A stretch of 64,000 bases of DNA. Origin: Tetradesmus obliquus (lineage: Eukaryota; Chlorophyta; Chlorophyceae; Sphaeropleales; Scenedesmaceae). The notes under the pieces were generated by a model, which saw nothing but the letters and a program-made list of their open reading frames with translations, searched no databases and had not been told where the DNA came from. The position numbers and the translations under genes were made by a program. Shown here piece after piece: positions 1-64,000 of the stretch; within the stretch, counting starts at the first letter, position 1; each line of letters begins with the position of its first letter. The stretch lies in assembly GCA_030272155.1 (NCBI GenBank), contig CP126203.1, forward strand, positions 3,100,001 to 3,164,000, in the 5' to 3' direction.

Positions 1-217
1 CCGTCTCAACAACACCAATGCGCTTATGGCAGGGCTGTGGCCAAGCCTGTCTGAGGCAATCAGCCAGCAGCTGGTGCTCACTGCTGCTGCTGCTGCTGCT
101 GGTGCTGGTGCTGCTGCTGCTGCTGCCGTCCCGCAGACTATGATCGCCTCAACAACACCAACGCGCTTATGGCAGGGCTGTGGCCAAGCCTCTCCGAGGC
201 AGTCAGCCAGCAGCTGG
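1..217 (+). repeat. Two head echoes of the exon at 332
   Basis: Two copies of the head of the 332-510 exon (LNNTNALMAGLWPSLSEA) precede it. One runs from the left edge to about 83, the other about 139-217. The second keeps a cag acceptor. Both break off after SQQLV into CTG-rich intron sequence, whereas the copy at 332 reads on through the whole SMP segment. Confidence 0.8.
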
Positions 218-885
218 TGATCACTGCTGCTGCTGCCCCTGCCATGGTTTCGCACGTGCGGTCCTAAGCATAACTACTACCTTCTGAGCAACACCAACAC
301 AGAACCACTGCTGATGCTACCCGTCTTGCAGATTACGATCGCCTCAACAACACCAATGCGCTTATGGCAGGGCTGTGGCCAAGCCTCTCCGAGGCAGTCA
401 GCCAGCAGCTGGTGCAGGCCATGGCGCCCGGCCTGATGCAGCAGGCTGCTAAGGACTACGGTGCTGGCTACCTGACTGACCTCAAGCTGGTGCAGTTTGA
501 ACTGGGGGAGGTGCGAGGCTGGTGCTGCTCTGCTTCACTGTGTTGATTGTGACCGGTTCTAAGTGTGGTTGCGCATGTGCATGGTGTTAATGTTTGTAAA
601 AGTTTGCACAACAGCACACAGCGCTGCCTGTGTGTACAAGCAGCAGCAGCTGGTGCAGGCCATGGCGCCTGGCCTGATGCAGCAGGCTGCTAAGGACTAT
701 GGTGCTGGCTACCTGACTGACCTGAAGCTGGTGCAGTTTGAACTGGGGGAGGTGCGAGGATGGCGCTTTGCTGCTTGTGCCTGGCGCTTCGCCGTCGCTG
801 CTACGACTGCTGCGGCTGCTGTGCCAAGTGCAGACATCACAAGGGCTTGATGGCTTGAATGTGTAGCATCATCTTGCGTTTCTTC

Positions 886-917
<32 letters not shown>

Positions 918-3835
918 GCCATATGCAGATTGCGCCGCGGCTGGATGGCATGAAGGTGTACGATCAAATAAGCGATGAGCAGCTGATGCTGGAGGTGGCG
1001 GCGAGCTGGGGCAGCAGCAGCAAGGTGAGGATGCAATTACTTTGGCTGTGCTGCATGACAGTAATGTGTTGATGAGTTGGCAGGGGCAGCAGCACTGGCA
1101 GCTGATGCTGCAGGTAGCGGTGAGCTGGGGCAGCAGCAGCACGGTGAGGGCGCATTTCTGTGTCTCTCACCACCTAGTAGTAGTAGCAGCTGCAGCAACA
1201 GCTGTGGTGAGGTTGAGGGTTGTGGTGGGCAGCTGATGCTGGGGGTGGCGGCGAGCTGGGGCAGCAGCAGCAAGGTGAGGATCTAACTGTGCTGCCTGAC
1301 ACTACTCCAGCTGTGCTGCTCAAAACTATTGTGGTGATGGGCTGGAAGGTGCAGCAGTCTTAGCAGCTGATGCTACAGGTGGTGGCGAGCTGGGGCAGCA
1401 GCAGCGGGGTGAGGGCTCAATTGGTTGATGTCGATGGTGTAATGATGGGCTGTCATGTGCAGCAGCTTTGGTGGGGGCATAGGATGATGGTGGTGGGGAT
1501 GCATGTTACAGCTGCAACGCTGAGTGGAGGTTAGGCTTGCAACGTTGATCATCATGCTGCTACTGCTGCTGCTGCCGATTCTGAACAGGTCGCCGTTGCT
1601 GCCACGCTGCAGCTGTTCGGGCACACGTTCTCCATCCCCCCCACCATTATGCAGCTACAGTATTTGTGGGTGCTTCATTGTTTGTGCTGCCACCATTGCC
1701 AATGCTGCCGCTGCAATAACACCATCCTTGCTGCTGCTGCTGCTGTTGCTGCTGCCTCGCAACAGGTCTCCATTGGCGCCACGCTGCAGCTGTTTGGCCA
1801 CACCTTCAGCATCCCTCTCACCGTTGAGAAGCTGCAAGTCCACGCCATCGCACGCATCAGCGCGCAGCCGCTGCTGCCGCACTATCCTTACGTCGGCAGC
1901 GTGGGAGTGAGCCTGCTGGAGCCTCCCCACATTGATTTTGAGCTGCCGCTTGGTGGGGTGGATGTGATGGCGCTGCCGATGCTGCGGGGGGCGGTGCGGC
2001 TGGCCACAAAACTACTGTCGCGGCAGTATGTTGTCTTCCCCAAGTGAGGTTTTGCAGCCTGCTTGACTTCCTTGCTCGAATTTGCGTTTGTTTCTACTTT
2101 GGATAGTGCAATTCTGGGAGTCAAGTTTGCATGAACCTGCTTGAGCCTCCTCACATCAACTTTGAGCTGCCGCTTGGCGGCGTTGATGTGATGGCGCTGC
2201 CGATGCTGCGGGGGGCGGTGCGGCTGGCCACAAAACTGCTGTCAAGGCAGTATGTGGTGTTCCCCAAGTGAGACCACTTGACAGAACTGCTGGCCTTTCT
2301 TGCTGTTGCTGTACAATGATGGGGAAATTGTTTTGCATGAGTTTCAGTGGATTCAGGCTGCTTGAGCCTCCTCACATCGTCTTTGAGCTGCCGCTTGGTG
2401 GGGTGGATGTGATGGCGCTGCCGATGCTGCGGGGGGCGGTGTGGCTGGCCACAAAACTGCTGTTAAGACAGTATATGGTGTTCCCCAAGTGAGATTGCTC
2501 AACCTGCTGGGCTGTCTTGCTGTTGAGTTTGCGTTGGATTTTGCTTGGGGCAGTGGTCTGCTGGGACTCCAGTGACAGTATGCTTGTTGGAGCCGCCTTA
2601 CATCCGCTTTATTTTTGCGGTTGGTGCGCTGGGATGTGATGGCGCTGCCAATGCTGCCCGGGGCGGTGCGGCTGGCCACAAAACTGCTGTCACGGCAATA
2701 TGTCGCATTCCAAAAGAGAGACAAAGTGTGGATTCACAACAAACATGCCAGGTTTGCACCGTGGAGTGTGCATTGTTTGTTACAAAGGGTTGTGGATTGC
2801 TTGGACTCCAACTGGGCTAGCTGCCCTGTTGATGTGGCTACTTGCACTGCTGCTGCTGCCACCACTACTGCTGTTGCTGCCGCAGGGGCATCCAGGTGCC
2901 TATGGTGCCCGCTGGGGCTGCAGCAGGGGGCCCTTGCGGCATGCTGGAGGTGGGCCTGGTCCGCCTGTCTGGCCTGCGCAGCGAAGATCTGGTTGGTCAC
3001 AGTGACCCCTACGTCATCTTCAGGGTAGGTTCAGTGTTTCGTAGTAATATACGTTATTTTCCAGGGTGGGTTCAGGGTGTTATGTTCAAGGTGAAGGCCT
3101 TTGTGACATCTGTTGTGTGATTCGGCAATTGATAAACACTTCAGGTACAAGGTGCGCACTGCTTTGCCTGGCTGTACTTCAACACAGCAGCCAAGATATC
3201 GATTGTGCTGAGCACAAAGTCATCTGTATGTATTTTGTCTTGCCTGCTCGCATGTTCAAATCGTGTCTGCTCAGCTGCTCATACTATGAGCAGCAAGCAT
3301 AGTATGCTTGCTTGCCTAACTGACTCAATGCCTGCCTGCTTGTTTCACTGCCTGCCTGCCTGCCTGCATGCATGCCTGCCCGCCTTGCGATGTGTTTTGC
3401 CGTGCAGCTGCGTGAGGGGCGCGAGGTGCGCTCCCGCACCGTGAACAACAACAACAGCCCCGAATTCAACCAGAACTTCAGGATGCTGGTGGAGGACGTG
3501 GACTCACAGGTAGGGTGATGCTGCCAGCTCATAGTGACACACTAGTGACACTCTAGTTACACACTAGTTACACTCCAGGCCTGATTTCAACCAGAACTTC
3601 AGGATGCTGGTGGAGGACGTGGACTCACAGGTAGGTTGCTGCTGCCAGCTCATACTGACACACTAGTTACACTAGTTTCACAGGGGCCACGCAAGTTATC
3701 ACTTCATGCCAATCACACTAGTACCAAAGGCTGCAGCAGATTGCTTTTTTCAAGATAGTCACACATATTTTACACAAGGGCTGCAGCCCCAAGTCTAACC
3801 AGAATTGCGTGTACGTGCGTCACCTGTTTCTGCTG

Positions 3836-3874
<39 letters not shown>

Positions 3875-6402
3875 AGGTGTTGCAGATCATTGTGATGGAT
3901 GCGGACCTGGTCAGCTTCCAAGACAAGGTCATTGGGGTGGCGCAGATACCCCTCAAGACAGTGAGTTGTTGTAGATTCTTGTTTATTGTTGTGGCGTTGG
4001 TTGAAATATGAGTGCAATAACAGTTGATCTGCCTGGCATATCACCAGGTTCACAAACGAGTGCATGCAATCCCTTTTTTCAGCTTGCTGTTCTGGCCAGC
4101 CAGCTACTATTTCAAACAAGTAGCACAGCAGCTTTCCAGCAGTGGTCAGCTTCCAGGACAAGGTCATCGGAGTGGCACAGGTGCCCCTCAAGACGGTGAG
4201 CGGCACAGACATGTCCGAAATGTGTGCGTTCTCTTTATAACTTCTCAAGACAGCGAGCAGTGCACACCATTGTGTGTGATACAAATTACCTGTACAAGCA
4301 CGCCCCCCTGCCCGTCGCATGAGGCTCTGCCTGCATTGCAATGCCGCGCAAGTGCGTGACTCCTTCACTTACCAACCATCAGCTCACGGCTCTGCCAGCA
4401 ATGATACTTGATTTACAGCTCACCACAAATAGCTTTGCGGGCAAGCAGCCTGTGTGGCAACGCCACGCACGCGCGCGCCACTGCTACTCCCCATCCACCA
4501 GCTCATGGCACCACAGAAGTCCTTGGCACTCATCTACACTGCTGCACTGCCGCATGATGCCCTACCTGCAGGCTGCATGCACTGCGATGCTGCGCACACG
4601 CGTGCCCCTGTCCCTCTCCATCAACAAGCTCATGGCCCCACAGCCGGCGGCGTCGCTCAACCAATTTGCTGCACTGCTGGCTGTTGCCCTGCCCACAGGC
4701 TGCATGCACTGCAATGCCGCGCACGCGCGTTCCTCTCTCCCTGAACGTCAACAAGCTCATGACGCTTGGCAGTCATTGATAATAACCCACACTGCTTACC
4801 ACCGCATGCATTCTCTGTAGGCTGCATGCACGGCAATGCCGCGCACGCGCGTGCCTCTCTCCCTGAACATCAACAAGCTCATGGCCCCTCAGCAGGGCCT
4901 TGGGGGGATCCTGGAGCTGCCAATCCGTGTGGCAGGCCTGCCCCTAACAGCAGCAGCAACCGGCGGCCGCTTGATCTACCAGAACATTGCTGGGGCGCTG
5001 GGTGTGGCTGGCAAGGGTTCAGGGTCAAAGGGCGGTTCGAAAGATGACCGTTATGACGAGGTTTTGGACGAGACTGGGTGGTTAGGGCCTAGCGAGGAGT
5101 ATTGGGAAGAGCGGGGGGAGTATGGGAGGGACGCAGCAGCAAAAGGGATGGCAGATGATGAGGGCGAAGGCAGCAGCAGCAGCAGCAGCAGCAATGCTGA
5201 TGGTGGTGCTGCTGCTGCGGTTGATGCTAGCACTGCTGTGCTGGTGCCTTCCTCAGACCCTGCTGTAGCTGCTGCACGAGCAGCAGCAAGCAGCAGCAGC
5301 AGCAGCAGCAGTCCGTTTGACCAGGGGCAGGTGCTGAAGGTGACAGTGCCAGCAGGCAGCGCTGCTGCTGCTGCTGCCAGGCACAGCAGCAGCAGCAGCA
5401 GCAGCAGGCATGTGCATGCCAGGAGGCCCAGTGATGATGCTGCGCCTCGTAGTGACAAAGCAGGGGCAGGCCTCAGCAGGCTTGCCAGCCAGAGTGCCCC
5501 ATTAACCGGCTTCCCTGAACCCTCCCCAGCTGGCAATGCAGCTGGCAATGCACCTGGCAATGCAGGCGGCAGGCAGGACCCCGCTGCTGGTGTATCTGCA
5601 GGCCACGCAGAGCTAGCAGCAGCAGCAGAGCCGCACCACACCCCTGAGGTGCGAGGGCCCCCTCCCGGCCCTGGCAAGCCTGCGATTGGCACGCAGCAGC
5701 AGGAGCAGCAGCAGCAGCAGCAGCAGCAGAAAGAGAAGGAGGCCAAGGATCAGGAGCAGAAGGAGGTGCTGCAGTCGATGCAGGGCACTGTTGCCGGCAG
5801 GGATGCAAAGGACCTGGGAGGCACGCAGATCAAGCCCATCCGCAGGTGGGTGCTTTGGTTTATGAGGGTATTTTTTCATGACTAATTATGGTAATCGTTG
5901 GTGATTGATAAATCGTAATTATGTGGCGTACTGCACATCTTTTAGTAACTTGTGAGGCTGCTGGGGTTGGCTGCAGCTGCAATGCCAGCTGTGTTTCATG
6001 TGCATGTGTTGCTGGTTTGCTGCAGCGTGCGCAGGCACACACTGTGTTGTGGAACATGAGTTATGGTTGCCGGAGAAGCCCTCTCATCTGCCTACCTGCA
6101 TGTCCACCCTGCCTGACTGTTGATCCACATCACATTCTTGGTCTGAGACAAAGCGTTCACCCTAGTGTGGCTTGTACCTGAGATCGTGCCAGGACCCGCA
6201 TGTAACATATCCCTCTCTACTTGTAGGGGCACGGCATTCCTGGAGCTGACCTACTCCTTTCAAGAAACACACCTGCGTGCTCACGATGCCTGCCTGCCTG
6301 TCCCTCCATGTGCATTTTCATACATGTTTGATCTCCCGCAGGGGCACGGCGTTCCTAGAGTTGACCTACACTCCCTTCAGAATGCCTACCTGCTTGTTCA
6401 TG

Positions 6403-6474
<72 letters not shown>

Positions 6475-7284
6475 TGATCAACGTTGCAGGGGCACTGCGT
6501 TCCTGGAGCTGACCTACACTCCCTTCAGGAGGCCCGAAGTGCAGCCCTCAGGCGCGGGAGCCAGCCCCGCTGCATCGCTGCTAGCGATAGGCCTGGGCAG
6601 GCCCAAGCCAACTGACTTGGTGAGTGGCATTACAAAATATGTAGTGTTGAAATCCAACAGCTGAGCTGCATCATGGGATATAGTGCAAATCTTAGGCGCT
6701 GGCGCTGGCGCCGGCCCTGCTGCTGGCAATAGTCCGGGGCGGGCGCAAGCGAATCGGCATGGTGAGTTAGTCACACACCTGGTCATGTTGAAGCTGCGTG
6801 GCCAGGTCGCACATCTGGCCAGGTCACACATCTGGCCTAGTCACACATCTGGCCTAGTCACACACCTGGCCTAGTCACACACCTGGCCAATTGGCATGGT
6901 GAGTTAGTCGCACACCTGGTCATGTTGAAGGTGCCTGGTGGGCTGCAATGCAGCCCTCAGGCGCGGCAGCAAGCCCTGCTGCCTCTGCAGGTGACAGGCC
7001 TGGGCAGGCCCCAGCCAACCGACATGGTGAGTGTTCTCACAACAGACATTGGGCAGATGCCAGATTGTCAGCAGCTGCAGGTACAAGGCAGGGAAGTGTG
7101 CGCCGGCAGCATCTGCCATTTCCCTGCCTTTGCATGCACATATCAAAGCTCCATCAGCTTGCCAAGTAATGCCGGCACTGCTGCTGCTGTTGCTTGCAGG
7201 GCATCCTGGCTGTGACTGTGGTGCGCACCAGGGGCCTCACCGGCTGGCAACATGAGGCTGACCCCTAAGTCACACCCTTGCTAA

Positions 7285-7325
<41 letters not shown>

Positions 7326-8541
7326 GCAGGGCATTCTGGCTGTGACTGTGGTGCGCGCCAGGGGCCTCACCGGCTGGCAACATGAGGCTGACCCCTACGT
7401 CACACTCACTCTCATGGAGACTGCTGAGGAAGCCAGCAGCAGCAGCGGCGGCGGCAGCAGCACTACTGCAGGTGCATCTGCGCGGCTGAGCACGCTTGAG
7501 GAGCAACGCAGCAAGACTGTGTACAACGAGGAGAGCCCAAGGTACGCCTGCTATCGCTGCTTGACAGTTTATGCGTCATGCGAAGCTGTCTGCTTGCTAG
7601 TCAGTAAAAAGTTTGATAAAACCATGGTTCCTGCGGGCATCCTTCCATCTCTTGTTGTCACTTGCTTTGCTTGGATGGCTGCAGTTCAAATGTGTGATAC
7701 GTTTGGCTTCATCATGGTTCCTGCAAGTGCCTTTTTATTGTTGTTGTAACCCATGCTGCCTGCCTGGCTGCAGTTCAATTGATATGTTCCAAATGATACG
7801 TTTGAATTCATGGTTCCTGCAAGCACCTTTCAACTCTTGTTGTCACCCATGCTGCCTGCCTGGTTGCAGGTTCACTGAGAAGTTTGACTTCATCATGGTT
7901 CCTGCAAGCAGCGCTCTCAACCCTTTTGTTTTCACGCCATGCTGCCTGCCTGGGTGCAGGTTCAACGAGAAGTTTGACTTCATCATGGTTCCTGCAAGCC
8001 CCTGTCAACTCTTGTTGCCAACCCTGCTGCCTGCCTGGCTGCAGGTTCAATGAGAAGTTTGACTTCATCATGGTTCCTGCAAGCAGCGTGCTGCTGGTCA
8101 CTGTGTGGGACCAGACCACTGTGGTGGAGGCAGTGGTCAGCCTCAGCTTGTCGAGGGTGAGTGCTGCACCAGTATTTCAGGACAATAAGAACCATTTAGA
8201 TGGTGCCAGGACCTGCATGTAGCTGCTGCCCTTTCCCAATCATGATGTAAGTGATGACAGCAGTAGATGAGAACATAACTTTACTGCTGTGTTGCATGGA
8301 ATGCAGACAAGTGAATGGTGCCACACATGCGTCGTCGCAATGCAACAATATCTCTGCAGCTATGTTCAAAAGACACCTCAGCAGCTGTCCCGTGTTTGTG
8401 CACTATCAGGCTGCTGCTGGGCAGTGCATCTAAAAATAGCTGTAATAGCGCAGCAATTATGTGACGGGGTTCTGAATGGGGTTTATTTACACTTGCGTCT
8501 CAGCTGCCTCTGGTGTTTCACAGCCGCACCCAACCTCCCCA

Positions 8542-8605
<64 letters not shown>

Positions 8606-8766
8606 TGCAGGAGCGCTTCCGCGACCAGGTGCTGGGTCGCGTGAAGGTGCCAGTAGTGGACGTGGCTGCTGCGGGCCGTGTGCGCTCCAGCTGGCCGCTG
8701 CAGGGCGCCATGATGGGCGAGCTAGAAATGATCTTGCAGTGGATCCCGCAGCACCTCGTGGACTGA
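1..8766 (+). CDS. Extended-synaptotagmin-like SMP/C2-domain lipid-transfer protein (5' end outside window)
   Basis: Inferred role: moving glycerolipids between membranes at ER contact sites, as known for E-Syt/tricalbin/SYT proteins. Exons read: 332-510, 929-1024, 1766-2043, 2886-3024, 3408-3509, 3877-3960, 4821-5845, 6490-6619, 7330-7541, 8045-8156, 8611-8766. All junction phases agree and give 836 residues ending in TGA. The first three exons encode the second half of an SMP domain (FELGE then APRLDGMKVYD; closing VVFPK-GIQVPM). A first C2 domain follows (GHSDPYVIF, NSPEFNQNF, MDADLVSFQDKVIG), then a linker of about 250 residues rich in Ser, Ala and Gln, and a second C2 domain (GILAVTVVRARGL, EADPYVTL, FNEKFDF). 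The N-terminal membrane anchor expected in this family must lie left of the window. The apparent stop after VVFPK at 2045 is intronic (AA|GTGAGG). Almost every intron carries exon echoes. Confidence 0.85.
641..751 (+). repeat. Tail echo of exon 332-510
   Basis: A near-identical copy of the last ~110 bases of the exon (QAMAPGLMQQAA to FELGE), followed by the same gtgcgagg donor. It lies 130 bases downstream of the real exon and lacks the exon's head. Confidence 0.85.
1085..1420 (+). repeat. Three tail echoes of exon 929-1024
   Basis: Three copies of the exon's last ~45 bases (QLMLEVAASWGSSS plus gtgagg donor), near 1096-1142, 1229-1274 and 1364-1416. The reading frame is progressively degraded (LQVAVSWG, LGVAASWG, LQVVASWG). 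Confidence 0.75.
1587..1650 (+). repeat. Head echo of exon 1766-2043
   Basis: After a gaacag acceptor comes a diverged copy of the exon start (AATLQLFGHTFSIPPT). It ends before the EKLQVHA part present in the real exon. Confidence 0.75.
2139..2715 (+). repeat. Three tail echoes of exon 1766-2043
   Basis: Copies at about 2139-2271, 2357-2491 and 2583-2715 repeat the exon tail (LLEPPHI to RQYVVFPK). The first two keep the AAgtgag donor. The third has lost it (ccaaaagagag) and is the most diverged, so decay increases with distance from the real exon. Confidence 0.85.
3577..3632 (+). repeat. Tail echo of exon 3408-3509
   Basis: Copy of FNQNFRMLVEDVDSQ with its gtagg donor, followed by the same ctgctgccagctcata intron start. 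The unit therefore spans exon and intron. A weaker trace lies at about 3787-3808. Confidence 0.8.
4141..4199 (+). repeat. Tail echo of exon 3877-3960
   Basis: Copy of VSFQDKVIGVAQVPLKT followed by gtgagc, downstream of the C2 exon. Confidence 0.8.
4328..4762 (+). repeat. Four head echoes of exon 4821-5845
   Basis: Copies near 4330, 4448, 4570 and 4697 repeat the region that in the real exon reads MPRTRVPLSLNINKLM. They include the preceding gctgcatgcactgc acceptor context at a ~120-base period. The copy at 4821 is the only one that reads on. Confidence 0.8.
6179..6208 (+). repeat. Dispersed ~28-bp intronic motif, copy 1
   Basis: gagatcgtgccaggacccgcatgtaac; related copies lie at about 8199-8222, 27303-27331 and 35266-35295, each inside an intron of a different or distant position. 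Confidence 0.6.
6223..6386 (+). repeat. Two head echoes of exon 6490-6619
   Basis: Copies at about 6226-6272 and 6342-6386 of GTAFLELTY(TPF), each behind a tag/cag acceptor. Confidence 0.8.
6404..6473 (+). repeat. (TGCC)n microsatellite
   Basis: About 17 uninterrupted tetranucleotide units in an intron of the SMP/C2 gene, just upstream of the 6490 acceptor. Confidence 0.95.
6690..7030 (+). repeat. Tail echoes of exon 6490-6619, with a 17-bp tandem repeat
   Basis: Diverged copies of the exon tail (GASPAAS..GLGRPKPTDL plus gtgagt) lie at about 6693-6770, 6885-6906 and 6951-7030. Between them, about 6807-6890, a 17-bp unit (tcacacatctggcctag) is repeated five times. Confidence 0.7.
7192..7270 (+). 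repeat. Head echo of exon 7330-7541 with a stop codon
   Basis: Near-identical copy of GILAVTVVRARGLTGWQHEADP behind cttgcag. The tyrosine codon after DP is TAA here (TAC in the real exon), so use of this acceptor would truncate the second C2 domain. Confidence 0.85.
7612..8044 (+). repeat. Five head echoes of exon 8045-8156
   Basis: Five units of about 90 bases contain versions of FNEKFDFIMVPAS, most behind a cctgcctgg..tgcag acceptor. The two nearest the real exon (from about 7870 and 7961) are almost identical to it. The farther ones are frameshifted and have lost gt/ag context. Confidence 0.85.
8199..8222 (+). repeat. Dispersed intronic motif, copy 2
   Basis: agatggtgccaggacctgcatgtag in the last intron of the SMP/C2 gene; 21 of ~25 positions agree with copy 1. 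Confidence 0.6.
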
Positions 8767-8799
8767 GGTTGAAACGCTGTGGTATCTGAGATTCGTTAT

Positions 8800-9340
8800 G
8801 TATCAGATGGCAGCTGGCGGCTGCAGGGAGCGATGATGGGGGAGCTGGAGATGATCCTGCAGTGGATCCCGCAGCACCTTGTGGAGTAAGGTTGGAACGC
8901 TGTGGTATTTTGAAGTTTTGTTATGTATCAGATGGCTGCTGGCCGCTGCAGGGACCTATGATGGGTGAGCTGGAGAGGATTTTGCAGTGGATCCCGCAGC
9001 ACCTTGTGGAGTAACTGGCCGTTGTGTTTGATGACAGGTGACAGCTGGCCCTGCAGGGCACCATGATGGGCGAGCTGGAGATGATCCTGCTGTGTACCTT
9101 GCGGCGGCGGCATAGTAGTAGGCCGATGCACTGTGTTGTATAACAGATGGCAGCTGGCCGCTTCAGGGAGCCACGTTGGGCGAGCTGGAGATGATCCTGC
9201 TGTGGATCCCGCAACGGCTGGCGGAGTGAGGCCGATATACTATGTTGTATCACAGGTGACGGTTGGCAGCTGCTGCAGGGGATCAGGGTGAGGTGACTAG
9301 AGATGATCCTGCAGTGGTTACCGCAGCGGTTGGTGGAATG
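8800..9340 (+). repeat. Five terminal-exon echoes after the stop codon of the SMP/C2 gene
   Basis: Starting about 8810, 8935, 9040, 9148 and 9255 are copies of the last coding stretch (WPLQGAMMGELEMILQWIPQHLVD) with its stop region, at a ~110-base period. They would lie in the 3' UTR or 3' flank. Confidence 0.85.
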
Positions 9341-9376
9341 AGGTTGGCACTTCATGTTATATTGTGTTATATTGTG

Positions 9377-9965
9377 CACTTGTTCAACTCGCTTGTCGCC
9401 CCCATCTTGGGCTACTGCTCAGAGGTGTGGGGGCCCTCTCTGCTTAACGTGTGGCAGTGGGTCACCTGGAGTTGCAAAGGCCCTCAGCAATGACATGCAT
9501 GTGGTGCAGATGATATTGTTACGGCTGCTGGCTGGCCGTGTGCGCAAGTCCACCTGTAGGCAGCTCCTACTGCGTGAGTTTGGCTGCAGGCCTTTGGTCA
9601 GTGGCTGGTACACAACATGCTGGGATTTGTGGAAAAGAGTGGTTGCCCGTCCTCCAAATGACTGGCTCTATCTTGCCATGCAGGAGAACAGATATCTTAG
9701 CTTGAGAGAGTTTTCTGGCAGCGCAGAGCAGAGCCGGCAGAAGGCCCTGTGGTTTTGGCAGTTTCGTGCGTTTGTGTGTGCTCTGCATACACACACGGGT
9801 ACTCTGGGTGGAGTTTTGCAGTCGCTGGATGGCCTTGGCAGGTTGGAGGATGCGGATAAGGGCAAGCCCCAGGCTGCCTTTCAAGCCTGGCTGTATCAGC
9901 AGTGGCAGAACCTGCCCTGCAACCCAAGGCAGGCTGGCTCGGACACAGTTGTTTGTTCTACATGA
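9377..9965 (+). mobile_element. Non-LTR retrotransposon reverse-transcriptase C-terminal fragment, frameshifted
   Basis: HLFNSLVAPILGYCSEVWGP, read from 9377, resembles the end of the palm/thumb region of LINE-type reverse transcriptases (LF..LV.P.L.Y..E.WG). The frame then shifts near 9475-9490 and continues as MHVVQMILLRLLAGRVRKS and CWDLWKRVVARPPNDWLY up to a stop at 9963. No RT catalytic YxDD, endonuclease or poly(A) tail is seen here, so this is a dead 3' fragment. It abuts the last exon echo of the upstream gene. Family assignment is by motif only. Confidence 0.65.
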
Positions 9966-11305
9966 CAGCTGGTTTGCATGCACGCCGTTTTCTGAGCTCA
10001 ATATGTCCCGCCCCCTTGTTCGATGACAGCAGGCTGCTGCTCTGCTGAACTAGCTGAGCTCGAAGTGAACTGCCATCCACAGTGTGAGGCACCGGTGATG
10101 TGGTGTGTGGACTGCCATATGTGGCTGAGTTGTACATTACTGCTGTGTGCATGTTGGCCCTGCTGAAGCCAGCCTTCTACCCAGTAAGCCGTTGACGGTG
10201 TTGCAGTTGATGCCTGGAGAGCACAGCATTGCATTCATTTGACTAGTTGATTGAGGCGTGGATGCATGCAGGTAATTGGACCTGAGGTGCTGATCACGCA
10301 TTGCCTCCGCCCTGGCAGGCGAGCAGTGGACTCCCAAAACACCAGTTGCTGCAACGTGATAAAGGACAGCCAAATCCAGCAAGCAGCAGCTTTTGTGTCC
10401 AGCACCAGCTCTGTCATGTTTATTGCTGCTGTTTGTATGTGGCTGATTCTGGTAGTGGTTCCTTGATGTGCCTGGCTGGCCTTTACAAACAGCTCCAGCT
10501 CTAGAAATCATGGATGCAAGATGGGCACTTCCCTGCTGCGGCTTCAGCCAAGAAGCACAGCACGTGCAACTATGTGCAGCTGTGCGTGCAACATATGTAT
10601 GCATACAGCATAGTAAAGCATACAGCATAGTAAAGCACAGCACAGTTTCGAGACGACGATGCCAGTGATGTCATACAGCAGCGTACAGCCGCAGCACTTG
10701 TGCAGACCAGCTCCACGCAAGCACTGTGCGTCATCTAGTTGACCATGCAGCTGCTGTAGGAAGCCTCACTCATGTTTGATCCGTTACTAATGAAGAATCA
10801 GTACGTCCAGGGCTGGCCTGTGATCTAAAACTGTGCTGCCAGCACTGCAGTGTGAAGAGCTGATGAGCAAGCCGAAGTCCCGAGTTTCGGGAACTCAACG
10901 ACCATGCATCACGCTTAAATGTGACACTCAATCTGCCAAATCTGTGATCGAACGTATCAGGCTCGCTGAAGTCGACAAAGGCGCACACGGACAGCTCCCG
11001 CCACTTGAGGACAGCCATCGCTGAGTCGATGTTTTCATGCTGGACTTTACCGTCTTTGCAATTTTATGAAATTTGTGATTATACTAGGTTTCCAGGTCTT
11101 GCGTAACCAGTGGGTCGGCTGTTCTTGAGCCGAGTGTCCGCCTCTGCAAATTCCGTGCTGGAGATGAGTGCCACATACGTGCTAGACTGCGCCTCGAGCC
11201 AAGCGCACTATACTGTCATGCTTCATTAACGCCGGGTGCTTCACTGCCCAAATCCATCACTCCCCTATCGCTTTCAAGCACATCCCTCACACCCACATCG
11301 CAGCC
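9966..11305. other. Non-coding stretch, promoter side of the KCS gene
   Basis: No ORF resembles a protein and no RNA gene is visible. A short direct repeat (catacagcatagtaaag, twice) lies near 10607-10637. The last ~200 bases before the KCS start have no CTG tracts and probably hold its promoter and 5' UTR. Confidence 0.5.
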
Positions 11306-14300
11306 ATGGCGAACCTGCCAGTCTACCTAGTGGACTATTCCATGTTCACTCCACCAGCTGAGTTGCGCGTAGACTTTTACAAAAGCCAGGACGATGCGTG
11401 GAAGTGGAAGGTGCGCAGCAGGCAGAGGGACCCTCATGGCAGTGCTCAGCTGGCTGCAGTACGGTCGCAGTTGTCGACTGCTCCAGAAGGCATTCGCACA
11501 TCTCAGCTACAAAATCAGCTTTCACAAAAGGCAAAAGCTACAATTGACACCTGGCAGGACGCAGCAGACCAGGTCGAGACTTCATCTGCCTGCAGCACTG
11601 CTTCGCGCAGCAGTGCAGTCAGGCCATCACAGGCTGAGTCCGATCACTTCAAAACGTTTCCTTTTGTATATGACTGTGCAAGTTGTCTTAGTTTGCTGCT
11701 TGCATGCCGTCGTTGAACGTGCGTCTATCTGCGCGCCCTTGTCTGTCGCAGTGCTGCAGCAAGGACAAGCACGACTTCGTCTCCAAGATTTTCCTAGCAT
11801 CAGGAATCAGCGTAACAAGGCCAGCACTGCCAGCATGCCTGCAGCCTACGCACACAGAGGAGCCCAAGACGGACCTGCTGCACGCGCAGCAGGAGGCAAA
11901 GCTCGTCTACGGCCAGGTCATCGCAGAGGTGCTGCGCAAGACAGGTGATCAGTCAAAAACTTGATAACGCAGCTGGAGCGCAGCACGCACAGCACATTCG
12001 CATCACGTGGCACACATGCCGAGGAAGCAGCAGGGCAGATCTCAGGCAGACATCCAGAAACTTCACCTGGCAGTCTTTGGCAGCGCGTCTGCAGCAGCAA
12101 CACAGTGATGACACACGATACCAGCTCTATTATGCTGGGTTTTTCACAGACAGGCAAAATTCATGGGGTTGGCTGAGCCATCAGCTGCGAGCTTGACAGC
12201 GCCACACCAGAGAGCACTCTCCCAATCAATGCACCACTCGATGCGCAGCTGTCTGCTGCTGCCTGGTACTGGCACACAACCACAGATAGGTGTTGCAACT
12301 GCAGCAGGCACGTATGATGTGTTTATGCTGCCATGTGTAACAGGAAACTTGTAGTGCCTGACAGCATTGTTGCTGCTGCTGCGTGTGCTGCTGCTGTTGA
12401 TCACTGCTGCAGGCCTGCAGGCAACAGACATTGACATCCTCATCACCAACACCTCCATCTACTGCCCCACACCCTCCATCGCGTCCATGGTCATCAACAT
12501 GTTCAAGCTGCGCGAGGACGTGCAGGCCTACCACATGGGCGGCATGGGCTGTGCATTCGGCGTGGTGGGGCTCAACCTGGTGCGGGACATGCTCAAGGCG
12601 CACCCGGGCAAGATCTGCCTCTTCGTGAGCAGCGAGATTGTGACCAGTGCCTTCTACCCCGGCCAGCGCAAGGAGGCGCTGGTGACTAACGCGCTTTTCC
12701 GCATGGGCGGCACTGCCAGCATCCTCACCAACAACCCGCGCTGGGCAAACCGCAGCAAGTACAGGCTGGAGCACTGCCTGCGTGTGCACACCGGCGCCAG
12801 CGACAGGGCCTTCAAGTGAGTGCCCAATACAAACAACCCAGACGATCTGTACTTAATTTGCAGCTCCTGGATATTTGGGGCTGACCAGAGGTGTTAGAAA
12901 AGTATGTTTATCCAGCGCTCTGTGGCATTATACTGTGTTTATTGCGCCACTTTGCAACGCAAAGCCTGGCGCCAGTGGAACGTTTTTTACTGCGTAGTAA
13001 TGTTGCAGGCGCCCTTGCAGGAAACAGTGTGTTTTTATTCCCTGAATGCATCCTGACTGCTGCTGCTCTCTCGCTCTGCTGCGCCCTGCTGCTGCCACCT
13101 GCAGTGCTCTGAACTGGGAGCCTGATGAGGAGGGCATCAACGGCATGGTCATCACCAAGACGCTGCCCAGCGAGGCAGCCAACGTGCTGGAGAAGGGCGT
13201 GCGCAAGATCACACCCAGCATCATGACCTGGGGCCAGTACGCAGAGGCGGCATGCAACTACATCCAGCAGGCAAGTGCAGCACGGCAGCTGCCGGCACGT
13301 CCTTTCTACAGCTGTAGACAAGGTCATCTTGTGTATGCACTCATGTTTGTTTGGCGTCCTTCAGAAGTACAAAAGTAACGAACCAAGCATGCAACTGCAT
13401 GGTAAATTAAATCCAACTAGGTTGTAAACATACTGTGTGATCGCTCACATGTTAGTGATTGTTTGGATTGTGTTCTGCAGGGCATCGCCAGCCTGACAGG
13501 CGCAAAGGCACCATCAGCCTACCAGCCCGACTACACACGCTGCGCAGACCACTTCCTGCTGCATGCTGGCGGCTATGCCATCCTGCGAGGCATCCAGAAG
13601 GGCCTGCGCCTGCCTGCGCAGGCAATGATGCCCAGCTTTGCCAGCCTGCGCGACTACGGCAACACCAGCAGCGCCAGCACCTGGTACACCTGGTCCTACA
13701 TCGAGTCCACCACCGGTGTTAAGAAGGGAGAGACCATCCTGCAGGTGTGCAGCTGTTGCTGTGCAGTGCTGCTTTGCATGTAGTGTTGCTGCAATTATTG
13801 TATGCGCACTGCACAGGCCCTGCTTCATTGCCAACCCCTTCAAATCATACTGAAGCTCATGCCCCTTATAGCGCTACTACATATTGCTGTTGCTATGGGG
13901 ATAGCATGAAGCATGCTGCTACTTTGCATGACAAGACAAGTTTTTTCCTCCTTTCAGCATGCCAGCAGCGTGCATACAGTACATCCGTCCATTCCAGCAC
14001 TCTCTCCACCACCAAACCAACCATCTGCTGCTGCGGGCTGCTCCTGCATGTGCGCTCTCAACTGCAGGTGGGCGTGGGTGGCGGCATGAAGAGCGGCGTG
14101 GCCTACTGGCGCGCGCTGCACGACGTGCGCGACATCCACCCAGCCTGGGAGCACCTCAACGGATTTGCCCTCAAGGAACACGACCTGCCCCGGCCCATCA
14201 GCAACGACTACAAGTCCATCTTTGACCTGCCCAGCACACGCACACAGGCAGAGCAGCAGCACGTGCTGCAGAGCACCAGCAAGCTGCCGCGCGTGACGCA

Positions 14301-14394
14301 CGCACGCTCCACCGAGGATGCAGCAGAGACGATCCGGTTGCACGCAGAGTCAGCACGCGCAGAGGCAGCAGCAGACACTGTGTCAGCGCACTAG
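11306..14394 (+). CDS. KCS: 3-ketoacyl-CoA synthase (FAE1/CUT1 type, very-long-chain fatty-acid elongation)
   Basis: Family role: condenses malonyl-CoA with a long-chain acyl-CoA, the first step of the ER elongase cycle. Exons: 11306-11410, 11752-11944, 12413-12815, 13105-13270, 13481-13744, 14068-14394; 485 residues with all phases consistent. It opens with VYLVDYSMFTPP, the family's start of the conserved region. The catalytic triad is visible: Cys146 in GGMGCAFG, His317 in LLHAGG and Asn350 in GNTSS. The His-Asn spacing of 33 equals that of plant KCS. Other family signatures are DIDILITNTS, TPSIASMVIN and RMGGTASILTNN. The usual pair of N-terminal membrane helices is missing, so it is either soluble, anchored otherwise, or has an unseen 5' exon. 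The start was chosen for its cagccATGG context and phase. The intron after 13270 needs a GC donor (gcaagt). No exon echoes are seen. Confidence 0.9.
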
Positions 14395-16010
14395 CGCACT
14401 GGCAGCAGGGCGGTGCGGCGGTCTGGGCGGGCTCTCAGCTTTTAGGAGTTGAGGTGTTTGCTGCGTGCCAGGCTTGCTGTGTTGCGCTGTTGCTGTGCCT
14501 GACGCATCCTGACAGCAGCGCTGCTGCTGCTACTGGGTATCATTCTCGTGCAGCAGCTGCTGCTTGATGGAGGTGCAAGGCTGCCTGCTGGTGCAGCAGG
14601 CGGCTGTTGGCAGATGGCGTTCTGCTGCCATTGCTGCAACCTGTTGACCGAACTGCGTGGTGGTCATACATGCTGAGCATTTCCGGTAGCAGTGCTTTGT
14701 AGGGAGGTTGTTGATGAGTGATTGTCTGTTGCTAGTGGTTGTCTGTGATAATGCTGCATAACGCTGCATAGCTTGGGACTCCTGGGCAGGGGTGGTAGTG
14801 TTCTGACGTGTGGGTGGGGCCAACGGAGCATTGAACATTTTTGAGCAATAAACCTGTAGTGCTGCTGCCGCTGGAGGCGTGTTCTGACGCAGTGCAGCTT
14901 TGTGGCTGTTGCAGTTGCAGCAGGCGGTACTGGTGCTGCGTGAGCACTTGCACCGGTGTGATCCCTGAAAGCTGGGCTGGCTGATGTTTCCTGCAAGCTG
15001 GCTAGCGGCTCTACTGTTCTGTACAAAGCGGGCACCATCTGTGCTCCATCTTGCTTGGGCATGATTCAAATTGGTATGACACCCCCTTGATCTTTAGCAG
15101 CTAAATCAACTGCTGAGGGTGGTGTGGTGTTAGGTTTCTTGGATCTGGCGGCTAGATCAACGGCGCGCGTGGCTGTTGGTGCACTGTGTGTTTCCTTGCT
15201 GCAGCTGCCACATCAACCACCAGCTCTTTGCATTTGACAACCGTGTTGTCCTCATGTTGTGGATCCTTCAATCAGCGCAAGTCGCGTGTGCCTGAAGCAT
15301 TGGGCACTGTACGTGTTGGTGATTCCGTGCAACATCTTATGTTGCACTACTTACTTGCTGCATTTCTTCTTGTGTGAGATGCCCGTGCTTGGGCGTACTG
15401 CTGCATACCACATACGGCAGTTTCCGAGCCGTTGTGCCCACATCAGCCATCTGTTGTGTGGGCTTGTGATGCCAGATCTTCGCCTCTCAGCAGGTGTAAC
15501 CTGTAAACTTTCAGCAGCAGTTCATGAGGTGATGTTGCAACTGTGTCGATCCTGAGGTACATGTAACACCATACCAACTGCCAATTGCTACTGTGATACC
15601 AGGTTCCACGTCAAATGAGGTACAGGTGTAGCTGATGCTGCCTGAGTGTCCGAAATAACGGGGTCTTTAGCCTCTTCCACTGCTGGCACACCTATGTCTG
15701 CTTATCCTTGTGCACGTGGCGCATATGCTGTGGCAGCAGTTGGCCACTTCACCTCGCACAAATCTTCCCCGAATGACGCAAAAAAAGATCGAAGCATGAA
15801 TCATTGGTATGTTTCAGCTCGATGCACATAAGCTGCACGTTACTAACCAGGCGCAGAAGCGGGTTCGCTGGCTGCCAGAACACAGCTACGCTGAGCTCGA
15901 CATGAGTGCACTGCTCACATTCACGCAAGTTGTTTTCAATTGCTGTTTATGATTTATTTTGCTGGTTCAAGTGCAGCACTACCGCCTCTCACAACTCGTC
16001 AGGAGCAAAA
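14395..16010. other. Intergenic region between KCS and SDR genes
   Basis: No supportable coding sequence. TGTAA motifs at about 15495, 15502 and 15561 are possible poly(A) signals but lie >1 kb from the KCS stop. The last ~150 bases before 16011 are likely the SDR 5' UTR. Confidence 0.45.
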
Positions 16011-17361
16011 ATGGAGGGAAAGGTTGTGCTCGTCACAGGCTGCACTAAGGGTGGCATGGGCTACGCTTTGTGCGCCCAGTTTGCCAAACTAGGCTGTCAG
16101 GTATTTGCTGGAGCTCGGAGAGTGGAGGCTATGGCTGGACTGAAGGAACTGGGCTGCACGTTAGTACCTCTCGACATCACCAGCTCCGCTTCGGTCAGCT
16201 CAGCGGTGCAGCGAGTGCTGAATGCAGCTGGAAAGGTCGACGTGCTGGTCAATAACGCAGGAGTGAGTGGACGCGGAGCACTGGCAGAGTATGACCTCGA
16301 AGAGGCGCGGCGCCAGTTCGATGTCAATGTGTTCGGCACCATGGCCATGGTGCAGGCAGTGGTGCCTTCCATGGTTGCCCAGCGCAGTGGCACCATCATC
16401 AATGTGGGCAGTGCGCTGGGCCTGCTCACAGTGCCTTTTGCCAGTGTCTACTGTGCTTCCAAGAAGGCAGTGCAGTCCATGACTGACTCGCTGCGCATGG
16501 AGCTTGCTGGGTCTGGCATCAACGTCGTCTACTGTGCCCCAGGCTGGGTGAAGACCAACATCATCGACACCATGAGCGCCACTGGCGCAAACTGCCTCAA
16601 CGCAAAGGGCCCCTGGGCACCTTGCGCCCCCTTCATCACAGGCAACCTGTACAAGGTGGAGGCGCAGCACGCGTGGACAGCAGAGCAGTTTGCAGAGGCA
16701 TTCTGTGCCATGGCACTCAGCCCCAACCCGCCACGCGTTTGGCTCAACAGCATCAGGTGGGTGCTGGCTCAGCTGGCAAAGCACAGCACAGCTCAGCAAC
16801 AACTGGGATTTGGCTGCAGCTGAAAGCAGCACCAGCAGTTGCTGTAGCGCCAGCAGTTGCGGTGGCAAGCAGCAGCTATGTGATAACGGCTCTAGAAGAC
16901 AGCCTCAGGCAGTGTCTGTTGGTGGTGCCTTTGTGTGTTGTGCAGTAGCCTTCACACTTTCTGCCGTGCAATGGATATGAATCCCGGTGAGAGCGTACAT
17001 GTTGACACGCATCTTTCCTGCGCAGCAGCGGAGACAGCAGCGGGCTTGCAGGAAACAATACTCTGCACTGGCAGGAAGCACCTGCCCCAGCAGGGCTTGC
17101 AGCATGTTGGGCCCAGCTGTCACACAACCGCCTACAGCACCCAGAGTGATGACCCCAGGAAACACGGCTGCTGCTGCTGCTCCTGCTGCTGCTGCTGTTG
17201 CTGCTGCTGCATGCCTTTCCTGCAGGGATGGCTGGGTGGCGTACCTGGGCAGCTTCCTGGTGCCCTCCTTCATCATGGAGCGAGTCCTGCAAGTGAAGTA
17301 CAACCTGGGAGCACACCTTTTTGGCGGCAGCAGGCCAGGCGGTATCTCTGCAAAGCAGTAG
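16011..17361 (+). CDS. Short-chain dehydrogenase/reductase, AYR1-like (acyl-DHAP reductase type)
   Basis: NAD(P)H-dependent oxidoreductase of the classical SDR family. Exons 16011-16756 and 17226-17361 give 293 residues. Cofactor motif TGCTKGGMG at residues 9-17, NNAG at 81-84, catalytic Ser134 in NVGSALG, Tyr147 and Lys151 in YCASK. The GGMGYA variant of the glycine motif and the ARR after the second strand resemble yeast Ayr1-like enzymes, which reduce 1-acyl-DHAP in ether-lipid and phosphatidate synthesis and prefer NADPH; the substrate here is inferred. The C-terminal exon (WVAYLGSFLVPSFIMERVLQ) is amphipathic to hydrophobic and may bind membrane or lipid droplets. The start is the ATG of gcaaaaATGG. 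An in-frame ATG at 15906 would add 35 residues unlike the family. A single long exon without low-complexity tracts or echoes sets it apart from its neighbours. Confidence 0.85.
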
Positions 17362-18760
17362 CCAGCAGCAGCCGGCGCTGGCAGCGTTGTTGCACTGATT
17401 GCAGCAGGAATTCTGCCCAGCAGCAGCATAATCCCCAAACACAACTGTACCAAAATTTGCATTGAGTTGGTGGCAAGAAGCCAGTTATGGCTGTAAGTCA
17501 CCTATAGTAGGAGGCCATTGGGTTCAGTGGGGGAGGTGGGGCAGCCATGCTTGCAGGACTTCTGCTTGCGCGGGTGTGCTGGCAGCAAATGCTTTTTGCA
17601 GAAGCAGCAGTAGGGGCAGGGTATCAATCTGCAAGATTAGCAGCTCCTGCAGGGGCAGCAGTACCAGCATCCGTGGTGCGAGTTCAAAGTTGTGGCATGG
17701 GATGGATATGTGGTGGATGGTGTGGTGTGGCTGTTTGCCATGCAAGACAACTCATGCTCTCAGTCGTGCTGTCCACTGCTGTGCACAGCACTAGGAAAGT
17801 GACTGTGTGGCTTGAATGGCAGCCTCAGATAACGGTTTGTGCACATTGCAGCACAATCAGGTATATTGCTAAGATTGCGGGAACGTTGGTGATGTGTTGC
17901 CAGCCCTCCTCAACAACTGTGGCTGCCGCGTGTGTTATGTTGAATGGTTGTGCCACGCCAGCAGTGTTCCTCACTGCCATGGTGGTGCCACTCTGTCATT
18001 TAGAACAGTGTGCTACGCACAGCAGCATGACATCAACCATGTCATACGTCATGTTGGCATCATGTGTCAGATATGGGTTTGCCCTTGCATCAATATAACC
18101 TCTGCCTGGTTTTCTTACTTCTTTTAGTATGCTTCCAACAGCCTGCAGCCTGCAGGAAAACCACTTCCTTTATGGTGCTGAGCCTCAACTGTGCGGGGGT
18201 AGCAATTAGGACTCCCCAATTGCGTTATTCTAGCTGCAGCACAAATTGGCTAACATGGTTGATGTCAGCAGTGGATGCGCATCGTGCTGCACAGCGTTCT
18301 TTAGGAACCAGCTGGTCCGAACCACCTGCAGGTTGCATGCGCAGTAAGTTTCTGGAGTTACATTGCTACAGTAAAATCTATCACGAGTCAAAGCCATATA
18401 TCTGAATGGTGGCGTGTATCGCCGCACGCGTGGTGCTTGTAATGCTCTGCCATCTTGCGGCTGGCAACACACCTGCGGCGCTCAGCCATGCTGCATGCGC
18501 CACTCCCAGACATCCAGCGCCTCTTGCTGCTGCTGTACCTGCACGCACAGCCAAATCTAGTAATAAAACCCCCATCCTGCAGCAACTTGACATGAAACGA
18601 ACATGCACGAGGTTGCTCCTGGTTCAAAAGCTGGCAGCTGTTCTGTCAGTTTGCAGGCAGGGGTTCACCACCGAGGGTTTGTAACCCGCGTCAGTGCTTG
18701 TTGATTACAGGCAATTCTAGTTGATCCTGGAACAGCATCAGGCTGTAATGTAGTTGAGAA
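17362..18760. other. Intergenic region between SDR and EEP nuclease genes
   Basis: No gene recognised. TGTAA at 17493, 132 bases after the SDR stop, is a plausible poly(A) signal. The remainder is unassigned; promoter sequence for the next gene is expected at its right end. Confidence 0.45.
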
Positions 18761-21700
18761 ATGGTTCCAGAGGACATTGATGACAGCATGCACGCTGCTC
18801 GTCTGCAGTGCTCTCAGCCTCGCTCGATCTGCCGGTTCTATAAGCACTCCGGCACATGCAGATACCAAGGATGTCGGCAACAACACGTTCGGCAGGCGCT
18901 GCCGGAGAACAGCGGTGCAAGCACTCTCCCGTTGGTGGAAGAGCGACAATGGGCCCTGTCGAGCGTCAGTTCAAGCTCAGACGTAAGAGACCAGCAAGAA
19001 GCTTATATCTACGGACAATGTAGCCACGCAGTTGTTCTTCTGACCTCAGGTGACCTGCTTGCTGCCCTGCACTGCAGGATGAGCAGTGCAGCACTGATAT
19101 GCTGGAGCCATGGCGGTTCTCAGTGATGTCTTACAACATCCTGGCAGACAAATACGTAAGCCGATGGTAGCAGCTTGCTGAGACTGCTGGCATGCACAGC
19201 CAGCACCGCAGCAGCACATGCGGAAGGCAGCGCTCCTGTTCATCCTGCAGCTGGTTCAGCTGACTGCTGATATGCTGACGAATCAAGTGTTGCGCTGAGC
19301 AGTGTTTCCCAATCATGCTGCGGTGGCTGCTCTTCATCACCAGCAGCCGCAAGCACGTGTGGTGGCAGCACACACACTTGGCCCCAACGCCAGACACACT
19401 GGGCATTGAACACACGTGCTTGTGAATTCCAGCGGGCTGAGTACTTGCTCCAACTGGCTTCTGCTGTGTCCTGCAGGCCAGGCACTACAGGTCGTACCTG
19501 TATGACAACGTGCCATCCACCTACCTGGACTGGTCACACCGACGAGCAGCAATCCTGGCTGAGCTGGCACACCTGCAACCGGACATCCTGTGCTTGCAGG
19601 AAGTGGACAGATACGAAGAGCTGGAAGCAGAGCTGGAGCAGCTGGGGTGAGGCGCTTGCAGGAAAGGCTTTGCAGGAAAGCTCAACTGTTACGTATAGGC
19701 CAACTCTGCAGAGCCAGCCAGGCAGCCAAGAAAGCACCAGCAAGTGGGTAGCAAAGGAGAACACTTGCACAGATATATAAGCAAGTGTGCTTGTTGAGCA
19801 GGATATCCACAGCACTGTTCTGCTGTTGCTGCTGCTGCTGTTATGCGTGTGCAGGTATGCAGGCATCTACTTGCAGCGAGACGGGGGCCGCCGTGACGGC
19901 TGCGCCACTTTCTGGCGCACCTCGCTGCTGCAGCCGGCACTAGTGCGGCAGCTGCGCTACAGCCAATACGATCTGAAGGACAATGTGGCGCTGCTGGTGC
20001 TGTTTGAACCACGTGGCATGCGGGACTCAGCAGCAGAGGGTGCTGACAGCGCTCAGGACGGCCCGTTGCTGCAGCAGCAGGTGCAGCCGGAGCTGTCAAG
20101 CCCGCAGCTGCAGCAGCAGGAGCGCCAGGAGCAGCAAGCGCAGCAGCAGCACAAGCAGGACCTGTTGAGCCAGTGGCTTCCACGCAGCTGGCGTAACAGC
20201 AGCAGCGGCAGCTGGGGCGGGGGACCGCCGCATCAGCAGCAACACTCTAAGGTGCATCTGCCGCCTGCGCCGCCGCTGCATGGCAGCAGCAGCAACAACA
20301 GCGGCAGCAGCTTCTTGAACCCTGTGTACCAGCTTCCTGCAGACGTTGACGTGCAGCGTAGCAGAAGTTGGGCAGGCAGCAGCCCGGCTAACAGCAGCAG
20401 CAGTGCAGCTGGTCTTGGAGAACGCAGCAGTGCCAGCAAGAGCAGCAGCAAAGGTGGCCGGTTAGGCCGGCTCGGCAGCCGCAGCAGAAGCAGCAAAAGT
20501 GCTGCAGCTCAGACACCTGCAGCAGCAGCAGCTGCAGTAGGCAGCAACAATGAGGGCTTGAATGATGCTGCTGCTGCTGCAGTTGAGCAGCTGCAGCTGG
20601 CGCCGGAGTGGCAGCGCTGCGGGCTGCTGGTTGCAAACACACACATAATCTTTACACCTGACAAAGGGGAAGTCAAGCTTGGGCAGGTGCGTGTGGAGAT
20701 GCTCTTGGCAAGAGGCCAGCAGTAGATACGTCTTGCGTGTACTGCGAGGTGGTATGTAGTATGCTTTGTATGTGTGCACTTGCATGTGGTGGTGCGGACC
20801 AGCAGTGTCAGCTTGTCCTCTGTGAACAATTTTGCTGCCGGTTTCAAATGGAGTGTTGGCAGCTACAAGCGCACTTGTAGTAAACAAGTTCACTCGCAGA
20901 AGAAGTGCTGCTAAACTGCGTAGCTCTATGTGGCTCTCTGTTCAACTGCCTGCTTGCACCTGCTGCTGCCCTGCTGCTGCCTTGCTGCTGATGTGTGCAG
21001 GCGCGCATGCTTGTGCAGGAGGCATCCCAGATGGCCGAGTGGTACCTGCAGCAGCAGCAGGAGCTGGACGAGGCAGCAGCAGCAGCAGCCGGCAGCAGCA
21101 GCAGCAGCAGTGGTGTGCGCGGTGGCTGTGCTGCTGTGGCGCCGCGTGGCGTTGCGACCATCATAGCTGGCGACTTCAACGCCACTCCGCACAGCCCCAT
21201 GTATACTTTCCTGTCAAAGGGCTGCGTCGATCTGCACAAGGTGAGGCGGCCAGCTTGCTGACATCAAGCATAAGATGTTACACACAAGTTCACAAACAGC
21301 CTTCACATATGTGGGGTATTGGCAGCATCTTCACTTGCACCTTCACAAGTGCCTGCACCTGCATCTTCACATACACAGAGCGGGCATGCCCCGCAACTTC
21401 TCTGGTGACACACCTGCAGATGTATCTCCAGCTATACCCAACATAGACCCAGTCACACCATGGCACAACAAGGCGCTAGTATCATAGCGCTCACATGTAA
21501 TCCACCACTCCCTACCGCCTGCCTGCCGCCATGCGCCGCTGTGACGCCAGGTCAACAAGCTCACCGTGTTGCACATGTGCTCAACAGTTAGCCCCTTTGC
21601 AAGGTGTCACACCCTGCTACCTGCCCTGTCTGTCCGCCTGCCGCCATGCACGCTGCTGTCATCGCCAGGTCAACAAGCGCAACGTGTCTCACATGAGCTC

Positions 21701-22593
21701 AGCAGGCAGCCCCTTTGCAAAAGGATACAGGGGCTTCAGGCGCGTGCACAGGCGCCGCTCCACAGACGAGCAGCGCAGGTCTATGGACGAGCCACAGCGG
21801 CGCTCGCTCGAGCAGCAGCAGCAGCAGCTAGGTGTTGTGCCAGCTAGCCCGTCGAAGCTGAGCAGCAGCAGCTACCGCAGTGTCGGCAGTGCAGGGAAGC
21901 AGGCAACTGTGGTTGGGAGTGGGGCTGCAGCAGGAGCCTCTGCGGGCACAGTAGTTTCAATCGCTGCTGCAGCAGATAGCCGGGGGCTGTCTGTTAGTGC
22001 TCCCCCTGCTGCTGATGATGCTGCTACTGCTGCTGGCAGTAGCACAAGCATCTCATTTAGTGCTGCAGGCAACCCGTCTGTCATCAGCAGCAGTGCCATG
22101 CAGATGCAGCGGCCAGCTGCTGCCGCTCTTGGTGCTGCATCGCCGTACAGCAGCCCATTACCTGGCAGCTCGCAGGCTGCTAATGGCGGCAGCAGCAGCA
22201 GCAAGCAGTACAGATGGTCCGACAAGGAAGTTCGAAGAGCAGCAGGCATGAGTTATGACGAGCTGATGGAAGCAAGCAGCACTGCGGCCAGTGAAGCAGC
22301 AGCAGCAGTGGCGGCTGCTGCTGCTGCCACTGCTGCTGCTGCTGCCAGCGCTCAGAGCCCTGCCTGCAGCTGCTGCGAGGCCAGCAGCAGCAGTAGGACA
22401 AGCGCTGCTGCTGCTGCCGCTCCACACAGTCAGAAAGCCAAGATAGCTCGGGCAGCTGCTGCATTTGGTGCACATGCAGCAGCTGGGGCTGGTGCAGCAG
22501 CTGCGACAAAAGCAGCAGCGGCTGCTGCTGAAACTCTGGAACCAATGGGCAGCTTGGACAGCAGCAGTGCTGGCGCAATTGCTGGCGTGGCTG

Positions 22594-22624
<31 letters not shown>

Positions 22625-23037
22625 GGTTGGCGCTGGTCCTCCTGGGCAGCAGCTGCTACTGCGCCACGGCTCTGAGCTTCGGAGCTCGTATGCAAGCGTG
22701 CTAGGTGCGCGCAGTGCCGGTAAATGGCATTTTTGCTATGGCTGGATCAGTAATTTGATGATGCTGACGGTGCCTGTAGAAGTGAATGCTCCAGGCTTTG
22801 GCTGGCTGCAGCTAGCCTGTTGAGCAGCACTGCAGCCGGGCATGCACGCTATGTTAGATGAGTGGGCTTCTAGCTTCTGCTGCATAGCTTGCCAGGTTCA
22901 CATGTACGGTCCAAGGTGGCTTGCTTGTATGCGGCCTTAGTTGCGGTGCCAGTGATATGGCATGTGCTACATCATGTCCCTGCACAGCTTATCTCTACAG
23001 ATCTAGCGACTTGCCGTGCTCTACAGGCTGAATATTG

Positions 23038-23086
<49 letters not shown>

Positions 23087-23174
23087 GCCAGGAGCCGGAG
23101 TACACCAGCAGCCACTCGCTGTTCATGGACACGTGTGACTACGTGTTCTATGATGCAAACCCTGTAACATTGCC

Positions 23175-23206
<32 letters not shown>

Positions 23207-23484
23207 CGCACGGTTTTGCCAGCAATGGCACCACCAAAGACACTTCTGCAGCAGCAGAGAATGACGGCAGCAGCGACAGCAGCAGCAGCAGCGGTGACGA
23301 CAGTGTAGCAGCAGCAGCAGCGCCAGCAGCAGCTACCTATGGCTATGAGCTTCAGCCGGTGGCAGTGCTGCTGCCACCTGATGGCATGAAGCTGTCAAAG
23401 GGGCTGCCTAGCAGGTGGCTTGGCAGTGATCACGTGTGCCTGGTTGTGGATTTTGAGCTCAGCCTAGCAATCAAGGGCTTGTGA
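18761..23484 (+). CDS. CCCH zinc-finger plus EEP-family nuclease (CCR4/Angel-type deadenylase)
   Basis: Predicted Mg-dependent 3' exonuclease of mRNA poly(A) tails, by family. Exons: 18761-18982, 19078-19155, 19477-19646, 19855-20686, 21001-21240, 21669-22719, 23087-23484; 996 residues, phases all consistent. An N-terminal zinc finger (C24-x8-C33-x4-C38-x3-H42) would bind RNA. EEP catalytic motifs occur in order: MSYNILADKY (Asn94), LCLQEVD (Glu142), VANTH (Asn418, His420), AGDFNATP (Asp492, Asn494) and GSDHVCLV (Asp979, His980). The family core is roughly 350-400 residues. Here two very long Ser/Ala/Gln-rich insertions, in exons 19855-20686 and 21669-22719, split the catalytic domain. No leucine-rich repeat region is seen, so it is nearer Angel or plant CCR4-like proteins than fungal CCR4. 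The last exon's acceptor is preceded by a CTG tract. Confidence 0.85.
21545..21605 (+). repeat. Head echo of exon 21669-22719
   Basis: Copy of the exon start (VNKLTVLHMCST.SPFA versus VNKRNVSHMSSAGSPFA) behind cgccag, 118 bases upstream of the real acceptor. It shares the preceding tgccgccatg context. It diverges into gtgtcaca where the real exon continues. Confidence 0.8.
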
Positions 23485-24768
23485 GACGTGCTGGTGTGTG
23501 GAGCTGCTGTTGCCTTGCTGCTGCTGTTGCTGCTGCAAGCAGCGTGGCAGCATTGTCCCGCCCTTTGCTGCTTGCGAAGCATGTGCAGCTGGGGCTACTG
23601 GGGCCTGACTTTTGCTGCTGCCACTGCTGCTGCAGCAGCTGGCTGCTGTTGTTGCTGCTGCGGGCAGTGTGGCCGCAGCGGGCGCTGTCTCAACCTGTGC
23701 GGCTTGGCAGTGGCCGGCAATGCCAGGAGGCTGCTGGATGAAGACACGCTGTAGGTCAGATCATGAATATAACATGCGGGACAGGTGCATGTGTACATGA
23801 AGATTGCATTGCAGGTGCTGCTGCAGCCCTGCTGCTGGCCCTGAACATAACTGGGCTGGCGCTGAAGTGAGAGTTGGCGTGATGTTGGCTGTGTTGTTGC
23901 GGCATTGGTCTGATGGTGATGTAGTCATCTTGAAGGAGGCATCCCTCTGCTCTCGTGTGTCTTGCTGTCGTGGCTTTGTTTGGCACTATTTGATGATGCG
24001 GTATACTTGTGGTTTAGCTGGTTCACGCTTTCAATGTGTTGGCTCACACTCTTTGAACTCTGGAGTGCAATCACATAACAGCGCTGCGCTAGCCCACCTG
24101 GCATACTAGTAGCGCTAGCTAAGCTCAATCAGCAAGTGGTGGGTGGCTTGGTGACGTTGTGTGGCTGAGTTTCGTTGCTTCCTATGGTTGAGGTTGTGAG
24201 TGCAGGGAATGCACCGCTCAGAACATGGCACTTCCTCTGCTGTTTGGTCAACATGTACAAACGATGGCTGATTCTGAGTGTTGTCCCGTGGCATGTGTCC
24301 TCAGTGAGAAAGTTTGGTTACCTCTTAAAGCAGACCTGCTGTAGAAGCATTTTATTGTAGGTTTGGCGATCCCGTGATGCTATTTGTGTACACATCGCTG
24401 CAGTTACGTTTGTGTTGCGCCACTGCAAGGCAGCGCCCAATGCTTGTTGTGTTGATTGAGTGCGCGTGTGCTGCAGGTTGGCTGAGGACGTGCTATTTAA
24501 ATTTGTGCAGAGGCGCTACCTGGTGTATTTACCCCATTGACTTCCTCTGAGAAATGGTTATTGCACATGGGTTTGGGTTCATGCTTTGTGCTTTGGCGTG
24601 GTCTGCAGTGACTGCCTTCAGCAACACTGCTGTGCCCTAGCTTGTTAAACCTTGTCACCTCGGGCTACTGGTGGGCGCTTGCGATGTATTGCAGGGATTC
24701 GCATGATTCACAAGCACAAACTCAACGCTTTGCGGGGAAATTGCCGCGCTTGCTGCGCTTGTTCCACA
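23485..24768. other. 3' flank of the EEP gene and promoter side of the SSL gene
   Basis: CTG-rich sequence to about 23760, probably 3' UTR, giving meaningless Leu/Ala/Cys ORFs. No gene seen. Confidence 0.5.
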
Positions 24769-25219
24769 ATGGGCGCGAAGGCAAGCTCTTCACCGTCTCG
24801 GTTCTCGTGGCTGCGGGCGCCTTGCCTCTTAGCAGCATGTTTGGCTGCGTTTCTATACATGGTGCAGCAAGGTACATGCCCGGAGCGATGTTGGGCTGCA
24901 GCTGTGGCAGTGCCGTGCGGACCTCCCGCTGATGGCCAGTCTTGCTACTGTTCGATGCAGGCATTATTCAACCGGTAATACCATACCCAGCCGTAGGAAA
25001 GAAGGTACATATGTACCCTGAAGATGTGCTGCCGTGGCACCCTCAACCAATGGAGGTAACGTCCTTCTGCTCCGGAGCATGTGCAAAGTAATTTGGCATG
25101 GTTGCCTGACCTCAATGTATTCGTTGCAGGGAGACTTCACGACAAACACGCGGCTTCAAGCGATCAGACTGTTTGAGGGAGAGATGGACGGCTCAGGTAC
25201 GGTTGGTACTGCTGCTGCT

Positions 25220-25264
<45 letters not shown>

Positions 25265-28200
25265 CTACAGCAGCTGCAACAGAGGCCAAACCCTGCGAGC
25301 GGTGCTGTAGTCGCCAGCAGCAGAGCAATCTTCTGTCACTGACAATGATTGTAAAAGGGCAGCCACTGCAGCATATTCAGCAGTGAAGGGCAGTCAGCTT
25401 CGCTGCCACGTCAGCTGCACGCTGCATGCAGCAGCGGCTGATGGTGTGCAGCAGCAAAGCAGTGACCAGCACAATCGCTGGCACATCACAGCAACAGCAG
25501 CAGTAGCAGCTTTCACAAAATGGCCTCAGCCATGGTCAGCAGCAAATTTGTGTCACCTTTGAGTCCGCAGTATGTGCACGCCCTCCTCTTTTCTGATCAC
25601 ACCAAACAACCATACCAAAACTCAAATCCCCTGCAGAGTCGGTCATTGTGTCACCTGATGGGCGCGCCATGATGCTCAACAAGTTTGGCGGCGTTTTTGA
25701 AGCGTTTGAAACGCCAGACGGCCGATTTGAACTGAACCGCACCGCTAAAGCCTGGCTGGGGCCTGGCAGGCCTCTGGGAGCTGCCTTTGATGCTCACGGC
25801 AACATAATCATCTGCGATGCCCTCAAGGTGTGGCACTGCTTTTATTTGACATAACAGATGTGGCAAAAATAATGCAGGTGCAGAGGAACTGGCTGTGGCA
25901 GCAGCAAGTGCATATGGGATCAAGTGCAAGTGCAGCAGCCCGCAGCAGCAGTGGGGCCAACCAAAACAGGAGGACGCTGTCAGCAGCAGCAGCAAAAGCA
26001 GCATATGCAACAGCAGTGCTGACAAGCAGCAGGGCCAACGGCAGCAACAGCAGCACACACACACACACACAGCAGCAGCAGCAGCGGCAACAACAACATG
26101 GGCAGCACTAGCTGTGGCTACATATGCAGCGGCAGCACAGCAGCAAAAGCAGCACAGCAACAGCGGCCAAAAGTGTTCAATCGCATCACAGCAGCAGTTG
26201 GTGTACCTATAAGCGCTTATGTAGTTGCCCCTCCACAACCCGGCGTGTGTGTGTTTGCGCGCCGCATGCCCTGCAGTCGCCTTGCGCACCGCATCCTCCA
26301 TCCTCAATGTGAGTTTGATTTGCTGCTGCCGCTGTGTGTCCGTCTACCATCTGACCTGTCCTTTTTGCATGTGTGCTGCTGCTGTCCTTCAGAGCACCCT
26401 CATGCTTTGCAAGAGACAACAACTGCTCGGCCGCCCTGCACTATCTATAACCGACACTCTGCTGCTGCTGTGCACCTGCTGCCTTTCCTGCAGGGCATCT
26501 TGATGCTTGAAAAAGACACCAACCAGGTGGTGATCCTGACAAACCACGTCAGCAGCAGCTCGCCCCTGGAGCCTGGAAGCCCCATCCTGTACGCAAATGA
26601 CCTGGACGTGGCGAAGGATGGAACTGTATACTTCACAACATCGGTGGACATCACGCTGCACAGGTATGAGCATTATAACGTACGTCAAATATGCCGCTGT
26701 GGTGTAGTTGTTGTCTCGTGGACTGTGATGTGGCGAAGGATGGCAGCATCTACTTCACCACCTGAGTGGACATCACGCTGCACAGGTGAGCATCAGGTGT
26801 TGCTGCTGTGGCTTGGTTTGTGACACAACGACCTGGACATGGCAATGGATGGAACCGTGTACTTCACCACCTTTGGGGTGCATATCATGATGCACAGGGC
26901 GTGAGCTTAGGCATGGTGTTGTTGTTTTATGGGTGGTACGTGGTTGTGATGAACGCGATGTGGCAAAGGATGGCACCATGTACTTCGCGACATCAGTGGA
27001 CATAACACTGCACAGGTGCGCTCATAGATGTGTTGCTGTAGCTTAGTTTGGTTGCCTGATTATGTTGACCTAGTGTCAAAGGATGGCAACGTGTACTGCA
27101 CATGTACAAGCATCAAGCTGTTGCGGTGGAATGGTTGGTGGGATGGTGATGCTAATTTTGATGACCCAGATGAAGAAAAGGCTGGCAGCAGCCACCTCAC
27201 CAGCCCAAGCAAGATCGCGCTGCACTGGCATAGGTATGATGCCCCCATGGCTGCAGCCAGTCAAAATCCAGTATTGTTTTACCACAGTCCAGGGGCACAA
27301 TCTAAGATGGCGCCAGGACCCACATGCAACTATTTACACTCTGTAATTGTTTGTGTGTGGGCAGGTCCCAAGCAAGGTCGCACCTGCCAGCACAAATAAC
27401 ATGGCACTGACATAACACCAGCAATGGTATGAAGCCTGCTGCCACAGCAACTCGCTGACCACTGCAATGGGCAGGATCTCCAATAATCAGGATCTGCTGG
27501 TTCTGGATTGCCTGCAACCTCTATGCTGGTTGAAGTATATGTTTTGCCAGAACGTGACTTCAACGAGCACGATGGTTGCAGCCAGTCCAAAACCAGCACA
27601 CTTTGTCTATAGGAGATGATCATGTTGCTGTGGCTTAGTGAAGTTGATGGCCTGATAAAGCTGTGACGTGGATGTGACAAACGATGGAATCGTGTGCTAC
27701 GCCTCTTGAGTTGAGATCACGCTGCACGGGTGTCATAGCAACCATGTCTGGCACGGCGACGTGCTGTTATTGCGCAGCAGCTAGGTGTGACCGCCTGACT
27801 GACAACATCAGAGACATTGCGGGGCTACATTGCTTGTGCTTTGTGCAGCAGCTGCCAGCATCGGTAGTGTGGTGCACATCAGTTGTGAACAGACAGACAG
27901 CTCAAGAAAGGCGCGATATAACCTGAGTGTCGACACGCGACAAGTACAATCTGCACAGAGGCCCCACGGGTACCTTGCTGAGCCCTAGGGATCAGAGAGG
28001 ATGGTAGGAGGTGTGAAGGCGCATGGGGTATCCTCATCGTCACACACACCCCTCCCTTAACTTCCGCGGGTGGCGAGTTTAACACACCAGGCGTAGCTCA
28101 TTCATTCATCCATTTATCTGCACAGCCACAGCTACAATCTACACCCGTGCATGCTTCGCTTTGGTGTTTGTTGGCTCACAACAAGCTCTCGCTCTGCGTT

Positions 28201-28996
28201 GCTGCACTGCTGCTGCTGGTGTGTTGTGGTACCTGCAGGAATGCGCAGCACCACACCCGCTTCACTCACGTGCCGTCGCTGCTGGGCAGGCCTGGCTTCT
28301 GGGACACAGTCAAGGGATGGGGCCTGGGCATGTGCCAGGTGAGATGATATGTTTTTGATCTGTGTGCGTAGGTTCTGCAGGAACAGGTACACCAAGAGTT
28401 CGAGCTGGGGATGTGGCAGGTACATACAGCCAAGGGCTTGGGGCTGGGCATGTGCCAGGTGGGACACAGTACTTCATAAGCATTGATCTGCGTGTGTCGG
28501 TTCATTAGGAAAGGTAGCCCAAGAGTGTGGGGCGGGGCAGGTGCCATGTGGGACACAGTCAAGGGCTGGGGGCTGGGCATGTGCCAGGTGGGACACCGTA
28601 CTTGAGAATTATTGATCTGCGTGTGTAGGTTGTGCAGGTAGAGGCACAGCAGGGGTTTAGGGTTGAACATGTGCCGGATGGGACACAGTCAAGGGCTGGG
28701 GCTGGGCATGTGCCAGGTGGGACACAGTACTTCAAGGCATCAATCTGTGTGTGTGTAGATTGTGCAGGGAAAGGCACAGCAGGGGTTTAGGGTTGGGTAT
28801 GTGCCAGGTGAGACACAGTCAACGGCTGGGGCGGGACTTGTGCCATGTAGGCTGGCAGGGACACTGCCGCCTTTAGATCCGCTATCCCCAAAGTCAGCAC
28901 ACTTTGTGACCGCAGTGATTGGAGGTGGCTGCATGATCTGCCGCTGATAGTTTAAACTGTACCTGGCAGAGTGCAACACTGGCAGAGCTGTGTGCC

Positions 28997-29038
<42 letters not shown>

Positions 29039-30948
29039 AGGCGCTGCCCCGAGGCAAGCTGTACCGCTATGACCCGGTCACAAAAGAGACGCACCTGATT
29101 GCCACGGGCTTCTACTATTCCAATGGCGTGGCCGTGTCCAAGGATGATGATTTCCTGGTCATCAGTGAGACAGACAGGTTGCGGCTGGTCAAGTTCTGGC
29201 TCAAGGGGGGCAAGGTGGGTTTTGGGCTTTGATGGTCTGATGTTTGGGTTGTAAGTTCATGGATATGGGGTTTTAAACTTTTGTGTCTGGCCGCGTTCTG
29301 GCTCAAGGGGCCCAAGGTGCGGCGGGGTTGGTTGCTTGCTACTTTTTTGAGTGCGTGCTGTGGCGGCGCGCATGTGGGTGTGCTCAGTGGCTCGGTTAAA
29401 TCCATGGTTGCCCTTCCTCATCTGCTGCTTGCCATCCTCAGGCTGGCCAAATGGAGGTGATCGACTACATGCCGGTCACGCCTTTCCTGCCATGCGCTGA
29501 CTCCTGCCCTGCCCTGTTTACGCTGCTGCTGCTGCTGCTGTGCTCAGGCTGGCCAAATGGAGGTGATGATCGACCACATGCCGGGAACGCCTGACGGCAT
29601 GGCGCGCGCACCGGACGGCAACTTCTGGTTCCCGCTGCTGGCCAAGATCCCGCCGGTCACAAAGGTGCGCTGCTGGTGCTGCTGCTTCTGTTGCATGGCT
29701 GGCAGCTTAAGCACTGGTGTGGTGATCAGCTCTGCAATTCAGCGAATTGAGTAGAAACTGGCATGGTTTGACCCTGATCTAGCAGGCACGGATTCAAAGA
29801 GACTGTTGTCAACTCAGCCATACATGTATTGGATTACCTGCTGTGTCTGCTGCAATATCATTTGTGTGTGTCTGCTGCACCTCAGGTATTCCACTGGCCC
29901 ATCATCCGCATGCTGCTGCCAGTGGTGCCGGAGACGTGGCGGCCGCAAGTGCACGAGTGGGGCGCGGTGGTCAAGGTGAGGTGGCTGGGCCAGTGAACGA
30001 ACAGGCTGAGCACACATCAATGTTATGTGATAGCGCTCGTGCAAGTTGGAAAGCTTGAGTGATAAGCGTGGTCAGAGCAGCTGCTTGTGCACATCACATT
30101 TCTCTCAACCAGGCAGCCAGCCAGCCGTGGCCAGCCTGTCCGCTGAACCTGGGCAATATGCTGAGTGTACAACAACTTTCAAATGCATGAACACGTGCAA
30201 ACTGTCTGCTTGGTAATGATTTTCCACACGCGCAACCATACACTCGCAGGTGTCACCAGAGGGTGATGTTCTGGAGTTCCTGGAAGACCCTCAGCGGGCC
30301 AGCTCTCGACGAATGGCCCAGCAGCTACCGCATCTCCTCTGCACACACATGGCTGGCATAGCACCTGAATGTAATGCAAAACTACACAACTGCACGCATG
30401 TCTCCCAGAAGGCTGCGTCCTGGAGTGCCAAGAAGACCCTCGGAGGGCATTGACTATGATCGTAGTCCCCACTGCAGGCCCGACATGCATCTGACACGTG
30501 TGCGGTGTGCAAATGCAGGTGTCTCTGGAAGGTGAGGTGCTGGAGTTCCTGGAACACCCGCAGCGGGCCAACTCTTGACACATGAGCATCTTCCCACTTT
30601 CTGCCTGTTTTTGATGAACACACGCAGCCTTACACATTCAATGTGTGCTTCCTGGAACCGATCACAATGCAGGTGTCACCAGAAGGCGATGTCCTGGAAT
30701 TCCTGGAAGACCCGCAGCGCGCCAGCTTCGACGAATGGCCCAGCAGCTACCGCATCTCATCAGCACACGAGCACGCCGGCCGGCTGTGGCTGGGGGCGCT
30801 TGTGGCAAACTTTGTAAGCTACGTGGACCTTACAAACCTGGCGCCGAAACCTGAGCCGCTGCCGATGACTTGGAGGCCGCCTGTAGGGTGTGTTACGCCT
30901 CCTTGTGATGGTGCGCAGCGGCGCTTCTTCAGGAAAAGCGAGCAGTAG
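24769..30948 (+). CDS. Strictosidine-synthase-like (SSL/APMAP) six-bladed propeller protein, membrane-anchored
   Basis: Exons: 24769-24871, 24961-25055, 25130-25196, 25637-25827, 26494-26663, 28239-28338, 29041-29214, 29548-29664, 29886-29975, 30673-30948; 460 residues with consistent phases. A short basic N-terminus and one hydrophobic segment (residues ~14-31, LRAPCLLAACLAAFLY) suggest a signal anchor with the propeller in the ER lumen or outside. Family motifs in order: GPGRPLGAAFDAHGNIIICDA, YANDLDVAKDGTVYFT, GKLYRYDPVTKE, YYSNGVAVSKDDDFLVISET, MPGTPDGMARAPDGNFW and HEWGAVVKVSPEGDVLE. Animal APMAP has arylesterase activity. Plant SSLs generally lack the strictosidine synthase glutamate, so no alkaloid role is proposed. 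C-terminal about 20 residues end in RRFFRKSEQ. The start was picked because it places the helix directly after it. TGTAA at 31232 is a plausible poly(A) signal. Introns are heavily loaded with exon echoes. Confidence 0.85.
26055..26072 (+). repeat. (CA)n microsatellite
   Basis: Nine CA units in the intron between SSL exons four and five, within a CAG-rich stretch. Confidence 0.9.
26720..27236 (+). repeat. Four tail echoes of SSL exon 26494-26663
   Basis: Units ending at about 26785, 26900, 27016 and 27236 repeat the tail DVAKDGTVYFTTSVDITLHR with its donor. The first has a TGA inside (TT.VDITLH) and later ones are increasingly altered. A fifth, very degraded copy lies at about 27663-27735. 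Confidence 0.85.
27303..27331 (+). repeat. Dispersed intronic motif, copy 3
   Basis: ctaagatggcgccaggacccacatgcaac in the fifth intron of the SSL gene, sense to that gene. Confidence 0.6.
27663..27735 (+). repeat. Distant degraded tail echo of SSL exon 26494-26663
   Basis: gacgtggatgtgacaaacgatgg followed by gagatcacgctgcac preserves the order of the exon tail about 1 kb downstream, with several substitutions and a TGA. Confidence 0.6.
28405..28850 (+). repeat. Four tail echoes of SSL exon 28239-28338
   Basis: Copies of DTVKGWGLGMCQ plus gtggg/gtgag donor end near 28461, 28589, 28721 and 28848. The intervening intron sequence (gatctgcgtgtgtaggt..) is also repeated, giving a period near 128 bases. 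Confidence 0.85.
29283..29482 (+). repeat. Tail echo of SSL exon seven and head echo of exon eight
   Basis: At about 29290-29316 the tail FWLKG.K recurs with a gtgcgg donor. At about 29440-29482 the head of exon 29548-29664 (AGQMEV.IDYMP) recurs behind a ctcag acceptor. One intron thus holds a tail copy near its 5' end and a head copy near its 3' end. Confidence 0.75.
30247..30582 (+). repeat. Three head echoes of SSL terminal exon
   Basis: Copies at about 30250-30350, 30405-30452 and 30517-30582 of VSPEGDVLEFLEDPQRAS behind cag. The first is the longest (to SSYRISSAH, with a one-base insertion after RAS). None joins to the full exon. Confidence 0.85.
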
Positions 30949-33097
30949 TGACGGCGGTGTCTGTTGTGCGGGTATTGTGTGGGATGCTTTTAGCAGGGTT
31001 TGGATGCTCAAGATCAGCCGTCTGTTTTTTGCATGGCGTGCAGTGTGGTGTGGTTCCTTGAGCAGCACGCTTGCGGCTCCCATCAAATTCAACTCACTGA
31101 GCACACACAGGTCAGTTGCTGCTGCAGTTTGCTGCTGTGCCAGTGCTAAAGCGCAAACATGGGGTATTGAGTGGGTTCATCAATATGTAGAACTGTGTGG
31201 CAGTACAGCCCAGATCCGAGAATGCTTTATGTGTAAAAGGACGAAGTTATGTGACATGTGTTACGGGGGCGCTGTGTGATTCACTCAGGGCAGTGCAACA
31301 TCTTCAGCGAGTTGTGATCATGTCTCAGCGCTTGATGCAGCAGCACAGGCCCTGCTTGCTGCACTCTAGCCAAATCTGCTGCCAAGCTCCACACATTGTG
31401 TTGACATGCTGGTGGGGAAAGCTGCTTTAAATGGCTCAAACCATCTGACATGGTGCCAAACACAAAGATGGTGCCGGAAACCAATTGTGACCATCCTCCT
31501 TGCACAGAACGTGTGTGTCAAGTTCTGCCTGAAGGCACTCAGAGTAGCTCAGGAACCTAGCCCCGCATCATCCCATGCTATGCAATGTGACGTGCAACAT
31601 AACATAACACATGTCAAGCAATGTGTAGAGCATGACGGCATGTACTTTATGTGACGTAACGTAACACAGTGATGTGCCAATGCAAAAAAAGATGGCATGC
31701 GCCCCGCACCAACACCAATGCAATTCAAACAAGTTTGTTGCGGGTCACATGCCAGGCACAAGCCCAGGCTTCTACCAATTGCGAGGCACAAGCCAAGTAT
31801 ATGCCAATCGCCAGGCAAGGGCCGACAATGCTGCCAGTCGCCAGCCAGCAGCCCAGAAATGAATATGCCACTTGCCAGGCACGAGCCCAGAGCTGCGCCA
31901 ACTGCCAGGCACGAGCCCAGCTCTCACTTTGAAGTGCACTGCTGCAGTCAGCAAAATGGGGGTCAGGATATGTCTCAGACAGTGAGTACGCGACCAGTAC
32001 TGACCAGACACATGAACCTGAACAGCACGTGCACGCTCTTCTGCCTTGGGCAACATGCAGGGTATCTGCGTGGAAATGTTGCTGAGGAATGCATTGTGAC
32101 AGTTTGTGAAAAAGGGGTCGTACCAGCGCTGCATGACCCAACTTTGGACACCCAGGCTGTTGAAGCAATCAAAATGCCTGGTGGTGTGTGCTTGGCTCTG
32201 CAGGTTGCAAGAGCCGCGACTGAGCTGTGGTGCTGCTGCAATAAATGGTGGCTGTGAAAGTGCATCTTTCCAGGTGATCCTGGCAAAAAGCAGCAGCTGT
32301 TGCAAGGGTTGGCGTCATGACTCCCCGTCCTCTGGGCAGAATACTCAAGGACAACTTTACTCCAACTCACTTCCCCAATATGGAAAGGAAAACACAGCAC
32401 CACCAGTAACTCTGCCCCGCACTAGCCCAAAGGAAGGCAGGCAGAGTGAAAAGGCAGTTTTAAGCATGGTAATGCACAACTGCGCACATGCAAGCAATGC
32501 TGGACCAGAAGCCCCCCTGCCTAAGGGCTCCTGGCGCTCCGAGTGGGCTGATAATGCAGGCACAGCAGTCCAGTAGCACGGGCTCATGCGATAGACATAC
32601 CTACAGCAGAGTACCATACATGCTTGATGCCTGGGTAAAGTAGAACGCAGCAGCTTCCTGGTCATGAAGCCTGATGCCGCAACGACAAAACAGTGTTCAA
32701 TACAAGGGTGCAAACGATCGAACAATGCTTTGGCCATGTGAACTCCTTGCGCAGCAATTCCCATGTCAGAAGCCAGACCTGCATGAGTGCACCCAATCCT
32801 AACATGCGCATAACCCCAAAACGTGCGCGGCCTCAGCTTGCGCCAAAACCCTACATGCGCCAATAAGCGTGCAAGTTTGGAGGAAAGATCATATTCATGT
32901 TGGCCAGCAGCAGCGGTATCCCATCGCCATACCACCCATGTAGAATAACAACCCCGCCTACCATGCTGAACACCCGGAAACCCCGAGCATGCAATGCAAC
33001 CTGCAGCAGCACGCTGACCACCCACATATCGATGCCATCACAGCCTTTCCCTGTATGTCAAGCCCAAGATGCTGTTGCAATCCACTGCACCGCAATA
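30949..33097. other. Convergent intergenic region between SSL and carbonic anhydrase genes
   Basis: Contains the 3' UTRs of both genes. At about 31748-31930 an imperfect ~20-35-base unit (gccaggcacaagcccag..) is repeated several times. A 222-codon minus-strand ORF at 33025-32357 has no recognisable motif and probably lies in or beyond the carbonic anhydrase 3' UTR. Confidence 0.45.
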
Positions 33098-36000
33098 CTA
33101 CACCATCAACATCAGCAAAGCACCTAGCACTGCAAGCAGCAGCTGCATCAGGACCCCCTGCAAACCTTTCACTGTTGCCGCCCCGCTCGCAATGCCTGCG
33201 CAATGATCAGCCTGTGTAAGCCCTGCCTCTACCATGGTCTCATACTGCACAAGTGACACTGTCGTGTTGCTGTTTGAGGGGTACAGCAGCTTGTTTAGAA
33301 CCTTGGACCGGCCAGCCAGCATGTCCAGCTGATCTGAGCACAAGCCTGGGGCTGCGTAGAAGTGGATCTGGCGCGATCCGCGGTCCTGCACCTCTCGGTA
33401 GTTCTTGCCTGATGCCAGCTTGTGGCAGGACAGGCTGTCCGTTGCGTCTGCACACATCGCAATGCAGCAGCGAGGCAACATGTACATTCAAATATGGGAA
33501 GGGTCTGTCAGGAGATTACAGGAGATGGGCAGCACAAGTTTGACTGTTGGTGCCAGCTTATGGCAGGATAGGCTGTCAGTTGCCTCAGCAGGGGGTTGTT
33601 TGCAGCAGCAGAGCATGGCTTGCAGAAGTCAGCTATCATCTGGTGTTCATTGCGGTTGCAATGGCTGGCCAGGCTTGAGTAGGACAGACCTCCTTGGAAC
33701 TGAGGCAGCAAGGTAGACACAAACGTTAAAAAAACACAGCAATTACCAGCAGGTGCGCCTCAAGGTAATACGCTGTATCTAGCACAACGCGCAGTGCTAC
33801 ACCACAAATACGCCATTTTTCCCCACCTTGAACATACGCCGGCACTTCAAAGTGCATCGTGCCTGGCGCTTCAGCCTGGGCCCCTGCTGTGCCTGTTTTT
33901 GTGGCAGCAGCAGTGCCACTCTCCTGCAGCAGGGAGGGCTGGCCTGGAGTTGTGCTGCTGGCCTTGCTGCCTGCCTCTTGTGTAACTGCACCAACGACGC
34001 AGTCTGTCTGACCCACTGCCAGCTCGAATTGGTGCAGCTGCAGGGCGGAAAACACACGCACAATGTTGGTGTGCAGTGCCGAGGCTTTGGGTGAGTGGCG
34101 GCACCGACTATGCAGTTGGTGTCACGCACTGACAGCTCGAAAAGGGGCAGCTGCAGGGCGGAAAAAACACGCACAATGTTGGTGTGCAGTGCCGAGGCTT
34201 CAAAAAAGTGACGGCGCCAACTATGCGCTGCGGTATGTGTCACCCACTGCCAGCTGGTGCAGCTGCAATGCAAATACAACACATAAGATGCTGGTGCGTT
34301 GCCAAACATGTGATCTCACAAACTGTGTGTGGCACACACTCGTCTTAAACGCCTGTGAATGGCACACATTGGTGGTGATTGCTCGTGCACGGCCGGAAAT
34401 GCTCTCCGCTGGTTGGGCGTATGAACTGCTGCTCTCACCTGGTCCCAAATGCTTCTATCATATTGTCATGTACTGTGTTGTCATGTATTGTATTGGAAAC
34501 ACTGTCTGCTGAATGTGTGCAAGCCAATGCTTCTGTATACTAGAGCAGTACTGCTCCCACCTGGTCCCGTGTGATCTTCACAGGCGTTGTCAGCAGGTGC
34601 CACAGGATGCCCTCTGCGGGGGCAAAGTCAGCAGCGGAGCACAAGTGTAGTCAGGCTAGAACCCATGAAGACACTGGTGTACCCAAGATTTGGAATTTTT
34701 AAGCGCTCATTGTCAGTGTCCATGCAGCGGTGCATAAAGTAACATGCCGTTCTGACTTTGCCTAGCCCCAAGTCAGGCAGTGGAAACGCATCAGCATCTT
34801 GAAACAACGCCCTGCACTGGCTGTTTGATGTGTAGTTGCTGCTTGCCTGTGCAGGGTGGCGTGGTGAGTGAGCCGCTGTAGGTCACATGGTGACATACAG
34901 CAGCAGCATGATATTCACCGACTGGGAGCAACATGACTTTACCCTGCGCTGGCTCTGCACTATGCTAGCTGCTGCTTGCCGGTGCATGGTGGCGTGGTGA
35001 GCGATCCGCTGTAGGTCACGTACGACCTGTCAACAGGCTTATTTATAACAGAAACATAGACAGACTGTGTGCTGGGCAGGTGCTGCTTGCCTGTGCAGGG
35101 TGGCGTGGTGAGCGAGCCGCTGTAGGTCACGTATGACCTGTCAGCAGGCAGTACATCATTGAAGTCCAGCACAGCACCATTGGGCAGCAGCGAGGTCACC
35201 TGCAGGCAGAGGCACAGCATCAACAGCACGGACAGCTGGGTTTTGGGCGCACATACATAATACTATCTAAGATGGTCCCAGGGACCGCATGTAATCAACC
35301 TTTCTCAAATATGACAGGTTCTGTGGGTTCCTGCCATACGAGGTGTTGCGCAACCTGGTCTTGCTTATTTGGAACATGACGGCCAACACTGCCAGCAGAA
35401 CTGCAGACGGCACCCTTACGCATGTGTTGCTGCCTGCCAGCGCAGCTCACGTTCTCAAACGAGGACATCGCGCTGAACACCGTGTTGATGAAGCGGTTCT
35501 TGACCGCTGCATCGTCCTCAGCCAGCTCAAACAGGATGCCCACTACTGTGGCGCAGCCGCCCGCCCCACAGCCGGGCAGCGTGCTGTTGTGCACAAAGTT
35601 GACGATGTGCATCTCCAGGGGGTACTCCTTGCCTGCAGTGGCATGTGTAAGTATGCCATATTGCTGAGTGACCTTCAGTCACTATTGAAAGTTGCTGAGA
35701 TGCATCTCCAGGGAGTACTCCTTGCCTGCACTGGCGGAGAGCAATTAATCATGTTCATATTTGCTTCAAGTGAATCTGTTGTGCACAAAGTTGACGATGT
35801 GCATCTCCAGGGGGTACTCCTTGCCTGCAGTGGCAACAGATTTGAACAATCAGGTGAATACTTTGTTTTCACAGCACAACAATAAGGCTGCCTTGCACAG
35901 CATTTGCTGCAACTGGGCAACCAGCCGCAGCGCCCAGTACGCAGCCGCAACCGAGCAGCTGCACTGCTGTGGCATGCATGTACATTGCAGCATGTTAGTA

Positions 36001-37021
36001 CTATTGTGCCTGCCAAGCCAGCCGCACCGTTGATGACATGCTCGCTGTGCGTGTGGAAGTGAAACTGTGCAGGGCTGAGCTTGACTCGCGTAGCTGTCGC
36101 ACTACTGCTGCTACTGTTGCCCAACTTGGCTTTCAGGTTGGTGGTGGCTGGGTCACCTGCAGAGCAAATTAACAGCGACGATCGGTAAAAGCAGTGGCAA
36201 TGGATTACACACTTGAGCCAAAGGCACAGCATGCTGACCAGCAACACTAGCGACGTGTGCTGCTGTAGTACTGTTGCTGCTGCTGAGCATCATTAACCAG
36301 AACAGAACAGTCGCCCTAGCTGACAAAACAATGCAGCTGCTGCCTGATACAGTGCCTGTAACGCTGAGCTGTGTGGTGCAGCATGCGTGCCTGCACACGT
36401 ACCCTGACCAGGTCTCACGCAGGTGCAGCTGCAGCTGCTGCGGCCTGTCACTGCTGCTACTGCTACTGCTTCTTTGCATCTGCTGCTGCATCTGCTGCTG
36501 CATCTGCTGCTGCATCTGCTGCTGCTGCATCTGCGTCTACTGCTGCTGCTGCTGCTGCTGCTGCTTGTTGCCAAGCTGCTCCTTGCTGCTGCTCACCCCT
36601 GGCCACTACAGAAGCGTTGTGTGTGAAGTCAGCAGGAAATACCTGCAGGCATTGTGGCAGTGGTGGCCATGCATCAGACACAAGCTCTTTGCGTGAATGA
36701 ACGTAAGAACAAAAGGAATGGAACAAGGCTGAATGCACAGCATGTGTTTCTGCACAGGCAGCAGCTTCGTGCCCATATTTGAGAAGCGATCACTGGTGTA
36801 TAAGACCTGGGTCAAATTGGGTCGCCTTTCTGTTGAGCTCTCATGCGTCTTGCGCCACATGTGCTGCTGCGCCACATCTGCTGCTGCGGCAGCTGCTGTG
36901 CACTGCGTGCCACCCTCTTGTTCACACTTGAACATGCAACACCTGCTGCTGCTGCTGCTGCCACCCTACCTGGGTCAGTAGCACTGACAGCTGCAGCCTC
37001 ACCACTTGCACTGTATGGCCA

Positions 37022-37075
<54 letters not shown>

Positions 37076-38338
37076 CCACCCTACTGACAGCCTGCATCCT
37101 CACCACTTGCACTGTGTGGCCGTTGTTGACCACCTTGACGTTGCTGCCGTTGGATGCCAATATTCCATAGTCAAAGATGCTGTGCTGCCCAGGCAGCACT
37201 GCCTGCAAGCCTGCAGCCAGAACAAAGCAGGTAATTTCAGTTGTTGTTAATGCCAAAAATCATGTTGCTTCAGCACCACCGTGTTCACGACGGCATCTGT
37301 GACAAACAACGATCAGCAGTAGTATAAATGAATGAACGAGTTACGCATGGTGTGTTCACATTTAATACCCCCGTAGCAGTCGTATGCTGGCGAGGGGTGG
37401 GCACAGCTGCTGGTTGCAGTACTGCACCAGCGCTGGGCGCACGGTGCTGCCGTTGTTGCTGCAGGCAATGCCAAGCATTTGAAAGACACCGCTGCACCTG
37501 CAGCACTCTCACCAGTGTGGCCAGGGATATGGATGGGGCTCTGAGTTGTGCCTGTGCATGTGGGGTACTCATGCGGCCAGTCCAAGCCTACGTAGCCTGT
37601 GGGACACCAACAGCAGCATGCAGCGGGAGCTCGATATGGTGGTTCTTAGCTTTGTGGGGATGTAGATATACGGCATGTGGAGTTTTATACTGCTGCTGGT
37701 GTTGGCTGTGCTGGCGCCTGTGCTCCACGCATTGCCAATTTTGATCATGCAGCAGCATCATGAATGATTGCTGTCTTGTGTCTGATCACTGGTGCTGAGC
37801 AATCTGCGCTTCCTGCTGATCACATGATGATGAGGCACAACGCCTGAAGCGAAATGTTTAAGCTGTCAAGGGCAGCGTGCTGTTGCTGCAGTGGTTTGCT
37901 CACCGTAAGAGTAGTGTGGCTGGAGATCACCAAGAGCAGCAGACAGGGAGGAGGGGTCATGTGCGGCAACAGGTCACGCGGTTGATGTCGGTGCAAGAAA
38001 CTAGATTTCTAAATGTACAGATGGACTAATCTTGCCAGTAATTGCGTGCAGCAGTTGAGACGTGTCGGCACGTCTGGAGGCGGGAAGCAGGTCAAACGTG
38101 GCGTAGTAGAATGCCAACGTCGAAACGCATGAAGTCTATGTTCAACTGACTGGAAACGCGTCCGCCATATGATGAGCGGGCCATGGAGCGAATCGATCGC
38201 AGTCTCGGCGTGCTGCAATCGCTAGCAACTCACCACTTCATGCCTTGCGCCGTATTGATAGATACATGCTGTGACGCAGCACGTCCAACAGGCAAGCAGC
38301 AGAAGGAGCTGCAATAGATTGCCCATGTGCTGCTTCAT
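33098..38338 (-). CDS. Secreted alpha-type carbonic anhydrase (CAH1-like) with GPI-anchor-like C-terminus
   Basis: Interconverts CO2 and bicarbonate at the cell surface, by similarity to Chlamydomonas periplasmic CAH1/CAH2. Exons in coding order: 38338-38234, 37919-37904, 37596-37513, 37210-37104, 36642-36597, 36156-36028, 35632-35451, 35199-35091, 34613-34561, 34037-33827, 33447-33098; 463 residues, all phases consistent. Signal peptide (GNLLQLLLLLACWTCCVTA), then ACIYQYG as in CAH1. Zinc ligands His152 and His154 (QFHFHTHSEH) and His171 (LEMH). Also TQSPI, NNGHTVQV and YVTYSGSLTTPPCTEG. N-glycosylation sequons include HNAS, HNST, ENVT and SNTT. The C-terminus ends in about 18 hydrophobic residues (VLMQLLLAVLGALLMLMV) after a small-residue stretch, resembling a GPI signal; CAH1 itself lacks this. 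One exon is only 16 nt. The intron after 35091 needs a GC donor. Confidence 0.88.
33540..33592 (-). repeat. Head echo of carbonic anhydrase terminal exon
   Basis: On the minus strand, gaggcaactgacagcctatcc and a Cys-His-Lys-Leu-Ala-like continuation parallel the real exon head (DATDSLSCHKLAS) about 110 bases before its acceptor. Confidence 0.65.
34046..34268 (-). repeat. Two head echoes of carbonic anhydrase exon 34037-33827
   Basis: Two ~110-base units repeat the acceptor region (gtttt-ccgccctgcagctgc) and the start of the exon (LHQFELAVGQTDCVVGA, degraded to LPLFELSVRDTNCIVGA and LHQLAVGDTYRSA). Confidence 0.8.
34845..35040 (-). repeat. Two tail echoes of carbonic anhydrase exon 35199-35091
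   Basis: Copies at about 35036-34968 and 34905-34848 repeat DRSYVTYSGSLTTPPC and retain the unusual GC donor (gcaagc). The non-canonical splice site was therefore duplicated with the exon tail. Confidence 0.85.
35266..35295 (+). repeat. Dispersed intronic motif, copy 4
   Basis: ctaagatggtcccagggaccgcatgtaatc within an intron of the minus-strand carbonic anhydrase gene, therefore antisense to its host. It shares the tctaagatgg start with copy 3. Confidence 0.6.
35684..35835 (-). repeat. Two head echoes of carbonic anhydrase exon 35632-35451
   Basis: Copies at about 35835-35786 and 35733-35686 of GKEYPLEMHIVNFVHN behind a tgcag acceptor. Both include the codon of the third zinc-ligand histidine. 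Confidence 0.8.
37904..37919 (-). other. 16-nt microexon of the carbonic anhydrase gene
   Basis: Encodes PHYSY plus the first base of a glycine codon. It is flanked by a strong pyrimidine-rich acceptor (gatctccag) and gtgagc donor. It joins phase-perfectly between ARHEV and GYVGLDWP and restores the W/HxSY-type segment expected near the start of alpha-CA domains. Confidence 0.7.
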
Positions 38339-39175
38339 GTCGTGCTTCTGTCGTGGGACCAAGCAAGCAGTATGTCAAGGGGCCAAAACAAGGACGAACT
38401 CGATCAAACTGATTTTTGAAGCACCAGGAGAATATGTATGCTGGCTAGTTGTGCTGATGACCACGTGACCTGTCAGCCAGGTGCTGCAGCTGTCATATGT
38501 AATGAGGCTGCCGTCAGGCAACCGCATGGCAACTGCTACCTTGACTGGCTCGGCCTTGCTGCACGTGTACCTGTAACGCATGCACCTTCTCTGGAAATTG
38601 AGAGCAACTGTTGAACATAAGTTAAGGAGCATTGCTGAACATCTGTGGACATGCGAGTGAATTTTCAGGGCATCTGAGTGCACAGACTGCCAGGCAGTAC
38701 AGGCTGTAAGTTTTCACTTGAAACTCACCAACAATCACATTTCTGCGTTATTGAAAGACATACTGGAGTCAAATCAACGGCATCAATTGTAGGGCAGCAT
38801 GTAATGGGAGAGCACGTGTGCATACTGCATGCCAGCAACTGTGGGCACAGGATGCATGTCATGACACATGCAGCGACACATAAGTATTGCACCTGGCAGG
38901 TGTTGTTGTGCATTGGATTTGAAGGTACAGCTGCTTACAACTGGGCTTATACCACTGAATGGGCCAACTGTGGCGTTGCACCAGACTTATTGAGCTTCAC
39001 AGTGGTGGGGTATGCCATAGCCTGGCGATCGACTGCATTTCCAATTTGCAGCACTGTGCTTGCTAACAGTTTTAACTCATAATTAAAAGTCTAGCAACAC
39101 AAGTGTGAAAGCCGGGCTGCAGTTCGTGTGTGCGCACATCAGTTCGCCTGGGGTCATGTCACCAACAACGCCACG
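38339..39175. promoter_or_regulatory. Divergent intergenic region of carbonic anhydrase (-) and J-domain (+) genes
   Basis: This ~840-base stretch must hold both promoters. No CTG tracts. On the minus strand, about 38605-38470, an exon-like stretch is open (YTCSKAEPVKVAVAMRLPDG) behind an aatttccag acceptor, but I cannot connect it to either gene. Confidence 0.5.
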
Positions 39176-41140
39176 ATGCTAAGATCGCCCTTGCTGGCCC
39201 TGTTGCGGCCTATTCTGTACCATAATAGCAACGGAGCTGGCGTAGACGTTTTGCTGAGGCGATGCATCGCTTCAGCAGCGCCAGCAGAAGAAGAGGACGC
39301 AAGCAGAGGTGGGGCACTGTTGCTGCTGCTGCTGCTGGTGGTGGTCATGCGCAATGCTTGTGTAGTGCTGCAGACCTGCATCAATGCATTGCAATAGTGG
39401 CATGGAGTTATCATTATCGCATTTGTGCGTGAGATGTACCAGACTGCATGTTGTGCCATCTGCTGGCCTGCGCAGCAGTACTTGCTGCCATGCTGCTGCC
39501 AGCAAAGCACGCATTACTCAGTAGGCTTATGTTGCTCTGCACAGCGTACACGCGCAAAGCATACGGGTAGATGTGATGCTCAGGCAACAACTGCAGCAAC
39601 ACCCACAGCAGCAATCAACCCCCTGATAGTGGAGAATCCTCCTCGTGCCCTCTTGCCAGCAACCATGCTGTCTGTTGGTGCACAGTCGGCAAGGCCAGTG
39701 CTGCCTGCTGCCGCAACCTGCCTTCCCACATGCTACAGATGCCTCTTCCTCCCAAACAGCAGCAGACGAAGCTGCAGCAGCAGCAGCAGCAGCAGCAGCT
39801 GGCAAGCGCAGCGCACCGCTGCTCGTCCCCTTCAGCCTCACACCCACTGGGGCACTTGCTGCTTTTGTTCGCTACCAGAAGTCGCGCTGCTTCAGCCTGC
39901 ATGCCGGGGACCTGCTGGGGGCTGGCTACAGCCTGCAGCCGGCCTTCCTGCCCTTCTATTTGTTTGAGGCGGTCATCTCTGCTGAAGCAATTGCAACGCT
40001 GGGGCGGCGTGTGGACAAGTGAGGCGCTAAAAGCACGAGCTGCTTGCAGGAAACAGTCAATAGCAGCGGATGTTGCTTGCAGGAAAGGGACGCAAGCAGC
40101 AGCTGTCGCTTGCAGGAAAGCGCATGCAGCGGCCGCTGCTTGCATGATACAGCATGCAGTCAGTGTTATGGCATAGCCAGCGCAGAACAGCAAACAGCTG
40201 CCGCTGCGTGCCGAAGGGGCTGCTTGCAGCCCAGCACATGCACTTGCAACTGTGCCATGTTGCTCAGTGCGGCTTGGCGGCATCGAATCAAAGCAAAGCA
40301 TCGCAGCAGGAGCTGGCACCACACCTTTCTGGGATACCATGCTGTGCCGTGCTGCACCATGCAGCACTGTACCGTTCTGTGCTGGCAATGTGCTGCCTTG
40401 CACTCATCTGTACTGCGTTTTACTTCACCGTGCTGTGCTGTGCTGTTGCAGGTCCAGCAAGAGCTCCCCGCTGGTGTGGTCTAAGATGCAGCAGTGGCAG
40501 CAGATCAGCAGCCAGCTGCTGCTGCCACGCACAGAGCCATGCATGCAGGTGAGCCTGCAGACACACCCATGCATACATACGTAGACCCAGCGTGCAGTGC
40601 TGCATGCAGGTGAGCCCGCAGACAGCCCCAACCACACACCCTGAGCGCTGCAAGCAGTGCTCGTGCTCGTGCTGAGCAGTAGATTCTTGCTTGCACTCCT
40701 CTGTATTGCAAATTCATGCATGCAGGTGAGCCCGCAGATGCAGACACTGCCTGCAGGATACAGCATGCAGTCGGTGTTCTGTCAGTGACAGTATGGAACA
40801 GCAAGCAGGGGCCACTGCGTGTGAAGGAGTGCTGCTGCCGCGCACAAAGCAGTGCGTGCAGATGGGCCCGCAGACAGCCACACCCACACACACGCTGAGT
40901 GCTGCAAGTAGCGCTCGTGCTGAGCAGTAGATTGTCGTTTGCATTCCGCCTTGTGCAAGTGGCCAGCGTCGTTCTACTCTGGGTGGGTTGGTGTCCACAT
41001 TTGCCCTGCAGGTACGAGTCAGAATCTTTTGCACAGCTCCCCTTGGTTTGACCAGGGCCAGAGTATTGATGCGTACACACATAGCGTGTTGGCTGGCTCA
41101 ACACTGTGTTGAAGTCAGTGGTTGCGTCTCAACCGCTGCG

Positions 41141-41171
<31 letters not shown>

Positions 41172-41410
41172 TGCATGTGTCTCAGGTGTATGCCTCTTAC
41201 CGGCTTAGGAGGGACCTAGCAGAGGCTGCCAAGCCTGCACCCTCAACCCTAGAAGCAGCGCTGAGTGTCGCAGCAGAGGACGTGCGGCAGCGGCAGCACA
41301 GAGACAGTGTAGCAGGCTCAGCAGCGGTAGCATACAAGGCAGCTAGCGAACTGGCAGCAGCATCAGCAGATGCCTCGTCCGCGGCAGCATCAGCTGCAGG
41401 CACAAGCAGT

Positions 41411-41446
<36 letters not shown>

Positions 41447-44400
41447 GATAGGCCTAGCAGCAGCAGTAGCAGGAGTAGCAGCAGTAGCAGCAGTAGCAGT
41501 AGCAGTGACAGTAGCAGTAGCAGAGCAGGCAGCAGCAGCAGCAGCAGGGCACCCGGCATGGTGCCTTTGGACGAGCCAGACATGCGCCAGGCGATTGCAT
41601 GGCAGCTGTGCCATCGGCAGATGATGCACCAGCAGGTGGAGGCAGCAGTGGCACATTTCAAGCAGCACTCTGGCGCGGACGATGTGCGCGACCTGCAGGT
41701 GATGAGATACTGTGCTCTAGGTGTGGTGTTGTCTTTGTGGCGGCTGAGTCTGTTGATTGCATGGCTCCTTGCTTGAATTGCTGCGGTTGAGTTGTATTTG
41801 GGCAGCATTGAGGCAGAGGTGAATGGCTGGACTTGCTAGCGAGGCTGCGATGCAGAAAGCTGCTGGACCCTGGATTTGCACTCCTGTATGTATTGCCGCA
41901 GGCAATACCTTGTGCTGCTGCGTCTCGCCGCTACCTCACATCCCATGTACAACATAACGTTTATGTGTGCAGGTGCGGCTGACGGTGCACCGCCGTTCAG
42001 TACGGCTGGCCTACTTTCCTGCATACCACCTGCTCTATGTGCATACCGCCCTGATGCTGCCACCTTGCACCTCACAGCCAGTGTGAAATCATATGTTCCC
42101 TGCCAGGTGCGGCTGACGGTGCACCGCCGCTCCGTACGGCTGGCCTATTTACCTGCATACCACCTGCACTACGTGCACGGCGAGAAGTACACGCCCTCAC
42201 GCGCAGACATTGTGCCAGCGGAGTACGATGCTGTAATTGGAGGTGCTGCGTGTGGCAAGGTGGCGGCAGAGCTGCACCCGTCGCCAGTGAAGTCGCAGGT
42301 GTGTGAGCTGCACTGTAGTCACACTGCACAGCAAACATATAGCACTGCACAAGAGCAGTTCTGACGTTACTCCCTTGGGGGAGAGGGACAAAGCATAGAG
42401 CCAGGATATGAGTGCTTGCATGAGAGCAGCGTATGAGATGCTTTGTAGCACTGCAAGGCTGCAGGATGCAGATGCTAGGCCGCAGATTGTTGCTGTGGCA
42501 AGGTGGCGGCAGAGCTGCACCCGTCGCCAGTCAAGTTGCAGTTGGGTGGGGATGCACTGTAGTTACACTGCACACCAATCATCCAGCACTGCAGAATATC
42601 AATTTTGACATTATTACCTTGGGGGACAGGGACAAAGCATGGAGCCATGCCACATGTACCTGCATGAGAGCAGCGTATCAGATGCTTTGTAGCACTGCAA
42701 GGCTGCAGGATGAATATGCTAGGCCGCAAGTTGTTGCTGTGGCAAGGTGGCAGCAGAGCTGCACCCGTCGCCAGTCAAGTTGCAGGTGGGTAGGGTGCCA
42801 TGTGGATGAAGACCTTCCGCTGGGGCTGTGGCCATAAGTTTGCAATTTATATGCTGTCTGTGGCGGTGAGCAGCAACCTTGGGGCCTCAACAATTGCGGG
42901 CCTCGTCACATCATAGTGGAACTCATACATGATGTGCGATTTCCATTGTGATTTGATGCATTCTGCAACACCTTCAACATGGTGTGTTGCTTTCACCATC
43001 CAACATCATGTACAGCAGCCACTTGACAATGAGTCCGACAAAACGCATCGGTGGCCACCGGTTTGTGCCTGTCACTTCAAAAAAGATTGTGTGCATCAGG
43101 CTGCAACATCTGCTGTGTGGCCAGTCTAGGTCTTTGGTTGAGGCCCTGGGGTGTTGCCTCTGACCAGACTCATGCTAGGGCTGGACCTAGGCCGTGCAGC
43201 GCTTGCCGTGCTCTGCGTTTGCAGTCATCATTGAACATTGCATCATCAACAGTGCAACGCTGCGGTCAACAGACCTGCTCATACCAACCCCTGCCCACAT
43301 GTCTCCGCTGCTGTGCACCTCTTTATGTTACTGTCTGTGCATCAGGCCGCTGCAGCAGCGGCAGTGGGCAGCCCAGGGCTTGGCGTCATGGCCCTCACCA
43401 GTTTAGCCCTAGGCCTGGACCCTGGCCTAGCAGCACTTGCAGGCGCAGATACAGTGCTGCTGGCCGTGCTCGCCGGCACGGCTGCGGGGGCGCTGCTACA
43501 TCTCTGCCGTGCTGTGCTACTCCACTAACTTCTATGTCTACTAGCACTTTAGCAAAGTCAACAAAACAGAATGTTGTTCACTCTTTGTGCTGCAACTGGC
43601 GCTTCATATCACTGCTTGCATCAGGCCGCTGCAGCAGCTGCTGTGGGCAGCCTAGGGCTAGGTGTCATGCCCCTCACCAGTTTAGCCCTAGGCCTGGACC
43701 CTGGCCTCGCAGCACTTGCGGGCGCTGACACAGTGCTGCTGGCGGTACTTGCCGGCACGGCTGCGGGGGCGCTGGCGTCGCGGCTGCCGCTGATTGCGCG
43801 CAACCGGCACGCGGCAGAGCAGGCGGCAGCGGAGCGCAAGTTTTACAGGTGGGCGGGCTCCTTTGTGTCTTTTGAATAGGGGTGAAGATTGAGGGATGCT
43901 GAAGCTGCTTGGTCCAAGTTCGTTTTACAGTAGCAGCACAGCGCAAGTTATTCAGTCGTGTGGATGGGTGCTGGGGTAGATGTGTTGTTGTTGCATCCCT
44001 GCAATGCCTGCTGCTGCTCACTCTGCGCCCTGCACTGCCTGCTGCAGGCAGTACGACCAGCACAAAACCGCATACGGTGGTGCACCAGATGAGCACACGC
44101 TATGGCTGTGGAAGGACTCCGGCTAACGGCTCAGTGCTCCACAGTCACACTGTCAATTAATAACCTGCTCACATCAACTCCCCTCCACCTCACATGCTGG
44201 ACTCCCGCCGTCTCTTTCCCACACTACAGCACTCAGTGCACACAACACTCGCCCTACGCCGCAATGTTACTCCTGCACGACCTGCTGATGCCTGCAGGCA
44301 GTACGATCAGCGCGAAACCGCATACGGTAGTGCGCCAGATGAACACACACTGTGGCTGTGGAAGGACTCCGACTGGCGCAAGTGGGAGCAGGAGGAGCGC

Positions 44401-45188
44401 TGGGCGTGGGACCCAGTGCAGCGCAAGAAGTGGGCCGAGGAGCTCTTTCGGCAGCAGGGGCAGCGGCAGGCTGACAGGCTGGCTGCAGCCAAGCAGCAGG
44501 AGCAGAAAAGGTGATAACAACAGCAGGACGTGGTTTGGCTTGGCCTGGCTGGTTTGGTGTGAGCGGCTGCGCTGGAGCGTTTTATGTTGGGGCTTGCTGC
44601 GGCTGTCTGTGTTGGGTTACGGAGGTGGTTGGCGCACCTGGGAGCAGGAGGAGCGCCGGGCGTGGGACCCAGTGCACCGCAAGAAGTGGGCCGAGGAGCT
44701 CTTCAGGCCGCAGGGGCAGCGGCAGGCTGACAGGCTGGCTGCAGCCAAGCAGCAGGAGCAGAAGAGGTGCGGGCAGTTGGGTTGGGGGCATCTTTGAATC
44801 AAGAAGGCTGCTGCTGCCGTTTTTTTCACAGCCAGCAGCGGGGGCAGGAGGAGGCGCGCGAGAGCAAGCGAGGCTTGGTTTAGGCCGTTACCCAAGCTCC
44901 TGCTGCTGCCGCTGCCGCTTTTCGCACTGCAGCCAGCAACAGGAGGAAGAAGTGCGCGAGAACAAGCGGGAGGCTCACTTAAAACTCTTACGTACGCTGC
45001 TGCTGCTGCTGCTGCTGCTGTTGCTGCCGCTGCTGCTGCCTTTCTGCACTGCAGCAAGCAGCGTGACGAGGACGAGGCGAGAGAGAGCAAGCGGGAGGCT
45101 CGTTTTGGGCGCAGCTGCCACCACCACGCAGGCCATGCAGGCCACGGCCACCACCTAGGCTTGCGTCAGCCTCTAGTCTGACTGCTGC

Positions 45189-45221
<33 letters not shown>

Positions 45222-47086
45222 ATTGTTTTACAAAACGCGCAGCCAGCAACGGGAGGAGGAGGAGGCGCGGGAGAGCAAGCGGGAGGCTCGCTTCGGACTC
45301 TTACTTATGCTGCTGATGCTGCTGCTGTTGTTGATTCTTGCACTGCAGCAAGCAGCGTGACGAAGAAGAGGCGCGGGAGCGGGAGGCTCGCTTCGGGCTC
45401 TTACTCACGCTGCTGCTGCTGCTGCTGCCGCCGCTGCTGTTGTTGATGTCTGCTCTGCAGCAAGCAGCGTGACGAGGACGAGGCGAGAGAGAGCAAGCGT
45501 GAGGCTCGCTTTGGGCGCAGCCGCCACCACCACGCAGGCCATGCAGGCCACGGCCACCACCAGGAGAGTGGTGCGCGCATGGCACACCAGCAGCACGGCA
45601 ACAGCAGGCGGCGGCGGGACTTTCTGGGGTACTACAAGGCGCTGGGTATCAACCTTGAAGAAGCAAGTGAGTTGTCGAGGGATGTGGATAGAGGTGTTCT
45701 TTTCTTGTGCGGCGGGTTTTTTTTGGGTACTACAAGGCGCTTGGAATCAACCTTGGAGGAAGCAAGTGAGTTGGAAAGGGATGTGGATCGATGTTGTTTT
45801 TTTCTTGCGCGGCAGGACTTTCTGGGGTACTACAAGGCGCTGGGTATCAACCTTGAAGAAGCAAGTGAGTGATTGTTATGTGATGTGTTTTGTACAAGCC
45901 CTTTTCTTTGTGCAGCGTGACTTTTGAAGTGCAAAACGCACACGGCATGACAATAGGGCAGCAAGTGAGTTGACACGTTTGCAGCACATGCATCTGCGCA
46001 AACCACTCGCCTAAGAAACTGGTGTAAAACTAGGGGTGCGGCAGCAAGCGTATTTGCTGCTGCTCTCAGTAGTAGGGAGCTTCGAGCAGCAACATATGAC
46101 GCGCTTGCTGCGTAAGCTTGCTCAAACCCCTCCACAGCTGCTACAGCGGTGCTGGCGCTGCCGTGCTTGACACCCCCTTGTATGATCCTTGCTGTGAGCT
46201 TGGCTCTCACCCCTCGCCCTTGTGACATGATTACTATGTCAAATATTTGTGCTCACAGGCACTGCCATCTCTTCTGCTGCCATCAAGTCCCACTACAAGG
46301 CAGCAGCGCTCAAGCTGCAGCCCGACAAGCACGTGCATCTCATGCCTGTGATGTTCCTTTGTTCTAAATGGTGTTCACAGGCACTGCCATCTCATCTGAT
46401 GCCATCAAGTCGCACTACAAGGCAGCAGCGCTCAAGCTGCACCCCAACAACCACGTGCACCTCATGCCTTTGATGTTCCTTTGACTCCCTTGTGTCCACA
46501 GGTACTGCCATCTCTTCGGACGCCATCAAGTCCCACTACAAGGCAGCAGCGCTCAAACTGCACCCCGACAAGCACACGCACCCCATGTCCATGCCTGTGA
46601 TGTGTCTCAAATTATTTGTGCTCACAGCCACTGCCATCTCATCAAATGCCATCAAGTTCCACTAGAAGGCGGCAGCCCTCAAGCTGCACACCCATAAGCA
46701 CATCAACCTCATGCCTGTGACGTTGACACATGCGTTATCACACCACGTGTGTGTTTCCAGGTACTGCCATCTCATCTGATGCCATAAAGTCCCACCACAA
46801 GGCGGCAGCGCTCAAGCTGCTCCCCGACAAGCACATTCACCCCATGTCCATGCCTGTGACGTGCCTTGAATTCCTTGTGTCCACAGGCGCTGCCATCTCG
46901 TCTGATGCCATCAAGTCCCACTACAAGGCAGCAGCGCTCAAACTGCACCCCGACAAGCACGTGCATGCGGACGAGGCCACGCAGAAGCGCAGCGCGGAGC
47001 GCTTCAGGCGGCTGCAGCTGGCATATGAGACGCTGCGGGATGCTGAAAAGCGGCGCGCATACGACCGCGGCCAGCTGGTGCAATGA
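39176..47086 (+). CDS. Organelle-targeted protein with C-terminal DnaJ (J) domain
   Basis: Exons: 39176-39308, 39739-40018, 40452-40548, 41186-41698, 42107-42298, 43625-43848, 44298-44510, 45461-45666, 46887-47086; 685 residues, consistent phases. The N-terminus (MLRSPLLALLRPILYHNSNG) is Arg/Leu-rich without acids, like a mitochondrial presequence; an upstream in-frame ATG at 39128 is possible. Residues ~75-140 (LLVPFSLTPTGALAAFVRYQ, LQPAFLPFYLFEA) and ~350-400 (VRLAYLPAYHLHYVHGEKY) resemble a membrane-associated 'PF..YLPFW' type domain. Then come a hydrophobic Ala/Leu-rich segment (exon 43625), a charged Trp/Glu/Arg coiled-coil-like stretch (exon 44298), a His-rich linker, and a J domain with HPD at 640-642. 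It would recruit an organellar Hsp70. An additional exon near 41012-41085 cannot be excluded. TGTAA at 47973 is a possible poly(A) signal. Confidence 0.8.
40590..40876 (+). repeat. Tail echoes of J-gene exon 40452-40548
   Basis: Short copies of the exon end (EPCMQ plus gtgagcc) recur near 40600-40618, 40717-40736 and, degraded, 40845-40873. Their following intron sequence (cccgcagaca) is also shared. Confidence 0.65.
41966..42064 (+). repeat. Head echo of J-gene exon 42107-42298
   Basis: Near-identical copy of VRLTVHRRSVRLAYFPAYHL behind gtgcag, 135 bases upstream of the real acceptor. It degenerates after LYVH. Confidence 0.85.
42225..42800 (+). repeat. Tandem ~245-bp duplication spanning an exon-intron boundary
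   Basis: The tail of exon 42107-42298 (CGKVAAELHPSPVKSQ) plus ~190 bases of intron is repeated twice (tgtggcaagg at 42251, 42494 and 42740). This shows directly that the duplicated unit spans coding and intronic DNA. Confidence 0.9.
43341..43510 (+). repeat. Near-full-length upstream copy of J-gene exon 43625-43848
   Basis: Behind an identical gcatcag acceptor lie ~160 bases that match the exon (AAAAAAVGSPGLGVMALTSL to AGTAAGAL), with an open frame. It then reads into HLCRAVLLH and a stop, without the RNRHAAEQ part. A shorter trace lies at about 43167-43200. Confidence 0.85.
44034..44130 (+). repeat. Head echo of J-gene exon 44298-44510 with a stop
   Basis: Copy of QYDQ..TAYG.APDEHTLWLWKDS behind ctgctgcag, followed by a TAA where the real exon has DWRKWE. 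Confidence 0.85.
44630..44770 (+). repeat. Tail echo of J-gene exon 44298-44510
   Basis: A 130-base copy (WEQEERRAWDPVHRKKWAEE to KQQEQKR) with a gtgcgg donor, open in frame, downstream of the real exon. Confidence 0.9.
44825..45410 (+). repeat. Five head echoes of J-gene exon 45461-45666
   Basis: Copies begin after acceptors at about 44832, 44933, 45054, 45243 and 45352. They repeat SKQRDEDEARESKREARFG with variants (QQEEEVRENKREA). The third also carries the His-rich stretch and then a TAG. CTG tracts separate the copies. Confidence 0.9.
45700..45872 (+). repeat. Two tail echoes of J-gene exon 45461-45666
   Basis: Copies at about 45706-45768 and 45811-45870 of FLGYYKALGINLEEAS with gtgagt donors. 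Confidence 0.9.
46255..46855 (+). repeat. Five head echoes of the J-domain exon
   Basis: Five ~120-130-base units, starting after cacag/ccag acceptors near 46259, 46381, 46503, 46630 and 46763, precede the real exon at 46887. Each repeats AISSDAIKSHYKAAALKLHPDKH. The catalytic HPD is QPD, HPN, HPD, HTH and LPD in successive copies. All break into intron sequence before the helix III part. Confidence 0.9.
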
Positions 47087-47219
47087 GATATGTTGGATGT
47101 TTCTGCGCTGAGCAGCAACCTAGCGGTTATATTTAGTGGTTGACCGAGTCGTCCTGCTGGTTTGCGTGTGGTTGCTGGTGGTTCCAGCAGGCTTGTGTAT
47201 CGCTTTCAGCTGCACCTGA

Positions 47220-47605
47220 TGGGCATGCTGACGAAGCCACGCAGAAGCGCAGCGCGGAGCGCTTCAGGCGGCTGCAGCTGGCATATGAGACGCTGCGCGA
47301 CGCTGAGAAGCGGCGCGCATACGACCGCGGCCAGCTGGTGCAGCAATGAGTTGCAAGTCATGAATCATTGGTGAGCAGCACCCTGGCAGCTGAGCTGAGT
47401 GGTTGACTGGGTTGTCCTGCTGGATTGTGTGTGGCTGCTGCCAGCAGTGGTTGCCGTTGGCTTGTGTTCGGTGTCAAGCTGAAATGTGACAAGCACGTGC
47501 ACGTGGCGGAGCGCGGAGCGCTTCAGGCGGCTGCAGCTGGCATATGAGACGCTGCGCGACGCTGAGAAGCGGCGCGCGTATGACCGCGACCAGCTGGTGC
47601 AGTAA
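47220..47605 (+). repeat. Terminal-exon echoes after the J-gene stop codon
   Basis: Copies of the C-terminal coding stretch (QKRSAERFRRLQLAYETLRD to DRGQLVQ plus stop) at about 47228-47349 and 47505-47605, and a shorter trace at 47785-47825. They lie in the 3' UTR or 3' flank, as for the SMP/C2 gene. Confidence 0.9.
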
Positions 47606-49421
47606 GTTTAGTTATGTGGTAGTAGTTGAGCCAAACATACCTCGTCAAGCTGCAACTTGTCAGGTCCTGAGAACAGTGGTGACTAACGGCGTTAGTTGGC
47701 GTGCTGGCTTGCGTGTTGGCTGCATGGTGTGGGCTGCAGCAGCCGCAGCTGTTGTGACTAGCAGCTGGCTCGTGTTCGGCATTGCAAATGCTGAGAAGCG
47801 AAGCGCGTCCAGCTGGCAGGTTGGGCAGTAGACAACAGCCTGCTGGATGGTGCGGTGTAGCTCTTTGCGCTGCTGAGGCTCTAGGAGCTTTGTGCGTGAT
47901 GGGTGCCACGCCGTTATCAAACCCTGTATGGATCAGCACTGAGAGCAGCTGGTGCTGGTGCCCTTGCTGCTATGTAAATGTTGTTTGCTGTGTCCGCACA
48001 CAGCTAAGGTCCTAAGCGCTCGGCTGCTTCAGTGCCTGAATCGAGAGGCGAGAGCAGCATGCTGCACGCGGCATATGATGCATCACGGCATGCTGAGTGG
48101 AGGCGCAGCAGAATTGCAGGTGCCTCTGTTTGTTTTTGGACTGGCAGTTGCCAGCGCAGCTCCGTGTCTGTTGGAGAGTGAGCACTAATGGCTGGAAATG
48201 TGAGAGATGCACCAAAGGCCAACAAATGCTGCAATTACCTCAGAGTTGCCAGCGTTTGTTGCTTGTGCTGCTTGTAGGCAGGGCATGCTTGCATGCATGT
48301 ATATGCATGGGGTGAAACGCATATCCGTGGGGTGCGCATTATGTTGCATGATGCTGATGCTTGTAATGAATGCAATTCGGCAACTTTCCTTATATGGGGT
48401 GCAAGTATGTGCTTGCTGTGCAGTCTGTGCATTGGTCCATCATTGAGCTGCGGCTTCCAACATTGAGGCCAGGTACCATGCCTTGCTGGCAGTGCGTGCA
48501 TTTTTTTGCTGCAGTTGTCATGCTGCTGCATTCGACCATGCTGCTGGTTCGACACAGTGCGCCATGCGACGCGATGTAACGGACAAGTTTAGCGGCACAA
48601 CCCTGCAGATTTGGGTCAGCTGACCAGCAGGTTGGGGTATCAATCAGTAGCTCAACCTTGCCAGCATCTCATCATCATGCGGTATAGCAGGATGCGATAC
48701 AGCAGGATGTGCAATAAACCATGCAACGCGCCGCCACGCCGCGCCGCGCTGTTTGCGTCGCGCGCCGCGGTGTGGCGGCGTACCGCGCCGCAGGGCCGAG
48801 GTCCAGGTCGCTGTCGCTATGGCGCCCACCGCCCCTCCCCCCCTCTCCCTCTGCTCTGGAATAGGGATAATCATGTTACCCATCCAGCCGTAGCATCAAC
48901 GCCATCGGCCCTGCGCCCCAATGGAGCGGCAACAGAAGGTTGTCAGCATCTCCAAAGTCACTGGCTCATCATCATCATCATCATGTTACCCATCAAGCCA
49001 TGGCATCAACGCCATCGGCCCCGCAAAGTCACTGGCTGTGGGGCCCTGCAGCTGCAGTGCCGCGTGTTGGTGCAATTTTGGTGGCCTGACTACAAGCTGG
49101 TACACCCAGCAAAATCAACATGCCCTGCTCTATACACAGCGTGCAACTGAGGCAGCTGCAACATCTTGAGAGAGCTGTAACTCAGACAGCCACGCCATGC
49201 CCACGGGTCACACAAGTGGAGTACGCAACATAACGTTATGTAGCAGACACCAACTCAACCACACGCAGGCATGACCTGCTCTTCCTCAACTCTTCACTGC
49301 ACGATGCACATCAGCAGTACCAGCAAGCCCCCCATTACACATAGTGCGTAACTGCTTGCACGTTGTACCAATTGAATACTGCAGCGCTTGGGCCATGCTG
49401 AGTAAGGTGCAACCAAGGAAG

Positions 49422-49438
49422 CCCCCCCCCCCCCCCCC
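49422..49438. repeat. Poly(C) run of 17
   Basis: Homopolymer in the 3' flank of the minus-strand plastid-protein gene. It may also be a sequencing-length artefact. Confidence 0.9.
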
Positions 49439-49489
49439 ACGTCCTTGAGTCAATGTGTAACCCGTTGACACCATGACAGGAACCACGGG

Positions 49490-49607
49490 TTACACCATGT
49501 CGACCGCCGGCACGTCAGGCATGTCGTCCAGCTCCTCCATCAGCTCCAGCTCCTCAAGCCGCTCCTCAATCGCCTCCTGTGACAGCAGCAGCAGCAGCAG
49601 CGACAGC

Positions 49608-49644
<37 letters not shown>

Positions 49645-49658
49645 GCGGCAGCAACAGA

Positions 49659-49691
<33 letters not shown>

Positions 49692-52410
49692 AGCAGCAGC
49701 AGCAGCAGTAGTAGATGAGCAAGCTGTTGATACCCAATGATTCTGGCGGGAAAGCCTGAAACAGCAGCAGCTGAGCTCGGCAGCAGCGACAAGTGCGAAC
49801 ACTGCGGCTGTGTGGACAAGCTGGCAGTTACTTTGCCACACAGCAGCTGGGCAGCAAGGCGCTTGCAAATAGCCTACATGCAGGTGCCACTGTATGTAAC
49901 CCCGCCGCCATCGCAATAATAAACAAGCAAGTGGTTGTCAGCAATTGTAAACAAGCAAGTGGTTCTCAGCGACCCAGGCAGCGGTACGTAGAGAGCCTTA
50001 GACGAACGTGAAGTCCTTAACAAGGACGCGTTGATGCTATGGCTGGATGGGTAACATAATGATGTAACCCCGCCGCCATCGCACCTGCTGTGCAGCCTCG
50101 TCAGCAGCAGCCAGCGCTGGCAGCGCCTCCTGCTCGCCCTCGAGCAGCCCAGGCTCGGGCCACAGGCCCATGCGCACATAATCCCTGCATTCAATCGCAG
50201 CACCACCATGTGTGTGAACAATTGAAGCAACGTGATCATTGTTGGTAAGGCAGCCCAGGCTCGGGCCACAGGCCCATGCGCGCGTAGTCCCTGCAGGTAC
50301 CGCAACACAGCATGTTAGCATACCCAGCTTGACATATTCTTTGATAACTAGCTACTTATGGCTGCCTATAGGCAGCCCAGGCTCGGGCCACAGCCCCAGG
50401 GGCACGTAGTCCCTGCAAATACCACAATAAAGCATGTTAGGAGGAAAAGCTCAAGATATTGTTTGACAAGGCAGCCCAAGCTCGGGCCACAGGCCCATGC
50501 GCATGTAGTCCCTGCAAGTAGAAGCCGCAAAAACACTATGTTATTCGTGGATACATCATAGGTACATGCCAATACATTGGCAAGTCGGCAACACATGAAC
50601 CCGTGTTGAAAGGGTGCATGCGCACGACGGCAACGACACAGCGCAGCACAAGACATTCCAAAACAGCATAACAACAAAGTTGCCGGCTGGCTGCACCTGG
50701 TGTTGCACTGCTTGTCAGGCTTGGTGCACTGCTCCTCGCAGTATCAGGCTTGGTGCACTGCTCCTCGCAGTATCAGGCTTGGTGCACTGCTCCTCGCAGT
50801 ATCAGCACACTAGGCTCACAGATCAAGGCACCTAGCAAAAATCCAATAACACCAGCCGCACCGTATGTTGAACTGCTTGTCTGGGTCGGTGTACTGCTCC
50901 TGGGGGTGACCCGCAAAGCACTCAGCCACCAGCGCCATGCCTGGCACGCTACCGAGGCAATATACACAAAGCACAAGGCGCCAGTACAGCGAAACCAATG
51001 CACCAGCCGCACCGTATGTTACGCTGCTGGTTTATGGTGGCGCACTGCTCCTGAGGATATTAACACACTATACAAACGAAAAAATGTATGTTGTGTAGCC
51101 GCACCGTATGTTGAACTGCTTGTCTGGGTCGGTGTACTGCTCCTCGGGGTGACCCGCAAAGCCCTCAGCCACCAGCGCCATGCCCGGCACTGCAGCAGCA
51201 TCCTCAATGAAGATGCCATCCTCCCTGCAGGCCGGAAACACAGCACACACAAATTGCATTGAGAGGGTGTGAACATAGCAATGCGCCGCAGCATCTTCAA
51301 TGAAGGTGCCGTCCTCCCTGCAAGCAGACAGCATAGCAGATGACTGGTGTCCCATATACAATGGCCAAGCACAACCTCGAATCTGCCACCAGCGCCATGC
51401 CAAGCGCGGCCGCAGCATCCTCGATGAAGTTGCCGTCCTCCCTGCACACAAACAAAGCACTCGATCAGTAACTCTTGTGCGTAATCCTGCACAAAGTCAA
51501 GCCAGCCACCAGCGCCATGGCCGGCACGTGCACAGCATCATCACCCGGCCTTCCTGCAGGCCGGAAATGCAGCGCACCACTGTCTATCATGTATGTTTCC
51601 AATGGCCAACTTAGAGTGACTCAGCCACTGTGACGGAACCGCTGATAGGCAATGCTATTAGGTGGGATTTCGCCCATATAAGCCACGAGGGTGACCACTC
51701 CCGTTACAGCCACCAGTGCCATGCCCGGCACGTGCGCGGCGCCCTCGATGAAGGCCTCAACATGCTGAGTAGGCAAGCAGAGCCATGAGTATTAAAATGG
51801 ATAGAGGGGTTACATGGTGTGTTCATGCGGCATACACCGCCACAGACACCTGGTAAATGTAGGAAGATGCAAGCAGCCATACGTATACGTGTGCTGAATG
51901 CCCCACCTGATGCGCAGCACGGGGTCGACATGGTTCTCGCCCAGCGTTGTCACGCTGTGCCGCACAAAGCTGCGCTCGAGACAGTCGAAGCTGTACACCT
52001 GGCTCATGTCCACCTGGTACGGCTCCATGCTGCTCACACCCACAAAGTACATGCGCATCAGCTGCAGCAGCAGCAGCAGCAGCAGCGGCAGCAGCAGCAG
52101 CAGCAGCAGGGGAGCACCGGCAGCGCAGCAGCAGCAGCAGCAGCGCGAATGTCAGCAGGCATGTGACAGTAAGGTTGGCAGGTACATGCCAACAGAAGGA
52201 CCTGGCTGAGGTGCTTGCAGCTGCTTAAAAGTGCTGCTGCTGCTGTCAAGCTGCAGCCTCACAAGCATGCTGGCATTGCTACGATTGCCAGCAGCAGCAG
52301 GAGCAGCAGCAGCCTCACCGTCACTTTTGGGTCGATGCGCTTGAGTGTGTCACCCGTCTTAGTGTGCTCCCACGGCAGCAGCTGAAACAGCCGCGGCTCA
52401 CGCGGCACCT

Positions 52411-52447
<37 letters not shown>

Positions 52448-55400
52448 GCAAGCACATCAGCAGTGCATCTCAAGCACACAAGACCTTGTGCCATGCATTG
52501 CCCATGTACGTCGTGTGCTGCCGCAGCCCACTCCGTTGCTGACGTCTGGCCCACTCGATGCTGCATGCTCTTCTGCCGCGTTTCAGCAACCGCAGTGCAT
52601 TGTACATGGCACAAGGCTGCAGCCAAACAAAACAAAACCACTGCTGTGTTTCTTTATGATGGGGCTCACCTCATCCCTGAGGCCGATCTGCCACAAACAT
52701 CTCAGCTCAGATCTGCTTTGAAACCAGCAACACCTCGTGACCTGCTGACTGTCGCTGCCGCACTTCAGTCATTGCAGTGCAACGCATTCTGCCAAGAACA
52801 CCTCAGCTCAGCTCTATCATGAAAGGCGGCTCACCTCGTCGCTGATTGCAGGTCTGCTGAAGAGCTCGTCAAAGGTTGACAGCACAAAGCAGTCAGCCAG
52901 CACCATGCGGCCATCAGGCAGCTCGTTCACCAGCAGCTCCATGCCATCCTGCAAAAGCACATCAGCATACGGCCCCCACTTGTGAACTTTGCATTTTGAA
53001 ATGAATTTGAGTTCTGACTTTTAGATACTAGGTAAGTGGCAGGCACCATCCTTCCAATCAGGCAACTCATTCACCAGCAGCTTCATGCCGTCCTGCAAGG
53101 GCGCAGCATAATAAGGATAGGGCTGTCATGTTTTGCACTAAGAAATGAATGTTCATGTGTGCATTTAGAAGCCTAGATGATGGGCAGGCACCAGCCGTCA
53201 GGCAGCTCGTTGACCAAAAGCTGAGCTACTCTCCAGCTCCCTACACCCTAACAACCCTGAACCCACACACCATGGGGAACACCGTGTAGCTCTGCCTGTT
53301 GTGTGCTAGTGCCTCCCTGTGAGCAGCTGCAACAAAATAAGCCGCAATGTTTTAACAAATAAACATATGACAGTTTATTTAATTAAGATGTTTACTTAGG
53401 AAATAGAAAATAAAAACAATTCACAGCCTCACACGCACTGCCTGCTCACAACCTCAAATAGCAAGCCACACAACCCCCAGCAGCGCACCATGGGGAACAC
53501 CGCGTAGCCCTGCCTGTTGCGTGCCAGTGCCTCCTTGTCTGCAGGTGCCAGCTGCACGGTCTGCTCGTCAAAGGTCTTCGGCCGCCACTGCTCAGGCACA
53601 GGTGCTGGCACGACTTCAAGCGTTGGCGCATCCTCGTCATCCGCTGCTGCCTCCTCAAAGCGAACCTGCACACCACAAACCCACAACACGCATGTGGAGA
53701 AAGTTGGCTTAAAGTGTGCTAAGCAGGGCTGCACTTGGCGCATCCTCGTCATCCGCTGCTGCCTCCTCAAAGCGAGCCTGTATGCATGCAGCAGCAGAAC
53801 AAACGCAGCTAGCTAGTGAGTTGTAACCTAAGTGTCGAGCACTGCGTCTATCAATAGAAACAAGGACAGCTGCGGCTGCACTGCACGTAACTATAGAGCA
53901 TACACTAAGCCAGCATGACATGCACGCAGCTGCACCCATCCTGCAGGCAGCCTCATGCATCAGCCATCAGGCCACGCAGCTGCACCCATCCTGCAGGCAG
54001 CCTCATGCATCAGCCATCAGGCCACGCAGCTGCACCCATCCTGCAGGCAGCCTCATGCATCAGCCATCAGGCCACGCAGCTGCACCCATCCTGCAGGCAG
54101 CCTCATGCATCAGCCATCAGGCCACGCAGCTGCACCCATCCTGCAGGCAGCCTCATGCATCAGCCATCAGGCCACGCAGCTGCACCCATCCTGCAGGCAG
54201 CCTCATGCATCAGCCATCAGGCCACGCAGCTGCACCCATCCTGCAGGCAGCCTCATGCATCAGCCATCAGGCCACGCAGCTGCACCCATCCTGCAGGCAG
54301 CCTCATGCATCAGCCATCAGGCCACGCAGCTGCACCCATCCTGCAGGCAGCCTCATGCATCAGCCATCAGGCCACGCAGCTGCACCCATCCTGCAGGCAG
54401 CCTCATGCATCAGCCATCAGGCCACGCAGCTGCACCCATCCTGCAGGCAGCCTCATGCATCGGCCATCAGGCCACGCAGCTGCACCCATCCTGCAGGCAG
54501 CCTCATGCATCAGCCATCAGGCCACGCAGCTGCACCCATCCTGCAGGCAGCCTCATGCATCAGCCATCAGGCCACGCAGCTGCACCCATCATGAAGGCAG
54601 CCACATGCATCAGCCATCAGGCCACAGCAAGACCTGCCATGAAAAAATCTGCCACGAGAAAGAAACAATCTGCGCACCATGGCTCGCGCTGCTGCTGCCT
54701 CCCGCTCCTCCTTTGTTGGCACAGCCGGCGCCGCAGCATCCTGCGCGGTGTCAAAGTTTGACAGCGCAGCATCCCAGCCCTCCAGCTCTGCATCAGCACC
54801 TGCGGCAAGCAGGCGTAAAAGAAGGTGCGAATTGATGCTCAGCGAGGTGATGCGGCACGCCGGCAAATGACAGCGCAGCATCCCAGCCCTCTAGTTCTGC
54901 ATCAGCACCTGCAAAAGCATGCGTACAAAAATGTTTGACGTGATGTTCAGCAGAGTTGATGTGGCATGCCGGCCTCTGCCAGCGCAGCATCCCAGCCCCC
55001 CAGCTCTGCATCAGCACCTGCGGCAAGCAGGCGTAAAAGAAGGTGCGAATTGATGCTCAGCAAGGTGATGTGGCATGCCGGCCAATGCCAGCACAGCACC
55101 CCAGCCCCCCAGCTCTGCATCAACACCTGCAGAAAGCAGGCGTAAAAGGTTGAATTTGATGCTCAGCAAGGTGATGTAGCATGCCGGCCAATGACAGCGC
55201 AGCATCCGAGCCCTCTAGTTCTGCATCAGCACCTGCGGAAGCAGGCGTGAAAGAAGGTTTGAATTGATGTTCAGCAGAGTTGATGTGGCATGCCGGCAAA
55301 TGACAGTGCTGCATCCCAGCCCTTCAGCTCTGCATCAACACCTGCGGAACAGCAGGCGTAAAATAATGTTTGAATTGATGTTCAGCAAGGTGATGCGGCA

Positions 55401-56141
55401 CGCCGGGAAATGACAGCGCAGCATCCCAGCCCTCCAGCTCTGCATCAGCACCTGCGGAACAGCAGGCGTAAAATAATGTTTATATTGATGTTCAGCAAGG
55501 TGATGCGGCACGCCGGGAATTGACAGCGCAGCATCCCAGCCCTCCAGCTCTGCATCAGCACCTGCGACAGAAAGGCTTTGGATTTAGAAGTGCAGGCGGC
55601 GGTTTTGTGAAGTTGAGGTGGCAAGCCGTGCTATCGATGAAGCAGGTTGTCAGCAGCAGGCAAAATCCGAATACGCAACAGCAGCATCTTCATCACATTA
55701 TGGACGGTTGCGTCAGCACCACGCAGCTCACCCTCTGCCTCTGCTGCTTTGTCCTCATCTTCATCATCATCACAGCAGCAGCAGCAGCAGCAGCAGCATC
55801 ACAGCAGCAGCAGCAACCCCATACAGCTCACCCTCTGCCTCTGCTGCTTCATCCTCATCTTCATCCCCAAATTCATAGTCCTCCTCGCCAAACTCCTCAG
55901 CGTCATCTGCAAGCAGCCATGCCAGTGGATTACGCACACAACAAGTCAGTGAGCAGGCAAGCAAGCAGCAGGCTAGCTGACAGATTACGATATTAGCTTC
56001 TTAGACCTGCGCTGGTCCCTCCACGCAGCATAAGCAGCCAGCAGCACCAGGCAATGCACGCATGCATGCCACAGGGGTTGCTGGAGTAGAACATGCAGGT
56101 GGGCAAACGACGAGCACATCCAGCAATAGGTACAGCACGAT

Positions 56142-56188
<47 letters not shown>

Positions 56189-56843
56189 GCACCGCACCTA
56201 GGTACGTGATGCGGCGTGGGCTGTCGTCAAGGCCCATGGCCCCTGCCGCCTCTCCTCCATCCTCCTCGGCCTCCTCTACATCCTGCGGATGGGCAGAAAC
56301 AGAAGTGACAGTGTCATAACAGAAGTGACAACTCTGTAACAAGCAATTACGGCATGTGCTGTGGCCCCTGCTGCCTCTCCTCCATCCTCCTCAGCCTCCT
56401 CCACATCCTGCGGATGGCAATCACGATTGCTGTTTCAAGGTAATTGGGTAGCAGGTTTGCTGCACACGTTTGTGCTGCCCGCTGTGCCGTCGTATCTTGC
56501 GCTGGCCGCTGCGCCATCGTATCGCGCCCGTGCTGATCATCCCCACGAGTGCTGGCTACGTGCCTTGGCTCACAACTCGATTTAGAACACACATCTAGAT
56601 ATACAGTTGTACCTGTAACATGTCCTGCTGAGACCATGTGAGCAACTGCTTAGTAACAACACCAACCAATAAACACCGGACAACTGCTTCACGCTTCTGC
56701 CAAAACAGTCACCTGCATGCCCTCGCCCGCATCGTCCTCTGTGTCATACATCACGCCATCCATGTCCTGCTGAGACCATGTGTGCAATTGCCTAGTAACA
56801 ACACCAACCAATAAACACCGGACAACTGCTTCAAGCTTCTGCC

Positions 56844-56915
<72 letters not shown>

Positions 56916-57677
56916 CCAGTCACCTGCATGCCCTCCTCCCCCTCATCATCCTCTGTACCGTACATAACATCGTCCATGTCTAGCTGCGGCTCATCTTCAG
57001 GGTTGGGCTGCTGCTGCTTTCTAGGCCGGCCTGGCAGAAACAACACATCAGCAAGAGGTACGAAAGACATCAACAGCAGCATGAGGGACAACAAGGTGTG
57101 CTTGGCTGGCGCAAGCGAATGAGCATGCATGACAGTCCAATGCGCCGACAGCGACTGCTGTCGGCCCTGGTGCGGCAAGTTTACAGCCTCAGTAAACTGT
57201 GTATGCCACAGCTGCTGCGGTGGACAAACAGCTGCTTGAGCAAAGACTGCCGTAGCAGGGTTGTAACAGCACGCAACAGGTGCACCAAGTGCAGTTGCTG
57301 CAAATAGGCACTGCAGCTGGGAATCACCTGCAGGAGCATTGCAAGCTGCTGTCGCGGCTGCCCCTGCAGCTGATGCTGGGGCTGTGCCAGCAATAGTACT
57401 GCAGCTGCTGCTAGACATTGGCCATGCAACTACACTATTCAGCCAGCTCACCTGCTGCTGTTATTACGCCTGCTCGTCTCCGCAGCAGCCCTTGCTGCTG
57501 ATGCAAACCCAGCAGTGGCACCGCTGTAAGCTGTGACACTGCTGCTGCTGCTGCTCTATATCTAATTGTGCTAACTTGTGCTGCTGTGTGTATCTGGGAG
57601 TGCCTGCAGGCTACTCGTTGCAAGCTTGACGGTCTGAGGCAGTGGCCCACGGTACTGCTGCTGCTCAAGGCTGCCAT
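49490..57677 (-). CDS. Plastid-targeted acidic protein of unrecognised family
   Basis: I do not recognise this family. Exons in coding order: 57677-57452, 57030-56924, 56282-56198, 55906-55832, 54799-54678, 53665-53489, 52948-52835, 52408-52319, 52061-51907, 51224-51105, 50184-50085, 49576-49490; 485 residues, all phases agree. Residues 1-76 look like an algal chloroplast transit peptide: Ser/Arg/Ala-rich, no acids, ending RRRAGVITAAG. Next is a strongly acidic region of about 90 residues (DMDDVMYGTEDDEGEE, EEFGEEDYEFGDEDEDE). A globular part follows with NELPDGRMVLADCFVLSTFDE, LLPWEHTKTGDTLKRIDP, MRMYFVGVSSMEPYQVD and HSVTTLGENHVDPVLRIRED, and the C-terminal helix is Glu/Leu-rich (EAIEERLEELELMEELDD). 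A nucleoid or RNA-polymerase-associated role would suit such composition but is only a guess. Introns hold more than 20 exon echoes and a 14-copy minisatellite. Confidence 0.75.
50248..50515 (-). repeat. Three head echoes of exon 50184-50085
   Basis: Copies at about 50515-50468, 50415-50368 and 50297-50250 of DYVRMGLWPEPGL behind cag acceptors. In all three the copy stops exactly after the GL codons. Confidence 0.9.
50716..51060 (-). repeat. Tail echoes of exon 51224-51105, including a 29-bp triplication
   Basis: About 50951-50862 is a long copy (GMALVAECFAGHPQEQYTDPDKQFNIR) with gtgcgg donor. 51060-51000 is a diverged copy. At 50722-50808 a 29-base piece (gtgcactgctcctcgcagta..) derived from the same tail is itself repeated three times. 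Confidence 0.8.
51283..51768 (-). repeat. Four head echoes of exon 51224-51105
   Basis: Copies at about 51765-51708, 51556-51503, 51443-51383 and 51320-51283 repeat EDGIFIEDAAAVPGMALVA with variants, the last two behind a gcag acceptor. Decay increases with distance from the real exon. Confidence 0.85.
52665..52750 (-). repeat. Tail echo of exon 52948-52835
   Basis: Degraded copy of the exon end (SRPAISDE plus gtgagc) downstream on the minus strand. Confidence 0.55.
53040..53335 (-). repeat. Head echoes of exon 52948-52835 and tail echo of exon 53665-53489
   Basis: 53105-53046 and 53225-53182 repeat DGMELLVNELPDG. 53330-53262 repeats the preceding exon's tail (ALARNRQGYAVFPM). Tail copies lie next to the upstream exon and head copies next to the downstream exon, within one intron. 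Confidence 0.75.
53735..53782 (-). repeat. Head echo of exon 53665-53489
   Basis: Copy of RFEEAAADDEDAP behind tgcatacag, upstream of the real acceptor. Confidence 0.85.
53923..54622. repeat. 50-bp x 14 minisatellite in an intron
   Basis: Fourteen head-to-tail 50-base units (cacgcagctgcacccatcct..) that are identical except for one A-to-G change near 54462 and several changes in the last unit. Since 50 is not a multiple of three and no frame of the unit has a stop, all three plus-strand frames stay open for >220 codons. These ORFs are an artefact of the repeat. It lies in the intron between plastid-protein exons 54799-54678 and 53665-53489. Confidence 0.97.
54890..55565 (-). repeat. Seven head echoes of exon 54799-54678
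   Basis: Seven units of ~109 bases carry the acceptor and first ~45 coding bases (GADAELEGWDAALS), with ctgcatcagcacctgc at 54898, 55006, 55117, 55220, 55331, 55440 and 55550. After ALS each reads into the shared intron sequence, whereas the real exon continues NFDTAQDAA. Confidence 0.95.
55720..55785 (-). repeat. Tail echo of exon 55906-55832
   Basis: Copy of the acidic tail (DEDEDKAAEAEG) with the gtgagct donor, 100 bases downstream of the real exon end. Confidence 0.85.
56355..56412 (-). repeat. Head echo of exon 56282-56198
   Basis: Copy of DVEEAEEDGGEAAGA behind catccgcag, upstream of the real acceptor. Confidence 0.9.
56626..56846 (-). repeat. Tail echo of exon 57030-56924 inside a ~138-bp tandem duplication
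   Basis: 56765-56701 repeats MDDVMYDTEDDAGEGMQ and its gtgact donor. The adjoining intron sequence (gtaacaacaccaaccaataaac) is present at both 56654 and 56796, so the unit again covers exon plus intron. Confidence 0.9.
56846..56911. repeat. (AAT)n microsatellite
   Basis: About 22 AAT/TAA units immediately downstream of the plastid-protein exon 57030-56924 on the minus strand. This is the only long AT-rich trinucleotide tract in a window dominated by CTG/CAG. Confidence 0.95.
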
Positions 57678-58072
57678 GGCTGCCGCTGCTCTGCTAGCTC
57701 CCGTGACCTTACAAAACCGTCATATTTGATGCTGATACAGGTATAGTGCTTTGATATCCGTGTGTGGCTGAGCCAAATTTGCGGGTGGTCCGAGTTGTGT
57801 GCGGCACTTTCGGTATGAACCCTGCTGACAGAGGTCGACGAGTTGTTAGAGACACGCTGCACCGATCGAAGTTGTTTGTTTGAAACCAGTGCTGCTGACC
57901 TGGCTGTTGTTCAAAGGGCTTTATAACAAGTGCCCCTTTGCTTCGAAACAAGAACGTTGCAAGCGCCGTGATCACGCTCGTTGCGCGTTCAATTACATCG
58001 AGCATTAGTCTTACCTTCGCATCAGTCGCAGTCTTCGTCACTCAGGCCTTCACGTAAGCAGCAGTTGGCAGT
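57678..58072. promoter_or_regulatory. Divergent promoter region between plastid-protein (-) and PSMD9 (+) genes
   Basis: Only ~395 bases separate the two start codons, so promoters and 5' UTRs must share it. The sequence lacks CTG tracts and contains mixed palindromic-looking motifs but no recognisable TATA box. Confidence 0.6.
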
Positions 58073-59606
58073 ATGGACGCACTCAAAGCAGAGCTGAAAC
58101 AGCTGCAGGCGCAGCGGTCAGCCATTGAAGCAGAAATCAAGGAGCGCTCGGACTGTTTGAATGATCCTGGCCAGCCTGGCATGAATGGTAGCTTACTGGA
58201 CAAGGAGGTACGCATCAGCACAGCAGGACCACCATGCACAGTGGTGTGGCATGACTGGAATACGTCGAGCTTCATGAACATGGAAAGAGCAACACGCAGC
58301 AACAATTAGCAAGCATGCAGCGTGGTAATTGGCATGATTCACAAGGCCAAAAGGCTGCAGTGCTGGCCTGCGCCATGTACTGCCATCTTTTGTTGCACTG
58401 CTGCACGTGCCTTGGAGCAGCACACACCTGATGCTTCGCCTCCAAAACATTGAGCCTCCCTGCCTGCATTTGTTACCCCTTACTCAGTCGCGAAAAGCTC
58501 AGCACTTCCAACTCCTTCAACTGTATGGTTCTGTCCTGCAGGGCTTCCCTCGATCAGACATCGACATCCACGCCGTGCGCAGCGACCGCAACGCCGTCAT
58601 CCGGCTGGCCAACGACCACAAGCAGCTCAGCAGCAGGCTGGAGCAGCTGCTGCACAAGATGCATGCGCTGGCACGGTGGGCGGGTGGGGTGGGGGTGCCA
58701 CACTGCATGTGCGGCAGACGTGCTGAGCTGGCAAGGTAGTTTGGTGCGGGCAGCTGGAGCAACCGCTGCACAAAGTGCATGCGCTGGCGAGGCAGGTGGG
58801 TGGGTGGGTGGCTGTCGTCAACGCATGTTCTTATGTGTTGGTCGGCTGGTCGATGACCATAAGCAGCTCAGCAGCAGGCTGCAGCAGCTGCTGCACAAGA
58901 TGCACGTACTGGCACGGTGAGTGTACCAGCAGAAGAGCCACGCTGCATGTGCAGAAGTTGTGTTACGCTGGCAGGGTAGTTTGGTGGTGGGCAGCTGCTG
59001 CACCAAGTGCATGCGCTGGCGAGGTGAGTGTACCAGCAGAAGAGACACTGCAAGATGTGTTAAGCTAGCAGGTTGGTTTGATGGCGGGCAGCTGCTGCAC
59101 CAAGTGCATGCGCTGGCGAGGTGAGTGTACTAGCAGAAGAGACACTGCAAGATGTGTTAAGCTGGCAGGTTGGTTTAAATGGCGGGCAGCTGCTGCACAC
59201 ATTGCATGCGCTGGCGAGGTGCGGGACTCCCCACCATGGTTGGCAGAATCGGTGGTCACAATGCATATAGTTGTCACGTCATGTGGTCGACTGGCAAGCT
59301 GGAAGTAGGTCCCCTATGCATGAACATCATACAGTGCGGTGGGCAGCAGGCGAGAGCACCACTGGCAGCAGCTGCACATCAGCAGGCGGCTGCCAGTGCA
59401 CTTTGGTGGACCTGTCACTGCTCTGTTACTGTGTATCCATGCGTTGTGTGGTGGTGGTGCCTGCAGGGAAACAGGAGCAGTCGCTGCTGCAGGCAACAGC
59501 CAGCCAGCAGGCAACGGCGCAGCAGCAGCAGCAGCAGCACCTGCAGCTGCAGCCAGCACATCAGCAGTCCAGCAGCAGGATACAAAGATGCCGCAAGCTT
59601 CGGAAA

Positions 59607-59637
<31 letters not shown>

Positions 59638-60294
59638 TGATGCTGCGCTGCGGCCGTTTGCTGTGGTGGATGAGGTGGCAGATGGCTCCCCAGCAGCAGC
59701 AGCAGGCATCCAGCTAGGGGACCAGCTGTGCAGGTGAGGCCTGTTGCTGCTGTACTGCATTGACACACCGCATTTGCAACACTTATCAAACTGCTTACAT
59801 GTATATTGAAACCTATGTAATCTCTATGTATACACCTGCCCTCGACTGCTTGCCATTCATGGTTTTGTTTCAGCAGGCTCAGCCTCAAGAGGCCCTCGAT
59901 AAGACAAGTGCAGTGCCGCCTCTATAGTTCTTCACAGCAGTGTGCTGCTGTATGCCACGTAGAGAGTACTGTTGCGCTCCTCATGCCGCGTATTCCCTGA
60001 TTTCTCACACACACACAAACTTTGCTGCTGCAGGCGTTATTGCTATGGCTTAAATGGTGACTTGATGATGATGACACCTTGTGCTGCTGCTGTGTGCTGC
60101 ATCGCTGCAGGTTTGGTGCTGCTGTGGCTGGCTCCGGCAATGAGCTGCAGCAGGTTGCCCAGGAGCTGCAGGCACATGAGGACAAGGCAGTACAAGTGGT
60201 GTTCCTGCGAGCGGGACAGGCAGTACAGATGCAGCTGGTACCTCAGAAGTGGGCGGGCCGGGGGCTGCTGGGCTGCCACCTGCGGCCACTGTGA
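58073..60294 (+). CDS. PSMD9: 26S proteasome assembly chaperone PSMD9/Nas2 (p27), PDZ-domain
   Basis: Cytosolic/nuclear chaperone that in yeast and mammals binds the C-terminus of an Rpt ATPase during assembly of the proteasome base. Exons 58073-58207, 58542-58675, 59467-59733, 60111-60294; 239 residues, close to human (223). N-terminal helical hairpin (MDALKAELKQLQAQRSAIEA), family motif GFPRSDIDIHAVRSDRNAV, helix LANDHKQLSSRLEQLLHKMH. The Ala-rich linker is longer than usual. The C-terminal PDZ domain starts at FAVVDEVADGSPAAAAGIQLGD and ends with the family signature WAGRGLLGCHLRPL. ATG at 58073 is the first ATG giving the conserved helix. TGTAA at 60382, 88 bases past the stop, is a likely poly(A) signal. 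Confidence 0.92.
58735..59222 (+). repeat. Five tail echoes of PSMD9 exon 58542-58675
   Basis: Copies end at about 58797, 58919, 59022, 59120 and 59219 and repeat LEQLLHKMHALAR with a donor. The second is the longest (from DDHKQLSSRL). The last three share ~100-base units including gtgtaccagcagaagagacac intron sequence. Confidence 0.9.
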
Positions 60295-60647
60295 CAGCAC
60301 GTGGCTGGGGGACGAATGTGTTGTGTTTGTGCAGTGGTGCGTGCGTTGCCAATGCCGGGCGTGATGGAGTCACTTGCGGCATGTAACTGCTGCAGCTAGT
60401 AGCTGCCCATCTGGCGGTCACACACGCTATGGTGTGGACGTAACACCACGCATATGGTTTAGCAGTTGTTTGTCTACTCGCATCGTGTGTCCTGAGCACC
60501 AACTGTATGTCAGAACCCTTGGGGTTTGAGTAGCAGACAATCAAGGGCGTGTTTTTAGCAGCACGCTGGTGCAACGGCCACCATCAAGAGTGGTTGTAAC
60601 ATCCCATTCTTACTTGTAAACAGCAGTATTATCCGATAGCACTGATC
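60295..60647. other. Short intergenic region between PSMD9 and GNAT genes
   Basis: 3' UTR of PSMD9 (TGTAA at 60382 and 60615) and the presumed promoter of the acetyltransferase gene. Nothing else seen. Confidence 0.5.
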
Positions 60648-62455
60648 ATGAGGGCTGCGACCTACGTGAGGCAATGCTCAAGACCATGTGCTCGACACCG
60701 CTGCTTCGTAGTCCGTGCGGGCGCATTGAACACAAGCAGCACAAGCAACCTAAGATCAGCCACATCTCAGGACGTGCCGGCCATCAGGCAGCGGCTGTTA
60801 CAAGAGAAGTAATACAGCATACACCACACCACAGCAAGGCTTGCTGTTGCCTTTGAGTCCTTGTGCACCGTGACACCCATCGATACGGTTTACTTCTGGC
60901 TTGCAGAATGAATCCATTGAGTTTAGACCCGAAGAACTTCACGGTGGTTGAATCTGAGGAAGGACAGCTGCTGGCGTTTGCCCAGCTGCAGCCAGTTGCA
61001 GCCGCAGGAGCCAGTATGCCCGCGTATGAGTTCAGGTCGCTTGTAGTGGATCCACCAAGTAGGTGAGCTGTAGTAAGGCCTGATACACACGCTTGCACAG
61101 CAGTTCGTTGACAACGGCTGCTGCAAACATGTACATGGCTCTTTGTGCCTGTCATTTGAGTCCGACAGCGCCGCACCAGTCGTTGCTCGTCTTCCCGCTG
61201 CATTCACAGCAGACCCATAGTCGCGTGTCGTAACACTGCTTCTGTACCACAGCTCGTCAGGACAGCCAGTGTCAAGCTGCGCAACACCCAAGCTGCCAGG
61301 TGCACTGCAGGATGCTGCAGAGCCATTGTTTCTGCGCAAGCTCCACAAATAGGATGCTGCAGAGCCATTGTCTCAGCGCAAGCGCCACAAATAGGATGCT
61401 GCAGAGCCATTGTCTCAGCGCAAGCTCCACAAATAGGATGCTGCAGAGCCATTGTGTCAGCGCAAGCGCCACAAATAGGATGCTGCAGAGCCATTGCGTC
61501 AGCGCAAGCTGCACACATAGGATGCTGCAGAGCCATTGTGTCAGCGCAAGCTCCACAAATAGGATGCTGCAGAGCCATTGCGTCAGCGCAAGCTACACAA
61601 GTAGGATGCTGCAGAGCCATTGTTTCAGCGCAAGCGCCACAAATAAAATGCTGCAGAGCCATTGTGTCAGCGCAAGCGCCACAAACACCACCCAGCTCTT
61701 GCTGCAGTCGCAGGCGGCCATCCAGATTCAATAATGCTGCCACTTGTGGTCCTGTTGCTGCTGCTGCTGCTGCTGCTCTTCTTCTCTGACAAGCTTGCAG
61801 GGGCCAAGGCAAAGGCAGCCAGCTGATGCAGCACATCGTGTCAGCCTGCCCTCATGACATCTACCTGACGACGCTGGCCAAGACGACGCCCTTCTACCAG
61901 AAAGCAGGCTTCAGGCTGCTGCAGCCAGCTGACATACCCAAGTAAGTACTGCTAAGAATGCTCTGTGCTCACATTGGTGCGTCATGTGCGCCGCATAAGC
62001 ACTGACTTCATCGGCATCTTGTGTTGGCCAAGCAGCCCGGCTGGGCCGGCCTGAAAGATGATGGCCGGTGTACCAACCCCAAAATCTCTAATAGAGAACG
62101 TTTATATCAACGTTACAGTCTGCACCTTTCACCAAGGGCAAATGCTTGTGCTTATGTGTCAACAACCGGCAGCGACCTGGGCCTGATGCAAAAACAGCGA
62201 CAGTGACCGCGGCACGACACAGTGACTGCATGTCAACCCCAAATGCTCCTGTAAAGAAAGGACACCCAAAACAACCTGCGGCCTTGCAGCCGGATTGCTG
62301 AAGGTGCACCTGCTGCCGATGCCGCTGCTGCTGCTCTGGATGTTTTGTTTTTGTGCAGGTGGCTGTGGTTTGAAGTGGCAGCAGGCACAGTGGTGGCTCG
62401 CTTGGCAGTGAATGACCAGCTGGTGGTGATGCACAGGCCACGGCAGCAGCAGTGA
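60648..62455 (+). CDS. GNAT-family N-acetyltransferase, probably organelle-targeted
   Basis: Exons 60648-60808, 60907-61062, 61801-61941, 62359-62455; 184 residues, all phases consistent. After a basic, acid-free leader (MRAATYVRQCSRPCARHRCF) suggestive of a plastid or mitochondrial transit peptide, the GNAT fold begins at LRSATSQDVPAIRQRL. MNPLSLDPKNFTVVES and FRSLVVDP lead to the acetyl-CoA pyrophosphate loop RGQGKGSQLM, then YLTTLAKTTPFYQKAGF, a motif seen in small cyanobacterial and plant GNATs. The C-terminal exon (WLWFEVAAGTVVARLAVND) completes the sheet. The substrate is unknown. The start was chosen because only this exon gives phase 2 into exon two and supplies the first GNAT strand. 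The third intron... (61063-61800) contains a 42-bp minisatellite. Confidence 0.82.
61311..61688. repeat. 42-bp x 9 minisatellite in the GNAT gene intron
   Basis: Nine units beginning gatgctgcagagccattg with scattered substitutions. The unit is 14 codons and stop-free in at least one frame on each strand, producing a 210-codon minus ORF with repeats of ICGACADTMALQHP and a 144-codon plus ORF. It lies entirely between GNAT exons 61062 and 61801. Confidence 0.95.
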
Positions 62456-63145
62456 GGGGTGGAAGTTGTGGTTGAAAATTGTTGTCCGCCAGCTGATTGC
62501 TGATAGTGCACTGAGTAGACCGGCAATGCATTTGCAGGATCATTTTTTTGAATGCTGCTGCTGGAGCAGCCATTGGGGTGTGTGCTGAGGGGTCAGAGCA
62601 ATCCAGGTGGTAACAATCTGGCATAAAGAATTTTACCATGTGCGGCTGCGCTTGGCACTGGGTGTGCAATTTCGTCGCCATGGCAGTCACAGCAGATGCA
62701 GGCGAGCTGTTCCTCATTGAGGCATGCAGCACAACGCTGACGGCAGCTTTTGTGCTGAAGCATAATCAACAAAGTAACTGTGAGTTCAAGTTGGTTTTTA
62801 GCCTTTGCAGGATTGCTATATGGCCAGTTGCCATAGCACACGCCAACAGAGTGGGGCCAGTTCACAGCTGACGTCCCGTGACCGGCACGAGCGTTGCAGA
62901 GTGCCCGGGAAGTGTGACCATACGACGACGTTGGATCTTCTTATACCCATATGACTCACGTTCTCTTGAGTCTTATCTGCAGTGTGTTGATTGTGTGATT
63001 GAGGGGCTGGCACGATGACAAATCGGGATTTGATCAAGGTGTAACCCGAAACCCTTCCGCCCACGCTGGCTTTCTCCTGGCTCATGATGGCCATAAAAGG
63101 GTTTTATCCAACAAACTGCCACGTATATAGCCGCACAGATTACTC
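62456..63145. other. Intergenic region between GNAT gene and the secreted-protein gene
   Basis: TGTAA at 63040 is the best poly(A) candidate for the GNAT gene, if the 3' UTR is ~580 bases. No coding sequence supported. The last ~100 bases are the probable 5' UTR/promoter of the next gene. Confidence 0.45.
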
Positions 63146-64000
63146 ATGGCTTCGATAAGGTCGGGCCTGCTCGCGGCTCTGCTCGCCCTGCTGCTGACAG
63201 CTCTTGCGCAAGCTGCATCGCCGGAGACGCTGCGCCCCAGGCAAGTCGTTAAACATGACACATTTGATCGTGATTTGCTGCTCGCCTCGTGCTTAACGGT
63301 GCATGTGCTGACTTGCTGTTTGCAGCGCTGCTGTCAAGCTGACTGCATCTGCTGAGAACACACAGCCAGCTAGCAGGCCAAAGCAGAAGCAACAGCGACC
63401 GCGATTTATGCAATCTCCCGCTATTACCATTTACATCCTTTCCACCGCATCGCCTGCTGCACACTGTGCTGTGTGTTTGCGCTCAGGACGTCATGCCCCC
63501 TGGGACTGTCGAGTAAGGGCACCACCACCATTCTGTTTGTAGCTGACCCTGGTGAGCGGTACGGACAGGTTTGGTCAGCAGCAGTAACACTTTTGGTCAG
63601 GAGCAGTATCACACATGTGCATATCTCTTGGGCTTCTTGAGCATGCGCTCTGGCTACAGCCAATCATTGCGTGCAGAAACATGCTGGTTGCTGCTGGCCC
63701 TGCCATCCAGCTGTGCTAGTTTAATGCACAGATAGCACACGCAATAAATACATTAATAGCACAGGCAGTATACGTTTGCCATGTGCATGTACGTTGCAAC
63801 CATCGCACCTGCCACACCCTGTGGGTGTGCAGCTGCAAATGCTATCTGTGGCACTGAATTGCTGCACACTACCCAGCAAACCTACCAGCGCAGACAAACC
63901 TATTGCAGGGCAAGAAAAGACAGCCACCTTGTGTATGTTTACCGCAGGCGCCTTCAGTGGTACTGGCGAGGCGGCCTACTACCTGAGCAACCTGCAAGGG
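63146..64000 (+). CDS. N-terminal part of a secreted protein (continues past the window)
   Basis: Exon 63146-63240 encodes a clear signal peptide (SGLLAALLALLLTALAQA) and ends with a GC donor (AG|gcaagt). The next exon starts at 63326 (SAAVKLTASAENTQPASRP, a Ser/Gln/Lys-rich linker). Its end is not resolved; gtaagg near 63513 is one donor candidate. A further exon from about 63950 reads AFSGTGEAAYYLSNLQG in phase 1 and runs off the edge. The G.G.A.YY pattern recalls the start of double-psi beta-barrel (expansin/RlpA-like) domains, but too little is present to assign a family. Confidence 0.5.

Follow-up and report, generated by a model that had tools for sequence, protein, structure and literature searches.

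We analyzed a window of 64,000 nucleotides of chromosome DNA from Tetradesmus obliquus and found that many of its introns carry partial copies of the adjoining exons that extend to the edge of the coding sequence, mostly with a likely splice site. The three curated genes have 70 partial exon copies, placed either in the neighboring introns or directly beyond a stop codon. In 67 of them the distance to the expected edge (the exon start for a copy lying upstream and the exon end for a copy lying downstream) is at most 12 bp; the remaining three fall short by 13, 18, and 22 bp. We refer to these copies as echoes. The rule that heads lie upstream and tails downstream is confirmed, and it is valid on both strands. 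The predicted number of about 60 copies, however, was an undercount, given the 70 in three genes alone. The relevant edge is the end of the coding sequence and not a splice site only: the last exons of two genes are copied with their coding ends (8811-9327 and 47223-47601).

Partial exon copies in the genes of the window

Nine genes were modeled in the window. Exons of the SMP/C2-domain (SMP), J-domain, and plastid-type genes were fixed mainly by homologous proteins (tblastn and spliced fit), with two exon edges and three J-domain exons placed by hand. Those of the SSL, carbonic anhydrase (CA), PSMD9, and EEP genes, like the exons of the random genomic blocks described below, come from our own ab initio model, which mistook many echoes for exons. 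Each exon in the window genes and in the random blocks was searched for copies of itself upstream and downstream.

The SMP gene (332..8763, forward strand) was modeled with 11 exons (332-510, 929-1024, 1766-2043, 2886-3024, 3408-3509, 3877-3960, 4821-5845, 6490-6619, 7330-7541, 8045-8156, and 8611-8763) by tblastn and spliced fit to protein P0001 of Scenedesmus sp. NREL 46B-D3, with the ab initio model used to place the start of exon 1 and the end of exon 9 manually. Because the homologue has residues ahead of exon 1, the gene probably starts upstream of the window. The public protein OEZ86_009229 lacks the first exons of this gene, which form an echo-rich stretch. Exon 1 has two head copies (2-77 and 139-219; 94.7 and 97.5% identity) and a tail copy with its donor (644..751; 97.2% over 108 bp), and exon 2 has three tail copies (1098..1405; 93 to 96%). 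Exon 3 is flanked by a head copy (1589..1659; 77.5%) and three tail copies (2132..2711; 87 to 90%), whose exon part is conserved and whose intron part is diverged in the alignment. Single tail copies follow exon 5 (3576-3630; 94.5%) and exon 6 (4143-4194; 88.5%), and four head copies precede exon 7 (4327..4761; 75 to 95%). Copies of exons 8 and 9, with a common range of 86 to 96%, comprise two heads (6227-6265 and 6342-6386) and a tail (6949-7026) of exon 8 and a head of exon 9 (7200-7275). Exon 10 is preceded by three head copies (7695..7999; 91 to 98%). Past the real stop codon lie five copies of the last-exon tail (8811..9327; 81 to 91%), a coding end without a splice site; two of the five stop 13 and 22 bp before the edge.

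The J-domain gene (39783..47083, forward strand) was fitted to P0008, which placed exons at 42104-42298, 43625-43848, 44298-44510, 45461-45666, and 46887-47083; three upstream exons are approximate, and the second of these has a possible tail copy (40830..40876; 83%). Exon 4 has a head copy (41970-42043) and two tail copies (42488-42541 and 42729-42785), and exon 5 has a head copy (43346-43495), all within 91 to 94%. Exon 6 has a head copy (44048-44124; 88%) and a tail copy (44630-44766; 94%). Four head copies (44834..45398; 81 to 97%) and two tail copies (45709..45864; 87.5 and 98.2%) flank exon 7, the one exon searched against the whole genome, where its copies were listed at this locus only. 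Exon 8 is preceded by five head copies with a period of ~122 to 126 bp (46259..46834; 84 to 96%). Two copies of the last-exon tail lie past the real stop (47223..47601; 95.8 and 92.7%), with differences distributed over the three codon positions as 0:0:5 and 0:1:6.

On the reverse strand, the plastid-type gene (49493..57689; 12 exons modeled) matches OEZ86_009236. Its exon 11 has three head copies (50250..50511; 88 to 93%), and exon 10 has two tail copies (50701-50738 and 50862-50947) and four head copies (51285-51753) at 85 to 96.5%, one head ending 18 bp before the edge. A head copy of exon 7 (53043-53092) and a tail (53271-53330) and a head (53735-53775) of exon 6 range from 86 to 100%. Exon 5 has seven head copies with a period of 109 bp and a 324-bp higher order (54868..55561; 88 to 100%). 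A tail of exon 4 (55732-55765), a head of exon 3 (56362-56407), and a tail of exon 2 (56713-56772) range from 80 to 94%.

With ab initio exons, duplication families with an exon member were also found in the SSL gene (exon-edge families by self-BLAST at 26596-27732, 29179-29319, and 29447-29592, forward strand; Pfam Str_synth), the CA gene (head copies at 35584..35835, reverse strand, 60 bp at 100%; Carb_anhydrase), the PSMD9 gene (tail copies at 58602..59221, forward strand; Nas2_N and PDZ), and the EEP gene (one head copy at 21521..21720, forward strand; Exo_endo_phos). Together with the curated genes this gives seven genes, in line with the at least seven predicted; the window self-BLAST gave no duplication family with an exon member in KCS or SDR.

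Among the duplication families of the curated genes, 32 of 36 have an exon member versus ~41% for uniform placement. Echoes account for 22% of the intron sequence in these genes (3,922 of 17,858 bases, spacers uncounted). Divergence was expected to rise with distance from the real exon, and it does so in 10 of 16 arrays of at least two copies; the remainder do not follow this trend. When the window was tested with ab initio exons, 33 of 46 copies obeyed the rule, with 5 reverse, 7 interior, and 1 full; taken as a group rather than one by one, these misfits probably reflect echoes modeled as exons.

Occurrence elsewhere in the genome and probable tandem duplication

The same rule was recovered by aligning exons to their flanking introns in ten random 20-kb blocks of the genome (200 kb in total). 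Of 74 copies, 65 obey the rule (29 upstream heads and 36 downstream tails, one of the 65 being the same copy counted twice), and the others are 2 upstream tails and 7 interior copies, with no downstream head and no full copy. Rule-obeying copies are present in 8 of the 10 blocks. This spread argues against an assembly or polishing artifact, as do the substitutions that distinguish the copies and the two spacers tested, one beside J-domain exon 6 (44511-44629) and one in the plastid-type gene (53332-53485), each of which has a single genome match, namely itself; we regard such an origin as extremely improbable. In metagenomic relatives, no echo was visible at the two readable introns, both of which are short there.

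Copies lie in the sense orientation, as predicted. With simple repeats masked, self-BLAST of the window returned 135 direct and 3 inverted rows, the latter being one palindrome and one pair listed twice, and the random blocks gave 279 direct versus 11 inverted local matches. Among 131 spacings between neighboring pairs, 73 are 100 to 140 bp and 19 are 220 to 260 bp, with a second peak near 240; the 90 spacings within 85 to 165 bp have a mean of 122 and a standard deviation of 15, and in them the length of the exon part trades off against the gap (rho = -0.58). Two observations weigh against the explanation favored below: the exon part also correlates positively with spacing (rho = 0.45), and its length stays between 29 and 92 nt, narrower than random phase. 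The direct orientation and the ~122-bp spacing with its second peak therefore support tandem duplication. A tandem duplication that spans a coding end always yields the head/tail geometry. Because ends at stop codons have copies as well, splicing is not a prerequisite. The strict rule is geometry plus selection, and of the predicted mutation bias centered on splice junctions, the duplication is supported and the centering on junctions is unneeded.

The ~120-bp unit probably occurs in coding and noncoding DNA alike, with thin support from the latter. Twelve window families lack an annotated exon member; two of them are multiples of 42- and 50-bp minisatellites, and 9 of the other 10 are spaced at 100 to 154 bp, although some of these families may contain unannotated exons. 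Among TRF arrays with a period of at least 20 bp, coding or not, 39 of 82 fall at 20 to 40 bp and 24 of the 43 others at 100 to 140 bp. In the random blocks, 88 of 132 local duplications (3 wholly exonic ones left out) touch no high-confidence exon, which also counts against the explanation favored below, although coding edges remain overrepresented (33% versus 13% under the null). Young full-unit duplications lie at coding edges in 6 of 21 cases versus ~14% expected (P = 0.11, with incomplete exon calls). Duplication may therefore be near uniform in formation, with edge enrichment arising from persistence, a question that 21 cases are too few to settle.

Similarity across the coding edge

At the coding edge, similarity drops abruptly although the exon parts are ~90% identical, a feature absent from the original prediction and more difficult to account for. 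It is 0.84 to 0.90 on the exon side up to the junction and 0.61 to 0.67 on the intron side past 10 bp, versus 0.48 to 0.63 for unrelated junctions, in a profile that includes one misread copy of SMP exon 1 at the window start (1 of 67 copy-exon and 1 of 67 copy-copy pairs). Exon identity is 93% or higher in 26 copies; spacer homology is absent from 12 of these (z < 2) and present in 13 (z > 3). The spacer is common to 23 of 31 inner copies versus 12 of 31 outer copies (P = 0.0098). Together, the sharp edge and the outer/inner difference exceed plain duplication.

If tandem copies simply decayed without exchange, one exon copy would be constrained and both spacers would drift, so that spacer similarity would be lost faster. 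Most or all of the unit is indeed kept at 3455-3682, 42251-42795, and 54758-55574, and 32 of 66 copies show intron-part homology (z > 3). By our reckoning, however, this process yields a factor of at most ~2, against the step observed at the junction, and 12 of the 26 copies most similar to their exons have no spacer homology; we consider it unlikely. A splicing- or RNA-linked process that writes junction-cut exon pieces into the nearby intron would fit the drop in similarity, which is seen even at 44630-44766 (94% over 137 bp, no spacer homology). That process is nevertheless very unlikely, because ends at stop codons are also copied, inner copies have spacers in common, and the trade-off described above (rho = -0.58) shows that spacing acts as a fixed unit rather than as a piece plus an independent insert.

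The best explanation, which we hold to be somewhat more probable than not, is ~120-bp tandem duplication, loss of the redundant copy to the intron, and later exchange between exon tracts. Small head-to-tail duplications with this preferred unit would be frequent in the genome. A unit spanning a coding end would survive only if the gene still used the copy joined directly to the rest of the exon, and the redundant copy would be left as intron, i.e., as a head with an acceptor upstream, a tail with a donor downstream, or a coding tail past the stop. Such a copy would be half an exon, usually lacking a good site at its other end, and through exon definition the spliceosome would pass over it despite a strong site. 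From these seed duplications, unequal exchange and conversion between exon tracts would produce arrays of the form tract-spacer-tract-spacer-tract, and because the tracts exchange while spacers drift, old copies would come to resemble cut-outs of the exon edge. The geometry, orientation, spacing, sharp edge, outer/inner difference, and presence elsewhere in the genome are observed, whereas we infer the duplication mechanism, the choice by exon definition, and the exchange. The exchange is not proven; the clustering of mismatches that it should leave behind is weak (Fisher-combined P = 0.02 for 36 copies, with 4 of them below 0.05). Private single-copy changes are synonymous in 59 of 131 cases versus 28% expected, hinting at some constraint or at copies that are snapshots of an evolving exon.

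Splice sites, known systems, and possible intron growth

The original prediction held that the copies add dozens of competing splice sites. On paper this is upheld, and copy sites are potential competitors of the real ones as judged from sequence. Position weight matrix (PWM) scores are 6.9 for real acceptors and 6.3 for copies (P = 0.065) and 5.8 for both sets of donors, a similarity that is partly circular because the PWMs were trained on ab initio exons including some echoes; 6 of 62 copies have no splice site. At repeat ends taken without annotation, splice signals lie on the expected side in 137 and on the control side in 106 of 279; because the acceptor core CTGCAG is a palindrome, this comparison is uninformative.

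Many copies might instead be functional alternative exons or splice-regulating decoys, with the exon part and splice site under selection. This would suit the near-real PWM scores, the retention of splice dinucleotides in 53 of 62 copies (window) and 59 of 65 (random blocks), the absence of stops from 65 of 70 copies and of frameshifting gaps from 57 of 70, and the copies of the last J-domain exon, which differ almost only at third positions. More broadly, the third codon position holds 61% of differences (457 of 748; window and random blocks) versus our own estimate of ~50% for unconstrained copies compared with an exon under constraint, an excess that also counts against the duplication-and-exchange explanation, although copies from the same array lack independence. 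Acceptors are somewhat enriched at the inner starts of tail copies (46% exon, 32% copy, 17.6% chance). Inner ends of head copies, however, show no donor enrichment (19% exon, 12% copy, 11.7% chance), and the majority of head copies are therefore incomplete as exons. Stops in 5 of 70 and frameshifting gaps in 13 of 70 copies, AG/GT retention near that left by 5 to 8% drift (our reckoning), and the lack of visible echoes at the two readable introns of relatives likewise make widespread function rather improbable.

A literature search found no description of the pattern. In tandem exon duplication and mutually exclusive exons, exon sequence is also repeated beside the original with splice sites included, but echoes are partial and have one edge only. 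The random blocks gave no full copy among 74 and the window ab initio set gave one among 46, and head copies show no donor enrichment at their inner ends; this candidate was rejected. Introner elements likewise insert intronic sequence in many genes, but each of the two spacers examined matches only itself in the genome, and a mobile or introner family was rejected for these two. Intron gain via tandem duplication of an AGGT segment, reportedly described by Rogers and by Hellsten, also leaves exon pieces within an intron. There, the intron would begin with the head of the downstream exon and finish with the tail of the upstream exon, whereas an echo head precedes its own exon, an echo tail follows its own, and existing introns grow. 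Reed and Maniatis are said to have shown in 1986 that duplicated splice sites compete in cis, with choice set by exon context; theirs was a designed reporter, whereas echoes are natural copies. A further report (PMC8355091) describes small tandem duplications from break repair, formed for example by Pol alpha-primase fill-in of 3' overhangs and attributed to paired nicks or breaks. Like echoes these are short, direct, and head-to-tail, but they are insertions of <100 bp in the human genome, whereas echoes have a ~120-bp quantum, form arrays, and are similar mostly in their exon parts.

Echoes mislead gene finders. They also form matched splice-site pairs with similar scores and different exon context, which make the choice of real sites over decoys directly testable. 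If our sample holds (65 per 200 kb, extrapolated to 104.66 Mb), the number of such copies genome-wide would be on the order of 30,000. A published tabulation (PMC5966456) gives a mean intron length of 462 bp for T. obliquus versus 230 to 302 bp in four other green algae, and its authors ascribe the larger genome of T. obliquus to noncoding DNA, for which echoes are a concrete candidate source. It is possible, though we put it forward tentatively, that half-exon copies are constantly released by exons into the adjoining introns and that these copies exchange with the live exon while the surrounding introns are replaced. If true, each such gene would keep a nearby archive of earlier forms of its exon edges, most with a splice site, the genome would present a natural experiment on how the spliceosome tells exon from echo, and echoes would be a cause of intron growth in T. 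obliquus.

Placement of genes and exons

The window lies in a contig of 5,023,913 bp, in a genome of 104.66 Mb and 17 contigs, and two of the proteins that it encodes are OEZ86_009229 and OEZ86_009236 of Tetradesmus obliquus. The SMP/C2 gene (332-8763, plus strand) was recognized by the Pfam domains of its homologues; genes of the FAE1-type ketoacyl synthase, EEP phosphatase family, strictosidine-synthase-like, carbonic anhydrase, and PSMD9 types were likewise recognized with Pfam, and a J-domain gene was recognized at 39783-47083 (plus strand). The plastid-type protein (49493-57689, minus strand) returned no family from Pfam. The names "plastid" and SDR are assumed ones, taken from the original prediction or from the appearance of the open reading frame, with no search behind them.

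Because partial exon copies (echoes) mislead gene finders, we placed exons with proteins of relatives, using P0001 and P0020 (Scenedesmus sp. NREL 46B-D3) and P0008 (EukProt) as references. By tblastn, many full exon matches to relatives' proteins were flanked by partial ones, corresponding to exon starts upstream and exon ends downstream. Junctions were taken from the spliced fit; two SMP edges were placed manually, and the positions of three J exons are approximate. Two public T. obliquus proteins of the SMP gene (over 332-5845), P0002 and P0003, begin close to where exon 5 ends, without the first exons present in relatives; P0003 additionally misses a stretch within exon 7 that P0002 retains. 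These shortened proteins are possibly annotation errors, helped by the echoes.

Exon copies in the window and elsewhere in the genome

The original prediction held that exon edges are repeated in neighboring introns under one rule, with exon heads and their acceptors upstream and exon tails and their donors downstream. Searching the flanks of each exon in the SMP/C2, J-domain, and plastid-type genes with its own sequence gave 70 copies, which make up 22% of intron bases, and the rule held: 67 of the 70 reach the expected edge of the exon to within 12 bp. At least one copy accompanied 13 of 21 edges in SMP, 10 of 15 in J, and 10 of 23 in the plastid-type gene. When J exon 7 was searched against the whole genome, the copies listed lay solely beside exon 7 itself. 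The open-access literature that we searched contained no description of this pattern (a weak absence), and mentions of introns, tandem repeats, or exons in Scenedesmaceae and Sphaeropleales genome papers were nil or unrelated. The introns of T. obliquus are tabulated as longer in PMC5966456.

Aligning exons with their flanking introns beyond the window extended the result. In ten 20-kb blocks from random places, annotated by a self-trained gene model (112 exons tested), 65 of 74 copies obeyed the rule (29 upstream heads and 36 downstream tails, one copy being counted twice); the others were 2 upstream tails and 7 interior copies, with no downstream heads or full copies. An AG or GT was correctly placed in 59 of the 65, and both contrary copies came from a single predicted exon that itself resembles another's copy. 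Rule-obeying copies were found in eight of the ten blocks, and in a ninth all copies were interior. When the window was tested in this ab initio way, with echoes mistaken for exons by the gene model, 33 of 46 copies obeyed the rule, 5 were reverse, 7 interior, and 1 full. Five copy-bearing gene models, some of them merged by the ab initio model, carry conserved Pfam domains (NDH2-type dehydrogenase, PHO4 transporter, Mlo, 2-isopropylmalate synthase type, and subtilase). Against a solved structure, residues 25-105 and 169-504 of the isopropylmalate synthase model align; the segment between them (106-168), which contains repeats, stays unaligned. In one block (C11:840919-860918), two gene models with echoes, L009 and L010, resemble each other and run in opposite directions; the Mlo domain lies in the minus-strand model, the only one of the pair covered by the scan.

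The enrichment at exon edges that the original prediction implied was present: 33 of 53 local duplications in the window lay at edges (null, 20%), as did 44 of 132 in the random blocks (null, 13%). In the three curated genes, 32 of 36 duplication families had an exon member, whereas uniform placement of 125-bp units, with echoes subtracted from introns, predicts about 41%. Young full-unit duplications were not clearly raised at edges (6 of 21 versus about 14% expected). Thus, we think that the enrichment arises mainly because coding parts stay recognizable longer, a reading that involves small numbers and incomplete exon calls in the random blocks. The region 9400-21500, with the ketoacyl synthase and SDR genes, has no local duplication family, although the ketoacyl synthase has several introns in the model; echo density is therefore very uneven between genes.

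Sequence constraint on the copies

In favor of function, differences concentrate at third codon positions (457 of 748, window and random blocks), and 59 of 131 changes found in a single copy are synonymous, versus 28% expected. Copies taken from a constrained exon at different times would explain part of both excesses. The copies may be functional, weakly or occasionally. Against function, head copies show no above-chance donor at their inner end, and stops occur in 5 of 70 copies and frameshifting gaps in 13 of 70. Relatives' short metagenomic proteins also read in one frame through the counterparts of two J introns (exons 7 to 8, from P0011 and P0015; exons 4 to 5, from P0016), which there measure about 340 and 230 nt with no visible echo, against 1,220 and 1,326 nt in T. 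obliquus.

Probable tandem duplication and proposed exchange between exon tracts

Local repeats are mostly direct and seldom inverted in both the window and the random blocks. CAG/CTG triplet runs are abundant across the window and made up most local inverted matches before masking, after which 3 inverted rows were left. Neighboring copies are spaced 122 ± 15 bp apart in 90 of 131 cases and 220-260 bp in 19 of 131, the latter as would follow from the loss of one copy. The exon part trades off against the remainder of the unit (rho = -0.58), a value expected near zero for inserted pieces whose spacers are independent, although it also correlates with spacing (rho = 0.45). Among window families without an annotated exon, 9 of 10 are sized 100-154 bp, two minisatellite multiples being set aside. 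In both SMP and J, the final exon has copies past the stop codon, at a coding end without a splice site. A 50-bp unit in a plastid-type gene intron (14 copies, 99% match, 53923-54625) is much more uniform and shorter than the echo units, and a 42-bp unit (9 copies, 92%, 61309-61685) has no link to a modelled exon.

The direct orientation, the spacing, and the copied coding ends point to tandem duplication; a repair route yielding small tandem duplications is described (PMC8355091). Under tandem duplication, the head and tail rule requires no extra cause. If a unit were duplicated across a coding end, the copy still joined to the rest of the exon would stay in use, and the redundant one would become intron.

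Two features go beyond plain duplication. Mean identity over the 67 copies is 0.84-0.90 in the exon as far as the junction; more than 10 bp into the intron it is 0.61-0.67, versus 0.48-0.63 for unrelated junctions. A similar step appears in the random blocks (0.87-0.94 versus 0.51-0.66). Spacer (the intron part between exon tracts) shows homology at z > 3 in 32 of 66 copies; among 26 copies with an exon part at least 93% identical, it is homologous in 13 and shows none (z < 2) in 12. Spacer is shared by 12 of 31 outermost copies versus 23 of 31 inner ones (P = 0.0098), the form expected if exon tracts exchange. An array at 54758-55574, with a 109-bp period, a 324-bp higher order, and variants common to copies, looks like turnover by such exchange. 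From these patterns we infer exchange between exon tracts, whose direct footprint is weak; arrays would grow and homogenize in this way with the outer flank excluded, giving a tract-spacer-tract-spacer-tract order.
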